A stretch of DNA of 64,000 nt from Liolophura sinensis (taxonomy: Eukaryota; Mollusca; Polyplacophora; Chitonida; Chitonidae), in NCBI RefSeq assembly GCF_032854445.1, contig NC_088307.1, forward strand, positions 29,544,484 to 29,608,483. Reading direction: 5' to 3'. Made by a program: the position numbers and the translations under genes. The first letter of the stretch is position 1. Every line of letters begins with the position of its first letter. Shown here piece by piece: positions 1 to 64,000 of the stretch. The notes under the pieces are model-generated. The model searched no databases, was not told the origin of the DNA, and was given only the letters and a program-made list of their open reading frames with translations.

Positions 1-745
1 CTAATAAGGATATGTAACCATGGCAATTGAAAGTTGAGATAAAATCAACTCTTTATCCTCTCAGCTTCATAGGAATTTAGAGCTCTTGAACTCTACTATG
101 AGGAGCAACATTGTGCACCGGTTGAAGCAATTGTTTGTATAGATTTTTACTTCATATTAAAGCCTCAGATCCCTGTAATGGGATGAGAAACGTTTTGTAG
201 TTACATATATATGGTGGCAGTGTAGTGTGGAACCATACTCGTATTTTATTTTTGTGATCGCAGAGTCAAAGTTTATGACTGGTATCTGCTTACGCCTAAC
301 AAAAGATATATTGATTTGGAAATAAAAAAAAAATCTCCTGACCTAATGAATGCTAACTAGCAGTAGTGCCTGAATGAGCTAACAAGTTGTCTACATCTCC
401 TTGGCCTGACTTATCATCAACAACTGACTCAGTAATCGTTACATGGCCCAGGGCTGTCAATGTGCTGATCACGTAGGCTACATGGACTGAACAACCCATA
501 TTATAAATCAACGAATTACAGCTAATTGGGTCCGTGGAGTGGCGAATTAAACTGACCGAGACGTTTGGGTAAGATCAACTGAATATGCACTAGCCACAGT
601 GTACTTATGTTTAGCAAATGGCCTTAACAGCAATCCATGTAATTAACGTTATAGTATTTGGCCTGCTGTGTGTATTGATTACAGGGTACATGTAGTTTCT
701 ACCTAAACTGTACACTAATCATACAGTTTTAGCATTGACTGTACA

Positions 746-945
746 GTTCCCCGGGCTCAATCCGGTTTCCTTCCATCATAATGCTGACCGCCGTCGTATA
801 TTTATTCATTTTATTCGACTGGTGTGTTACGCTGTACCCAAAAATGTTTTACTTATAAGATGGCAGCCAGTATAATGGTGGGAGGTAAAATGAATGAAAT
901 ATTCTTGATTTCCTCCTAAAAAGTAATCAAATAAATAAATAAATT
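746..945. repeat. SINE tail with a second SINE tail inserted in inverse orientation
   Basis: Positions 746-800 read as the plus-strand 3' domain of the SINE family seen whole at 48.5 kb (a CCCCGGGCT block, then AATGCTGACCGCCGTCGTATA). At 801-888 the reverse complement of the same domain follows (ATTCGACTGGTGTG ... AGCCAGTATAATGGTGGGAGG). From 889 the plus-strand tail resumes (GAAATATTCTTG, then CAAATAAATAAATAAA). This looks like one SINE tail inserted into another, or a local inversion. No intact tRNA-like head is visible. Confidence 0.6.
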
Positions 946-3882
946 TATTGTATAGTTTAAAAAGTTAGTAGTACAGGAATGGGAGCCAGCCAAAATGCTA
1001 ATATAACCTAATATAATATTTAGGAAGTGCGGGGAAGGTGTTGTTTGGGAATGAGAAGAGACGTAAACAGTCACGTGCTTGGTACACTTAACTCTATAAA
1101 TTTACTGCTTATAATATATTCTGACGATACCATGGGATGTGCCATGCTAGAACAATCGGAAGCACGGAGTCGCGTAGCTCTTACCTGGCGGGTACAGCTG
1201 ACGCAGCGGAAACAAACACGTCCTCGGGCTGTAGAGATAAACCACGCCTTATTGGATGTAAGAGATAACATGCTGGCTATTTACGTTGTCTCAGTGTGAG
1301 TAATTTTACTTATTTTGAACTGTGATATCTCGGTTGTGCAACATCAAAGTTATGCTTTCTAAACTTCCAGCGGGTTATATTTTCGATGCATATATACATT
1401 TGATTTAGTGCGGTCTTAATAAACTAATTCACAAGTGTAATGGGTTAATAGAGTCTATGTGACGAATCCATGCCTTTGGAAACAGTGATAGCACGACGTG
1501 TCAGACAACTGAGACAACGAGAGTGACGCGTCCTTTAGTCAACATTTATCAAATGCTTGAATGACGTCATTACTGTATGTAATGAAATGTAATATGTCGT
1601 CGGTTATCGGCGTCTGGTTGTGCAACTTTAGCAATATGTCCGCTGTTGACCCGCATAGAGGCCAGTAGGACAGGTAACATGTGGTCTATCCTCATAACCA
1701 GGTTGACGAGAGGCAATCATGTCATCATAACATCGCACAAATCACTTCAAAATGATTTACTCTGGTTTTACCACTCTTTAAGAAAGAAAATAAAAATATA
1801 GTTTGCGGTACTTAGTCTCAGATTTTTTATTTTGCTAACATACTCTTTAGCCATAGATCGTGTGTAGGTTGGGCGGGTCTTGTTAGCGCCTCAAATTGAT
1901 CTGCCTTTTATAAAACGATGGATACATTTTGTATGTAGAAAATGACGCGTAGAAACCATAGATAATAATCAGAGACCAATCACACTGGTTGGCGCAAAAA
2001 AGAAAAAAAGAAAACTGCTTTAACATGATATCCGGTCCTACTTGCACAACGCCCAACCCAACGGCTGTCTTAACCTTGATCAATCACTTCCTTTCTTGAA
2101 ACATTATCATCTATCCAGATACACTGACAAGCTCCCCCAAGTGATACTGGCTAGCTAAGCGCACGGCTGTAGGTTGTAATTCCAACTGTGAGACGTCAAC
2201 GCCCATGGTCGGAACCTGACACTAGCTTTATGGTGTAGTTTGTGATCAATAACTCTTCGGGCACGATGTGACTTGTGAAAGTTTAATGCTGTCCAGTGCT
2301 GAAAGACTTCCAAGTTTGATTTAAAATGCAGGACGTCAACTCTATTCAACAGACTCGATTTCAAATGGCTTTGCGTTTCTAAATGAGACAAAAAATTTAA
2401 ATGGGCGTCTACCAGATAACAGCTGAAATCTTACAAGCAGAAAACGACCTTATTCTCGGGCCACACACAAAAACCACTTGGACCAGGAAATCTGGCATTG
2501 TTTGCGTTGTTTCGCTAAATATTTTACACTGAGGACTCAAAGTAACGCGTTATCTGTATACCCATGTACAGTACCGGGTATTTTATGTCAGGCAATGAAC
2601 CAAATATGGTCGTCGAGGAGAAATAAGCGAATGACTTTGGCATTGGTTCACAGGCTCGCATTTTACTGGAGAATTCCCAAATCAAAAGTAAAAACATAAT
2701 TTATCAAGGTCTGTCCATATGTTTGTCTCAGATTGCTTTATTCCATCTCGTCATAGCCACAGAACAGCTTGATAGTAAAACGACAGAGTTGTAAAATCGA
2801 CATGGTGCAAAAAGTGTTTATAGTTGCTGATGTTTACCGTAGGAAAGCCGAGGTACATCTTCACATCACCGGACGTCCTCCAGTTAATCGACATTCTCAG
2901 AGCGCTAAAATCAAAAGTATTACTCCAAGCAATAGCTGCCTACGACACTTCCTGTGACGTGACGTGAGTATGATACTGTGTGGTCATGCAATGGCGTCCT
3001 CATGTCGTCCTCATGTCCTTCACGACCACGCTAAAAATACGGTTTTAACCCCCAAAAATGAAGGAACAACGCTTGCCGCAACCGTCGTGTTCCCCTAGAG
3101 AGCACATAGACGCGGCCGCGGTCCCACGGGTCTCACGCAAAAATATAAACGGTCCGAAGAACGATAGGGCTGTTACATTGCTGACGTGTCACTGACGTGG
3201 CATAAAATCATTTTAACATTCCGAACAAGTTAAGAAAGCATATATGACATTATATGAGATTCATCACAAATTGAGTCGATTTCCCATACTGTTGCGTTGT
3301 CGCTTCCTGCAATAGTGTGCATGTAGGACACCATAACTTCATAGGTCTACCCTATTCTTGCCCTGACATTGATCAAATGCACTTTATTACGGTGTTAAAG
3401 ATAATCATTGACTGGATGATTCTGATGATGGATTGATTGGTTCAACATTTGTTGAAAGTATCATGATAAAGGAAAACGCAATGTGTATGCTTCAATAGCA
3501 GGGCGCTTCAGCAGGAAAAGTTGTGCTGGTTACAGCATTTGTTACCTGAATGTTCACGTTCATTTAACATGTATGGTGTTGTACTGGTTAAGTTATGCAA
3601 ACCCAAAGGCTATCCCATTTACGTTATGTAAATGCATAAGACATGAATACTAAAAAAGCTGTGTTACCATCGCACTAAACAAGCAATCACAGGAATACAA
3701 CGTAAACGCACCAGGCCTGGGGACTGCTTGGTTCAACACAGAAACTATAACCCCAGTTAAGTAATAGATCCACAAAGCCTTTATGACGCTCGACATGTAA
3801 AACGCTGGTATACATCTCACGTTCGTTAAGGCAATTTGCATGGATTAATGAAGACTTCAGAGCGCTGCAAATTCATAAGTTT
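946..3882. other. Unassigned, mostly noncoding stretch
   Basis: I find no recognisable gene here. Only short reading frames occur (the longest about 90 codons at 1027-1299), none with a motif I can name. No tandem repeat or element was recognised. Confidence 0.5.
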
Positions 3883-5026
3883 CAATTGTGACATATCTTC
3901 CAGACTTACAATAGGATGGAGCTATTTTAATAATATGTGGTACAATTGTGACATATCTTCCAGACTTACAATCGGATGGAGCTATTTTAATAATATGTGG
4001 TACAATTGTGACATATCTTCCAGACTTACAATCGGATGGAGCTATTTTAATAATATGTGGTACAATTGTGACATATCTTCCAGACTTACAATAGGATGGA
4101 GCTATTTTAATAATATGTGGTACAATTGTGACATATCTTCCAGACTTACAATCGGATGGAGCTATTTTAATAATATGTGGTACAATTGTGACATATCTTC
4201 CAGACTTACAATCGGATGGAGCTATTTTAATAATATGTGGTACAATTGTGACATATCTTCCAGACTTACAATAGGATGGAGCTATTTTAATAATATGTGG
4301 TACAATTGTGACATATCTTCCAGACTTACAATCGGATGGAGCTATTTTAATAATATGTGGTACAATTGTGACATATCTTCCAGACTTACAATCGGATGGA
4401 GCTATTTTAATAATATGTGGTACAATTGTGACATATCTTCCAGACTTACAATCGGATGGAGCTATTTTAATAATATGTGGTACAATTGTGACATATCTTC
4501 CAGACTTACAATCGGATGGAGCTATTTAAATAATATGTGGTACAATTGTGACATATCTTCCAGACTTACAATAGGATGGAGCTATTTTAATAATATGTGG
4601 TACAATTTGACATATCTTCCAGACTTACAATCGGATGGGAGCTATTTTAATAATATGTGGTACAATTTGTGACATATCTTCCAGACTTACAATCGGATGG
4701 AGCTATTTTAATAATATGTGGTACAATTGTGACATATCTTCCAGACTTACAATCGGATGGAGCTATTTTAATAATATGTGGTACAATTGTGACATATCTT
4801 CCAGACTTACAATCGGATGGAGCTATTTTAATAATATGTGGTACAATTGTGACATATCTTCCAGACTTACAATCGGATGGAGCTATTTTAATAATATGTA
4901 GTACAACTGTGACATATCTTCCAGACTTACAATAGGATGGAGCTATTTTAATAATATGTGGTACAATTGTGACATATCTTCCAGACTTACAATAGGATGG
5001 AGCTATTTTAATAATATGTGGTACAA
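3883..5026. repeat. 60-bp satellite, about 19 copies
   Basis: Head-to-tail copies of a 60-bp unit that starts CAATTGTGACATATCTTCC and ends ATAATATGTGGTA. Copies are almost identical. Variation is mainly one A/C position (AATAGGATGG versus AATCGGATGG), plus single-base indels around 4605, 4638 and 4666. Because 60 is a multiple of three, a long open frame with a 20-residue period runs through it; this is a consequence of the period, not evidence of a gene. Confidence 0.95.
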
Positions 5027-5884
5027 AGGTGATGATATTAATACACACTTATAGGTAAGTAAAACGTGGACTAAATGGAGTAAAAACAAAAAACAGACAA
5101 ATGAAAAAGGAAGTAGATAAGTCCATATGATGTGTTCCACACTTTTGACGCTAAGAAAAATGCAGTATTCGGGTGGCCTATATGTACCCGTACGTCTCCT
5201 CTGGTTTCTCCCGCCCTATAGGAAGGACATGTGAAAATGTACAGGATATGGTAAAAAGGGGATTATGATATCAAGCGAAGCCTACTGGATTTCCAAGCTG
5301 CACTGGGCTTCTGATGGCACCAGATCCAAGTTAGACAGAATGGAGCAGCGAGAATGGTAGACAGTAAAAAATTGTAAGAATCTCACTACACCCTTAAAAT
5401 GCGGGGATTTCCTTTGGGCAAGCGCATATACTGGTACTTTTGTTCTCTAATAATAGTCTATCTACTATTCGGTGAACATGAGCGAAAGCACTTTTATGGC
5501 GGAGAGATCATACTTTAGAACGAAGCCTGCACTTAGTTTCACATTGCAGGTACATGTAAAAATACCCACATGTATAACTGGTCTCATCTTTCAATCAACA
5601 ACAACATCGGGTCTGATATTTCAGTCCCACACTTCAAGTGACATTACAATGATCTTCAGCAGACAGATTAAAACCAGGGCAATGACGTCTGTACATGACA
5701 GCTGGCAAATGGTCAACAATAAGGCGGTGAAATCCGGCCTCTTGTTAATCACATATACCTCAGTTAGTGCTATTTTGTCTGTTACGATTGACGTAAAACG
5801 CTGTATAGTGATATTATTTGCAATTTCACTGGTCCTAAATAGCTCAAAATGGTGTGGTGTTATCACATTTAACATACCAGCAAC
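5027..5884. other. Unassigned spacer between two arrays
   Basis: A 162-codon plus-strand frame (5472-5960) runs into the next array, but I recognise no domain in it. This interval, or sequence before the window, could hold the missing last exon of the minus-strand receptor gene. I found no receptor-cyclase C-terminal motif on the minus strand here. Confidence 0.4.
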
Positions 5885-8800
5885 AATGACATTTAGTCCT
5901 AGCCTTCAAGTAACACCAACGACATTTAGCCACCCTTCAGTAACAACAACGACCATTTAATCCCACTCGTCAAAAAACAACAGCGACGTTTAGTTCCACC
6001 CTTGAAGAAACAACGACACTTCGTTCCACCCTTTAAGAAACAACGACGACATCTGGTACCACCATTCAAATATAACAACGACAATTACCCCGACTCTTCA
6101 AGTAACAACAATGACAATTAGCTCCACTTTCCAAGAAACAACAACGACATTTACTACCACTATTTAATAAACAGCCATGACATTTAGTCCACCATTCAAG
6201 AATCAGCCATCACATTTAGTCCAATTCTTCAAGAAATAACAGTGACATTTAGTACCACTATTTAATAAACAGCCTTGACATTTAGTCCACCATTCAAGAA
6301 ACAGCCTTGCCATTTAGTCCACCATTCAAGAAACAGCCTTGACATTTAGTCCACCATTCAAGAAACAGCCTTGACATTTAGTCCACCATTCAAGAAACAG
6401 CCTTGACATTTAGTCCCCATTCAAGAATCAGTCATGGCAGTTAGTCCAATTCTTCAAGAAATAACAGCGACATTCAGTACCACTATTTAATAAACAGCCT
6501 TGACATTTAGTCCCCCCATTCAAGAAACAGTCATCACATTTAGTAAACCATTCAAGAAATAACAGCGACATTTAGTACCACTATTTAATAAACAGCCTTG
6601 ACATTTAGTCCACCATTCAAGAATCAGTCATGACAGTTAGTCCAATTCTTCAAGAAATAACAGCGACATTCAGTACCACTATTTAATAAACAGCCTTGAC
6701 ATTTAGTCCACCATTCAAGAATCAGTCATGACAGTTAGTCCAATTCTTCAAGAAATAACAGTGACATTTAGTACCACTATTTAATAAACAGCCTTGACAT
6801 TTAGTCCACCATTCAAGAAACAGCCTTGACATTTAGTCCACCATTCAAGAAACAGCCTTGATATTTAGTCCACCATTCAAGAATCAGTCATGGCAGTTAG
6901 TCCAATTCTTCAAGAAATAACAGCGACATTTAGTACCACTATTTAATAAACAGCCTTGACATTTAGTCCACCATTCAAGAATCAGTCATGACAGTTAGTC
7001 CAATTCTTCAAGAAATAACAGCGACATTCAGTACCACTATTTAATAAACAGCCATGACATTTAGTCCACCATTCAAGAATCAGTCATGACAGTTAGTCCA
7101 ATTCTTCAAGAAATAACTGTGACATTTAGTACCACTATTTAATAAACAGCCTTGACATTTAGTCCACCATTCAAGAAACAGCCATGACATTTAGTCCAAT
7201 TCTTCAAGAAATAACAGCGACATTTAGTACCACTATTTAATAAACAGCCTTGACATTTAGTCCACCATTCAAGAAACAGCCTTGACATTTAGTCCAATTC
7301 TTCAAGAAATAACAGTGACATTTAGTACCACTATTTAATAAACAGCCTTGACATTTAGTCCACCATTCAAGAAACAGCCTTGACATTTAGTCCACCATTC
7401 AAGAATCAGTCATGACATTTAGTCCACCATTCAAGAAACAGCCATGACATTTAGTCCAATTCTTCAAGAAATAACAGCGACATTTAGTACCACTATTTAA
7501 TAAACAGCCTTGACATTTAGTCCACCATTCAAGAAACAGCCATGACATTTAGTCCAATTCTTTAAGAAATAACAGTGACATTCAGTACCACTATTTAATA
7601 AACAGCCTTGACATTTAGTCCACCATTCAAGAAACAGCCTTGACATTTAGTCCACCATTCAAGAATCAGTCATGACAGTTAGTCCACCATTCAAGAATCA
7701 GTCATGACAGTTAGTCCAATTCTTCAAGAAATAACAGTGACATTTAGTACCACTATTTAATAAACAGCCTTGACATTTAGTCCACCATTCAAGAAACAGC
7801 CTTGACATTTAGTCCACCATTCAAGAATCAGTCATGACAGTTAGTCCACCATTCAAGAATCAGTCATGACAGTTAGTCCAATTCTTCAAGAAATAACAGC
7901 GACATTTAGTACCACTATTTAATAAACAGCCTTGACATTTAGTCCACCATTCAAGAATCAGTCATGACAGTTAGTCCAATTCTTCAAGAAATAACAGCGA
8001 CATTTAGAACCACTATTTAATAAACAGCCATTACATTTAGTCCACCATTCAAGAATCAGTCATGACAGTTAGTCCACCATTCAAGAATCAGTCATGACAG
8101 TTAGTCCAATTCTTCAAGAAATAACAGCGACATTCAGTACCACTATTTAATAAACAGCCTTGACATTTAGTCCACCATTCAAGAAACAGCCTTGACATTT
8201 AGTCCACCATTCAAGAATCAGTCATGACAGTTAGTCCAATTCTTCAAGAAATAACAGCGACATTTAGTACCACTATTTAATAAACAGCCTTGACATTTAG
8301 TCCACCATTCAAAAAACAGCCTTGACATTTAGTCCACCATTCAAGAATCAGTCATGACAGTTAGTCCACCATTCAAGAATCAGTCATGACAGTTAGTCCA
8401 ATTCTTCAAGAAATAACAGTGACATTTAGTACCACTATTTAATAAACAGCCTTGACATTTAGTCCACCATTCAAGAAACAGCCTTGCCATTTAGTCCACC
8501 ATTCAAGAATCAGTCATGACAGTTAGTCCACCATTCAAGAATCAGTCATGACAAATAGTCCAATTCTTCAAGAAATAACAGCGACATTTAGTACCACTAT
8601 TTAATAAACAGCCTTGACATTTAGTCCACCATTCAAGAATCAGTCATGACAGTTAGTCCAATTCTTCAAGAAATAACAGCGACATTTAGAACCACTATTT
8701 AATAAACAGCCATGACATTTAGTCCACCATTCAAGAATCAGTCATGACAGTTAGTCCACCTTTCAAGAATTAGTCATGACAGTTAGTCCAATTCTTCAAG

Positions 8801-9537
8801 AAATAACAGCGACATTCAGTACCACTATTTAATAAACAGCCTTGACATTTAGTCCAACATTCAAGAAACAGCCTTGACATTTAGTCCACCATTCAAGAAT
8901 CAGTCATGACAGTTAGTCCAATTCTTCAAGAAATAACAGCGACATTTAGTACCACTATTTAATAAACAGCCTTGACATTTAGTCCACCATTCAAGAAACA
9001 GCCTTGACATTTAGTCCACCATTCAAGAAACAGCCATGACATTTAGTCCACCATTCAAGAATCAGTCATGACAGTTAGTCCAATTCTTCAAGAAATAACA
9101 GCGACATTCAGTACCACTATTTAATAAACAGCCATGACATTTAGTCCACCATTCAAGAATCAGTCATCACATTTAGTCCACCATTCAAGAATCAGTCATG
9201 ACAGTTAGTCCAATTCTTCAAGAAATAACAGCGACATTCAGTACCACTATTTGATAAACAGCCTTGACATTTAGTCCACCATTCAAGAATCAGTCATGAC
9301 AGTTAGTCAATTCTTCAAGAAATAACAGTGACATTTAGTACCACTATTTAATAAACAGCCTTGGCATTTAGTCCACCATTCAAGAAACAGCCATGACATT
9401 TAGTCCAATTCTTCAAGAAATAACAGCGACATTTAGTACCACTATTTAATAAACAGCCTTGACATTTAGTCCACCATTCAAGAAACAGCCATGACATTTA
9501 GTCCAATTCTTCAAGAAATAACAGTGACATTTAGTAA
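5885..9537. repeat. 32/33-bp minisatellite with higher-order structure
   Basis: About 3.6 kb built from three related modules. One is 32 bp with the core ACATTTAGTCCACCATTCAA. One is 33 bp with ACAGTTAGTCCAATTCTTCAA. One is 33 bp with ACATTTAGTACCACTATTTAA. They recur in ordered groups of about 98 to 160 bp, so the array evolved by amplifying multi-module blocks. The first 250 bp (5885-6130) is more diverged. The array ends about 25 bp short of the receptor exon, so it lies inside or next to that gene's next intron. Confidence 0.95.
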
Positions 9538-9561
9538 CATCTTTGCAGTAACAACACTTAC

Positions 9562-12156
9562 CTTTAGCCTCACTTTGCTGCCAGATGCGAAATGATACTG
9601 TCGACTCTTACCAAGTATTTGAAAGACGTCGTCGGACACGAGGAAAGAACTGTCGTTGCTATGGTCAACCAGAACTTTTGCAGTCTCCACCCCACCGCCG
9701 AATGCGATGAGTTGCGACAGAGTTTGTACGTAACTTATAGTGGCCGATCCGAGGTGTAGCGCTATTCTTAGCTTCACACCGCCCGATTCTTCGCCGTGGT
9801 ACTTAGTATTGGCTTCAAAAGTCTTTGTTATAAACCCCTGCAGGATTTCAACGACGTTCGCGACCCATGCATGCTCCGTCATGTGATCACTGAAAGGGAC
9901 AATAACGATTGGCGTTTTGAGATGAGGCACTAAGATAAACTCTTCCTCTTTAACACACTGTACTATTTCATGATACACGTCGTTTAGAATGTCAACGCAT
10001 GTGTCTGCACCGGAAGTCACGGCAAGGGCAGACAACCCTGAAAAACCAACACAGGCTATACACGACTTGTACAAGTTCATAGATCTGACAATTTCGTTGT
10101 TGGAAATCTTTTCCGCCAGCCAATTGGGAAGCAGGCTAGATTTAGAATGCAGAGCACTTTGTTTGACCAGCTCCAGTTCAATAGCTTTCTCCTCTATTGT
10201 TTTCTCGAGGTGAACAGCATATTCCTCCAGAGTTTCCATCATGCTGTCCATCACACTTCGCTTGCCCGGATTCGCCTTTTTCATCATCCCAGCTACTTGA
10301 GAGGCCGTCGGTCTGCTCTCCGGGTTATCTGTCCATGAAATCTCCATAATTTGCCGAACTTTGCTAGGAATTTCTTCCGTCGGCATAGGTCTTAGGTTGT
10401 TCATTAAAATGAGCACAAGGACCTCACGAGGCGCAATACTCTCCGCGTGTTCGCTGAACGGTTCGTCACGAGTAAAAATCTCATGAAGGCAGATCGCAAA
10501 ACTGTACACGTCACTAGCTTTCGTGGCGGCATCCTTGAAATGAGATTTTATAATTTCCGGCGCCGTGAAGAAATTCCCCAAGGCCTGTTTGTTTTCGTCT
10601 TCGTGAACGTTGTAGAGTTGAACCTCGGAAACCATATGCTTGTCCGTTTCAAGCGACACACAACCCTTGACCAGCCCCACCTCCCAGTCAGCGATTTTCA
10701 CTGTCCACCTAGTGTCCAGCAGACAGGACTCCGTGGTCAAGTGACCGTGCACCAAGCCATTCGCGTGCAGGAACTGCAGACCGCTGATGATGTCCGCGGC
10801 TATTGAAAATTTCAGACTAGTGTTTAGGCTAAGCTTGTCATCGTGCAAGATGTCCTGCAGGACTCCTTTGCTACAGTACTCCGTCACGATATAGCGCTCA
10901 TCACCCACAGTCGTTAACCCAAAGAAGCGTACGATATTTTCGTGGACTAAATTACTGATGCACGAACTAAGCTCTCGTCTACTGCGGCTAGAAATGGCTC
11001 TCAATTTGAACGGGTGTTGAATCTTCACGCTGACAGTGTGATTGTTCCATTTGGCCGGCCAGTGGATTATGTCGCTCATAGTGGCTTCTTCGGGGTGGAA
11101 ACCTTCTCTCTTTGATTCTAGCGACATGGTCGACTTTTGGGACCTGGATCGAGATCTGGAAAACGACATCGTCCCAGGTTCAAAAAATACTACGTCTTCG
11201 ATAGCAATGTTCCAGTCGTGACAGTCTAATGCTCGGTTGGCCTTTATCCGGAGGTATATCATGACAACACCACCGACAAGGAAGATCGTTATCACAATAG
11301 GTATGGCGACCTTCAGAGGAAGTTCCAGAACACGATACCTTTCCTGAGCAAGTTCCCACTCTATGTCCTTTCGGACCAAAGTATATACGAGCTTACCATT
11401 GCATTTCATTTTCTCTAAAACCAAACTGTTTATTATCTGCTTCACCGATTCACTGACCAAGGCAAAGCCATGTTCCGCGCAAGTTCGTTCCGCGACGGGA
11501 CTCGAGAGGAACCACATGACAAAACGTACGAGCTCTTTCGCGACATCGCACTTAGAATTGTTGAACATTCGGACGATAAAGTATGTGTAGCCGAGAATGG
11601 GATAGGAGCCAGAAGAGCCTGAATCGGAGAGGGACGCGGTGAGACGAGAAGTCATAGACTCGGTTGAGGACTCAATGGCGTTGTGAACAGATTCCATGTC
11701 CGCCTCTACTACTTCACCATTTCTATTAACAATGGAGGCATAAGCCACGCCGTCACTAATGGCATCATTCAAGGATACGTATCCAATACAATACTGAAAT
11801 ACGGACAACAGGAAAAGAACGTCGAATACTCCACGGCCGTAGTAAGAGATCACGGAGTCATTCCAGTGCATGGGTTTACCGTCAAGAGTAAGACCACGAC
11901 TAAATGTTCCGTACTTGTTTGCCCAATCGTCCACTGAATGATGATAGCGAACGCGTAAGGATTTCTGTGCTTCCGGATTTGTCAGCACGTGCGATTACTT
12001 GGATTGGTTCGCCTGGCAGTTCCAAATCTGGGTTTGTTTCCTTGAAATGTGGTATCGTTCCATTGTCTGTAGGTTCCGTTAAAAATGCCGACGATTTGTT
12101 CTCGTGTAAGTACTAGTCTAGGCTTACCAGGTAAACTATGCACTAGAACAACTGCC
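9562..12156 (-). CDS. Exon 2 of PstS-like / pseudokinase / pseudocyclase receptor (two frameshifts)
   Basis: This exon encodes most of a single-pass membrane receptor. The acceptor (TTTCTTTACTTTTCCAG) precedes 12156, and joining to exon 1 restores the PstS-type sequence PVMAG/AVVLVHSLPG in phase. Three frames are read in turn: 12155-12042 (LTREQIVGIFNGTYRQWND), 12040-11933 (IARADKSGST, the phosphate-binding loop) and 11931-9562 (790 codons). Counting codons from 11988, that last frame finishes the PstS-like domain (to about 195), then has a transmembrane helix (223-247), an Arg-Ser juxtamembrane stretch (277-286), a kinase-homology domain (about 310-570), a coiled coil (577-615) and a cyclase-fold domain (640-806). 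The kinase has VHGHL where HRD is expected and DWE for DFG. The cyclase lacks its metal and transition-state residues. Single extra G bases at 12041/12040 and 11932/11931 break the frame. The exon ends AAG/GTAAGT, so the C-terminus is elsewhere. The GTG at 11988 is not a real start. It may be a live gene with assembly errors or a recent pseudogene. Confidence 0.88.
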
Positions 12157-12442
12157 CTGGAAAAGTAAAGAAACAGACAAATAAATTTCATTCGTAGATG
12201 TAACTGAGCCATAAATAATTTTATTTCCATTGTGGTTTGCAAGGGGGTATACTTACGTGATTGGGGATGGAGAGGCAAGGATTTAAATGGGCATGTAAGG
12301 GATATTTATAGGGTTAGGAGGGAAATACATTCTGGATTTATAGCAATGACTAAAGGGAATGCTTATGACGACTAAAGGAACGATAATGCGGATGGCACCT
12401 GGCACTGTGCTTAATCTGACACAAAACACAACGACATGGATA

Positions 12443-12660
12443 GTAAAACCAGAACAGCGACGACAGTATGGAATACTACAACGTACAGGGTAAAAACCAG
12501 AACAGCGAAGAACGTGTGGAATACTACAGCGTGCAGATAAAACCAGAACAGCGACGACGGCATGGAATACTACAGCATATAGGGTAAAACCAGAAGGGCG
12601 AAGATCGTGTGGAAGACTACAGCGTACAGATAAAACCAGAACAGCGGCGACAGTGTGATA
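12443..12660. repeat. 45-48-bp tandem repeat, about 4.7 copies
   Basis: Copies begin near 12445, 12493, 12538, 12586 and 12633. Each carries AAAACCAGAACAGCGA followed by GGAATACTACAGCGTA, with small length changes. Confidence 0.85.
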
Positions 12661-12729
12661 CTCATTTTTTGTCAGTTTACCTCAGTTATGGTTTTATTCT
12701 ATCTGTTCATATAAACGCTTATAACGCGC

Positions 12730-13262
12730 GCACACATGATTATTGTGGTTGCTCACATATATCTGCTATGTTTGCTCACATATAACTCACATATAACTAG
12801 GGTAGTTACTCACATATAACTACTGTAGCTATTCACATGTAACTACTGTAGCTATTCACACATAACTACCATGATTGCTTATATATAACTACCGTGGTTT
12901 CTCACATATAACTACCCTGGCTACTCACTCATAACTGCTGTGGTTGCTCACACATAACTAGAGTAGTTGCTTATATATAACTACTGTGGCCACTCACATA
13001 TTGCTGCTGTGGTTGTTCACACATAACTACTGCGGTTGTTTACACATAGTTATTGTGTTTACTCACATGAAACTACTGTAGGTTTTTCACACATAACTTC
13101 TGTGGTTTTTCACACACAACTACTGTAGCTATTCACACATAACTACTCTGGTTGCTTACACATAGGTACCTGTGGTTACTCACGTGTAACTACTGTAGCT
13201 ATTCACACATAGCCACTGTGGTTGTTCACACATAGCTGTTGTGGTTTCTCACACATAGCTAG
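12730..13262. repeat. 23-bp minisatellite, about 22 copies
   Basis: A degenerate 23-bp unit resembling TAACTACTGTAGCTATTCACA recurs across the interval. The dinucleotide before GTGGTT/GTAGCT varies most. Confidence 0.85.
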
Positions 13263-13589
13263 ATTTACTGCCGTTGTTGATACACACGAGTGACTTTTTG
13301 CCTTAATTACAATTTAAAATGTGAGCTAATAAAGGGCAGTTTACTGACTCTACTTAGTGCCGGGACTGGTAGCGGGATTAAGTGATACATGTCGAGAATA
13401 TCCCTAAATAAAACGTGGGATTTTAGCTAACATGGTTGAGATGGGCGAGGGGTGGTGGAGTAACTAAAATCCAACATAAGGCCAACATACATATCATATT
13501 TCCTTAAAGGACTCCAGGGCGGAGATCACACATGCTCGCGTTTTCGGTTTAACTAAAAAGCTAAATAACAGTATGAAGATACATTTATC

Positions 13590-14175
13590 TAGGCCTCATT
13601 TTTTCGCATTTGTTTTTGAACATTAAAAGGAGAAAAAACATAAAACTGATGTCACATTCAGATGAAAGAGCATCAAAACTTTTAATATTTTTTCGATTTT
13701 TTTTTGCAGAAGAAAATTTGAAAATTTTTCGGTAGGTGGGTATTTGGGACTACCTTTTGGTATTTATCGTCCTAGCATAATAGATCTCTAAATACAGATG
13801 TGATGCAAGTCCTGATAAATTTATTTGAGTGTAAACTCGTGATTTACATCACAAACATATTCACTTAATCTGAGATTTATGAATATATTAAAAATATAAA
13901 TTTGAATAAAATCCAGGTTGAACATATTTGCTATTATATATTAAACATGCCTGTCACATCCTAATTTATAACATTATTACACAAAGACTATATATACCAA
14001 AAGGTGGTCCCAAAAGTTATTTTGAAGTGGTTTTTTTAAAGAAAAATTGAAAGAAACATTATAGAGCACATTTACAACCAAATCGCACTCTTTTATCTGA
14101 ACTTTGTGTGATTTTTTGTGTTTTCTTCACCTTTAACGTCACCCGGAAAAGCATAAATTAAGTGAGGACATCAAA
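13590..14175. mobile_element. Foldback (MITE-like) element
   Basis: The interval is an imperfect palindrome centred near 13879. GGGACTACCTTTTGGTAT at 13746-13763 pairs with ATACCAAAAGGTGGTCCC at 13995-14012. Further out, the AAAAGGAGAAAAAACA block near 13625 pairs with the GTGTTTTCTTCACCTTT block near 14120, and CCTCATTTTTTCGC near 13597 with AATTAAGTGAGGAC near 14156. Arms of roughly 250 bp nearly meet in the middle. No transposase is encoded. This architecture is typical of nonautonomous DNA transposons; the family is not identified and clear target-site duplications were not found. Confidence 0.6.
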
Positions 14176-15671
14176 GCAGAAGCTGGAATAAATGACTAGT
14201 TATAACAAACAGGAAATGAAGGTTCGTTTTACAGTTGATTACACAAATGCCAGAGTGTCTTGGACAGCCCTCCTACGAATGAGATGGTCATTTTTAATGT
14301 AAAAAGTCGTTTTACAGGTGCCTAAGTAATTATTACCACCACTTAAATTATCGTGCTGCATCCAAGGTTATTGGTCAATGTGATAACAGAGGTTTTGGTT
14401 CGTTAATAAAAATGACCAATATCTACCTGCCATGTGAGCCTTAATATACTGAAGACGCAAGGCATACTGAGTGAAAGCAGGGAAGTGTCGACACGCTCAG
14501 TTGTACTGCTTTAAATGAATATAACACAGATAACACATCTCTTTCAAATCCCATTTCCGATTAGATTTAATCCCAAAAGATCCAGGCATATAATCCTAGA
14601 TATGATGTTTTTGAATGAGGGTTATCTCAGATTACACACTTTGACATTGTTGATGTAAAGCTGAAATCGTTACTATAGCAACGAAAACTTCTTGCCTCCA
14701 TCGGCTTTGTTTCGTGTGAGATGTTTTACTGAAGATTCCTCTGGTGTGATAATTACAGTTGGATGTAAGGTTCTTAGTGTTAACGACAATAAAGGAATAA
14801 GGTTGCAAAGCATCGGCCCATTCATTATAAACTCCTTAATCCAATCTTTAAAGATTCCCAGTCATTACCACCTTTTTCTGATTGGTAACCTACAGACTGG
14901 GATAAAGGAAGCGCACTCTTATCATTTCCTCGAGAGATCTACTGAATTTTCTTTGTAGTTAAGCCCCGAAAACCATTTCAGTGCTTTTGTATCTACATTA
15001 AAACTCAAAAAAAAAAAAAAAAACACGTTCACGTGGCAATGATCTTTAACACCGTTCCAGTGATATACCTAAGAAGTAGAACGTGACTTGTTCCAAGCGC
15101 ATAGACAACACACGGTGGGCAGAAAAGATCGGCAGTTTGAGTCTACATGCAACATTCTGGGTTATTGTTAATTTTCGTTGAGCAGCAAGTAAATATATAC
15201 CACGAATATACACAAATGCTGTTCGACTAGTTTGCCTTGTTGTTACTGCTGCTAACCGTACATCAGAATGATCTTGCTTTCAAGGAAAGTTATACAATGC
15301 TGCATTATCTTCTTTATTCTGTCAGGTGAAAGACTGATGAGTATTAAAAATACCTTAAATCGACATTAAACATTCTTGGAGGAATTTTTATAAAACCAAC
15401 AATAGAGAGTGAATCTTGATTTTTAACAGATCGCTATAATCGAGAGCAATGTGACGTCACGTTTACGCAATCTCTTTAACGTCGAAGGTATTTTTCGTAT
15501 GTCCATTAGGCAGGATAGTGGCAGCAAAAAGTGGTGGATGTACGGGCTGAACTTGTAAGTGACCAACCATTTATAAGTGGTCTCGGGAAATTGGGCCCAT
15601 GGGAAGGATATTACTTCTTCCACGGCTTGAGCTGTTGGTAAAGTCGTACGCCTGCTGCCAAATTGCTTTTC
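14176..15671. other. Unassigned intronic sequence
   Basis: No gene or element recognised. It contains a short poly-A tract near 15009-15023. Reading frames are under 100 codons with no nameable motif. Confidence 0.4.
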
Positions 15672-15788
15672 CCCGGGACTGTGCACGGTTCCAGCCAACC
15701 ATGATAATGCTGACCGCCGTCACTTAAGTGCAATACTTTTGTTAGGTCCCATGGCGTAAAACTCTCGATTAAGAAAGTGAATAAATTA
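15672..15788 (+). repeat. Diverged SINE tail fragment
   Basis: The order CCCCGGGACT ... AATGCTGACCGCCGTC ... AAGTGCAATACTTTTG ... GGCGTAAAAC ... GAATAAATT matches the 3' domain of the SINE at 48.5 kb, with considerable decay. The tRNA-like head is not visible. Confidence 0.6.
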
Positions 15789-16574
15789 GCTGTTGCTACA
15801 GTAGGCCTACCACCTTTTACAACAGTCGACGGCTCAGCATTTGCTGATTCGACAAAGTGAGTTGATGATATTGGCCTTCACGTTCTACTGTCGCTGGTTC
15901 GCTGTATTTTGGTTTCCCTATTTTACGCATTAATTAAATATTTTGCGGGTTGATAATGAGACAAAGTGGACAATTACCACTAAAGCAGTATTATAAGCTA
16001 CGAGTGCATGGTTAGTTTTATGGGTTATTTTGTATCAACTGCTACCATTTAATCCAAAGTGCTTGGGTAGTGGATTGTAAGATCAACTTTCTTCCTGACC
16101 TGCTTATTGCAGATGTCAGAAATACCCCTTCGGCTCCAACACCGCACCTGTATAATTTTATTGCTTTTTACAAAACTAAAATAGAAAAAAAAACAGAAAA
16201 AACAAACATTTTGGTCTGCAAGAAAGAAAAATCAACCAAATTAAAATTCTTCAGACATGTCAGCTGTCCCGTAAACTATCCACATTCCAAAGGAATTTAT
16301 CACTGACTCTAATATCTAATATAAGTTGTTAGCCAGGCTAAAATGAGCAATGTACATATACTTATATAGTTGTAACAGCCTAGCTACTCACATGGGGCTC
16401 AATGCGATGATTTATGCGGTTTGTGTCGAGACAGTATTCTACTGCTACGTTGTTGAATATTACACGGCTGAGAAATGAGCCAGTTTTACCTGTGTGGTGG
16501 TCGGTATATGACATACACCTCAAACCAATTTCACAAAGTTATATTTGACGTGAGAAAAAACACCGCCCTTTGAT
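15789..16574. other. Unassigned intronic sequence
   Basis: AT-rich sequence with short reading frames only. Nothing recognised. Confidence 0.4.
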
Positions 16575-16583
16575 CTGCCTTAT

Positions 16584-16935
16584 AAGTAAGTAAGTAAGTA
16601 AGTGCTTGGGGTTCAACGTCGTACTATTCAATTTTTAAGTCATATGGCGACGAAGGTATCCTTAGAGTGCATGTTATGTGCCTCCTTGTTGCAGGACGGA
16701 TTTCCATCGCTCTTTTATCTAGTGCTGCTTCACTGAAAGGTCTTACCGAAGGCAATTAAGCCGCCCCGCCCAAGCCATTATACTGATACAGGTCAACCAG
16801 TCGTTGCACTATCCATTTATGCTGAATGCCAAGCGAGGAAGTTACTTTCTCTTTTAAAGTCTCAGGTGTGACTCGGCCCAGGATTGACCCTGAATCTACC
16901 GCCCCCGCCAACTGTGTTGAAGGGAGCCGGTCGAC
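16584..16935 (-). mobile_element. Second SINE family, minus orientation, with target-site duplication
   Basis: A 352-bp insertion is flanked by the direct repeat CTGCCTTAT at 16575-16583 and 16936-16944. The left edge is a (GTAA)n tail reading TAAGTAAGTAAGTAAG followed by TGCTTGGGGTTCAACGTCG. The right part (CTACCGCCCCCGCCAAC) resembles the reverse complement of a decayed tRNA-like promoter head. That places the 5' end on the right and the insertion on the minus strand. It differs from the SINE at 48.5 kb. Confidence 0.7.
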
Positions 16936-16944
16936 CTGCCTTAT

Positions 16945-18108
16945 GGCCGAAGATTCCTATTAACGTTCGATAAATTAGACAACATTTCATAAAGTCTGAA
17001 TATGAAAGAGACTAGTTGTGAAGCCTTGAATTTCTGAAAAAATGTAATTCTTTAGTGATGTGGACTGAAATCTGCATGTGTACAAGCTCTAGCGTACGTC
17101 TAATTGGCAAGGCTAAACGTGCGCATGCGGTATACACCGTGGCTCCGGGAAATTCCTACCAGTGGATGGATATCGAACAATTTGGCAGTTAAATCATCTC
17201 TTGCTTTATGATATTGACGTTTTTATAATAAGCATCTGGATGTTGTCCTGTTCAAGAGAGCAGACAGAGACAATCTGCTAATGGAAAACCGCAGGCAGTG
17301 TTCAGATGGAGATCAATAAGTTTCTAATTGTTCTTTGTCTCTGTCCTCATAGCAGCTTATCGATCACCACCTGCAAAAGGTCGCTGGCTACGGCTTTAGC
17401 TCAGGACGTTTGTCTCCTTCATCCGATACATCCTGAGATGTGACATCTGGCTTTACCTGGTTCTCTGAATCAACCATACTGAGGTGAAAAAAAGAGCATG
17501 GCAATCCAGGCAAGGTCCTGTTGTCATTATATAACACCCGCCAATACATTGATTTTAGCCTGCCATTAGACTGGCAGCCTTTTGTAACAGTAGACATCAA
17601 AGTCATGAAAGGTATCGAATCAAAAAGCAGTTGTTGGATCAGCGCTTAGCTTCCAATTTCGCTGAATTCTACACACAATATTGAGTTCCCTAGGCATAAA
17701 AAGATTGAATCAAGACCGCATTCATGTATACAGGCTTGCAATTACCTGCATGGCACGGTTCGCAAAGGATATCAGACAATGTCTGTTAGATAAGTCCGTT
17801 AATCATGTGTTTTTACCCTATTGCTTTGTGTAGTGGGAAGTTCTCCAGTGATGATGTAGTCCTTTTGTTTCCAACACGATCAGCATGTTTAAGGAAGTCT
17901 TGTTTATTTTCAGTTATCGGTACTAGCAGTGCTAGGTATATCTTTAGGAGTTTACAGTCCGACACAAGACATGCCTTTCTCGATGATCAATGTGTCTAAT
18001 ACACTGCCTAGGAGGACAAGCAACCCTTCACCAGCAGGATATGAAACTCTCACAGACGTCAAATAAGTCAACTGTTCTTAAAACGCTACAGTACGATGTA
18101 TTTAGATT
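16945..18108. other. Unassigned intronic sequence
   Basis: No domain or repeat recognised before the 39-bp array begins. Small open frames (about 65-72 codons) have no supporting motif. Confidence 0.4.
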
Positions 18109-21100
18109 TATATTTACCAACTCAGTTGTTGCTGAGCCTGCTTGTTTGACATTTACCTCCTCAGTTGTTGATGAGTCTGCTTATTTGATATTTACCACCC
18201 CAGTTGTTGAAGAGCCGGCTTGTCTGTCAATTACCACCTATGTTTTTGATGAGCCTGCCTGTTTGACATTTACCACCACAGTTGTTGATGAGCCTGCTTG
18301 TTTGACATTTACCACCCCAGTTGCGGATGAGCCTGCTTGTTTGACATTTACCTCCTCAGTTGTTGATGAGTCTGCTTATATGATATTTACCACCCCAGTT
18401 GTTCAAGAGCCTGCTTGTTTGTCAATTACCACCTATGTTGTTGATGATCCTGCCTGTTTGACATTTACCACGCCAATTGTTGATGAGCCTGCTTGTTTGA
18501 CATTTACTACTCCAGTTGTTGATGAGCCTGCTTGTTTGACATTTACCTCCTCAGTTATTGATGAGCCTGATTGTTTGACATTTACCACCCCAGTTGTTGA
18601 TGAGCCTGCCCGTTTGACAATTACCTCCTCAGTTGTTGATGAGTCTGCTTATATGATATTTACCATCCCAGTTGTTCAGGAGCCTGCTTGTTTTTCAATT
18701 ACCACCTATGTTGTTGATGAGCCTGCCTGTTTGACATTTACCACCCCAGTTGTTGATGAGCTTGCTTATTTGATATTTACAAAATAAGTTGTTTATTATC
18801 CTGCTTATTTGATATTTACCACCCCAGCTATTGATTAGCCTGCTTGTTTGACATTTATCACAACAGTTTTTGATAAGCCTGCTTTTTGACATTTACAACG
18901 TAAGTTGTTAATTAGCCTGCTTATTTGACAATTACCACCCCAGTTGTTGATAAGCCTGTTTGTTTGACATTTACCACCTATGTTGGTAATAAACCTGCTT
19001 GTTTAACATTCACCACACCAGTTTTTGGTAAGCCTGCTTGTTTGACATTTACAACCTAAGTTGTTGATCAGCCTGCTTATTTGATATTTACCACTCCAGT
19101 TGTTGACGATCCTGCTTGTTTGACATTTACAACCTCAGTTGTTAATTAGCTTGCTTATTTGACATTTACCACCCCATTTGTTGACTAGCCTGCTTGTTTG
19201 ACATTTACCACCCCAGTTGTTAAGAAGCCTGCTTGTTTGACATTTACAACGCCAGTTTATTATGAGTTAGCTTGCTGGACATTGACCACCCCAGTTCTTG
19301 ATAAGCCTGCTTCTTTGACATTTACCAGCCTAGTTGTTGATGAGCCTGTCTGTTTGACATTTACCACCCCAGTTGATAATGTGCCTGCCCGTTTGACATC
19401 TACCAACCAGATTTTGATGAGCCTGCTTGTCTGACATTTATCTCCTCAGTTGTTGATGAGTCTGCTTATTTGATATTTACCACCCCAGTTGTTCAAGAGC
19501 CTGCTTGTTTGTCAATTACCACCTATGTTGTTGATGTGTCTGCTTATATGACATTTACCACCCCAGTTGTTCAAACGCCTGCTTGTTTGTCAATTACTAC
19601 ATATGTTGTTGATGAGCCTGTTCGATTGACATTTACCAGCCCAGTTGTTGATGGCCCTGCTTGTTTGACATTTACCATCAGAGTTGTTAATGAGCCTGCC
19701 TGTTTGACATTTACCTCCTCAGTTGTTGATGACTTTGCTTGTTTCACATTTACCATCCCAGTTGGTGATGAGTTTGCTTGTTTTACATTTACCACCTCAC
19801 TTGTTGATGAGTCTGCTTGTTTGACATTTACCACCCCAGTTGTTAATGAGTCTGCCTGTTTGACATTTACCTCCTCAGTTGTTGATGAGTTTGCTTGTTT
19901 CACATTTACCATCCCAGTTGGTGATGAGCCTGTTTGTTTGACATTTACCTCCTCAGTTGTTGATGAGCCTGCTTGTTTGTCATTTACCATTCCGGTTGTT
20001 GATGAGCCTGCTTGTTTAACATTTCCCTCCCCAGTTGTTGATTAGACTGCTTGTTTGACATTTACCTCCTCAGTTGTTCAAGAGCCTGCTTGTTTGACAT
20101 TTACATCCTCAGTTGTTGATGAGTCTGCTTATTTGATATTTACCATCCCAGTTGTTGATGAGCCTGCTTGTTTAACATTTACCACCCCGATTGTTGATTA
20201 GCCTGCTTGTTTGACATTTACCTCCTCAGTTGTTGATGAATCTGCTTATTTGATGTTTACCACCCCAGTTGTTTAGGAGCTTGCTTGTTTTTCAATTACC
20301 ACCTATGTTGTTGATGAGCCAGCCTGTTCCACATTTACTACCCCAGTTGTTGATGAGCCTGCTTGCTTGACATTTACCTTCTCAGTTGTTGATGAGCCTG
20401 CTTGTTTGACATTTACCTCCTCAGTTGTTGATGAGTCTGCTTATTTGATATTTACAACCCCAGTTGTTCAAGAGCCGGCTTGTTTGTCAGTTACCACCTA
20501 TGTTGTTGATTAGCCTGCCTCTTTGACTTTAATCACCCCAGTTGTTGATGAGTCTGCTTGTTTGACATTTACCACGCCAGTTTATGATAGGCTAGCTTGT
20601 TTAACATTTACCACCTATGTTGTTGATGATCCTGCTTGTTTGACATTTACCTCCTCAGTTGTTGATGAGTCTGCTTATATGATAATTACAACCCCAGTTG
20701 TTCAAGCGCCTGGTTGTTTGTCAATTTCCACATATGTTGTTAATGAGCCTGCCTCTTTGACATTTACCAACCCAGGTGTTGATGTACCTGCTTGTTTGAC
20801 ATGTACCTTCTTAGTTGTTGATGAGTTTGCCTGTTTGACATTTATCTCCTCAGTTGTTGATGAGCCTGCTTGCTTGACATTTAACCCCTTAGTCGTTGAC
20901 GCGCCTGCTTGTTTGACATTTACCACCCCAGTTGTTGACGAGCCTGCTTGTTTGACATTTACCACCCCAGTTGTTGACGAGCCTGCTTGTTTGACATGTA
21001 CCACTCCAGTTGATAATGAGCCTGACTGTGTGACATTTACCACCCCAGTTGTTGACGAGCCTGCTTGTTTGACATTTACCACCCCAGTTGTTGACGAGCC

Positions 21101-22250
21101 TGCTTGTTTGACATTTACCACCCCAGTTGTTGATGAGCCTGTTTGTTTGACATTTACAACGTCAGTTGATAATGAGCCTGCCTGTTTGACATTTACCACC
21201 CTAGGTGTTTATGAGCCTGCCTGTTTGTCATTTACCACTCCAGTTGTTTATGAGCCTGTTTGTTTGACATTTACAACGTCAGTTGATAATGAGCCTGTCT
21301 GTTTGACATTTACCACCCTAGCTGTTCATAAGCCTGCTTGTTTGACATTTACCACCCCAGTTGTTGATGAGCCAGCTTGTTTGACATTTACCAGCCCAGT
21401 TGTTGATGATCCTGCTTATTTGATATTTACCACCTCAGTTGTTAATGAGCCTGCTTGTTTGACATTTACCACTCCAGTTGTTGACGCGCCTGCTTGTTTG
21501 AGATTTACCTTCTACGTTGTTGATTAGTTTGTTTTTTGAAATTCACCACCCCAGTTGTTGACGATCCTGCTTGTTATACATTTACAACGCCAGTTGATAA
21601 TTAGCCTGACTGTTTGACATTTACCATCCCAGTTGTTGATGAACCTGCTTGTTTGACATTTACCACCCCAGTTGATGATGAGCCTGACTGTTTGACATTT
21701 ACCACTCCAGTTGTTTATGAGCCTGTTTGTTTGACATTTACAACGCCAGTTGATAATGAGCCTGCCTCTTTGACATTAACCACCCTAGCTGTTCATAAGC
21801 CTGCTTGTTTGACATTTACCACCCCAGTTGTTGATGAGCCTGCTTGTTTGACATTACAACACCAGTTGATAATGAGCCCGCTTGTTTGACATTAACCACC
21901 CTAGCTGTTTATGATGCTGCTTGTTTGATATTTACAACGCCAGCTGATAATGAGCCTGCTTGTTTGACATTTACCACCTAAGTTGTTGATGAGCCTGCTT
22001 GTTTGACATTTACCACCTTAGTTGTTGATGAGCCTGCTCGTTTGATACTTACACCCCAGTTGTTGATTAGCCTGCTTATTTGATATTTACCACGCCAGTT
22101 GTTGATGAGCCTGTTTGTTTGACATTTACCACCCCAATTGTTGATGAGCTTACTTATTTGACATTTACCACCTCAGTCGTTGATGAGGCTGTTTGTTTAA
22201 CATTTACCACCCTAGTTATTGGTGTGTCTATAGTTGTATAACATTTAACC
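18109..22250. repeat. 39-bp minisatellite, roughly 105 copies
   Basis: A 39-bp unit around GCTTGTTTGACATTTACC and CCAGTTGTTGATGAGCC is repeated for 4.1 kb. Since 39 is 13 codons, most copies keep the plus frame open (PACLTFTTPVVDE per unit) and a minus frame too (VNVKQAGSSTTGV). Runs of up to 334 codons result, broken by stops at about 18.79, 19.43, 20.04, 21.53 and 21.89 kb. Alternation of CTCAGTT/CCCAGTT and of TTGTTTG/TTATTTG copies suggests block duplication. With stops throughout and an intronic position, a repeat is more likely than a gene. Confidence 0.93.
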
Positions 22251-22339
22251 TCACCATCAACAAGCCGATTACGCTATTATCACGTCATCCCTGTGTAGTA
22301 TTTGTTGCTCGTGTTTTTTTATTTACTTTTTAATTGATC

Positions 22340-22446
22340 TGTCTGATTGGTGTCAGACCTTCCCACTTTCGACCGAAGAGGAAGCCAGCATGAGCTGGAC
22401 CTGAGCTCACAGCGGCTGCATTGGTGAGTGGCTCCTGGATCAGCAA
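22340..22446 (-). repeat. SINE head fragment, minus orientation
   Basis: The sequence GAGGAAGCCAGCATGAGCTG and the following CTCACAGCGGCTGCATTGG are the reverse complement of the region after the tRNA-like head of the SINE at 48.5 kb. Only this 5' part is present. Confidence 0.6.
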
Positions 22447-23084
22447 AAGACAGTAAAACCAGAGCAGGACGTCATTGTGACGATTGGCATATAGTTACAC
22501 GTAGCCGGTTAAATTAATTTGCTATATATAACGACTACTTTGACTGTCTGCTACCGTATATACCTTTCTACACGTATCTACACATGTGTTTTTTCTATAC
22601 ATATTTACACATGTGTTTTTTTCCTTTGTTTTTCTTTCACTATTTTGTGTTACCTTTCTTTTGGACTGGTATATGCCAGCCCTTATTTTTTATGTTATTT
22701 CCATATAGTTTATTCGGAAGACTTGGCTGTCTCTATTCCGCTACATACATGTATATTCTGTATGATTATTGTACGTGACAATGAGTAACAATCGGGTGCT
22801 TTATCGTACGACAATTGGTCTTTTTAGGTGAATATTTTTATTACATGCGAAGTTTTCATCCTGGAATTTCTGTATGTTTCCTTAACTATATTAAAGTTAA
22901 AGCAGTCAACAGAGCCCACATACTTAGCCTTATACAACGTGAAATAACCCATTCTCTTCATTGTGTCTTGCTGATCTCAGTTATACTGTTCATTTGTGGA
23001 GATGGGGAACCTTGGTCCATCACAGTCAACAGATGAGCAGCCCCTAAAGTTGAAACTAGCGTTATTTTACTATCAGGATTTCAG
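22447..23084. other. Unassigned intronic sequence
   Basis: AT-rich, with no recognised features. It may include the unrecognisable 5' end of the LINE relict that follows. Confidence 0.35.
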
Positions 23085-25936
23085 CAGCCTCTCCGACGTG
23101 ATCGCTATCATGCCAGGGCTGGAGTATGTGTTCATGTATCTCAGAAATTAGCTGTCTCTCGTCTCCAAGGCATAGAGTGCGACGACATCGAAACGATATG
23201 GCTCAAATTGTACGATAAACCATCTTCGCTCATATTTATCATTTATCGACCATCTCGAAATAGAGGTTGGAATGTGGGAAGTATTGAAGGACAATGTACA
23301 AGCAAGCATTAATGCCTTCCAGGACCATAATATAATTATTACAGGTGATTTAACCGAAAATGTCTTAAATCCATCAAATAGAAACTAATATTATTCATTC
23401 TTTTAGAATGACACATCTGTTTAACGGAGCAACAAGGCCAGCTTCAAAAAACACTACTAGACCCAATTATTTGCAACAAACGGTGATTAATGTCCAACTA
23501 TGGAACTATGTCTAACTTCTGCAGTGATAACTATCTTGTTTTTGTAAACATGAAAAGGGTGCCAAGGCTGCAGAAATATGAGAGGAGAATATGGAAATAC
23601 AAGTACACGAAGTGGGACGGCTATCGACAATTACTATTTCAAACTAATTTTGCTGAGTTAAATGAAACTGACAACGTTGAGGATTTGTGTTCCTCGGCAT
23701 CAAATCTCATAATTAATGCCGCTAAGACACACATCCCTAATTATTATATCACAATAAATCCGAGATTAAGAACGAAATAAACCTTGGGAGTAAACAATAC
23801 AAAAAGTCGCATAAACTACCCAACAAAAGTAATTCTTTACAATGTAAATTCGCTTATCATGTGCGCCAAAGTCCTACCAAGGTAACGTGACAGCTAAATT
23901 AGAGTCTGGTAATATATCAAATAAGTTCTGGTGAAAACTATGTAAGTCTCACTTTAAAAAAACACAAACTCTTGTGTATCCTCTATACCTCCATTAAAGA
24001 AATCTATCAACCCTTACTCATGTGACGATGTCAGTAAAGCTATCTTACTCAACGATTATTTTCCAAACGTTTGCAGCCTGGACGACATCGGAACGATTCT
24101 CCCTGACCGTCCACTGACAGCTGGTCCTCCACCATCTGACATCACTACTAAATCCGATTATTTTCTTGGGGAACTTACACTTATTGACATATTCAAGGCC
24201 ATAGGGCCAGACTGAATTAGTCCAAAAATGCTTTTTGAAGGCTGAGATGAAATATTCCTAATAGTATCAGTCCTCTTCAATCGCTGTTTAGGTTCTGGTA
24301 TATTCCCGTCTTTAAGGAAATCATCAAATGTAACACCTAAACTCATATCTGGAAACGGCTCCAAGGTGACAAACTATAGACCCATCTCTCTTTTAAGCTG
24401 TGTTAGTAAAGTTTTCGAACGTCTTGTATTTCGGCAAGTTTTTGACTACCTTCACTCAAGCATTACTCCCTATCTGTATGCACTTTTACCCTCGAAATCA
24501 AGGTTTACACAGCTTCCTGGCGTGTATTTTGATATTGCCAAAGCCGTGGATGACGGAAAGGAAGTTTATTTTAGCTTTTTTGAAAGCCTTTGACCGTGTT
24601 TGGCACAAAAACATTTTGCCAAGATATGATCTCTTGGATGAATTGGTACACTCCATACCTGGTATGCAAGTTACCTTGACCAAAGAGACTAACGTGTTGT
24701 ACTGGATGCAAATCAGACTTAAAGCAACTTTTTCCTTGAGTTCCACGGGCATCTGTCCTAGGGCCTTGGTATTTCTAATATTTATCAATGATCTCCCAAA
24801 CGAGATCCTACATACGTTAAAGCTTTTTGCAGGCAACACCGGTCTCTTTGTCCTCGATGAAGACCTGTCCTCCATAGATATAAAAAAAGAGATCTATGGG
24901 TAGTGACGTTTATACAGCCGAACACTGGGGGAAAACTTGGCTTGTTGACTGCAACTCAAACAAGACAAATCACAGTTATTTTCGAGACGTCTGAGACGTA
25001 GAAGAAACAAATCAATCGACTAACACCCATAAACATCTAGATGTACTTTTTGACAGTTATGGTAACTAAGCCTGTCACAAAGAAAATCTCATCGAAAAAG
25101 GTAATAAGAAACTGTCGATCTCTAGGGGTCTTAAGTACCTGCTTAACAGGAAATGCTGAGAAGTAATGTATAAAAGCTTCATCAAGCCATCCCTAGAATA
25201 TGCTGACGTCGTCTGGGGCAACATGTCCGAAGCGAAAGCTTGTGCACTAGAAAACATACAAAAAGATGCTCTATGAATCATCACTGGCCTCCCTAAAAGT
25301 GTAGCCTCGATCCTCCTTTTATGAAGACGCAGGGTTTCTTGAGTTGAGCCACCGGAGGTATATGCACCCCATAGTCACTTATAAAGAGCAGGTGAATGAC
25401 CCTTTAAGCACTGTTCACCAAGATACATTACCACCACCAACTCATCAGCGCAATGCCTACCCAGTAAGATCTTCGGATCACTCAACGACATACAGATGTG
25501 GAACATCAACTTTCAGTACATCTTTTCATCACCAAACTGTCCGTGATTGGAACGCCTTACCAAAACCTTTACAAGTATAGAAGATAATACTCAGTTCAAA
25601 ACTGATTCAGTTCATACCTCTAGCATTATCCTCAGTCGATTAAGAAAGGGCTACGGCTTACTCCATAAGCGACGACCTCCACGATAATTTTATTCTTGAC
25701 TCTGCAAGATGTCAAAGAGGCAATCCTAACGGAACTGCTGCCCATGTCCTCTTAGAATGTAGTAGATACAATGTACCGAGACAACCCATGTTAGAACGTA
25801 TAAAGACATTAAGTAACTTGGACGATATAGCGACAGCTGTCCTATTATATGGCCACACAGATGTTAGTACCACGGTTAATCAGTTAATTTCTCTTGAGGT
25901 TTATAAATACATTCTGAGAACAAAAAGATTTAATTA
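23085..25936 (+). mobile_element. Relict non-LTR retrotransposon (CR1/jockey-like)
   Basis: Pieces of a LINE second ORF occur in the correct order on the plus strand. Endonuclease-like sequence (GVCVHVSQKLAVSRL, then FIIYRPSRN) lies at about 23.09-23.27 kb and a GDLTENVLNP-like match near 23.34 kb. Reverse transcriptase lies at 24.37-24.90 kb and the LEYADVVWGN block near 25.19 kb. A C-terminal STSFHHQTVRDWNALP motif lies near 25.52 kb, and a Cys/His-type tail (AAHVLLECSRYNV) near 25.75 kb. Frames change and stop codons interrupt it, so it cannot move by itself. The family call rests on these motifs; jockey versus CR1 is not resolved. Confidence 0.8.
24366..24905 (+). pseudogene. Decayed LINE reverse transcriptase
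   Basis: The frame beginning at 24366 gives NYRPISLLSCVSKVFERLV, the conserved fingers block of non-LTR reverse transcriptases. A frameshift near 24570 moves the match to a second frame, with AFLKAFDRVWHKNIL (motif A, catalytic Asp kept) and VFLIFINDLPNEI (motif B/C approach). The expected FADD catalytic box reads FAGN, so both motif-C aspartates are changed. The enzyme is dead. Confidence 0.8.
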
Positions 25937-25967
25937 GCAGAGTAGAGCCAAATAGTGTGTGAATTTG

Positions 25968-26107
<140 letters not shown>

Positions 26108-26240
26108 TAATGGTATGTATGTTTATGTGTGTATATGCGTACATATGTATATGTGTGTATGTGTACAGATGCATCTATGTGTGTGTATATTCGGATGTGC
26201 ATACTTGCGTATGCTTATATAAATCTGCTCGAAAATATGT

Positions 26241-27245
26241 GTTTATATGCATGTCGCAGTGTATCAAAATTATCATGTGAGGGATGTAAATTATATGTCT
26301 GTTACCTGTGAAATATCCTGTCGCCCATCCTGACCATAGGCGGTAAGAGAAGGCCAATAGCAATGACACTAACAATAACCAAATATATCATTTCCATACC
26401 AATAATTATTCATTGATTACTAAATGATTAATTCTAAAGTCCGTACAGTTTTAGGTCTTCATTTATTTCATAAGTTATATGTGCAGTTTTCCATTATATC
26501 ATTCAAACGATTTGTCTTACATATTCACATTTCCGATATGTAAGTATTTTTGTTTTAAGAATATTAGTTTTTCCTTTTATATAATTCTATCGCGTGATAG
26601 CCCGCATTAAGTGTCATTAATGTACCAAGTATGATGACTGTAGGTGCAGTATTAATGGGGATATAACCTAAGATATAATTCATAGAAATATTGACTTGTC
26701 CCCGTTGAATATCTAGCCGCCAACTGCGAGCAGCAGTATATCTTCACTCACGTGTTTTATCCCAACTGTTAATATAAATATTTAGATAGTATCACTTTCG
26801 CGCCTCCTAGTACCATAACTTGAGCAGAATCAAGTTAAAAATGCAGTGAACCTCATGTTAATTACAATTTAATGGACGTCACTTTAACAGAATTACACCA
26901 AAGGCTGGGTTTTCCGGTGTTATGTCGAATGTCCTGTCTCCCTGAATGGCAACATATTGGACCCCTCCATCAGTTACCCCATATTGTCATCAGGCATGGT
27001 TGTGGGCTGTCTGGTTTAATTTCCTATGACACACCTGGGTTTTGTACGTAAATTATGGTCACAAAACAATATTTTCTTAAGTTTCTTTCAACAAGTTATT
27101 GCAAGGTCGTGAAGCACAGCAAAACCATGACCAAGGTAATTCGACAAGAGGCAGTATTTTAAAAAGTTGCATGTGACCATTTGCCAAATGTAAATCTGTC
27201 GTGGCAACCCTGGTTTTACTATCTGCAGTGCTCTATCTGAGAATT
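26241..27245. other. Unassigned intronic sequence
   Basis: No gene, repeat or element recognised. Confidence 0.4.
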
Positions 27246-27530
27246 GGCTGAAATATGGCCCAGATGGCAATGCTCTGGTTTTACTATCTTCAGTGTTCTA
27301 TCTGCAATGTGGCTGAAATATGGCCCAGATGGCAATGCTCTGGTTTTACTATCTTCAGTGTTCTATCTGCAATATATATGGCTGAAATATGGCCCAGATG
27401 GCAATGCTCTGGTTTTACTATCTTCAGTGTTCTATCTGCAATGTGGCTGATATATGGCCCAGATGGCAATGCTCTGGTTTTACTATCTTCAGTGTTCTAT
27501 CTGAAATATGGCTGAAACACAGCCCAGTTG
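27246..27530. repeat. 65-bp tandem repeat, about 4.4 copies
   Basis: Copies start at GGCTGAAATATGGCCCAGAT, near 27246, 27311, 27380, 27445 and 27510. The second copy has a 4-bp ATAT expansion at its end. Confidence 0.92.
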
Positions 27531-27608
27531 GCGTTAAGTTACAATCATTCATTCTGTCTGATTCGCGGTAGGTCCTGTAAACGAGCTAGTGTAGGTGTAT
27601 GTTCTAAT

Positions 27609-27840
27609 CAGGGGAGTTTTAGGTGATGTAAGACCTACACAAGGGGTTTAAGGTGATGTAATACCTACACAATGGGTTTAAGGTGATGTAACACCTACAC
27701 AGCGGGTCAAGGCGATGTAACACCTACACAGGGTGTATAAGGTGATGTAACACCTACACCGGGGGTTTCAGGCGATGTAATACCTACACAAGGGGTTTAA
27801 GGTAATGTAACACCTACACAGAGGGGTTAAGGCGATGTAA
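27609..27840. repeat. 30-bp minisatellite, left part
   Basis: About eight copies of a unit such as GGTTTAAGGTGATGTAACAC followed by CTACACAGG. The same unit resumes at 29383, so this is the left flank of one array split by the inserted Penelope-like element. Confidence 0.92.
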
Positions 27841-28345
27841 ATATAAGCGTCAAGTCCGACATTCCTATACCATTCGTAGTCCGTAAAGGGCGTTCCAAGT
27901 CGATAATCGTAAGATCCATTCCCAAAACAACGTTTAACACTAACTCCCAAAGACAAAGGTATGTAAGAAATTATACAAATAAGAAATAAAGCCGGTAACA
28001 CACATGAGAGAAGCGGTCATCAGTTTTCAATGATGCCGGGCAGACAATGAATATTCCAGGCATTAATTCCATATCAAAGTTCAAATTCGTAGTCCGCGAA
28101 TGAGTTCCATGTCAAATAACAATTAAACAAGTATCTCAGTCGCGCTTTAATTGCAACTGTTCATAAAGGCATCATGCTGATGTAATTAGCATGGCTACCT
28201 TTACGGACCCTAGCCCCAGGTTAAGCGGTGTTGGATACAGTTTGAAAATAACGAGCGTTACAGACCCTGACCGATCAGATTGTGATTCAAAAGTAACGGA
28301 CGATTGCGTCTTTCCCGTTAATATGTAAAGATCTCATGCTACAAG

Positions 28346-28495
28346 AGGCGCCATCTATGATGTTACACATGACATACAAGGTAGACAGTTACACTGGGCA
28401 ACCAGCGCCATCTATGTTGTTAAATACCATGTACGTGATAGATATGTACATTGGGATAACAGCGCGGTCTATTTGGTTGATCACAATGCAGATCG
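28346..28495. repeat. 57-bp degenerate repeat, about 2.6 copies
   Basis: CAGCGCCATCTATGTTGTTA-like phrases occur near 28350, 28403 and 28459, each followed by a similar TACACTGGG/TACATTGGG block. They sit just downstream of the reverse-transcriptase stop codon. Confidence 0.6.
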
Positions 28496-29380
28496 CCAAA
28501 GATTCTGAACGCTTTGTCCATACCTGCCAACGAGAGTGTTATAATGATTGTAAAATTTGAGAAACTTAGAATGAAGGCGTTTGATGGAGTATCCTTGACA
28601 AACTAGCTTTTGAACTAGCAACTTGTGACGCAGAGTAAAGTTATCACAATTAACGCAAGATCTGACAAATGCTACAAGGCGAGATATGTATACGCCATAT
28701 GCAAGACCCTTTTTTATATTGCTATCTAAATAAGGATAATTTACAATATCAAAATTGAAATGATCCCTTTTGTCGTAAAGGCGGCGTGAAAGGAGACCTT
28801 GTTCGTCTTTGTACAGATATAGATCCAAATAAAATGTACCATCAGGACTATCTTTTGTCTCCTTTAAATCCAATGAAGGCCGATAGATTTCCTTCACCGC
28901 TTCAGCAATATGGGGATAATTTAACTCCAGTAGATCATCAATATGCCGCTTGGTAAATGAAAAAGATCGAGTTTTGGAGATATTACTTTTAAGTAATTTC
29001 TGCATATAGTCGTATTCATATGAAAACAGGTATAGGTCTGCCAAAAGAGGCGCACAACTGGTACCCATTGGAATACCTATGCACTGTTGGTAAATGGTAG
29101 CTCCGAATTTCACATAGATGTTATTAATGAGAAATTCAAGTAATTCAATAAATAATGTAACATCCCATGAGTGGTAACCTTTATAAAGAGTAGAATTAAA
29201 GAAAGCCTTATTGCTTCTGACGTTAATATAACGGTGACCTGTTTTAGTGAACACCGAGACAGTTAACGACGATATTCTTTCAGTAAGATCTTTGTGAGGA
29301 ATCGTAGTATAAAGAGTAGAGAAATCCCATGTGGATACGTCTTTGTACGGTATATGCATATGAGCATCGAGTTCACATGC
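28481..29380 (-). pseudogene. Penelope-like reverse transcriptase, N-terminally truncated
   Basis: About 300 codons are uninterrupted. The sequence shows STWDFSTLYTTIPHKDL (motif A with catalytic Asp), IYQQCIGIPMGTSCAPLLAD (the characteristic Penelope/Athena-type block), RHIDDLLELN (motif C, both Asp kept, RY changed to RH), LYDKRDHFNFDIVNYPY and a C-terminal KFLKFYNHYNTLVGRYG. These blocks are typical of Penelope-like reverse transcriptases. No ATG start fits the 5' end because upstream sequence is minisatellite. The frame is intact, so insertion was probably recent, but the copy lacks its N-terminus and probably its endonuclease. Confidence 0.85.
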
Positions 29381-29382
29381 AT

Positions 29383-30655
29383 ATAACACCTACACCGGGG
29401 GTTTTAGGCGATGTAATACCTACAGAGTGTGTTTAAGGTGATGTAACAACTACACCGGGGATTTTAGGCGTTAAAACACCTACACAGGGGGTTTAAGGTA
29501 ATGTAACACCTACACCGGGGGTTTTAGACAATGTAATACCTAGACCAGGGGTTTAAGGTGATGTAACACCTGCACCAACGGTTTCAGGCAATGTAATACC
29601 TACACACGGGGTTTAGGCGATGTAACACCTACACAGGGGATTTAAGGCGATGTAACACCTACACAAGGGGTTTCAGGCGGTGTAACACTTTCACGGGGGG
29701 TTTTAGGTGATGTAACATCTACACAGGGGGGGGGGGGGTTAGGTGATGTAACACCTACACAGGGGATTTAAGGCAATGTAACATCTACACAGGGGGTTTA
29801 ATAGATATAACTCCTACTCAGGGAATTCCAGGCGATGTAACACCTACACCGTGAGTTTTAGGCGACGTAAAACGTACTCAGGGGATTTAAGGTGATGTAC
29901 ACCTAGACAGGGTTTTTTGTCATGCCATATAACATCTAGACAGGGGTTTTCAGGCAATGCAAAACCTATACCCGGTGTTTTAGGCAATGTAACACCTACA
30001 CAAGGGGTTTAAGGCGATGTAACTCCTACTCAGGGGATTTAAGGCGATGTAACACCTACACAGGGGATTTAAGAGATGTAACTCATACTCAGGGAATTTA
30101 AGGCGACGTAACACATACACCGTGAGTTTAGGTGATGTAAAACGTACTCAGGGGATTTAAGGCGATGAAAGACCTACATCGGCTGTTTCGGGCAATGTAA
30201 TACCTACACAAGGAGTTTAAGTTGATGTAACACCTACACAGCGGATTTAAGGCGATGTAACACCTACACAAGGGGTTTAAGGCGATGTAACACATACACC
30301 GTGAGTTTAGGCGATGTAAAACCTACTCAGGGGATTTAAGGCGATGTAACATCTACACAGGGGGTTTCAGACCATGTAACACCTACACCGCCGGTTTCAG
30401 GCGATGTAACTTCTACACAGGAGATTTAAGGCGATGTAACACCTCCAACAGGGGTTTTAGGTAATGTAATACCTGCACAGGGGATTTAAGGCGATGTCAC
30501 TCCTACTCATGGGATTTAGGGCGATGTAACACCTACACCGAGTGTTTTAGGGGATGTAAAACCTACTCAGGGAATTTAAGGCGATGTATCATCAACACGG
30601 GGAGTGGGAGGCGATATAACACCTGTGCAGGGGGTTTCAGGCGATGTAGAACCTT
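29383..30655. repeat. 30-bp minisatellite, right part, about 42 copies
   Basis: Units such as GGGATTTAAGGCGATGTAAC followed by ACCTACACA continue to 30655. Many copies carry changes at the GGG run, including a G11 run at 29727-29738. A mixture of TTTAAGG and TTTTAGG/TTTCAGG subtypes is visible. Confidence 0.93.
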
Positions 30656-31119
30656 ATCTAAACTGTCCTGTATCTTCAAGGATATCGTCATCTACTATCA
30701 GAGCTCCTCTATAGAAAGATGTCTTGGGCGAGGGATAAATGTTTGATTTTCCTGAAGAACAAGTAAAGGAAGAGTCCTTTGATGACAGCTATGATTGTAG
30801 ATAATGGGTAACTGGAGATTGTCAGACTGCAAACCTGAGGGCTTTGATCATAAGTATGGATATACGACTAATTTCAAAACTGGAATCATAAGGGACTTTA
30901 TATACATTTGGTGCTTATATGAACTGTTTATATTGATGTGGAAAACAAGGGGCATCTGTTGAGTTGGATTTATATTTACAGACAATATCAATTTGTCTGG
31001 TTAAGACTTGGTGCATGAAATATCCATTTTTTTCATATTGCTCTAAAGGGAACTAAAGGGAACTGTTTGTTTGTTTGTCTCTTGGATTGTGGTTAAAAAC
31101 AATACCAAGAACATTTCCC
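30656..31119. other. Unassigned intronic sequence
   Basis: Nothing recognised between the two arrays. Confidence 0.4.
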
Positions 31120-31640
31120 ATGTTTGACACGTTTTACATGTGTGACGGTGGCAAGCTTTATAACGGTAACAAGGTTTGTGGATAGGGCAAACTTGACTGA
31201 TGAATGCATGTTTCGCATGTATGACGGTGACAAGGCTCGTGAGAAGAGCAAAACGTGACTAATGAATGCGTGTTTCACATGTACAACGGCGACCAGGTTT
31301 GTGGGTAGAGCAAACGTGACCCATGAATGCAGGTTTCACATGTATGACGGTGACGAGGCTCGTGGGAAGAGCAAATGTGACTAATGAATGCGTGTTTCAC
31401 ATGTACAACGGCGACCGGATTTGTGGGTAGAGCAAACGTGACCCATGAATGCAGGTTTCACATGTACAACGGTGATGACGTTTATGGGTTGAGTAAACCT
31501 GACTCATAAATGCATGTTTCACATGTATAACAGTGACGAGGTTCGTGGGTAGAGCAAGCGTGACTCGTGAATGCAGGTTCAAGATGTATGACGGTGACGA
31601 GGTTTGTGGGTAGAACAGACCTGACTCACAGTGAGGAGGT
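31120..31640. repeat. About 61-bp tandem repeat, 8 copies
   Basis: Units contain TTTCACATGTATGACGGTGA, then GGTTTGTGGGTAGAGCAAAC and GTGACTCATGAATGC. Alternate copies resemble each other more than neighbours (GACGGTGACGAGGCTCG versus AACGGCGACCAGG), hinting at a two-unit higher-order period. Confidence 0.88.
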
Positions 31641-32007
31641 TTGTTTGGTACGATATCAACTGTAAATTACGGTAGTGTGGTCTTCTGGAATGGAACAAAA
31701 TGACTGATCAACAATAATTTGTTGATTCAATCTTGTTATCTTAAATAAAACACTTACGGAATAGAGAGTGAAACCAGGTGTAACATGTAAATGGTGAAAT
31801 ACGGTATCGTGTCCATTTAGCTCTGTTACGCCACTATTGTAACAATCTAAATCTCGGATAAAATAAATAAAATAAACTTTCAATCAACTGCTGGATAACT
31901 GAATTACTGGATAGTCACCTAATTGTTATCTTTAACTCACCTAATTCTTAAAAGTTATGGTTTCCTACATCTTCAAAGAATTAATGTATGCTACTTGGGC
32001 TTTTGAT

Positions 32008-32150
32008 TTGTTTACTTATTCATTTGATTGGTGTTTTACGCCGCACTCAAGAATACTTCACTTATACGACGGTTGCCAGCGTTGTGGTGGGATGAAACCG
32101 GGTGAAGCCCGGGGGAAACACGGCAATCCACAGACTGCTGACTAACTTGC
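32008..32150 (-). repeat. SINE tail fragment, minus orientation
   Basis: TTATTCATTTGATTGGTGTT followed by TTACGCCGCACTCAAGAATA, CTTATACGACGG and GGTGGGATGAAACCGGG is the reverse complement of the 3' domain of the SINE at 48.5 kb. The match fades after about 32150. It lies about 360 bp inside the receptor intron, close to exon 1. Confidence 0.75.
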
Positions 32151-32513
32151 GTCAGGTAACTTGATGTAGATGTTGTTGTTGGTCACGGGGTTGACCCGGT
32201 CTGTCTATCATAAGTCTCACCTGTATTTTAGAGGTAATCAAACATCAGCCTCAGTTTCAGCTTCCTGGATGTTTAGTAATTTGGTGTTTAACCGTATAGT
32301 CATACGCATTTTTGACTTATACAATAGTAGTCAGCATTTTGAGTAGGGGACACAGACGTGTGAGCCGCATTAGTGGAAGACAAGTGTCTTTATCAAAGGT
32401 ATTTAAGACTGTACAAATGCCCCCATCAGTGTCGCCGGCCCTGCCCTGCCACCATGCTCCAAAAAACACGACAGCGGCGTCTAATTAAAAAAGTAAATAT
32501 ATCAATAACTTAC

Positions 32514-32869
32514 CCTGCCATGACAGGGAACATTTGTAAGTCTGGATGGTCGATGTAATCTTCCTCTGTCAGAATTGAGTCCGAGCCTGCGAAGTCCACA
32601 GCAGGTTCCAGCTCACCTTTCATTCGTTCCTGGCCCACCCCGCTTCCCTTAGCGGCGTAGGTGACCGACACGTCCAGGTATTCCCGTCTCACCTCTGCGT
32701 ACGCCGACATCCACACCTGGTAGACATTCCTGGGAAAAGTTGCCCCAGCGCCGACAACGTGAACAGTTGCTGAAATGCGAGGTGCTATTTCCAGTGTGAA
32801 CCAGCACATACTGAAGATTAGAATGTATCCACCACAGGCACCCGCCCGCTGTTGCTGAGACACCAACAT
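32514..32869 (-). CDS. Exon 1 of PstS-like receptor: signal peptide and N-terminal binding lobe
   Basis: Encodes the N-terminus of the phosphate-binding-protein-like receptor continued at 12156-9562. The first ATG in the open frame is at 32869, with G at -3. It gives a 34-residue signal-peptide-like start (GGYILIFSMCWFTL hydrophobic core, APRISA before the mature domain). The family motifs follow: GAGATFP at residues 40-46, GSGVGQ at 75-80 and VDFAGSD at 91-97. By analogy with E. coli PstS these supply the Thr/Phe, Ser and Asp phosphate contacts. The exon ends at MAG with the donor GG/GTAAGT, and the first stop codon in the same frame lies in that donor. An upstream noncoding exon is possible. 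The bacterial-type fold in a spliced gene with a signal peptide argues against bacterial contamination. Confidence 0.85.
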
Positions 32870-34384
32870 CTCCCTCACTTGTGCATCGCTACAACACCCT
32901 TTGTGCACTCACTGGTGACAAAAACACTAAACCTAACGGTACCTTGGAAGGAACGATGTTTGATTTCGCACACGTTTTCTCGAAACAGGTGCTTGGGTGG
33001 TCCGGACTACAGCAGGGGTGGCAATGTCAGCCTGCGCCTTTGGCCAATGGTCCGCAAAAGGCCACTGTAGAGAAAGTCTATCCAAGGAGTTACATATTAG
33101 CCCCTAGTAGGTAAATATTGACATCTCATATGACTGTGGAGATACACACTAAGCGGTAATGATACAATCATGTATAATGGGATACAGTCACCGAAGGGAG
33201 GGATACAATACGGGGATATAATTACTAATATGGGGATATAACCATCTATACGGAGACACACTCACATATGCGGGTATACTCTCACTGCCACGGGTTTACA
33301 TGCATTGCGCCGGGGATACAATGACTTCTATGGTGATATTCACTATTGTCCCTACACACTCCCCACTTTGGGGATACACTGACTGTTGTCAGATTATAAT
33401 ACATATTGTCCGACTATTGCCATCCACAGGTTATATACCTCTGTAGATCTTGAAAGAAGGTTTCTGTCGACATGTAAACGCTGGAATCCTCGCGTGATGA
33501 GACCAGCCAGGCTGCGCATTCTTCATCAGCTCGTTGTGTGATGACGGCAGTGTGTGGGAGAAGACTAGCCTAGCTGCGCGTTCCTCGTGCAGCTCTGCTG
33601 CCCCGGCCGGGGCGTATCTGGCTGACTCGGCATCCGATTGATCAACTATCTACCTGCTGCTATTGTTTCAGTCACCGTGTATGTCACAGCTACTAAGTGG
33701 ACAAGCATTACTAATATCCCATTTATTTATCTGCATAATTTGTCGATTGATTTTCTAGTCTACTCCCGAGCTGCGTGCGCCAGGTTTCAATGAACGGCTA
33801 TTATTCAGAAAAGAATAATTATTTCTTGGAAACTTGGCGTACTGATTGTAGCTTTTTTTGTGCTTAGAAATTCTACTACCTGAGTGACACAACATCCGTT
33901 CGTGGTAAATAATACACGGGTAGTTGGCTCATATAAAGGCCTTTCAGGGAGAGAGCTGAGCTGTAGGTCGGCACACTGAAGTGATAGACAAAACGCATCA
34001 TTTTCTCTCAGTTAACATTAAACGAATTAACAAATGCCAACGCCATAAACTGCACTGAACACAACACTATCGTCGTATGCCGCAGTCAGCTCATCCATAT
34101 CAATGATTACACACAACTGCATCTGACGGACATAATTAAGCTACAACTGACATCGGTTTGCACTCAAGGTTGTCAAAGAGGCCCCCGTTATTACCACGTG
34201 TACCAATCTCGATATTTGTTTTCCTTGCAACTGTTCGTTGTTTTTAGCACTTCAGGGGAGCTTGACAAAATTTCAAACTTCATTAGTTGCTTTTCTTAAC
34301 TCTGAAACATAGACATTCATTTTCTTGCACGTGATTTGTAACATTGCGTTGGCATATTAGAATCGTAGGGACATCAACATCTAA
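32870..34384. other. Region upstream of the receptor gene
   Basis: This would hold the receptor promoter on the minus strand. I see no convincing TATA box in that orientation. A degenerate repeat of GGGGATACA-like phrases spaced about 25-30 bp occupies roughly 33,155-33,420. Otherwise nothing is recognised. Confidence 0.4.
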
Positions 34385-36135
34385 TGCACGGTAACGTGAA
34401 GATTCAGAGTGCACGGTTACGTTAAAATCCGCATGATATATTTATGACACTGTCTGCACTAGATCTTCACGTTACAGTCTGCATGAGAACTTACGATTTC
34501 ACGGTAAAGTGACAACTTTCTGACCTGAACGTGAACTGCTCGTACACTACCGTGGAGGAATTAGTCAAAAAGTTAAAGACCTCGATTACACGCTGAGTTG
34601 AACATTTCGTGAGGATGGTAACCCAGTGACATACGCATGGTAACGTGTGGGTTTCATACACACGATTACGAGAAAATCTCATACTCTGGGCAACGTGAAG
34701 ATCTTGTACGCACGGGAATATGAAGATCTCATACACACGATTAAGTTTTGAGATCTTGCTCACGGTAATGTAAAGGTTTTGTACGCACGGTAAACATGGA
34801 GGTCCAGCTGCAAACATGGAGATTTACTGCGCACAGTAAAGAATGTGCACAGTTGCGTGAAGAGCTGGTGCAGACTGTGTCGTAAATGTTCCATGTGGGC
34901 TGTAGCGTGAAGAGCTGGTGCAGACTGTGTCGTAAATGTTCCATGTGGGCTGTAGCGTGAAGAGCTGGTGCAGACTGTGTCGTAAATGTTCCATGTGGGC
35001 TGTAGCGTGAAGAGCTGGTGCAGACTGTGTCGTAAATGTTCCATGTGGGCTGTAGCGTGAAGAGCTGGTGCAGACTGTGTCGTAAATGTTCCATGTGGGC
35101 TGTAGCGTGAAGAATGTGCACAGTTTTGTGAAGATTTCGCGCAGACTGTGTCGTAAAGATCTCATGCGGGCTGTAACGGAAGATCTCGTGCCGACTGTGT
35201 CGTAAAGATCTCATACGTAGTGTAGCGTGAATATCTCGTGCAGATTTTGTCGCAAAGATCTGGTGCGGACTGTAACTTGAAAATCTGGTGCAGGCTGTGT
35301 CGTAAAGATCTCATGCGGACTGTGTCGTAAGGATCTCATGCGCACGGTAGCGTGAAGATCTGGTGAAGACTGTGTTGTAAAGATCTTGTGCGGACTGTGT
35401 CGTAAAGATCTCATGCACACTGTAACGTGAAAATCTGGTGCTGACTGTGTCGTAAAGATCTCCCATGCGTACTATAACGTAAATATCTCGTGCAGACTGT
35501 GTCATAAAGATCTGGTGCAGATTGTGTCGTAAAGATCTCATGGGGATTGTAACGTGAACATCTGGTGCAGGCTGTGTCGTAAAGATCTCCTGTGGACCTA
35601 GTGCAGACTGTGTCGTAAAAATCTCATGCGGACTGTAACGTGGAGATGTCGTGCAGGTTGTGAAGCCTGTGTTGTAAAGATCTCATTTGAACTGTAACTT
35701 AAAGGTCTTGTGCGGACTGTATCGCTAAAATCTCATGCGGACTGTAACGTAAATATCTCGTGCAGACTGTTTCATAAAGATCTGGTGCAGATTGTGTCGT
35801 ATAGATCTCATGGGGATTGTGTCGTAAAGATCTAATGCCAACTGTAACGTAAAGATCTGGTGCAGGCCGTGATGTAAAGGTCTGGTTCCAAATGTGTCGT
35901 AAAAATCTCATGCGGATTCTAACGTAAAGATCTGGTGCAGGCTGAGTTGTTAAGTTCTCATGCAGACTGTAACGTGAAGATCTAGTGCAGACAGTGTCAT
36001 AAAGATATCATGCGAATTTTAACGTAAAGATCTGGTGCAGGCTGAGTTGTTAAGTTCTCATGCAGACTGTAACGTGAAGATCTAGTGCAGACAGTGTCAT
36101 AAATATATCATGCGAATTTTAACGTAAAGATATCT
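34385..36135. repeat. 50-bp minisatellite with a homogenised core
   Basis: The whole interval consists of roughly 50-bp units, each with two half-phrases: GATCTGGTGCAGACTGTGTC and GTAAAGATCTCATGC, then GGACTGTAACGTGAA. At about 34,858-35,108 five consecutive copies are practically identical (AGAGCTGGTGCAGACTGTG ... CCATGTGGGCTGTAGCGTGA), while copies outside are diverged. Near 35,930-36,125 a roughly 95-bp double unit is repeated almost exactly. Confidence 0.92.
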
Positions 36136-37020
36136 TGAATTTCCCTCTGACTCATCCACTGGCTCAAATCGCTACGTGTATACAGAACCCCATTTCAACT
36201 TCCGTTTTTACGAATTAGAAATGTAATTCTGTGTATTTAAAGTCTTTTCCTGCTGCCAGCCTGCCATTTTTGGGGTACAGGTGGATGCTTGTTATCAAAA
36301 TAATGGAAATTGTTTGAGCTTTAGGCAGGTATGAGTTTTAATGATGTAAGTGTGAAATTCTGGCCGAGAGGACACAAGGAGATAGATGGTGATTTGGCTG
36401 CGAGTTATATTCCTTTGGTGTTGCTACCCCCCCCCCCCCCACCCCCCCCCCCCTTCCCACATGCGGACATAGAAAGGTCCAGATTTTGTCAATCAACCTA
36501 TGTCAAGACTTTCATGGCCCACTGGCCACGGAATGTTTGGGACGGAGCTACAACGCTTAACGTTAAAGTTGTCACTTATGGAAAATTAATGGGGGTCTGT
36601 GGCACAGCATTATTATGTCGTAATTTGGCAGCCTACCATGCAGCTAGCTCCAGCTACTATGTGCAAATTCAGCTCTACTGTACAAATCGCTGGAAATTAC
36701 GAATATTTTATGATACACGATGAATGGAAAGGGGAGGTCAATACCTATACATGAGTTTGTTTAATACTATTCAGGTCAGTAGGTGTGCGATTTATGCTGC
36801 ATTGTGGGAATCTCGGTGCGGCCTCATTTGCATGTCATCTCATTGGACGGGCAGTTTACACCGGTGACGGATTTCCCCTTGTAATTATGTTACATGACAT
36901 TTTTCAAAAAAATATATGCCTTGGGCTTTTGGTTAGGAATCAACTTCAAACATTTTTTGTATTTAGCTCAAAGAGTTCTAAACATCTGATTTTCCTTCAT
37001 CGATATGTTCTTTGAAGATA
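36136..37020. other. Unassigned stretch with a poly-C tract
   Basis: Contains C14-A-C12 at 36427-36453. A 130-codon frame spans it, but the proline run is just the poly-C tract and no domain is recognised. Confidence 0.4.
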
Positions 37021-37400
37021 TTGTGTATCTGGTTAATGGAAGGTCTCGTGCGCAGGGTGACCCTAAGCTCTATCACGCACAGTAACGTGCAGACATCTAT
37101 CGGATCGTAGGCTGAAGTTTTCGTTAGCCCGACAACGGGAACATCTTGTACACAATGAAATGACAAGATCTTCTGCGTACAGAAACCCAGATTGAGGACC
37201 TGGTAAAATAACGATCTGATACACACATTAAAACGAAGAACTTGTTAGAGCGTCAAAGAAAATATCTCCTCCGCAAAGTAAAATGAAGATTTCATCCGCA
37301 CGGATTCATTCATCACGGTATTTATATACTGGTACGCAGAGAAAATGAAAATCCAGTGCGACCGCTAAAGTAAGCAGGTGCGTATTTTATGGCATCAGTG
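37021..37400. repeat. Decayed relatives of the 50-bp repeat
   Basis: Phrases such as CACGCACAGTAACGTGCAGA and CCGCAAAGTAAAATGAAGAT resemble degenerate units of the 34.4-36.1 kb array. This is weak evidence, from phrase similarity only. Confidence 0.4.
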
Positions 37401-37439
37401 TCCTGCGTAGAAATAGGCTTTTAATTCCTTATCCTGTGT

Positions 37440-38703
37440 ACGCATTAATATAAACAAGAATTAAATAAAATGTTTGCTTAAATAGCGGTTTGGTTTGCTT
37501 CAGCCGCGGCTTTGTTTGCTTCAACTGCGACTTTGTTTGCCTCGTTGCCTTTTTTGTATGCGTCGATTCCGGATTTGTATGCTTCAGTTTTGGCTTTTTA
37601 TTCCACACAAAAGAAAATGAGATACACAAATTGTCATAACAGGTGCCTGTAACAAAACTCATGATATAGTGGAGAAAAAAGTGCATACATGTCTAAGTGC
37701 GTTGTGTCTTTAGTCTGACATTATCATGTACAGTGTAAAAATTCAATACAAATGCAACGTGTCTGCGGAAACTAGAACAATAACACTTCAACCTTCCTTT
37801 CCCGGACAATAAGACAGGGGTATGTTACCCAACGACATTTGAAATAACTATATCTTACAGCCGACCTGTTTTGCTGAATGAGGTCAGTCGTGTTTAAACT
37901 TAAAATGATGTAACTGTCTTCCTAAACAGACCTCATAACTGCAGATTTTCTAGTAGTGTAAACATCCATTGGAAGGCTACATATAACTAACTCTTCCTGT
38001 ACTTGTTCGTCAACAATCCTCGTCATTTGATCATCAAACCCTGTAGTTCTATAAATCCACCAATAATCTTTGTAACTGGATCATCAAATCATCTAACGGT
38101 ATATCCACCAACAATCCACATGGATTGATAGTCTTACCCTGTAACTGTTTATCCACCAACAATTCTCATAACTTGATTGTCTTACCCTGTAAAGGTATAA
38201 CCATCAACAACCCTCGTGACTTCATGACCAAACCGTGTAACGGTATAACCATCAACAAGCTATGTCACAAGTTCCTCATTTATAAAACACCATGCTCAAA
38301 TTACAATCTGGCAAACATTTCCTGTACGACTATACAGCCGCCTAAGCCGTCCCTCTCAACGAGCGACTTGCGTCTTCTGGGTTATTCTATGCGGAACCGT
38401 CCAACAGTGTAACTGTCTGGATAGGAGCTTCATAACCAGCTCTTGTGTCGTTATCAATGTCCGGAGTTCGGTCATGGAAAAAACAGAAACCTCAAACTTT
38501 ACACGATAAGTGTACAATCAAACAAAATTCTTGACAAATACAAAAAGGGAAATATGTATCACAAACTACCAAATAGTTTATTAGGTGTAGAAAGACACTA
38601 ACAAAATGTAAATGTACAAAATACAATAAGGAAACAAATATGAATCTATAAAAAAAAGGATCATAAAACGTAACAAGCTGCCCAGTGGAACTTAATCAAA
38701 TAA
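37440..38703. repeat. Leading flank of the bHLH tandem array (partial, diverged unit)
   Basis: Sequence here matches the 3' end of later units (for example 40,590-41,230 and 47,950-48,880). Shared pieces are the TTTGCTTCA-rich block, the CTTGCAAACATTTCC-like block near 38,305 (compare 48,158) and the GAACTACCAAATAGTTTATTAG block near 38,570. The TTTGCTTCA phrase is expanded here to about four degenerate 30-bp copies (37,490-37,600). It is more diverged than the other units. Confidence 0.65.
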
Positions 38704-41230
38704 ATGTCGTGATTCACAAAACCAACTGGGTTCCCAGACGGAGGTGTTTAGTGACGCTGTATGAACAGGAACACGATTGACGAGATCAGAGGGGTATTTA
38801 GCTCTCCTGGTGACAGGATCTCCACATGTGGCCCGCTACGACTAAACACTGTGACGTCCGCCCAAATATCCCCCAAAGTTAAGGGAATATTAGAATTCGG
38901 CTCATGTTATTTTGGGCAATTTTCATAGATTTAAAAAAAGGAAGGTCCGGAGACACTCAATGCGGAGAAAAAAGCTGATGCTGTCGATATATGATACAAA
39001 AATAATGTACAAAAGAGTTATTAAACTATAAATTAAATATTAAGTATAACCTGCCTGAATAAGACTTAAGAAAAACGGAAATGAGTTGGATTGACTTGGT
39101 GTAGGCAAAAGAACAAGCTTGACAGTAGGAGACTCGGACATTTTCGTCCCGTGCAAAATGTCCACTGTTGCCGATAGCGTCAAACAGACAGGGAAAGTCA
39201 TCCACGGCCACAGCAACGGGTTTTTCTTCACACAAAATCTGGTTGAGATGGGCTATGTACTCTAAGGGCTTCCCAAAGACAAGGACAGCCCAAGTCGTAT
39301 TGGAGGTATGTATTTCCGGTATAATTCGCCAGACAAAACCTGTTTCAAATACCAACAATAGACGGAAAATGATATTATTCTATGCATTTAACGGCACACA
39401 GTAAACTGATGGCTAGCAACGAATATTTTAGCATGGCCTCTTCCATCGGCTGCACCTATTACATAACAACTTCAACTGCATACCGGGGAAGCCCTTGTGT
39501 CAGTTCGGTCACTCTGGGCAGTTTGGTAATCGACCTTAGGGACAGAGGGGTGAAATCCCATCTAGTTGCAAGGGGTCCTTTTATGAGCAAACGTCATTGT
39601 GAGATTCACCATTTGTGGGTTATAGGTATAAATTTATGTGTCAATATACACATTTGTCGATACACACAAGACGTCATCAAATATGGAGGCTTCAGTTAAA
39701 AAAATCACCAGGCCAATTTACAAACGACGTTTAACACATACCAAAACAGAAATGAAAAATTATATTAAAAATGCATTTTACAAAACCCGTCCTAAAATAT
39801 CGTAATATATGGTTTTATACTTTTTATCGAGTTGATGAGGTCAGTGCCTGATCTACATTTTCTCCTCTGCATGCGTTATAACCTGAATTGTAATTCAGGC
39901 AAGAGTTGTGGAGGATTGGGTATTTAGAGACTTTAGTGTCATTGTGAACAGCTTACTGGAAATACGCATGGGTGTTGTAAACATGTTTACGATCAAATCG
40001 TCCAGAAATTTCTTTACGTTGGTTAATAATAGTCATTTACTCAAGTCCACTTGAAAGCAGTCTTATTTATTGTCATCCACAGTGAAAGATTTTGCTGGGT
40101 TTGGAGATATAAAATTTCACGCCATTCGACATCAGTCAGTTGTACTCCATTCTATGTACAGAGCACTTTGTGGTCTTGTGTTTCGCCACTTGCTTTATTT
40201 TTGAGACATTACTTTGGAGCACATCGCCCATTATCTTCTTGTGCGATTAGGTACATTTCATCCCACTTTACCCCAAAAGTGACGATGCGTGTATTTCCAA
40301 GGGCCTGAAAGATTCTACACCTGCTCGGCATCACGGACGCTACTGTAAACCTGTCCGCCTTGAGAAGTTACACATTTATGGGGAGTTGGTGAAAATCATC
40401 ATCAGCGTCTGGCGAGTGAAACGGAACAAAAGAAAAAAAATGGGAAAATACAAACAGTTTGAAATTAGTGCTAAATTATGCAAAAACAGCCCAAAAATGT
40501 TTTCAATTAAGCTGAAAATATGCATGGAATGCTCTAGGCAATTGAGTGAAATCAATATTGAAATTGTCTAACGTGTTTGTATATAAGTTGACAAAAATAT
40601 ATAAATAAATTGCGAATTTACTACTTTTAATTCGGTTTTGCTTGCTTCAGTTGGGACTTTTTGGCTTCAATTGGACCTTTGCAATCCATGACAACAGAGA
40701 ATGAGAAATAAAAAATGGTTATAATAAATAATAAGAATTATGATATAATGGAGAGTGTTAAAATGTCGTGAACAAGTTGTACAATCTTGCAAACATTTCC
40801 CATAAGACTTTACAACCACCTAAGGAGAATCGAGCTAAAGGCAATAAATATGACCTGTTAGATCACGGTAGTGTAATCCATCTAAACGAGGCGACTTGCG
40901 TCAAGAGAGTTATACTATGTTAAACCTTCCAATTCTGTAATTGTCTAAAAAGAAGCCTGATAACCAGGTCTTGTGTCGTTATGAAAATCCGGAGTGTGGT
41001 CATTGAAAAGCAGAAAACTCAAACTTCAAACAAATGTACTATCAATCCAATTTCGTAAAAAAATACCTGAAGGAAACTGTGTTTAACGAATTACCAAATA
41101 GTTCATTAGCTATGGAGAGAACGGAAAATAACAAAACGTAAATGTATAAAATCCAAAATGGTAACAAAAATGAATTCATATCAAAAAAATTCGTACAACG
41201 TAACAAGCTGCCAAGTGCAAATTAATCAAG
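38704..41230. repeat. bHLH array unit 0 (2.5 kb, internally deleted)
   Basis: Collinear with later units except that the truncated bHLH copy (to about 39,300) is joined directly to sequence matching 45,920 onward. The promoter and roughly 4-kb block between them are therefore missing. The 3' half also lacks the segment corresponding to about 47,030-47,780. It is the most diverged unit and lacks the SINE found at the ends of units 1 and 2. Confidence 0.75.
39041..39300 (-). pseudogene. Truncated bHLH copy in unit 0
   Basis: Only helix 2 and the C-terminal part survive: LEYIAHLNQILCEEKP, DDFPCLFDAIGNSG and VSYCQAC match the intact copies. Basic region, helix 1 and promoter are lost at a breakpoint near 39,300. 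A single-base shift near 39,110 moves the last match (SNSFPFF) to another frame. The matching exon-2 region (about 38,870) has lost the AG acceptor present in other units. It is nonfunctional. Confidence 0.8.
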
Positions 41231-41288
41231 TAATTATCGCGATGCACAAAGCCAACTGAGGGAGGTATTTAGTGACGCTGTGCAAACA

Positions 41289-41393
41289 TCAACACAGTCG
41301 TCTGAGATCAGAGATTGTATTTAGCCCTCCTGCTGACAAGGTCTCCACACGTGGTCCGCCACGACCAAAGACTGTCCCGTCAGCCCAAATATC
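41289..41393 (-). CDS. Possible second exon of bHLH copy 1
   Basis: A good acceptor (TTCCTTTTATTTTACAG) precedes GATATTTGGGC. It lies in phase 0 with a possible GC donor at the end of the first exon (CAG/GCAAGT, exon end at 41541). The reading frame gives 34 residues beginning DIWADGTVFGRGGPRVETL and ends earlier than in copy 2 because of a small indel near 41,310. Not confirmed; without splicing, exon 1 simply runs to its own stop. Confidence 0.4.
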   Translation of the reverse strand, partial: DIWADGTVFGRGGPRVETLSAGGLNTISDLRRLC

Positions 41394-41525
41394 CTGTAAA
41401 ATAAAAGGAACATTAGAGCTTTGTCTATTTTTTTTGTCAGTTTTCATCGATTTAAATAAAGTTAATGCTGACAATAGATGTTACAAAAAATGTTTTAAAA
41501 CATATTCTAACATGAAATGTAAATA

Positions 41526-42032
41526 TTAATCATGACTTGCCTGATTAAGAGATGAGAAGAACGGAAATGAGTTGGATAGACCTGGTGCAGGTAAAACACA
41601 TGCTTGACAGTCGGAGACTGGGATATTTTCGTTCAGTGCAAAACCACCACTGTTGCCTATGGCTTTAAACAGACAAGGAAATTCATCCACGGCCACAACA
41701 TTTGGTTTCTCTTCACACAAAAGCTGGTTGAGATAGGCTATGTACTTTGTGGCCTCCCTCAAAACATTTATTTTCGACTCCTTTGGACTGCTTCGTGTAC
41801 TAGGAATACAGCGCCTTAAAGATTTCAATTCAAAGTTAAGATTCTCTACTCTTCTTTTTTCTCTCAAGTTACGACGTTTAACAAACTCACAGGGTCGTTC
41901 CGAGTGAGGAATATGTCGTCTTTTTCGTCTGTGCCATTTTGTCCTTCTGGAAGTGAGAACAGAGTCGTCACTTCCGGATGGCGGAGAGAGAAAGGGAAAG
42001 TCGGAGTTTGTGATATTGGTCTGAACTTCCAT
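41526..42032 (-). CDS. bHLH transcription factor, copy 1
   Basis: A 168-residue frame from ATG at 42032. The domain is a basic region (about 52-61, KRRNLREKRR, keeping the Asn and the Glu that normally contacts the E-box), helix 1 (62-76, LNFELKSLRRCIP), a loop, and helix 2 (86-106, SKINVLREATKYIAYLNQLL). The head holds a basic RRKRRH stretch that may be a nuclear signal. The tail (107-168) has no motif I know. Group A-like by the basic region; closest family not decided. The open frame extends upstream past the TATA box at 42114-42121, so the internal ATG is chosen as start. By eye it differs from copy 2 at 8 residues. Probably an intact nuclear DNA-binding protein that acts as a dimer. Confidence 0.85.
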   Translation of the reverse strand: MEVQTNITNSDFPFLSPPSGSDDSVLTSRRTKWHRRKRRHIPHSERPCEFVKRRNLREKRRVENLNFELKSLRRCIPSTRSSPKESKINVLREATKYIAYLNQLLCEEKPNVVAVDEFPCLFKAIGNSGGFALNENIPVSDCQACVLPAPGLSNSFPFFSSLNQASHD

Positions 42033-42113
42033 GATGGTCAGTTTTAGTGAAGGATGGATCTGACAGACAAGGAGAGCTCGAGTAGGAATGTCTAGACTAA
42101 CTGTCCAGACTGG

Positions 42114-42121
42114 TATATATA
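42114..42121 (-). promoter_or_regulatory. TATA box of bHLH copy 1
   Basis: TATATATA, 82 bp upstream of the ATG, within GGTATATATACC. In this copy the surrounding 16-bp palindrome is broken at one end (CCAA for CCAG). The first 40 codons of the longer open frame overlap it, which argues that they are untranslated. Confidence 0.65.
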
Positions 42122-43512
42122 CCAAAGACAGCCTTGATGTAGAAACGATCAAGAGGTCAGCAGGCGGAGGTCAAAGTTTGAACGATAGGGGAAATACGAA
42201 ACAATCAAATTATGACATGTTGTCCAGACGTTATTAAAGTGTTTCTCGAACTCTTTACGTAATCAAACTCAGGAAATAATCCTGGTGTCTTATTTTTTAG
42301 TTGTCAACAAAACTGAAGATTAAACAGCCAGAGTCGGATTTTTAAGTAAAATTTTCTCAGCGAGTCATTCTGGCTCAAGAAATCAGCATGAAGGGTTATA
42401 TATTTAACTGTCTAGACCTCTTTAACTTAAAGTGAACAAATGTGATTACCAATAAAAATGTTGTGAACAAGTAAGCTTTTCTGATAATCTCAGTGTGACA
42501 TGAACGTTCAGTACGCTCGGCAAGACAGTTAAAATGTCAGCATGCGGGGGTCAAAGGTCACGGTTCAACTACAAGGATAAATTGGGATTATCTGTCTAGA
42601 CTTTATCATTGATCCAGGATCAAAGCTTAACAGATCGTGACCATAATAAGACAAGTCGGCCATGCTTCTAGGAATTATTGCCTCGTTCCGAAATCAGGAG
42701 CAAACACATTCATATGTGTAAATGTTTGCAAAGAGAAAATATTTGACCATATACTATATAAACTTTTTGATGTTTTTTGATGTTGTTGAGCAAAGTCCAC
42801 GCTGCATGTGTTGATATGACACTGCACCGTAAAAAACCTGGGCGATATATACACTTGGGGTTGAACTTGACAAATTCACTACATAAGAAGGAAAATCAGT
42901 GCGCTGTTGTTCCTTTTAGCCTGATCAACCTTGTTCCAATAGGACATTTATATATGAGTTCTAAATTGACATGGGACCTGTTTGGAAGGATATTTCATAT
43001 GACTGTTCCCTAACCACTGCCCGCCTCCCGTCCACTTCTCCCCAACCCCTTAATCATTCGCCCGTAAATCTGCCACGCCACACACATAAAGGACTCTTTG
43101 CAACTAGATAGGAAATCTTTCCACGTCTGTGCAGCAGTTAGGTGTAATTTTTCATGCAGACATACAAGCAAAATTTACTTAAATACGAAGCCCAATTACC
43201 GAACAACATTTGCGTCAAAAATTGGAGTGATGTGCTTATACCTTTTGATATATCGAAAGATAAAAATAGTGTAAAAGGCAGATTTTGGTATTTCTAGTCG
43301 TTTTCTGGAGGGATCTCTCTTCATAATAAATATATAATTACGGGAATCAAAGTCATTTACACGTAATTGTTATCTAGTTAAGGAGTAGTATGTTACAAGA
43401 AAATATCATGTTTGTTGACGCAATCAAACTATAAAATCACAGAAAAGTTGAATAAGTGAGAAATTTAAAGGAACCGTACATTCACAATAATATTTAATGG
43501 TTTGTTGCTAAT

Positions 43513-43596
43513 TGTCCCCACTGGTCTAATGGTAACATACACGCTTTGAGAACCTTAAGTGTGACAGGACAACGAGCTTGATTCCCATCACGGCAT
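43513..43596 (+). repeat. tRNA-like relic, unit 1 alpha
   Basis: CCACTGGTCTAATGGTAAC resembles a tRNA A box and D arm, and GAGCTTGATTCCC a T arm and B box. The two acceptor-stem halves do not pair, so this is a decayed tRNA-derived sequence rather than a working tRNA gene. Confidence 0.5.
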
Positions 43597-44629
43597 AATT
43601 GTTCTTTTTATGAGTGTTAAGTGGTGTAATGGTGGAGTGGTTAGGGACTAAAATGAAAAACACAGCAATTGTCTACAGCTTATGTACAATGTTTTTCTGA
43701 GAAAAGATCAATAAGCTGTAAAACTTTAGCTTGGTAATAATTGTAATATAAAACCACTAGAACATATTCACGGTATAATTAGTCAGACATAACCTGTTTC
43801 AGATACCAACATTAGACGGATGGGTAGCCTGATGGTTAGCAACAAATATTTTAGCATAATCTCTTCTATCGACTGCACCTATTACATAACAACTTCAACC
43901 GCATACCGGGGAAGCCCTTGTGTCATTTAGGTCACCTTGGGCAGTTTGGCAATCGACCCGAGCGACAGGGGAACGATTTCCCAAGTAGCTGCCAGGGATC
44001 CTCTTTTTAGCAAACGTCACCGTGAGATCGCATCTGTCGTCAGTTATACGTATAGATTTATACGTTGAAGCGTACATTGGTCGCCTCATACAAGGCGTCA
44101 ACAAATATGGCTGTCCTAGGTCTATCATAACGAGGCCAATTCCCAGACCACGCTCAACTCTCACCAAAGCAGAATTGAAAAACTATTAAAACTATGTAAC
44201 AAACTTATTCTTTGTATAGCGTTTTAATTTTTCATTTTTTATTGAGCTATTGGGGTCAGTGTCTAATCTACATTTTCCCTCTGCCTGCCTTATATCCTGG
44301 ACTATTTTTTAGTCGAGCGTTCCCGAGACTTCGATATTTTAGACTTTAGTGTCATTGTACATAGAGTACACATTCTGCATATATTCATTGGTTTTGTAAA
44401 TATGTTTACGGTCAAACACACAAAGTGTTCTTTTCGTTAGCTTATAAATATGAGCGACGCAGTTGTGAAGCTTTCAGTCATTTACACTTGTGAACAGTTT
44501 TATTTACTGTCATCTACTGTGACGCACTTTGCTGAGTTTGGAGATATCGGCTTTCACCCCATTCGACATTGGGTCTTAGCAGACAACAATATCTCGAGCC
44601 GGAATTTTTAAACTAACTGTGCAGACTGG

Positions 44630-44637
44630 TATATATA
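44630..44637 (-). promoter_or_regulatory. Orphan copy of the bHLH TATA region, unit 1
   Basis: CAGACTGGTATATATAAACC plus flanking sequence matches the bHLH promoter, but downstream on the minus strand (below 44,610) there is no bHLH coding sequence; sub-block alpha starts directly. Confidence 0.55.
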
Positions 44638-45117
44638 AACCATACACAGCCTCGATGTCGAAACGATTAAGTGGTCACCATGTGGAAGTCAAAGATTGAT
44701 CGATGAGTAAAATAAAAAAACAAGGAAAATATGACATTTTGTCCAGACTTCATTAAAGCTCTTCTTAAACTCTTTACGTAATCAAACTGAGGATTCTGGC
44801 CCCAGAAATAAGCATGGAGGGTTATATAATTAGCTGTCTGGACGTCATTACTTTGAAGTGAACAAACGTAATTGCAAATAGAAGTTTTGTGCAAGCGTTT
44901 CTGATTATTCCAGTTTGATATGAGCATTCAGTACGCTCAACAAGATGTCGAAAATTCCAGAATGTGGGTGTCAATGGTCGAGGATGAGGTTTGTGGATAA
45001 ATGCTGATTATCTGTCTAAACATTGGTACAGTCATCCAGAATCTAAGGTCAAAGGTTAACAGACTGTTTCAAGAATAAGACAAATCGGACATGCTGGTAG
45101 GAATTGCTGCCTCGTTC

Positions 45118-45232
45118 CTGTATTTATTTATTTATTTATTTATTTATTCATTTGATTGGTGTTTCAGGCCGTACTCAAGAATATTTCACTTATACGACGG
45201 CGTCCAGCATTATGATGGGAGGAAACCGCCTC
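45118..45232 (-). repeat. SINE tail fragment, unit 1
   Basis: A (TTTA)n run is followed by CATTTGATTGGTGTTTCAGG, CGTACTCAAGAAT and ACTTATACGACGGCGTCCAG, the reverse complement of the SINE 3' domain. It also occurs in units 2 and 3 at the matching place, so it predates their duplication. Confidence 0.75.
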
Positions 45233-47231
45233 GTTTTTATGTCAGGAGCAAATATATTCATATGTGTAAATGTTTGCAAACAGAAAATAACTGACCATAC
45301 ACTACGTAAACTTTTGATATGTTGTTGAGCAAAGTCCAAGCTGCATGTATTGGTATGACACTGCACTCTACAAAACTTCGGAAATATATAGTCTTTGTTT
45401 TAATGTTGACAAATTCACTACATAGGAGGGAAAATCAGTGCGCTGTTGTGATGTCTGGAAAGATATTCTACATGACTCTTCCCTAACTACTTCCAGACCC
45501 CGACACCTCCCGCCAACCCCTGAATTATTCGCCCGTAAATCTGCCAGTCACCCAGTTAAAGGGCTCTTTGCAACTGGATAGGAAATCGTCCAACTTTTGT
45601 GCAGAAGTTAGGTGTAACTTTTCATGCAGACAAGTAAAACGTACTTGAATACTAAGTCGAATTACCGAACAACATGTGCGTGAGAGGTTGGAGTGATATG
45701 ACCTACACTTTTTGATGTATCGAAATAAGACAAAAGTAGGGTTAAAAGCAGATTTTGGCATTTTAAGGCAGATTATATGCAGTGCTCTTCTGATATAAGC
45801 TAAAAGCTATTTGCTTCAGCTAACAGAGTATCGTACAATTACATTTAGAAAGGCACCACCTGTTCATCAGCTGAGCTTTGTAATACTTGTATAACAAAAC
45901 CACTGGCATATATTTACGGTATAATTCGTCAGACAAAACCTGTTTCAAACACCAACATTAGACGGAAAATGATATCATTCTATGCATTTAACGGCAAACA
46001 GTAAACTGATGGCTAGCAACGAATATTTCAACATGGCCTCTTCCAACTATTACATAACAAGTTCAACTGCATACCGGGGAAGCTCTTGTATCATTTCGGT
46101 CACTCTGGGCAGTTTGGTAATCGACCTTAGCGACAGAGGGGCGATTTCTCGTTTAGTTGCAAGGGATCCTCCTTGTAGCAAACGTCATTGTGAGATTCCA
46201 CCATTTGTCTGGTATATGTATCAATTGATGTGTCAATATACACATTTGGCGACACACACAAGACGTCATCAAAAATTTTTATGCTTCAGTTCAAACATCA
46301 GCAGGCCAATTTACAACCACGTTTAACACAAACCAAAACAGAAATGAAAAGATATATTAAAAAATGTATTTTACAAACCTGTCTTAAAATATCGTAATAT
46401 ATGGTTTTATACTTTTTATCGAGTTGATGAGGTCAGTGCCTGATCTACATTTTCTCCTCTGCATGCGTTATAACCTGAATTGTAATTCAGGCAAGAGTTG
46501 TGGAGGATTGGGTATTTAGAGACTTTAGTGTCATTGTGCACAGCTTACTGGAAATACGCATGGGTGTTGTAAACATGTTTACGATCAAATCGTCCAGAAT
46601 TTTCTTCACGTTGGTTAATAAAGATGAACAACGGAGTTGTGAAGCTCACATTTATTTACTCAAGTCCACCTGAGAGCAGTCTTATTTATTGTCATCCACA
46701 GTGAAGGGTTTTACTCGGTTTGGAGATATGGAATTTCATGCCATTCGACATCAGTCAGTTGTACTCCATTCTATGTACAGAGCACTTTGTGGTCTTGTGT
46801 TTCGCCATTTGCTTTATTTTTGAGACATTACTTTGGAGCACAACGCCCATTATCTTGTTGTGCGATTAGGTACATTTCATCATACTTCACCCCAAAGGTG
46901 ACGTTGCGTGTATTTCCAAGGCCTGAAAGATTCTATGCCTGCTCGGCATCACGGACGCTACTGTAAACCTGTCCGCCTTGAGAAGTTAAACATTCATAGG
47001 GAGTTGGTGAAAAACATCATCAGTGTGCCGTGCCCAGTACAGATTATCACTTCCAGAGCTACATTCCTCTTAAATGTGGATTCTATATTCACGTTGATTG
47101 AGTGGCCTTAGGAAGTAGACATATTCCATCCGTATTTGGACGCTGTCATCAGTAAGAAACTTTATATTTTGTAATTGTTTGTATTGTTTTGTACATTATT
47201 GTCGCCTATATTATTTGTGTATTTTGCCCAA

Positions 47232-47234
<3 letters not shown>

Positions 47235-47313
<79 letters not shown>
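47235..47313. repeat. (TA)n microsatellite
   Basis: About 39 TA dinucleotides, present in unit 1 only. Units 2 and 3 read straight through (TTTTGCGCAAATCGCATG) at this point. Confidence 0.95.
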
Positions 47314-47315
<2 letters not shown>

Positions 47316-48502
47316 AACTTTTTCAAGTGTCTTCGTGTCTTGTGTAAGGCCTGCCCCGGATCTGAGAATTAAACAAATCAGATGTTTCCTGTCTTTATTC
47401 TCCGATAATGATACGTGTACAAATACGAAATTAAAAAGGAAATAAGTAAAGAGAAGCAGTCGACAGTTTTCAATAATGTTGGCGCAATGCTCTATGCCAC
47501 TGAGCGAAATCAGTATTCAAAGGTGGTTCGCCACATGTGTCCAATGTGGCGATCCAGTTCAACACGATAAATATGCCCCTAGCCCCTGTACTGAATTGAA
47601 TTGGACACAATCGTTAGAAATTCTGGGTGTTCTGTTGATATTTACTTACAAAAGAGTTATAGTCATTGTACAACTTAGGAGACTTCGGGCGAAGACGGTT
47701 GATGGAAAGACCATGACAAACTAGTTTTTACAGGAACAACTTGTGAGACTTAGCAACTTTTTTCATTCAAATATCTCCAAAGCGGCGTGTGAATCCCAAA
47801 GAGAAGAAAAAAAATGAGAAAATTCAAACAGTTTGAAATAAGGGCGAAACTATGCAAAGAACAGCAGTCAACTGTTTTCAGTGAAGCTGAAAATATGCAT
47901 GGAATGCTCTAGGCGATTGAGTGAAATAAATATTAAAATTGTCTAACATTCTTGTATATAAGTTGGCAAAAATATGTAGATCAATTGGGAATTTTCTAGT
48001 TTTAGTTCGGTTTAGCTGGCTTCAATCGGGACTTTTTGGCTTCAATTGGACCTTTGCGATCCACGTCACCAGAGAATGAGAAACAAAGAATGGCAAAAAT
48101 AGGTAATTCGAATTCTGATATAATGGAGATTGTTAAAATGCCGTGAACAAGTTTAATCTTGCAAACATTTCCCATAAGACTTTACAACCGTCTAAGCAGA
48201 TTCGGGCTAAAGGCAATAAATGTGACCTGCTAGATCACTGTAGTTTAATCCATCTAAACGAGCGACTTGCGTCAAGTGAGTTATACTATATTGAAACTTC
48301 CAATTCTGTAAATGTCTATAAAGAAGCTTAATAACCAGGTCTTGTGTCGTTATGAGTATCCGGAGTGTGGTCATTTCAAAAAACCGAAAACTCAAACTTT
48401 ACACGACAAATGTATAATCAATCCAATTTCGTAAAAAAAAATACCTGAAGGAAACTTTGTTAAACGAACTACCAAATAGTTTATTAGCTATATAGTGAAC
48501 AG

Positions 48503-48774
48503 AGGGGGCCTCCATGGCTCAGTCGGTTAGCGTGCTAGCGCAGCGCAATGACCCTGGAGTCTCTCACCAATGCGATCGCTGTGAGTTCATGTCCAGCTCA
48601 TGCTGGCTTCCTCTTCCATCGTACGTGGGAAGGGCCCGCAGCAACCTGCGAATCGTTGTGGGTTTCTCCCGGCCTGTGCAGGATTTCCACCCAACATAAT
48701 GCTGGCCGACGTCCTATAAGTGAAATATTCTTGAGTACAGCGTAAAACGCCAATCAAAAAAATAAATAAACAAA
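48503..48774 (+). mobile_element. Full-length tRNA-derived SINE, unit 1
   Basis: A 272-bp insertion flanked by TATAGTGAACAG (48491-48502) and TATAGAGAACAG (48775-48786), a 12-bp target duplication with one mismatch. The head contains TGGCTCAGTCGGTTAGCG (tRNA-like A box) and GAGTTCATGTCC (weak B box). The body has TGGGTTTCTCCCGGCC, and the tail reads AATGCTGGCCGACGTCCTAT, GTGAAATATTCTTGAGTAC and (AAATA)n. This is the reference copy for the SINE fragments elsewhere in the window. Confidence 0.88.
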
Positions 48775-48882
48775 TATAGAGAACAGACAAGAACAAAACG
48801 TAAATGTACGAAATTTAATAAGGTAACAAAAATGAATTCATATGAAAAAAAAATCGTAGCACGTAACAAGCTGCCAAGTGTA

Positions 48883-49041
48883 TTATCGCGATGCACAAAG
48901 CCAACTGAGGGAGGTATTTAGTGACGCTGTGCAAACATCAACACAGTCGCCTGAGATCAGAGATGTGTTTAGCCCTCCTGCTAACAAGGTCTCCACACGT
49001 GGTCCGCCACGACCAAAGACTGTCCCGTCAGCCCAAATATC
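48883..49041 (-). CDS. Possible second exon of bHLH copy 2
   Basis: A 52-residue frame after the acceptor TTTTATTTTACAG, in phase 0 with the GC donor CAG/GCAAGT at 49189/49188. The implied intron is 147 bp (49042-49188). It begins DIWADGTVFGRGGPRVETL and is rich in Ser, Leu and Cys near the end. The same arrangement holds in unit 3. Splicing would replace the last four residues of the unspliced frame and give a 216-residue protein. Confidence 0.45.
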   Translation of the reverse strand, partial: DIWADGTVFGRGGPRVETLLAGGLNTSLISGDCVDVCTASLNTSLSWLCASR

Positions 49042-49173
49042 CTGTAAAATAAAAGGAACATTAGAGCTTTGTCTATTTTTTTTGTCAGTTTTAATCGATT
49101 TAAATAAAGTTAATGCTGGCAATAGATGTTTCAAAAAATGTTTCAAAACATATTCTAACATGAAATGTAAATA

Positions 49174-49680
49174 TTAATCATGACTTGCCTGATTAAGAGA
49201 TGAGAAGAACGGAAATGAGTTGGATAGACCTGGTGCAGGCAAACCACATGCTTGACAGTCGGAGACTGGGATATTTTCGTTCAGTGCAAAACCACCACTG
49301 TTTCCTATGGCGTTAAACAGACAAGGAAATTCATCCACGGCCACAACATTTGGTCTCTCTTCACACAAAAGCTGGTTGAGATAGGCTATGTACTTTGTGG
49401 CCTCCCTCAAAATATTTATTTTCGACTCCTTTGGACTGCTTCGTGTACTAGGAATACAGCGCCTTAAAGATTCCAATTCAAAGTTAAGATTCGCTACTCT
49501 TCTTTTTTCTCTCAAGTTACGACGTTTAACAAACTCATAGGGTCGTTCCGAGTGAGGAATATGTCGTCTTTTTCGTCTGGGCCATTTTGTCCGTCTGGAA
49601 GTGAGAACAGAGTCGTCACTTCCGGATGGCGGAGAGAGAAAGGGAAAGTCGGAGTTTGTGATATTGGTCTGAACTTCCAT
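49174..49680 (-). CDS. bHLH transcription factor, copy 2
   Basis: A 168-residue frame from ATG at 49680, with the same layout as copy 1: basic region 52-61, helix 1 62-76 (LNFELESLRRCIP), helix 2 86-106 (SKINILREATKYIAYLNQLL), and a tail with DEFPCLFNAIGNSGG (116-130) and VSDCQAC. It is intact. Relative to copy 1 the changes by eye are His to Pro, Cys to Tyr, Glu to Ala (basic region/helix 1 junction), Lys to Glu, Val to Ile, Lys to Arg, Lys to Asn and Val to Gly. A TATA box 82 bp upstream supports the start. Function beyond DNA binding and dimerisation cannot be read from the sequence. Confidence 0.86.
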   Translation of the reverse strand: MEVQTNITNSDFPFLSPPSGSDDSVLTSRRTKWPRRKRRHIPHSERPYEFVKRRNLREKRRVANLNFELESLRRCIPSTRSSPKESKINILREATKYIAYLNQLLCEERPNVVAVDEFPCLFNAIGNSGGFALNENIPVSDCQACGLPAPGLSNSFPFFSSLNQASHD

Positions 49681-49761
49681 GATGGTCAGTTTTAGTGAAG
49701 GATGGATCTGACAGACAAGGAGAGCTCGAGTCAGAATGTCTAGACTAACTGTCCAGACTGG

Positions 49762-49769
49762 TATATATA
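49762..49769 (-). promoter_or_regulatory. TATA box of bHLH copy 2, inside a 16-bp palindrome
   Basis: TATATATA sits at the centre of the perfect palindrome CTGGTATATATACCAG, 82 bp before the ATG. Palindromic symmetry means orientation comes from the gene, not the box. Confidence 0.65.
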
Positions 49770-51148
49770 CCAGAGACAGCCTCGGTGTAGAAACGATCAA
49801 GAGGTCAGCAGGCGGAGGTCAAAGTTTGAACGATAGGGGAAATACGAAACAATCAAATTATGACATGTTGTCCAGACGTTATTAAAGTGTTTCTCGAACT
49901 CTTTACGTAATCAAACTCAGGAAATAATCCTGGTGTCTTACTTCTTTAGTTGTTAACAAAACTGAGGATTAAACAGCCAGAGTCGGATTTTTCAGCAAAA
50001 TTTTCTTAACGAGTCATTCTGGCTCAAGAAATCAGCATGAAGGGTTATATATTTAACTGTCTAGACATCATTAACGTAAAGTGAACAAATGTGATTACCA
50101 ATAAAAATGTTGTGAACAAGTAAGCTTTTCTAATAAACTCAGTGTGACATGAACGTTCAGTTCGCTCGGCAAGACAGTTAAAATGTCAGCATGCGGGGGT
50201 CAAAGGTCGCGCTTCAACTACAAGGATAAATTGGGATTATCTGTCTAGACTTTATCATTCATCCAGAATCAAAGCTTAACAGATCGTGACCATAATAAGT
50301 CGGCCATGCTTCTAGGAATTATTGCCTCGTTCCGAAATCAGGAGCAAACGCATTCATATGTGTAAATGTTTGCAAAGAGAAAATATTTGACCATACACCA
50401 TATAAACTTTTTGATATGTTGTTGAGCAAAGTCCACGCTGCATGTGTTGATATGACACTGCACCGTAAAAAACCTGGGCGAGATATACACTTGGGGTTGA
50501 ACTTGACAAATTCACTACATAAAAAGGAAAATCAGTGCGCTGTTGTGCCTTTTAGCCTGATCAACCTTGTTCCAATAGGACATTTATATATGAGTTCTAA
50601 ATTGACCTGGTGCCCGTTTGGAAGGATATTTCATATGACTGTTCCCTAACCACTGCCCGTCTCCCGTCCACTTCTCCCCAAACCCTTAATCATTCGCCCG
50701 TAAATCTGCCAGGCCACACACATAAAGGACCCTTTGCAACTGGATAGGAAATCTTTCCACGTCTGTGCAGCAGTTAGGTGTAATATTTCATGCAGACATA
50801 CAAGCAAAATTTACTTAAATACGAAGCCCAATTACCGAACAACATGTGCGTCAAAAATTGGAGTGATGTGCTTATACCTTTTGATATATCAAAAGATAAA
50901 AATAGAGTAAAAAGCAGATTTTGATCTTTTAAGGCGTTTTCTGGAGGGAATTCTCTTCATGGTAAAGATATAATTACGGGAATCAAAGCCATTTAAACGT
51001 AATTGTTGTCTAGTTAAAGAGTAGTATGTTACAAGAAAATATCATGTTTGTTGACACAATCGTACTATGAATGCACAGAAAAGTTGAATAAGTGAGAAAT
51101 TTAAAGGAACCGTACATTCACAATAATATTTCATGGTTTGTTGCTAAT

Positions 51149-51231
51149 TGTCCCCACTGGTCTAATGGTAACATACACGCTTTGAGAACCTTTAGTGTGA
51201 CAGGACAACGAGCTTGATTCCCATCACGGCA
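51149..51231 (+). repeat. tRNA-like relic, unit 2 alpha
   Basis: Matches the copy at 43.5 kb: A-box-like TGGTCTAATGG and B-box-like CTTGATTCCC, without acceptor pairing. Confidence 0.5.
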
Positions 51232-52264
51232 TAATTGTTCTTTTTATGAGTGTTAAGTGGTGTAATGGTGGAGTGGGTAGGGGCTAAAATGAAAAACACA
51301 GCAATTGTCTACAGCTTATGTACAATGTTTTTCTGAGGAAAGGTCAATAAGCTGTAAAACTTTAGCTTGGTAATAATTGTAATGTAAAACCACTAGAACA
51401 TATTCACGGTATAATTAGTCAGACATAACCTGTTTCAAATACCAACATTAGACGGATGGGTAGCCTGATGGTTAGCAAGAAATATTTTAGCATAATCTCT
51501 TCTATCGACTGCACCTATTACATAACAACTTCAACCGCATACCGGGGAAGCCCTTGTGTCATTTAGGTCACCTTGGGCAGTTTGGCAATCGACCCGAGAG
51601 ACAGGGGAACGATTTCCCATGTAGCTGCCAGGGATCCTCTTTTTAGCAAACGTCACCGTGAGATCGCATCTGTCGTCAGTTATACGTATAAATTTATACG
51701 TTGAAGCGTACATTGGTCGCCTCATACAAGGCGTCATCAAATATGGCTATCCCAGGTCAATCATAACGAGGCCAATTCCCAGACGACGTTCAACACACAC
51801 CAAAACAGAATTGAAAAACTATTAAAAGTTTGTAACAAACTTATTCCTTTTATAGCGTTTTAATTTTTCATTTTTTATTGAGCTATTGGGTCAGTGTCTA
51901 ATCTACATTTTCCCTCTGCCTGCCTTATATCCTGGACTATTATTTAGTCGACCTTGCCCGAGGCTTCGGTATTTTAGACTTTAGTGTCATTGTACATAGA
52001 GTACACATTCTGCAAATATCCATCGGTTTTGTAAATATGTTTACGGTCAAACACACAGAGTGTTTTTTTCGTTAGCTTATAAATATGAGCGACGCAGTTG
52101 TGAAGCTTACAGCCATTTACACTTGTGAGCAGTTTTATTTACTGTCATCTACTGTGACGCATTTTGCTGAGTTTGGAGATATCGGCTTTCACCCCATTCG
52201 ATATTGGGTCTCACCAGACAACGGTAACTCGAGCCGGAATGTTTAAACTAACTGTCCAGACTGG

Positions 52265-52272
52265 TATATATA
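52265..52272 (-). promoter_or_regulatory. Orphan copy of the bHLH TATA region, unit 2
   Basis: CTGGTATATATAAACC with flanks matching the bHLH promoter, but no coding sequence downstream on the minus strand. Confidence 0.5.
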
Positions 52273-52755
52273 AACCATAGACAGCCTCGGTGTCGAAACG
52301 ATTAAGAGGTCACCATGCGGAAGTCAAAGATTGATCGATGAATGAAATAAAAAACAAGGAAAATATGACATTTTGTCCAGACTTCATTAAAGCTCTTCTT
52401 AAACTCTTTACGTAATCAAACTGAAGATTCTGGCCCCAGAAATAAGTATGGAGGGTTATATAATTAGCTGTCTGGACGTCATTACTTTGAAGTGAACAAA
52501 CGTAATTGCAAATAGAAATGTTGTGCAAGCGTTTCTGATTATTCCAGTTTGATATGAGCATTCAGTACGCTCAACAAGATGGCGAAAATTCCAGAATGTG
52601 GGGGTCATTGGTCGTGGATGAGGTTTGTGGATATATGCTAATGAATATCTGTCTAGACATTAGTACAGTCATCCAGAATCTAAGGTCAAAGCTTAACAGA
52701 TTGTTTCAAGAATAAGACAAATCGGACATGCTGGTAGGAATTATTGCCTCGTTCC

Positions 52756-52862
52756 TGTATTTACTTATTTATTTATTCATTTGATTGGTGTTTCAGGCCG
52801 TACTCAAGAATACTTCACTTATACGGCGGCGTCCAGCATTATGATGGGAGGAAACCGCCTCG
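52756..52862 (-). repeat. SINE tail fragment, unit 2
   Basis: Same fragment as at 45.1 kb, with a shorter (TTTA)n run. Confidence 0.75.
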
Positions 52863-53624
52863 TTTTTATGTCAGGTGCAAATATATTCATATGTGTAAAT
52901 GTTTGCAAACAGAAAATAACTGACCATACACTACGTACACTTTTGATATGTTGTTGAGCAAAGTCCAAGCTGCATGTATTGGTATGACACTGCACTCTAC
53001 AAAACCTCGGGGATATATAGCCTTTGTTTTGAAATTGACAAATTCACTACATAGGAGGGAAAATCAGTGCGCTCGTGTGATGTTTGGAAAGATATTTTAC
53101 ATGACTCTTCCCTAATCACTTCTCGCCCCCGACACCTCCCGCCAACCCCTGAATTATTCGCCCGTAAATCTGCCAGTCACCCAGTTAAAGGGCTCTTTGC
53201 AACTGGATAGGAAATCGTCCAACTTTTGTGCAGAAGTTAGGTGTAACTTTTCATGCAGACAAGTAAAACGTACTTGAATACTAAGTCGAATTACCGAACA
53301 AAATGTGCGTACGAGGTTGGAGTGATATGACTTACACGTTTTGATGTATCGAAAGACAAAAGTAGGGCTAAAAGCAGATTGTGGTATTTTAAGGCGTTTT
53401 CTTGGGGGAATTTTCTTTAGAATAAAAATATAATTACATGGATCAAAATCATTTCCAGGTAATTGGTGTCTAGTGAGGGAGTAGTATGTTGTAGCGAAGT
53501 ATTGTGTTGGTTGGCGCAAATCGTATTTTTATCAATTACAAAAACAGAAATAAGTCAGAAGTTCAGAGGAATTGTAAGTTCAAAATAATATTTCCAAAAT
53601 AAAAAAGAAAAAACGGTCACTTAA

Positions 53625-53706
53625 TGTCCACACTGGTCTAATGGTAACATGCACCCTTTGAAAACTTTGAGAGTGACAGGACAACGAGCATTATTCCCAT
53701 CACTGC
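53625..53706 (+). repeat. tRNA-like relic, unit 2 beta
   Basis: A second copy in this unit (CACTGGTCTAATGGTAACAT ... GCATTATTCCC). Its presence in both alpha and beta supports the internal duplication; in unit 1 beta it was removed by the roughly 390-bp deletion. Confidence 0.5.
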
Positions 53707-56438
53707 ATTTTTTTTTTTGAAACGAAGTGAGGTAATGCAGGAGTGGGCGGAGTAACATTGAATATCACAACAATTCTACACAGAATATATGCAGTGCTCT
53801 TCTGATATTAGCTAAAAGCTATTTGCTTCAGCTAACAGAGAATCGTGCAATTACATTGAGAAAGGCAGCACCTGTTCATCAGCTGAGCTTTGTAATACTT
53901 GTATAACAAAACCACTGGCATATATATTTACGGTATAATTCGTCAGACAAAACCTGTTTCAAATATCAACATTAGACGGAAAATGATATCATTCTATGCA
54001 TTTAACGGCACACAGTAAACTGATGGCTAGCAACGAATATTTCAACATGGCCTCTTCCAACTATTACATGACAAGTTCAACTGCATACCGGGGAAGCTCT
54101 TGTATCACTTCGGTCACTCTGGGCAGTTTGGTAATCGACCTTAGCGACAGAGGGGCGATTTCTCATTTAGTTGCAAGGGATCCTCCTTGTAGCAAACGTC
54201 ATTGTGAGATTCCACCATTTGTGGGGTATATGTTTCAATTAATGTGTCAACATACACATTTGTCAACACACACTAGACGTCATCAAATATGGGATGCTTC
54301 AGTTCAAACATCAGCAGGCCATTTTACAAACCACGTTTAACACAAACCAAAACAGAAATGAAAAGATATATTTAAAAAAGTATTTTACAAACCTGTCTTA
54401 AAATATCGTAATATATGGTTTTATACTTTTTATCGAGTTGATGAGGTCAGTGGCTGATCTACATTTTCTCCTCTGCATGCGTTATAACCTGAATTGTAAT
54501 TCAGGCAAGAGTTGTGGAGGATTGGGTATTTAGAGACTTTAGTGTCATTGTGCACAGCTTACTGGAAATACACATGGGTGTTGTAATCATGTTTACGATC
54601 AAATCGTCCAGAATTTTCTTCACGTTGGTTAATAAAGATGAACAACGGAGTTGTGAAGCTCACATTCATTTTCTCAAGTCCACTTGAGAGCAGCCTTATT
54701 TATTTTCATCCACAGTGAAGAGTTTTATTCGGTTTGGAGATATGGAATTTCATGCCATTCGACATCAGTCAGTTGTACTCCATTCTATGTACAGAGCACT
54801 TTGTGGTCTTGTGTTTCGCCATTTGCTTTATTTTTGAGACATTACTTTGGAGCACAACGCCCATTATCTTGTTGTGCGATTAGGTACATTTCATCCCACT
54901 TTACCCCGAAGGTGACGTTGCGTGTATTTCCAAGGCCTGAAAGATTCTACGCCTGCTCGGCATCACGGACGCTACTGTAAACCTGTCCGCCTTGAGAAGT
55001 TAAACATTCATAGGGAGTTGGTGAAAAACATCATCAGTGTGCCGTGGGCCACTACAGATTATCACTTCCAGAGCTACATTCCTCTTAAATGTGGATTCTA
55101 TATTCACGTTGATTGAGTGGCCTTAGGAAGTAAGGATATTCCATCCTTATTTGGACGCTGTCATCAGTAAGAGACTTTATATTTTGTAATTGTTTGTATT
55201 GTTTTGTACATTATTGTCAGCTGTATTATTTGTGTATTTTGCGCAAATCGCATGTTTCCTGTCTTTATTCTCCGATAATGGTACCCGTACATATACGAAA
55301 TTAAAAAAGAATTATGTAAAGAGAAGCAGTCGACAGTTTTCAATAATGTTGAAAAGACGCAATGCTCTATGCCAACGAGTGAAATCAGCATTCAAAGATG
55401 GTTCAAAGCTCGTATGTAAGTTTTCGATAATAAAACAGGTATATTAGATGCTCTTTGATTGCAGCTCTTTATGTGTCCAATGTGGCGACCCAATTCAACA
55501 CGATAAATATGCCCCTAGCCCCTGTACTTAATTGAATTGGACACAATCGTTAGAAATTCTGGGTGTTCTGTTGATATTTACTTACAAAAGATTTATACTC
55601 ATTGTACAACTTAGGAGACTTCGGGTGAAGACGGTTGATGGAAAGACCATGACAAACTAGTTTTTACAGGAACAACTTGTGAGACTTAGCAACTTTTTTC
55701 ATCGAAATATCTCCAAAGCTGCGTGTGAATCCCAAAGAGAAGAAAAAAAATGAGAAAATGCAAACAGTTTGAAATAAGGGCGAAACTATGCAAAGAACAG
55801 CTGTCAACTGTTTTCAGTGAAGCTGAAAATATGCATGGAATGCTCTAGGCGATTGAGTGAAATAAGTATTAAAATTGTCTAACATTCTTGTATATAAGTT
55901 GGCAAAAATATGTAGATCAATTGGGAATTTTCTAGTTTTAGTTCGGTTTAGCTGGCTTCAATCGGGACTTTTTGGCTTCAATTGGACCTTTGCGATCCAC
56001 GTCACCAGAGAATGAGAAACAAAGAATGGCAAAAATAGGTAATTCGAATTCTGATATAATGGAGATTGTTAAAATGTCGTGAACAAGTTTAATCTTGCAA
56101 ACATTTCCCATAAGACTTTACAACCGTCTAAGCAGATTCGGGCTAAAGGCAATAAATGTGACCTGCTAGATCACTGTAGTTTAATCCATCTAAACGAGCG
56201 ACTTGCGTCAAGTGAGTTATACAATATTGAATCTTCTAATTCTGTAAATGTCTATAAAGAAGCTTAATAACCAGGTCTTGTGTCGTTATGAGTATCCGAA
56301 GTGTGGTTATTTCAAAAAACCGAAAACTTAAACTTTACACGACAAATGTATAATCAATCCAATTTCGTAAAAAAAAATACCTGAAGGAAACTATGTTAAA
56401 CGAACTACCAAATAGTTTATTAGCTATATAGTGAACAG

Positions 56439-56710
56439 AGGGGGCCTCCATGGCTCAGTCGGTTAGCGTGCTAGCGCAGCGCAATGACCCAGGAGTCTCT
56501 CACCAATGCGATCGCTGTGAGTTTATGTCCAGCTCATGCTGGCTTCCTCTCCCATCGTACGTGGGAAGGGCCCGCAGCAACCTGCGAATCGTCGTGGGTT
56601 TCTCCCGGCCTGTGCAGGATTTCCACCCAACATAATGCTGGCCGACGTCCTATAAGTGAAATATTCTTGAGCACAGCGTAAAACGCCAATCAAATAAATA
56701 AATAAACAAA
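56439..56710 (+). mobile_element. Full-length tRNA-derived SINE, unit 2
   Basis: The same insertion as at 48.5 kb, with identical length (272 bp) and the same flanking duplication (56427-56438 and 56711-56722), so it was copied with the unit and not inserted anew. Scattered substitutions separate the two. Confidence 0.88.
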
Positions 56711-56818
56711 TATAGAGAACAGACAAGAACAAAACGTAAATGTAGAAAATTCAATAAGGTAACAAAAATGAATTCATATCAAAAAAAAATCGTAGCACGT
56801 AACAAGCTGCCAAGTGAA

Positions 56819-56977
56819 TTATCGCGATGCACAAAGCCAACTGTGGGAGGTATTTAGTGACGCTGTGCAAACATCAACACAGTCGCCTGAGATCAGAGAT
56901 GTGTTTAGCCCTCCTGCTAACAAGGTCTCCACACGTGGTCCGCCACGACCAAAGACTGTCCCGTCAGCCCAAATATC
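56819..56977 (-). CDS. Possible second exon of bHLH copy 3
   Basis: Same length and frame as in unit 2, with the same TTTTACAG acceptor. Its first exon is frameshifted, so it is unlikely to be translated as in copy 2. Confidence 0.3.
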   Translation of the reverse strand, partial: DIWADGTVFGRGGPRVETLLAGGLNTSLISGDCVDVCTASLNTSHSWLCASR

Positions 56978-57108
56978 CTGTAAAATAAAAGGAACATTAG
57001 AGCTTTGTCTATTTTTTTGTCAGTTTTCATCGATTTAAATAAAGTTAATGCTGGCAATAGATGTTACAAAAAATGTTTTAAAACAGATTCTAACATGAAA
57101 TGTAAATA

Positions 57109-57605
57109 TTATTCATGACTTGCCTGATTAAGAGATGAGAAGAACGGAAATGAGTTGGATAGACCTGGTGCAGGTAAAACACATGCTTGACAGTCGGAGA
57201 CTGGGATATTTTCGTTCAGTGCAAAACCAACACTGTTTCCTATGGCGTTAAACAGACAAGGAAATTCATCCACGGCCACAACATTTGGTCTCTCTTCACA
57301 CAAAAGCTGGTTGAGATAGGCTATGTACTTTGTGGCCTCCCTCAAAATATTTATTTTCGACTCCTTCGTGTACTAGGAATACAGCGCCTTAAAGATTCCA
57401 ATTCAAAATTAAGATTCTCTACTCTTCTTTTTTCTCTCAAGTTACGACGTTTAACAAACTCATAGGGTCGCTCGGAGTGAGGAATATGTCGCCTTTTTCG
57501 TCTGGGCCATTTTGTCCGTCTGGAAGTGAGAACAGAGTCGTCACTTCCGGATGGCGGAGAGAGAAAGGGAAAGTCGGAGGTTGTGATATTGGTCTGAACT
57601 TCCAT
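57109..57605 (-). pseudogene. bHLH copy 3, frameshifted by a 10-bp deletion
   Basis: Starts at ATG 57605 and matches copies 1 and 2 through the basic region and helix 1. A 10-bp deletion near 57,363-57,369 (in the loop) shifts the frame, so translation ends after about 85 residues with PSTRRSRK. The helix 2 and tail sequence continues intact in another frame (57345-57109). A protein with a basic region and helix 1 but no helix 2 would not dimerise normally. The TATA box and palindrome are intact, so transcription may persist. Confidence 0.85.
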
Positions 57606-57686
57606 GATGGTCAGTTTTAGTGAAGGATGGATCTGACAGACAAGGAGAGCTCGAGTCGGAATGTATAGACTAACTGTCCAGACTGG

Positions 57687-57694
57687 TATATATA
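57687..57694 (-). promoter_or_regulatory. TATA box of bHLH copy 3, inside a 16-bp palindrome
   Basis: CTGGTATATATACCAG, as in copy 2, 82 bp before the ATG. Confidence 0.6.
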
Positions 57695-59076
57695 CCAGAG
57701 ACAGCCTCGATGTAGAAACGATCAAGAGGTCAGCAGGCGGAGGTCAAAGTTTGAACGATAGGGGAAATACGAAACAATCAAATTATGACATGTTGTCCAG
57801 ACCTTATTAAAGTGTTTCTCGAACTCTTTACGTAATCAAACTCAGGAAATAATCCTGGTGTCTTACTTCTTTAGTTGTCAACAAAACTGAGTATTAAACA
57901 GCCAGTGTCGGATTTTTAAGTAAAATTTTCTCAGCGAGTCATTCTGGCTCAAGAAATCAGCATGAAGGGTTATATATTTAACTGTCTAGACATCATTAAC
58001 GTAAAGTGAACAAATGTGATTACCAATAAAAATGTTGTGAACAAGTAAGCTTTTCTGATAATCTCAGTGTAACGTGAACATTCAGTACGCTCGGCAAGAC
58101 AGTTAAAATGTCAGCATGCGGGGGTCAAAGGTCGCGCTTCAACTACAAGGATAAATTGGGATTATCTGTCTAGACTTTATCATTCATCCAGAATCAAAGC
58201 TTAACAGATCGTGACCAGAATAAGACAAGTCGGCCATGCTTCTAGGAATTATTGCCTCGTTCCGAAATCAGGAGCAAACACATTCATATGTGTAAATGTT
58301 TGCAAAGAGAAAATATTTGACCATACACCATATAAACTTTTTGATATGTTGTTGAGCAAAGTCCAAGCTGCATGTGTTGATATGACACTGCACCGTAAAA
58401 AACCTGGGCGAGATATACTCTTTGGGTTGAACTTGACAAATTTACTACATAAGAAGGAAAATCAGTGCGCTGATGTGACTTTTAGCCTGATCAACCTTGT
58501 TCCAATAGGACATTTATATGTGAGTTCTAAATTGACCTGGGGCCCGTTTGGAGGGATATATTTTATATGACTGTTCCCTAACCACTGCCCGCCTCCCGTC
58601 CACTTCTCCCCAACCCCTTAATCATTCGCCCGTAAATCTGCCAGGCCACATAAAGGACCTTTTGCAACTAGATAGGAAATCTTTCCACTTCTGTGCAGCA
58701 GTTAGGTGTAATTTTTCATGCAGACATACAAGCAAAATTTACTTAAATACGAAGCCCAATTACCGAACAACATGTGCGTCAAAAATTGGAGTGATGTGCT
58801 TATACCTTTTGATATATCAAAAGATAAAAATAGAGTAAAAAGCAGATTTTGGTCTTTTAAGGCGTTTTCTGGAGGGATCTGTCTTCATAATAAATATATA
58901 ATTACGGGAATCAAAGTCATTTAAACGTAATTGTTGTCCAGTTAAAGAGTAGTATGTTACAAGAAAATATCATCTTTGTTGACGCAATCAAACTATGAAT
59001 GCACAGAAAAGTTGAATAAGTGAGAAATTTAAAGGAACCGCACATTCACAATAATATTTCATGGTTTGTTGCTCAT

Positions 59077-59158
59077 TGTCCCCACTGGTCTATTGGTAAC
59101 ATACACGCTTTGAAAACCTTTAGTGTGACAGGACAACGAGCTTGATTCCCATCACTGC
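59077..59158 (+). repeat. tRNA-like relic, unit 3 alpha
   Basis: Matches 43.5 and 51.1 kb, with the A-box-like part changed to TGGTCTATTGG. Confidence 0.5.
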
Positions 59159-60190
59159 ATAATTGTTCTTTTTATGAGTATTAAGTGGTATAGTGGTGGA
59201 GTGGGTAGGGGCTAAAATGAAAAACACAGCAATTGTCTACAGCTTATGTACAATGTTTTTCTGAAGGAAAGGTCAATAAGCTGTAAAACTTTAGCTTGGT
59301 AGTAATTGTAATATAAAACCACCAGAATATATTCACGGTATAATTAGTCAGACAAAACCTGTTTCAAATACCAACATTAGACTGATGGGTAGCCTGATGG
59401 TTAGCACCAAATATTTTAGCATAACCTCTTCTATCGACTGCACCTATTACATAACAACTTCAACCGCATACCGAGGAAGCGCTTGTGTCATTTAGGTCAC
59501 CTTGGGCAGTTTGGCAATCGACCCGAGCGACAGGGGAACGATTTCCCATGTAGCTGCCAGGGATCTTCTTATTAGCAAACGTCACCGTGAGATCGCATCT
59601 GTCGTCAGGTATATGTATGAATTTATACGTTGAAGCGTACATTGGTCGCCTCATACAAGGCGTCATCAAATATGGCTGTCCCAGGTCAATCATAACGAGG
59701 CCAATTCCCAGACGACGTTCAACACACACCAAAACAGAATGGAAAAACTATTAAAAGTTTGTAACAAACTTATTCTTTGTATAGCGTTTTAATTTTTCAT
59801 TTTTTATTGAACTATTGGGTCAGTGTCTGATCTACATTTTCCCTCTGCCTGCCTTATATCCTGGACTATTATTTAGTCGACCTTGCCCGAGGCTTCGGTA
59901 TTTGAGGCTTTAGTGTCATTGTACATAGAGTACACATTCTGCAAATATCCATCGGTTTTTTAAATATGTTTACGGTCAAACACACAGAGTGTTCTTTACG
60001 TTAGCTTATAAATATGAACGACGGATTTGTGCAGCTTACAGTCATTTACACTTGTGAGCAGTTTTATTTACTGTCATCTACTGTGACGCATTTTGCTGAG
60101 TTTGGAGATATCGGCTTTCACGCCATTCGACATTGGGTCTCACCAGACAACGGTAACTGGAGCCGGAATGTTTAAGCTAACTGTCCAGAC

Positions 60191-60206
60191 TGGTATATAT
60201 ATACCA
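60191..60206 (-). promoter_or_regulatory. Orphan copy of the bHLH TATA region, unit 3
   Basis: TGGTATATATATACCA plus flanking similarity to the bHLH promoter; no coding sequence follows on the minus strand. Confidence 0.5.
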
Positions 60207-60685
60207 CAGCCAGCCAGCCTCGATGTCGAAACGATTAAGAGGTTACCATGCGGAAGTCAAAGATTGATCGTTGAGTGAAATAAAAAACAAGGAAAATATG
60301 ACATTTTGTCCAGACTTCATTAAAGTTCTTCTTAAACACTTTACGTAATCAAACTGAAGATTCTTGCCCCAGAAATAAGCATGGAGTGTTAAATAATGAG
60401 CTGTCTGGACGTCATTACTTTGAAATGAACAAACGTAATTGCAAATAGATATGTTGTGCAAGCGTTTCTGATTATTCCAGTTTAATATGAACATTCAGTA
60501 CGCTCAACAAGATGGCGAAAATTCCAGAATGTGGGGGTCAATGGTCGAGGATGAACTTCGTTGATAAATGCTGATTATCTGTCTAGACATTAGTACAGTC
60601 ATCCAGAATCTAAGGTCAAATGTTAACAGATTGTTTCAAGAATAAGACAAATCGGCCATGCTGGTAGGAATTATTGCCTCGTTCC

Positions 60686-60806
60686 TGTATTTATTTATTT
60701 ATTGATTTATTTATTTATTTATTCATTTGATTGGTGTTTCAGGTCGTACTCAAGAATATTTCTCTTATACGACGGCGTCCAGCATTATGATGGGAGGAAA
60801 CCGCCT
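60686..60806 (-). repeat. SINE tail fragment, unit 3
   Basis: Same fragment as at 45.1 and 52.8 kb, with an expanded (TTTA)n run. Confidence 0.75.
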
Positions 60807-61570
60807 CGTTTTTATGTTAGGAGCAAATATATTCATATGTGTAAATGTTTGCAAACAGAAAATAACTGACCATACACTACGTAAACTTTTGATATGTTGT
60901 TGAGCAAAGTCCAAGCTGCATGTTTTGGTATGACACTGCACTTTACAAATCTTCGGGGATATATAGCCTTTGTTTTGAAGTTGACAAATTCACTACATCG
61001 GAGGGAAAATAAGTGCGCTCGTGTGATTCTTGGAAAGATATTTTACATGACTCTTCCCTAAACCACCCCCGACACCTCCCGCCAACCCCTGAATTATTCG
61101 CCCGTAAATCTGCCAGTCATCCAGATGAAGGACTCTTTGCAACTGGATAGGAAATTGTCCAACTTTTGTGCAGAAGTTAGGTGTAATTTTCCATGCAGAC
61201 AAGTAAAACGTACTTGAATACCAAGTCGAATTACCGAACAACATGTGCGTGAGAGGTTGGAGTGATATGACTTACACTTTTTAATGTATCGAAATACAAA
61301 AGTAGGGCTGAAAGCAGATTTTGGTATTTTAAGGCGTTTTCTTGGAGGAATTTTCTTTAGAATAAAAATATAATTACATGGATCAAAATCATTTCCAGGT
61401 AAATGGTGTCTAGTGAGGGAGTGGTATGTTGTAGCGAAGTATTGTGTTGGTTGGCAAAAGTCGTATTTTTATCAATTAAAAAAAAAACAAAAGAAATAAG
61501 TGAGAAGTTCAGAGGAACTGTAAATTCAGAATAAGATTTCGAAAATAAAAAAGAAAAAACGGTTACTCAA

Positions 61571-61652
61571 TGTCCACACTGGTCTAATGGTAACATGCAC
61601 CCTTTGAAAACTTTGAGAGTGACAGGACAACGAGCATGATTCCCATCACTGC
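61571..61652 (+). repeat. tRNA-like relic, unit 3 beta
   Basis: Matches the unit 2 beta copy at 53.6 kb. Confidence 0.5.
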
Positions 61653-64000
61653 ATATTTTTTTTTTAAACGAAGTGAGGTAATGCAGGAGTTGGCGGAGTA
61701 ACATTGAATATCACAACAATTCTACACACAATATATGCAGTGCTCTTCTGATATTAGCTCAAAGCTATTTACTTCAGCTAACAGAGTATCGTACAATTTC
61801 ATTGAGAAAGGCAGCACCTGTTCATCAGCTGAGCTTTGTAATACTTGTATAACAAAACCACTGGCATACATTTACGGTATAATTCGTCAGACAAAACCTG
61901 TTTCAAATACCAACATTAGACGGAAAATGATATCATTCTATGCATTTTACGGCACACAGTAAACTGATGGCTAGCAACGAATATTTCAACATGGCCTCTT
62001 CCAACTATTACATAACAAGTTCAACCGCATACCGAGGAAGCTCTTGTATCATTTCAGTCACTCTGGGCAGTTTGGTAATCGACCTTAGAGACAGAGGGTC
62101 GATTTCTCATTTAGTTGCAAGGGATCCTCCTTGTAGCAAACGTCATTGTGAGATTCCACCATTTGTGGGGTATATGTATCAATTAATGTGTCAATATACA
62201 CATTTGTCGACACACACAAGACGTCATCAAATATGGGATGCTTCAGTTCAAACATCAGCAGGCCAATTTACAAACCACGTTTAACACAAACCAAAACAGA
62301 AATGAATAGATATATTAAAAAATGTATTTTACAAACCTGTCTTAAAATATCGTAATATATGGTTTTATACTTTTTATCGAGTTGATGAGGTCAGTGCCTG
62401 ATCTACATTTTCTCCTCTGCATGCGTTATAACCTGAATTGTAATTCAGGCAAGAGTTGTGGAGGATTGGGTATTTAGAGACTTTAGTGTCATTGTGCACA
62501 GCCTTCTGGAAATACGCATGGGTGTTGTAAACATGTTTACGATCAAATCGTCCAGAATTTTCTTCACGTTGGTTAATAAAGATGAACAACGGAGTTGTGA
62601 AGCTCACATTTATTTACTCAAGTCCACTTGAGAGCAGTTTTATTTATTGTCATCCACAGTGAAGAGTTTTACTCGGTTTGGAGATATCGAATTTCATGCC
62701 ATTCGACATCAGTCAGTTGTACTCCATTCTATGTACAGAGCACTTTGTGGTCTTGTGTTTCGCCATTTGCTTTATTTTTGAGACATTAATTTGGAGCACA
62801 TCTCCCATTTTTTTCTTGTGCGATTAGGTACATTCCATCCCACTTTACCCCAAAAGTGACATTCCGTGTATTTCCAAGGCCTGAAAGATTCTACGCCTGC
62901 TCGGCATCACGGATGCTGCTGTAAACCTGTCCGCCTTGAGAAGTTACACATTCATAGGGAGTTGGTGAAAAATATCATCAGAGTGCCGTGGCCACTACAG
63001 ATTATCACTTCCAGAGCTACATTCCTCTTAAATGTGGATTCTATATTCACGTTGATTGAGTGGCCTTAGGAAGTAAGGATATTCCATCCTTATTTGGACG
63101 CTGTCATCAGTAAGAAACTTTATATTTTGTAATTGTTTGTATTGTTTTGTACATTATTGTCAGCTGTATTATTTGTGTATTTTGCGCAAATCGCATGTTT
63201 CCTGTCTTTATTCTCCGATAATGGTACCCGTACATATACGAAATTAAAAAAGAATTATATAAAGAGAAGCAGTCGACAGTTTTCAATAATGTTGAAAAGA
63301 CGCAATGCTCTATGCCAACGAGTGAAATCAGCATTCAAAGATGGTTCAAAGCTCGTATGTAAGTTTTCGATAGTAAAACAGGTATATTAGATGCTCTTTG
63401 ATTGCAGCTCTTTATGTGTCCAATGTGGCGACCCAATTCAACACGATAAATATGCCCCTAGCCTTTTTACTGAATTGAATTGGACACAATCGTTAGAAAT
63501 TCTGGGTGTTCTGTTAATATTTACTTACAAAAGAGTTATACTCATTGTACAATTTAGGAGACTTCGGGTGAAGACGGTTGATGGAAAGACCATGACAAAC
63601 TAGTTTTTACAGAAACAACTTGTGAGACTTAGCAACTTTTTTCATCGAAATATCTCAAAAGCGGCGTGTAAAACGCAAATAAAAGAAAAAAAAATGAGTA
63701 AATGCAAACAGTTTGAAATAAGGGCGAAACTATGCAAAGAACAGCTGTTTTTAGTGAAGCTGAAAATATGCATGGAATGCTCTAGGCGATTGAGTGAAAT
63801 AAGTATTAAAATTGTCTATCATTCTTGTATATAAGTTGGCAAAAATATGTAGATCAATTGGGAATTTTCTAGTTTTAGTTCGGTTTAGCTTGCTTCAATC
63901 GGGACTTTTTGGCTGCAATTGGACCTTTGCGATCCACGACACCAGAGAATGAGAAACAAAGAATGGCCAAAATAGGTAATTCGAATTCTGATATAATGGA

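What the first reader, a model, noticed from the sequence alone, without database searches (positions are those of the whole stretch)
9562..32869. Animal receptor with a PstS-type phosphate-binding ectodomain on a receptor-cyclase chassis
Seen: one minus-strand gene encodes, in order, signal peptide, PstS-like motifs (GAGATFP, GSGVGQ, VDFAGSD, LTREQIVGIFNGTYRQWND, RADKSGST), a transmembrane helix, a kinase-homology domain with the receptor-cyclase signature VHGHL...C, a coiled coil and a cyclase-fold domain. Known: animal receptor guanylate cyclases normally carry a type I periplasmic-binding (ANF-receptor) ectodomain, while PstS is a bacterial ABC-transporter phosphate-binding protein. Inference: this could be an extracellular phosphate (or related oxyanion) receptor made by domain capture.
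Basis: partly seen in the sequence, partly recalled or inferred. Interest (0 to 1): 0.9.

Follow-up and report, generated by a model that had tools for sequence, protein, structure and literature searches.

The report
Chiton receptor with bacterial phosphate-binding head
A chiton (a marine mollusc) carries a small family of predicted cell-surface receptors whose outer part is a bacterial-type phosphate-catching protein and whose inner part is a worn-down hormone-receptor cyclase, a good candidate for an animal phosphate sensor; the copy in this window is broken, but two unbroken copies lie elsewhere in the genome.

Summary
A minus-strand gene (exon 1 32869-32514, exon 2 12156-9562, GT-AG intron) encodes a signal-peptide-like start, a PstS-type ectodomain, one apparent transmembrane helix, a kinase-homology domain, a coiled-coil linker and a degenerate cyclase domain. 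As assembled it has two frameshifts in the ectodomain, so it is probably a pseudogene or null allele. Two further loci were found, open across both exons, with the same intron and domain order. Scaffold count and an exact scaffold length point to the chiton Liolophura sinensis, published as L. japonica. The ectodomain is PstS: the C5 copy passes one NCBI PstS equivalog cut-off (239 vs 205 bits), and all eight E. coli phosphate-contact positions are kept in 3 of 3 copies, allowing Ser/Thr swaps. The chassis matches the ANP receptor best. New here: no copy has the full set of cyclase catalytic residues, and the cyclase is the least conserved domain in all three pairs, so the family probably senses phosphate without making cGMP alone. 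Closest precedent: animal NIT-domain guanylate cyclases. No matching report was found in the library searched. A new variant of a known kind, directly testable.

The parts
32514..32869 (-). Exon 1: ATG, signal-peptide-like start, N-terminal part of the PstS-type ectodomain (GAGATFP, GSGVGQ, VDFAGSD)
   Evidence: Open frame from ATG after a stop, followed by a GT donor; PBP_like_2 29.5 bits
12157..32513 (-). About 20-kb phase-2 intron, rich in minisatellites; same position and phase as the intron of both paralogs
   Evidence: GT..AG ends; paralog junctions; repeats
9562..12156 (-). Exon 2: rest of ectodomain, transmembrane helix, kinase-homology domain, coiled-coil linker, degenerate cyclase domain; followed by a GT donor, so a further 3' exon is expected (not located)
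11920..12060 (-). Stretch holding the two frameshifts (near 12,041 and 11,932); LTREQ..WND and RADKSGST motifs lie in different frames
   Evidence: three-frame translation; the same stretch is open in both paralogs
11242..11322 (-). Apparent transmembrane helix (LPLKVAIPIVITIFLVGGVVMIYLRIK)
   Evidence: read by eye from the translation; the NPR1 alignment starts within it
10291..11046 (-). Kinase-homology domain with VHGHL...C, no HRD or DFG (pseudokinase)
   Evidence: PK_Tyr_Ser-Thr 126.4 bits, residues 317-568 of the ORF; NPR1 alignment
10105..10258 (-). Linker/coiled coil between kinase-homology and cyclase domains (limits approximate)
   Evidence: alignment with paralogs and NPR1
9562..10090 (-). 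Degenerate cyclase-fold domain (start approximate): both metal-Asp, base-selecting and Asn/Arg positions changed
   Evidence: not called by Pfam

Best explanation
The window gene is the broken one of three members found of a chiton receptor family made by putting a bacterial PstS phosphate-binding protein on the chassis of an ANP-receptor-type guanylate cyclase. Shown by sequence: PstS homology, phosphate-contact positions kept, pseudokinase, catalytically incomplete cyclase, one shared intron. Inferred: the ectodomain binds inorganic phosphate in a Venus-flytrap cleft outside the cell; closure on phosphate changes the geometry of a coiled-coil dimer; and because the cyclase lacks its first metal Asp in 3 of 3 copies, the signal passes through a partner (a heterodimer with a competent cyclase, or a scaffold) and not through homodimeric cGMP synthesis. 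The window copy is most likely a recently inactivated paralog or a null allele.
For: PstS identity: TIGR00975 gives 239.4, 203.7 and 186.8 bits for the C5, C13 and window ectodomains (cut-off 205, passed by 1 of 3; the second is 1.3 bits short). A profile of the three against the PDB gives E. coli PstS 1ixh at 7.8e-46, DING proteins and related phosphate binders only at about 1e-9 to 1e-11. Phosphate contacts of E. coli PstS (list recalled: T10 F11 S38 D56 R135 S139 G140 T141) are kept in 3 of 3 copies, with Ser for Thr at 10 (C5, C13) and at 141 (C13, window), although overall ectodomain identity is only 40-43%. Chassis: NPR1 is the top PDB match for each copy (1.5e-53, 4.9e-66, 1.8e-36). Family: three loci found, same phase-2 intron, Pfam order PBP_like_2, PK_Tyr_Ser-Thr, Guanylate_cyc in both unbroken copies, the three ectodomains on one side of a branch with support 100/100 among 16 rows. 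Cyclase decay: first metal Asp is Thr, Glu, Gly in C5, C13, window; the second is kept in C5 and C13 and lost in the window; the Asn/Arg pair reads N/K, K/Q, E/V (residue roles recalled). The cyclase part is the least conserved domain in all three pairs: cyclase with coiled coil 21-26%, kinase homology 32-42%. Third codon positions differ more than first and second in all nine comparisons.
Against: No binding, expression or localisation data. Two other NCBI PstS models are not passed by any copy (NF008171 158, 116 and 109 bits against 339; TIGR02136 32-38 against 206.6). Thr141 is Ser in two copies, and is Thr in all 12 bacterial/phage rows read in the right frame. For the two pairs with the window copy, the ectodomain part after the second break is only 33% identical, so the binding domain is not clearly better kept than the kinase-homology domain. 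The window copy cannot make the protein as assembled. C5 keeps the second metal Asp, the guanine-selecting Glu and Cys, and Asn, so activity in a heterodimer is not excluded. No 3' exon was located for any copy. Whether other animals have the architecture is untested.
Confidence: 0.7

Rival explanations
1. Phosphate-regulated guanylate cyclase: the receptor, alone, makes cGMP when phosphate binds.
For: Receptor guanylate cyclase domain order and Guanylate_cyc above cut-off in both unbroken copies; C5 keeps several active-site residues.
Against: First metal-binding Asp lost and Asn/Arg pair altered in 3 of 3 copies; the cyclase is the least conserved domain in all three pairs, while the canonical string KVETIGDAYM was found in 19 of 30 cyclase loci of the same genome, C5 and C13 being two of the 30.
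Confidence: 0.12
2. Partner subunit: the degenerate cyclase domain completes the active site of a competent cyclase in a heterodimer, as the two unlike halves of adenylyl cyclase do (recalled).
For: C5 keeps the base-selecting Glu and Cys, and Asn; coiled-coil linker kept; other cyclase loci with canonical motifs in the genome.
Against: C13 lacks the Glu, the Asn and the Arg; Arg is Lys in C5; no partner known.
Confidence: 0.3
3. Phosphate buffer or decoy: a membrane-anchored binder that concentrates or clears phosphate (or phosphorylated molecules) at a surface, with the cytoplasmic part only a trafficking or scaffold tail.
For: Binding-site positions kept while the enzyme decays; chiton tooth cores are calcium phosphate (passage in PMC7850002).
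Against: The kinase-homology domain is still under constraint (32-42% identity, third-position excess), more than a plain anchor needs.
Confidence: 0.25
4. The ectodomain has moved to another ligand (arsenate, a phosphonate, a phosphorylated metabolite or a peptide) while keeping the PstS fold.
For: Insertions relative to bacterial PstS and Ser at position 141 in two copies; two other NCBI PstS models are not passed.
Against: Contact positions kept, and one PstS equivalog cut-off passed by C5.
Confidence: 0.2
5. Assembly chimaera or bacterial contamination.
For: The window copy is frame-broken; HiFi coverage only 14x (passage in PMC11068029).
Against: Three loci on two chromosome-size scaffolds, each with the intron, and with PstS and kinase-homology parts in the same exon, open in C5 and C13; no listed plasmid or phage match above 36% identity (55 of 162 matching records listed).
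Confidence: 0.02

Closest known systems
NIT-domain guanylate cyclases of animals (passages of PMC7400543)
   Same: A bacterial small-anion sensor domain (NIT, PF08376) joined to an ANP-receptor-type cyclase in animals, molluscs included; this genome has them too (ORFs in L042 and L018).
   Different: NIT is a helical bundle flanked by two transmembrane segments (paper), with no kinase-homology domain called in the two ORFs scanned; the present family has PstS, one apparent transmembrane segment, a kinase-homology domain and a degenerate cyclase.
Receptor guanylate cyclases (NPR1, GC-C; Background section of PMC1435932)
   Same: Extracellular domain, one transmembrane segment, kinase-homology domain, coiled coil, cyclase domain in that order; NPR1 is the closest solved structure.
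   Different: Ectodomain is PstS (type II binding-protein fold) and not the type I ANF-receptor fold (fold classes recalled); cyclase catalytic residues incomplete.
Bacterial PstS (TIGR00975; E. coli 1ixh)
   Same: Match over nearly the whole model, phosphate-contact positions kept.
   Different: Fused to a eukaryotic receptor chassis, split by an intron, with three family-specific cysteines and a WND[ST] glycosylation sequon.
DING proteins / human phosphate-binding protein
   Same: PstS-like phosphate binders reported from eukaryotic tissues (abstract of PMC2225411).
   Different: Much weaker match. That abstract says genes for eukaryotic DING proteins had not been identified in genome or EST databases; here the PstS domain is in chromosomal, intron-bearing genes.

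Membership tests
PstS phosphate-binding proteins | Score above the TIGR00975 equivalog cut-off of 205 bits | tested here: met
   Met by C5 (239.4). C13 203.7 and window (X at breaks) 186.8 fall short, so met by 1 of 3.
PstS phosphate-binding proteins | Score above the NF008171 (339 bits) or TIGR02136 (206.6 bits) cut-offs | tested here: not met
   0 of 3: 158.2, 115.8, 108.9 and 37.8, 33.9, 32.4 bits. So a PstS relative nearest TIGR00975, not of those other types.
PstS phosphate-binding proteins | Phosphate-contact residues T10 F11 S38 D56 R135 S139 G140 T141 (recalled list) | tested here: met
   All eight positions kept in 3 of 3 copies, allowing Ser/Thr exchange at 10 and 141.
PstS phosphate-binding proteins | High-affinity phosphate binding and service to the PstCAB transporter | not testable with these tools
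   No assay; a transporter role is not expected in an animal receptor.
Receptor guanylate cyclases | Ectodomain, one TM, kinase-homology, coiled coil, cyclase domain in order | tested here: met
   Pfam order in C5 and C13; NPR1 alignment in all three. TM and coiled coil by eye and alignment only.
Receptor guanylate cyclases | Complete catalytic set (two metal Asp, base-selecting Glu/Cys, Asn and Arg; recalled) | tested here: not met
   0 of 3 copies complete; first Asp lost in 3 of 3. So: built on the chassis of, but not claimed as, an active guanylate cyclase.
Receptor guanylate cyclases | Type I (ANF-receptor) ligand-binding domain, usual but not universal | tested here: not met
   Only PBP_like_2 was called in the ectodomain of the two unbroken copies.
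NIT-domain guanylate cyclases | NIT domain PF08376 | tested here: not met
   Not found in C5 or C13 at E<=0.01; found in the ORFs of L042 and L018 in the same scan.
DING proteins | N-terminal DINGGG signature, and closer match to DING than to PstS | tested here: not met
   Signature not seen in the three ectodomains (by eye); PstS entries 1e-46 to 1e-25 against DING and kin about 1e-9 to 1e-12.

The most novel reading that the evidence does not exclude
This is a dedicated animal receptor for extracellular inorganic phosphate, made by capture of bacterial PstS onto an ANP-receptor chassis, which signals through a pseudokinase-pseudocyclase partner complex and not through its own cGMP synthesis, and which in chitons could report phosphate during mineralisation of the apatite tooth core.
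Probability: 0.35. Interest if true: 0.92.

Novelty: new variant of a known kind. Interest (0 to 1): 0.76.

Why it matters
How animal cells sense extracellular phosphate is, to my knowledge (recalled), not settled, and no purpose-built phosphate receptor is established. Here the binding part is a domain whose ligand and site are known in detail, so the question can be tested on one soluble ectodomain. It would put PstS in animal chromosomes, of which I found no earlier report in the searches listed, against the long puzzle of DING proteins without identified genes (abstract of PMC2225411). It would also be a second case, after NIT cyclases, of an animal receptor cyclase taking a bacterial anion sensor. 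Chitons harden tooth cores with calcium phosphate (passage in PMC7850002), which gives a plausible but untested setting.

Tried and rejected
Contamination or chimaera: rejected (three loci, shared intron, PstS and kinase-homology parts in one exon). DING protein: rejected. A cryptic intron as explanation of the two breaks: I saw no GT..AG pair around them by eye, and a small intron does not fit shifts of this size; not tested further. Donor search: genome contigs with the three-ectodomain alignment gave 1 relative, a Cloacimonadota contig at 30%; viral contigs gave none; the best listed plasmid matches are at 34-36% and phage matches at 32%. No donor is identified, and the bacterial sample in the tree (13 rows: 10 of 72 plasmid records, 2 of 90 phage records, 1 genome contig) is too small to name one. 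One tree row (L063) was read in a wrong frame and corrected; the animal group holds in both (99/100 and 100/100). A chassis tree within the genome was not attempted; a first look at other cyclase ORFs was inconclusive, and the two ORFs then scanned were NIT cyclases. AlphaFold was not used: the unbroken ectodomains are spliced and their loci came by a route not on the fold tool's list, and the window copy is broken. Survey of other animals and RNA-seq: no such data available to me.

Paper searches for a prior report: searches gave 0 papers; one search gave 8 and one search gave 1 (listings seen, none on this by title or abstract start); (PstS with guanylate cyclase) gave 7, 6 listed, none reporting such a receptor by title or abstract start. 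Searches were for background. The library lacks most subscription papers, and no protein database was searched for the architecture in other animals, so novelty is only as good as that.
Full report
Source. The window lies at C13:29544484-29608483 of a 609,464,459-base genome in 632 contigs. Contig C5 is 19,479,325 bases long. The assembly published as Liolophura japonica has 632 scaffolds, 609,495,693 bases, and a scaffold 13 of exactly 19,479,325 bases (passages of PMC11068029); the totals differ by about 31 kb, and C13 (30,099,635) is about 3 kb shorter than the nearest listed scaffold. The authors later corrected the species to Liolophura sinensis (PMC12441733, whole text). The mitochondrial contig has a gene order, read by eye, that I recognise from memory as the ancestral molluscan one. 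So the window is very probably from this chiton.

The gene. On the minus strand, exon 1 (32869-32514) has an ATG after an in-frame stop, a signal-peptide-like start and the N-terminal PstS motifs, and is followed by GT. Exon 2 (12156-9562) begins after AG, reads in frame from exon 1, and is followed by a GT donor; the 3' exon was not located. Two frameshifts break the ectodomain part of exon 2 near 12,041 and 11,932; about 790 codons from the second to the end of exon 2 are open. In a simulation of neutral substitution on the open 811-codon stretch (which starts about 20 codons before that break), 5% change per site left no stop in about 1% of 500 runs and 2% change in about 17%. So if the copy is dead, it died recently. 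A null allele or an assembly error (HiFi coverage 14x) cannot be told apart from that here.

Relatives in the genome. A search with Pfam PBP_like_2 found two places, C5 and C13:4.70 Mb, and missed the broken window copy. A search with the window ectodomain found three loci: the window, C13:4.70 Mb and C5:19.38 Mb (8 matches by exon piece, all 9 candidates scored; the tool calls such counts lower bounds). The other two are open across both exons (960 and 984 codons), with GT-AG introns at the same place and phase. Pfam calls PBP_like_2, PK_Tyr_Ser-Thr and Guanylate_cyc in that order above cut-off in both.

Ectodomain. NCBI's TIGR00975 PstS equivalog model gives 239.4 bits for C5 (cut-off 205), 203.7 for C13 and 186.8 for the window with X at the breaks. 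Two other PstS models (NF008171, TIGR02136) match below their cut-offs in all three. A profile of the three matches E. coli PstS at 7.8e-46 and Mycobacterium PstS-1 at 2.3e-34; DING proteins are far weaker. The contact residues of E. coli PstS (recalled: T10, F11, S38, D56, R135, S139, G140, T141) are kept in all three copies, with Ser for Thr at 10 in C5 and C13 and at 141 in C13 and the window. The swap at 141 is not seen in the 12 bacterial and phage rows read in the right frame. Identity among the three ectodomains is 40-43%, and to those 12 rows 23-35%. Family-specific features are three cysteines and a WND[ST] sequon, in 3 of 3 animal rows and 0 of those 12; both fit an extracellular, glycosylated, disulfide-bonded protein (inference). 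With 13 bacterial or phage rows the three lie on one side of a branch at 100/100 (drawn with a midpoint root, no other eukaryotic PstS in the sample), which fits one capture before the duplications. The donor is not identified.

Chassis. For each copy the cytoplasmic part matches the ANP receptor NPR1 best in the PDB (1.5e-53, 4.9e-66, 1.8e-36). The kinase-homology domains lack HRD and DFG motifs (by eye), as receptor cyclases do. The cyclase domain is degenerate. Against NPR1, the first metal Asp is Thr in C5, Glu in C13 and Gly in the window; the second is kept in C5 and C13 and is Thr in the window; the guanine-selecting Glu is kept only in C5, the Cys in C5 and C13; Asn/Arg read N/K, K/Q and E/V (residue roles recalled). 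In the same genome the canonical string KVETIGDAYM was found by pattern in 19 of 30 cyclase loci examined and a DIVxF-type first-Asp motif in 15 of 30; C5 and C13 are two of the 30, exons outside the fetched loci are missed, and the 30 are the best of 140 Guanylate_cyc matches, which are exon pieces and not genes. Between copies the cyclase with coiled coil is the least conserved part in all three pairs (21-26%), against 32-42% for kinase homology and 40-43% for the whole ectodomain. For the two pairs with the window copy, the ectodomain part after the second break alone is 33%, so the order of ectodomain and kinase homology is not firm. That the cyclase domain is normally the most conserved part is recalled, not tested. 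Differences at third codon positions exceed those at first and second in all nine comparisons, so all parts evolved mostly under constraint.

Mechanism. Most likely the flytrap ectodomain closes on phosphate outside the cell and alters a coiled-coil dimer; since the enzyme is decayed, output goes through a partner cyclase or a scaffold. The PstS homology and the kept contact positions are shown; phosphate binding, dimerisation and output are inferred.

Comparison. Animal receptor cyclases with a bacterial anion sensor are already known: NIT-domain guanylate cyclases (passages of PMC7400543), and this genome has them (L042 62.0 bits, L018 54.5 bits). The present family has a different sensor (PstS), on a chassis with a kinase-homology domain, with a decayed cyclase. 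I found no report of it in the paper searches listed under Tried and rejected. I rate it a new variant of a known kind, of high interest because the key prediction, phosphate binding by an animal receptor, can be tested on one soluble domain.

Noticed in passing
window 41526-42170, 49174-49818, 57351-57743 (minus): Near-identical bHLH-like ORFs spaced about 7.6-7.9 kb apart: a tandem array upstream of the receptor. HLH confirmed by Pfam for the first only (47.6 bits); the third is shorter.
   Followed up: partly
window 18112-22221, 5881-9535, 29384-30648, 3883-5026: Large minisatellites: 39-bp units x 105 inside the intron; about 98/130-bp units directly downstream of exon 2; 30-bp units x 42; 60-bp units x 19 at 98%.
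   Followed up: no
window 28481-29389 (minus) and 24397-24903 (plus): Retroelement-like ORFs inside the intron (Penelope-like and reverse-transcriptase-like by eye from memory; no Pfam hit at E<=0.01).
   Followed up: partly
L042 1483-2715 and L018 1534-3120 (minus): NIT-domain guanylate cyclase ORFs in the same genome; several cyclase loci on contig C9.
   Followed up: partly
G000 contig C99: COX1 recurs seven times about every 15.5 kb, which looks like a concatemer of the mitochondrial genome left as a separate scaffold.
   Followed up: no
L043 (C5:19375000-19384999): The C5 receptor lies about 95-104 kb from the end of its chromosome-size scaffold; the window gene lies about 0.5 Mb from the end of C13.
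   Followed up: no
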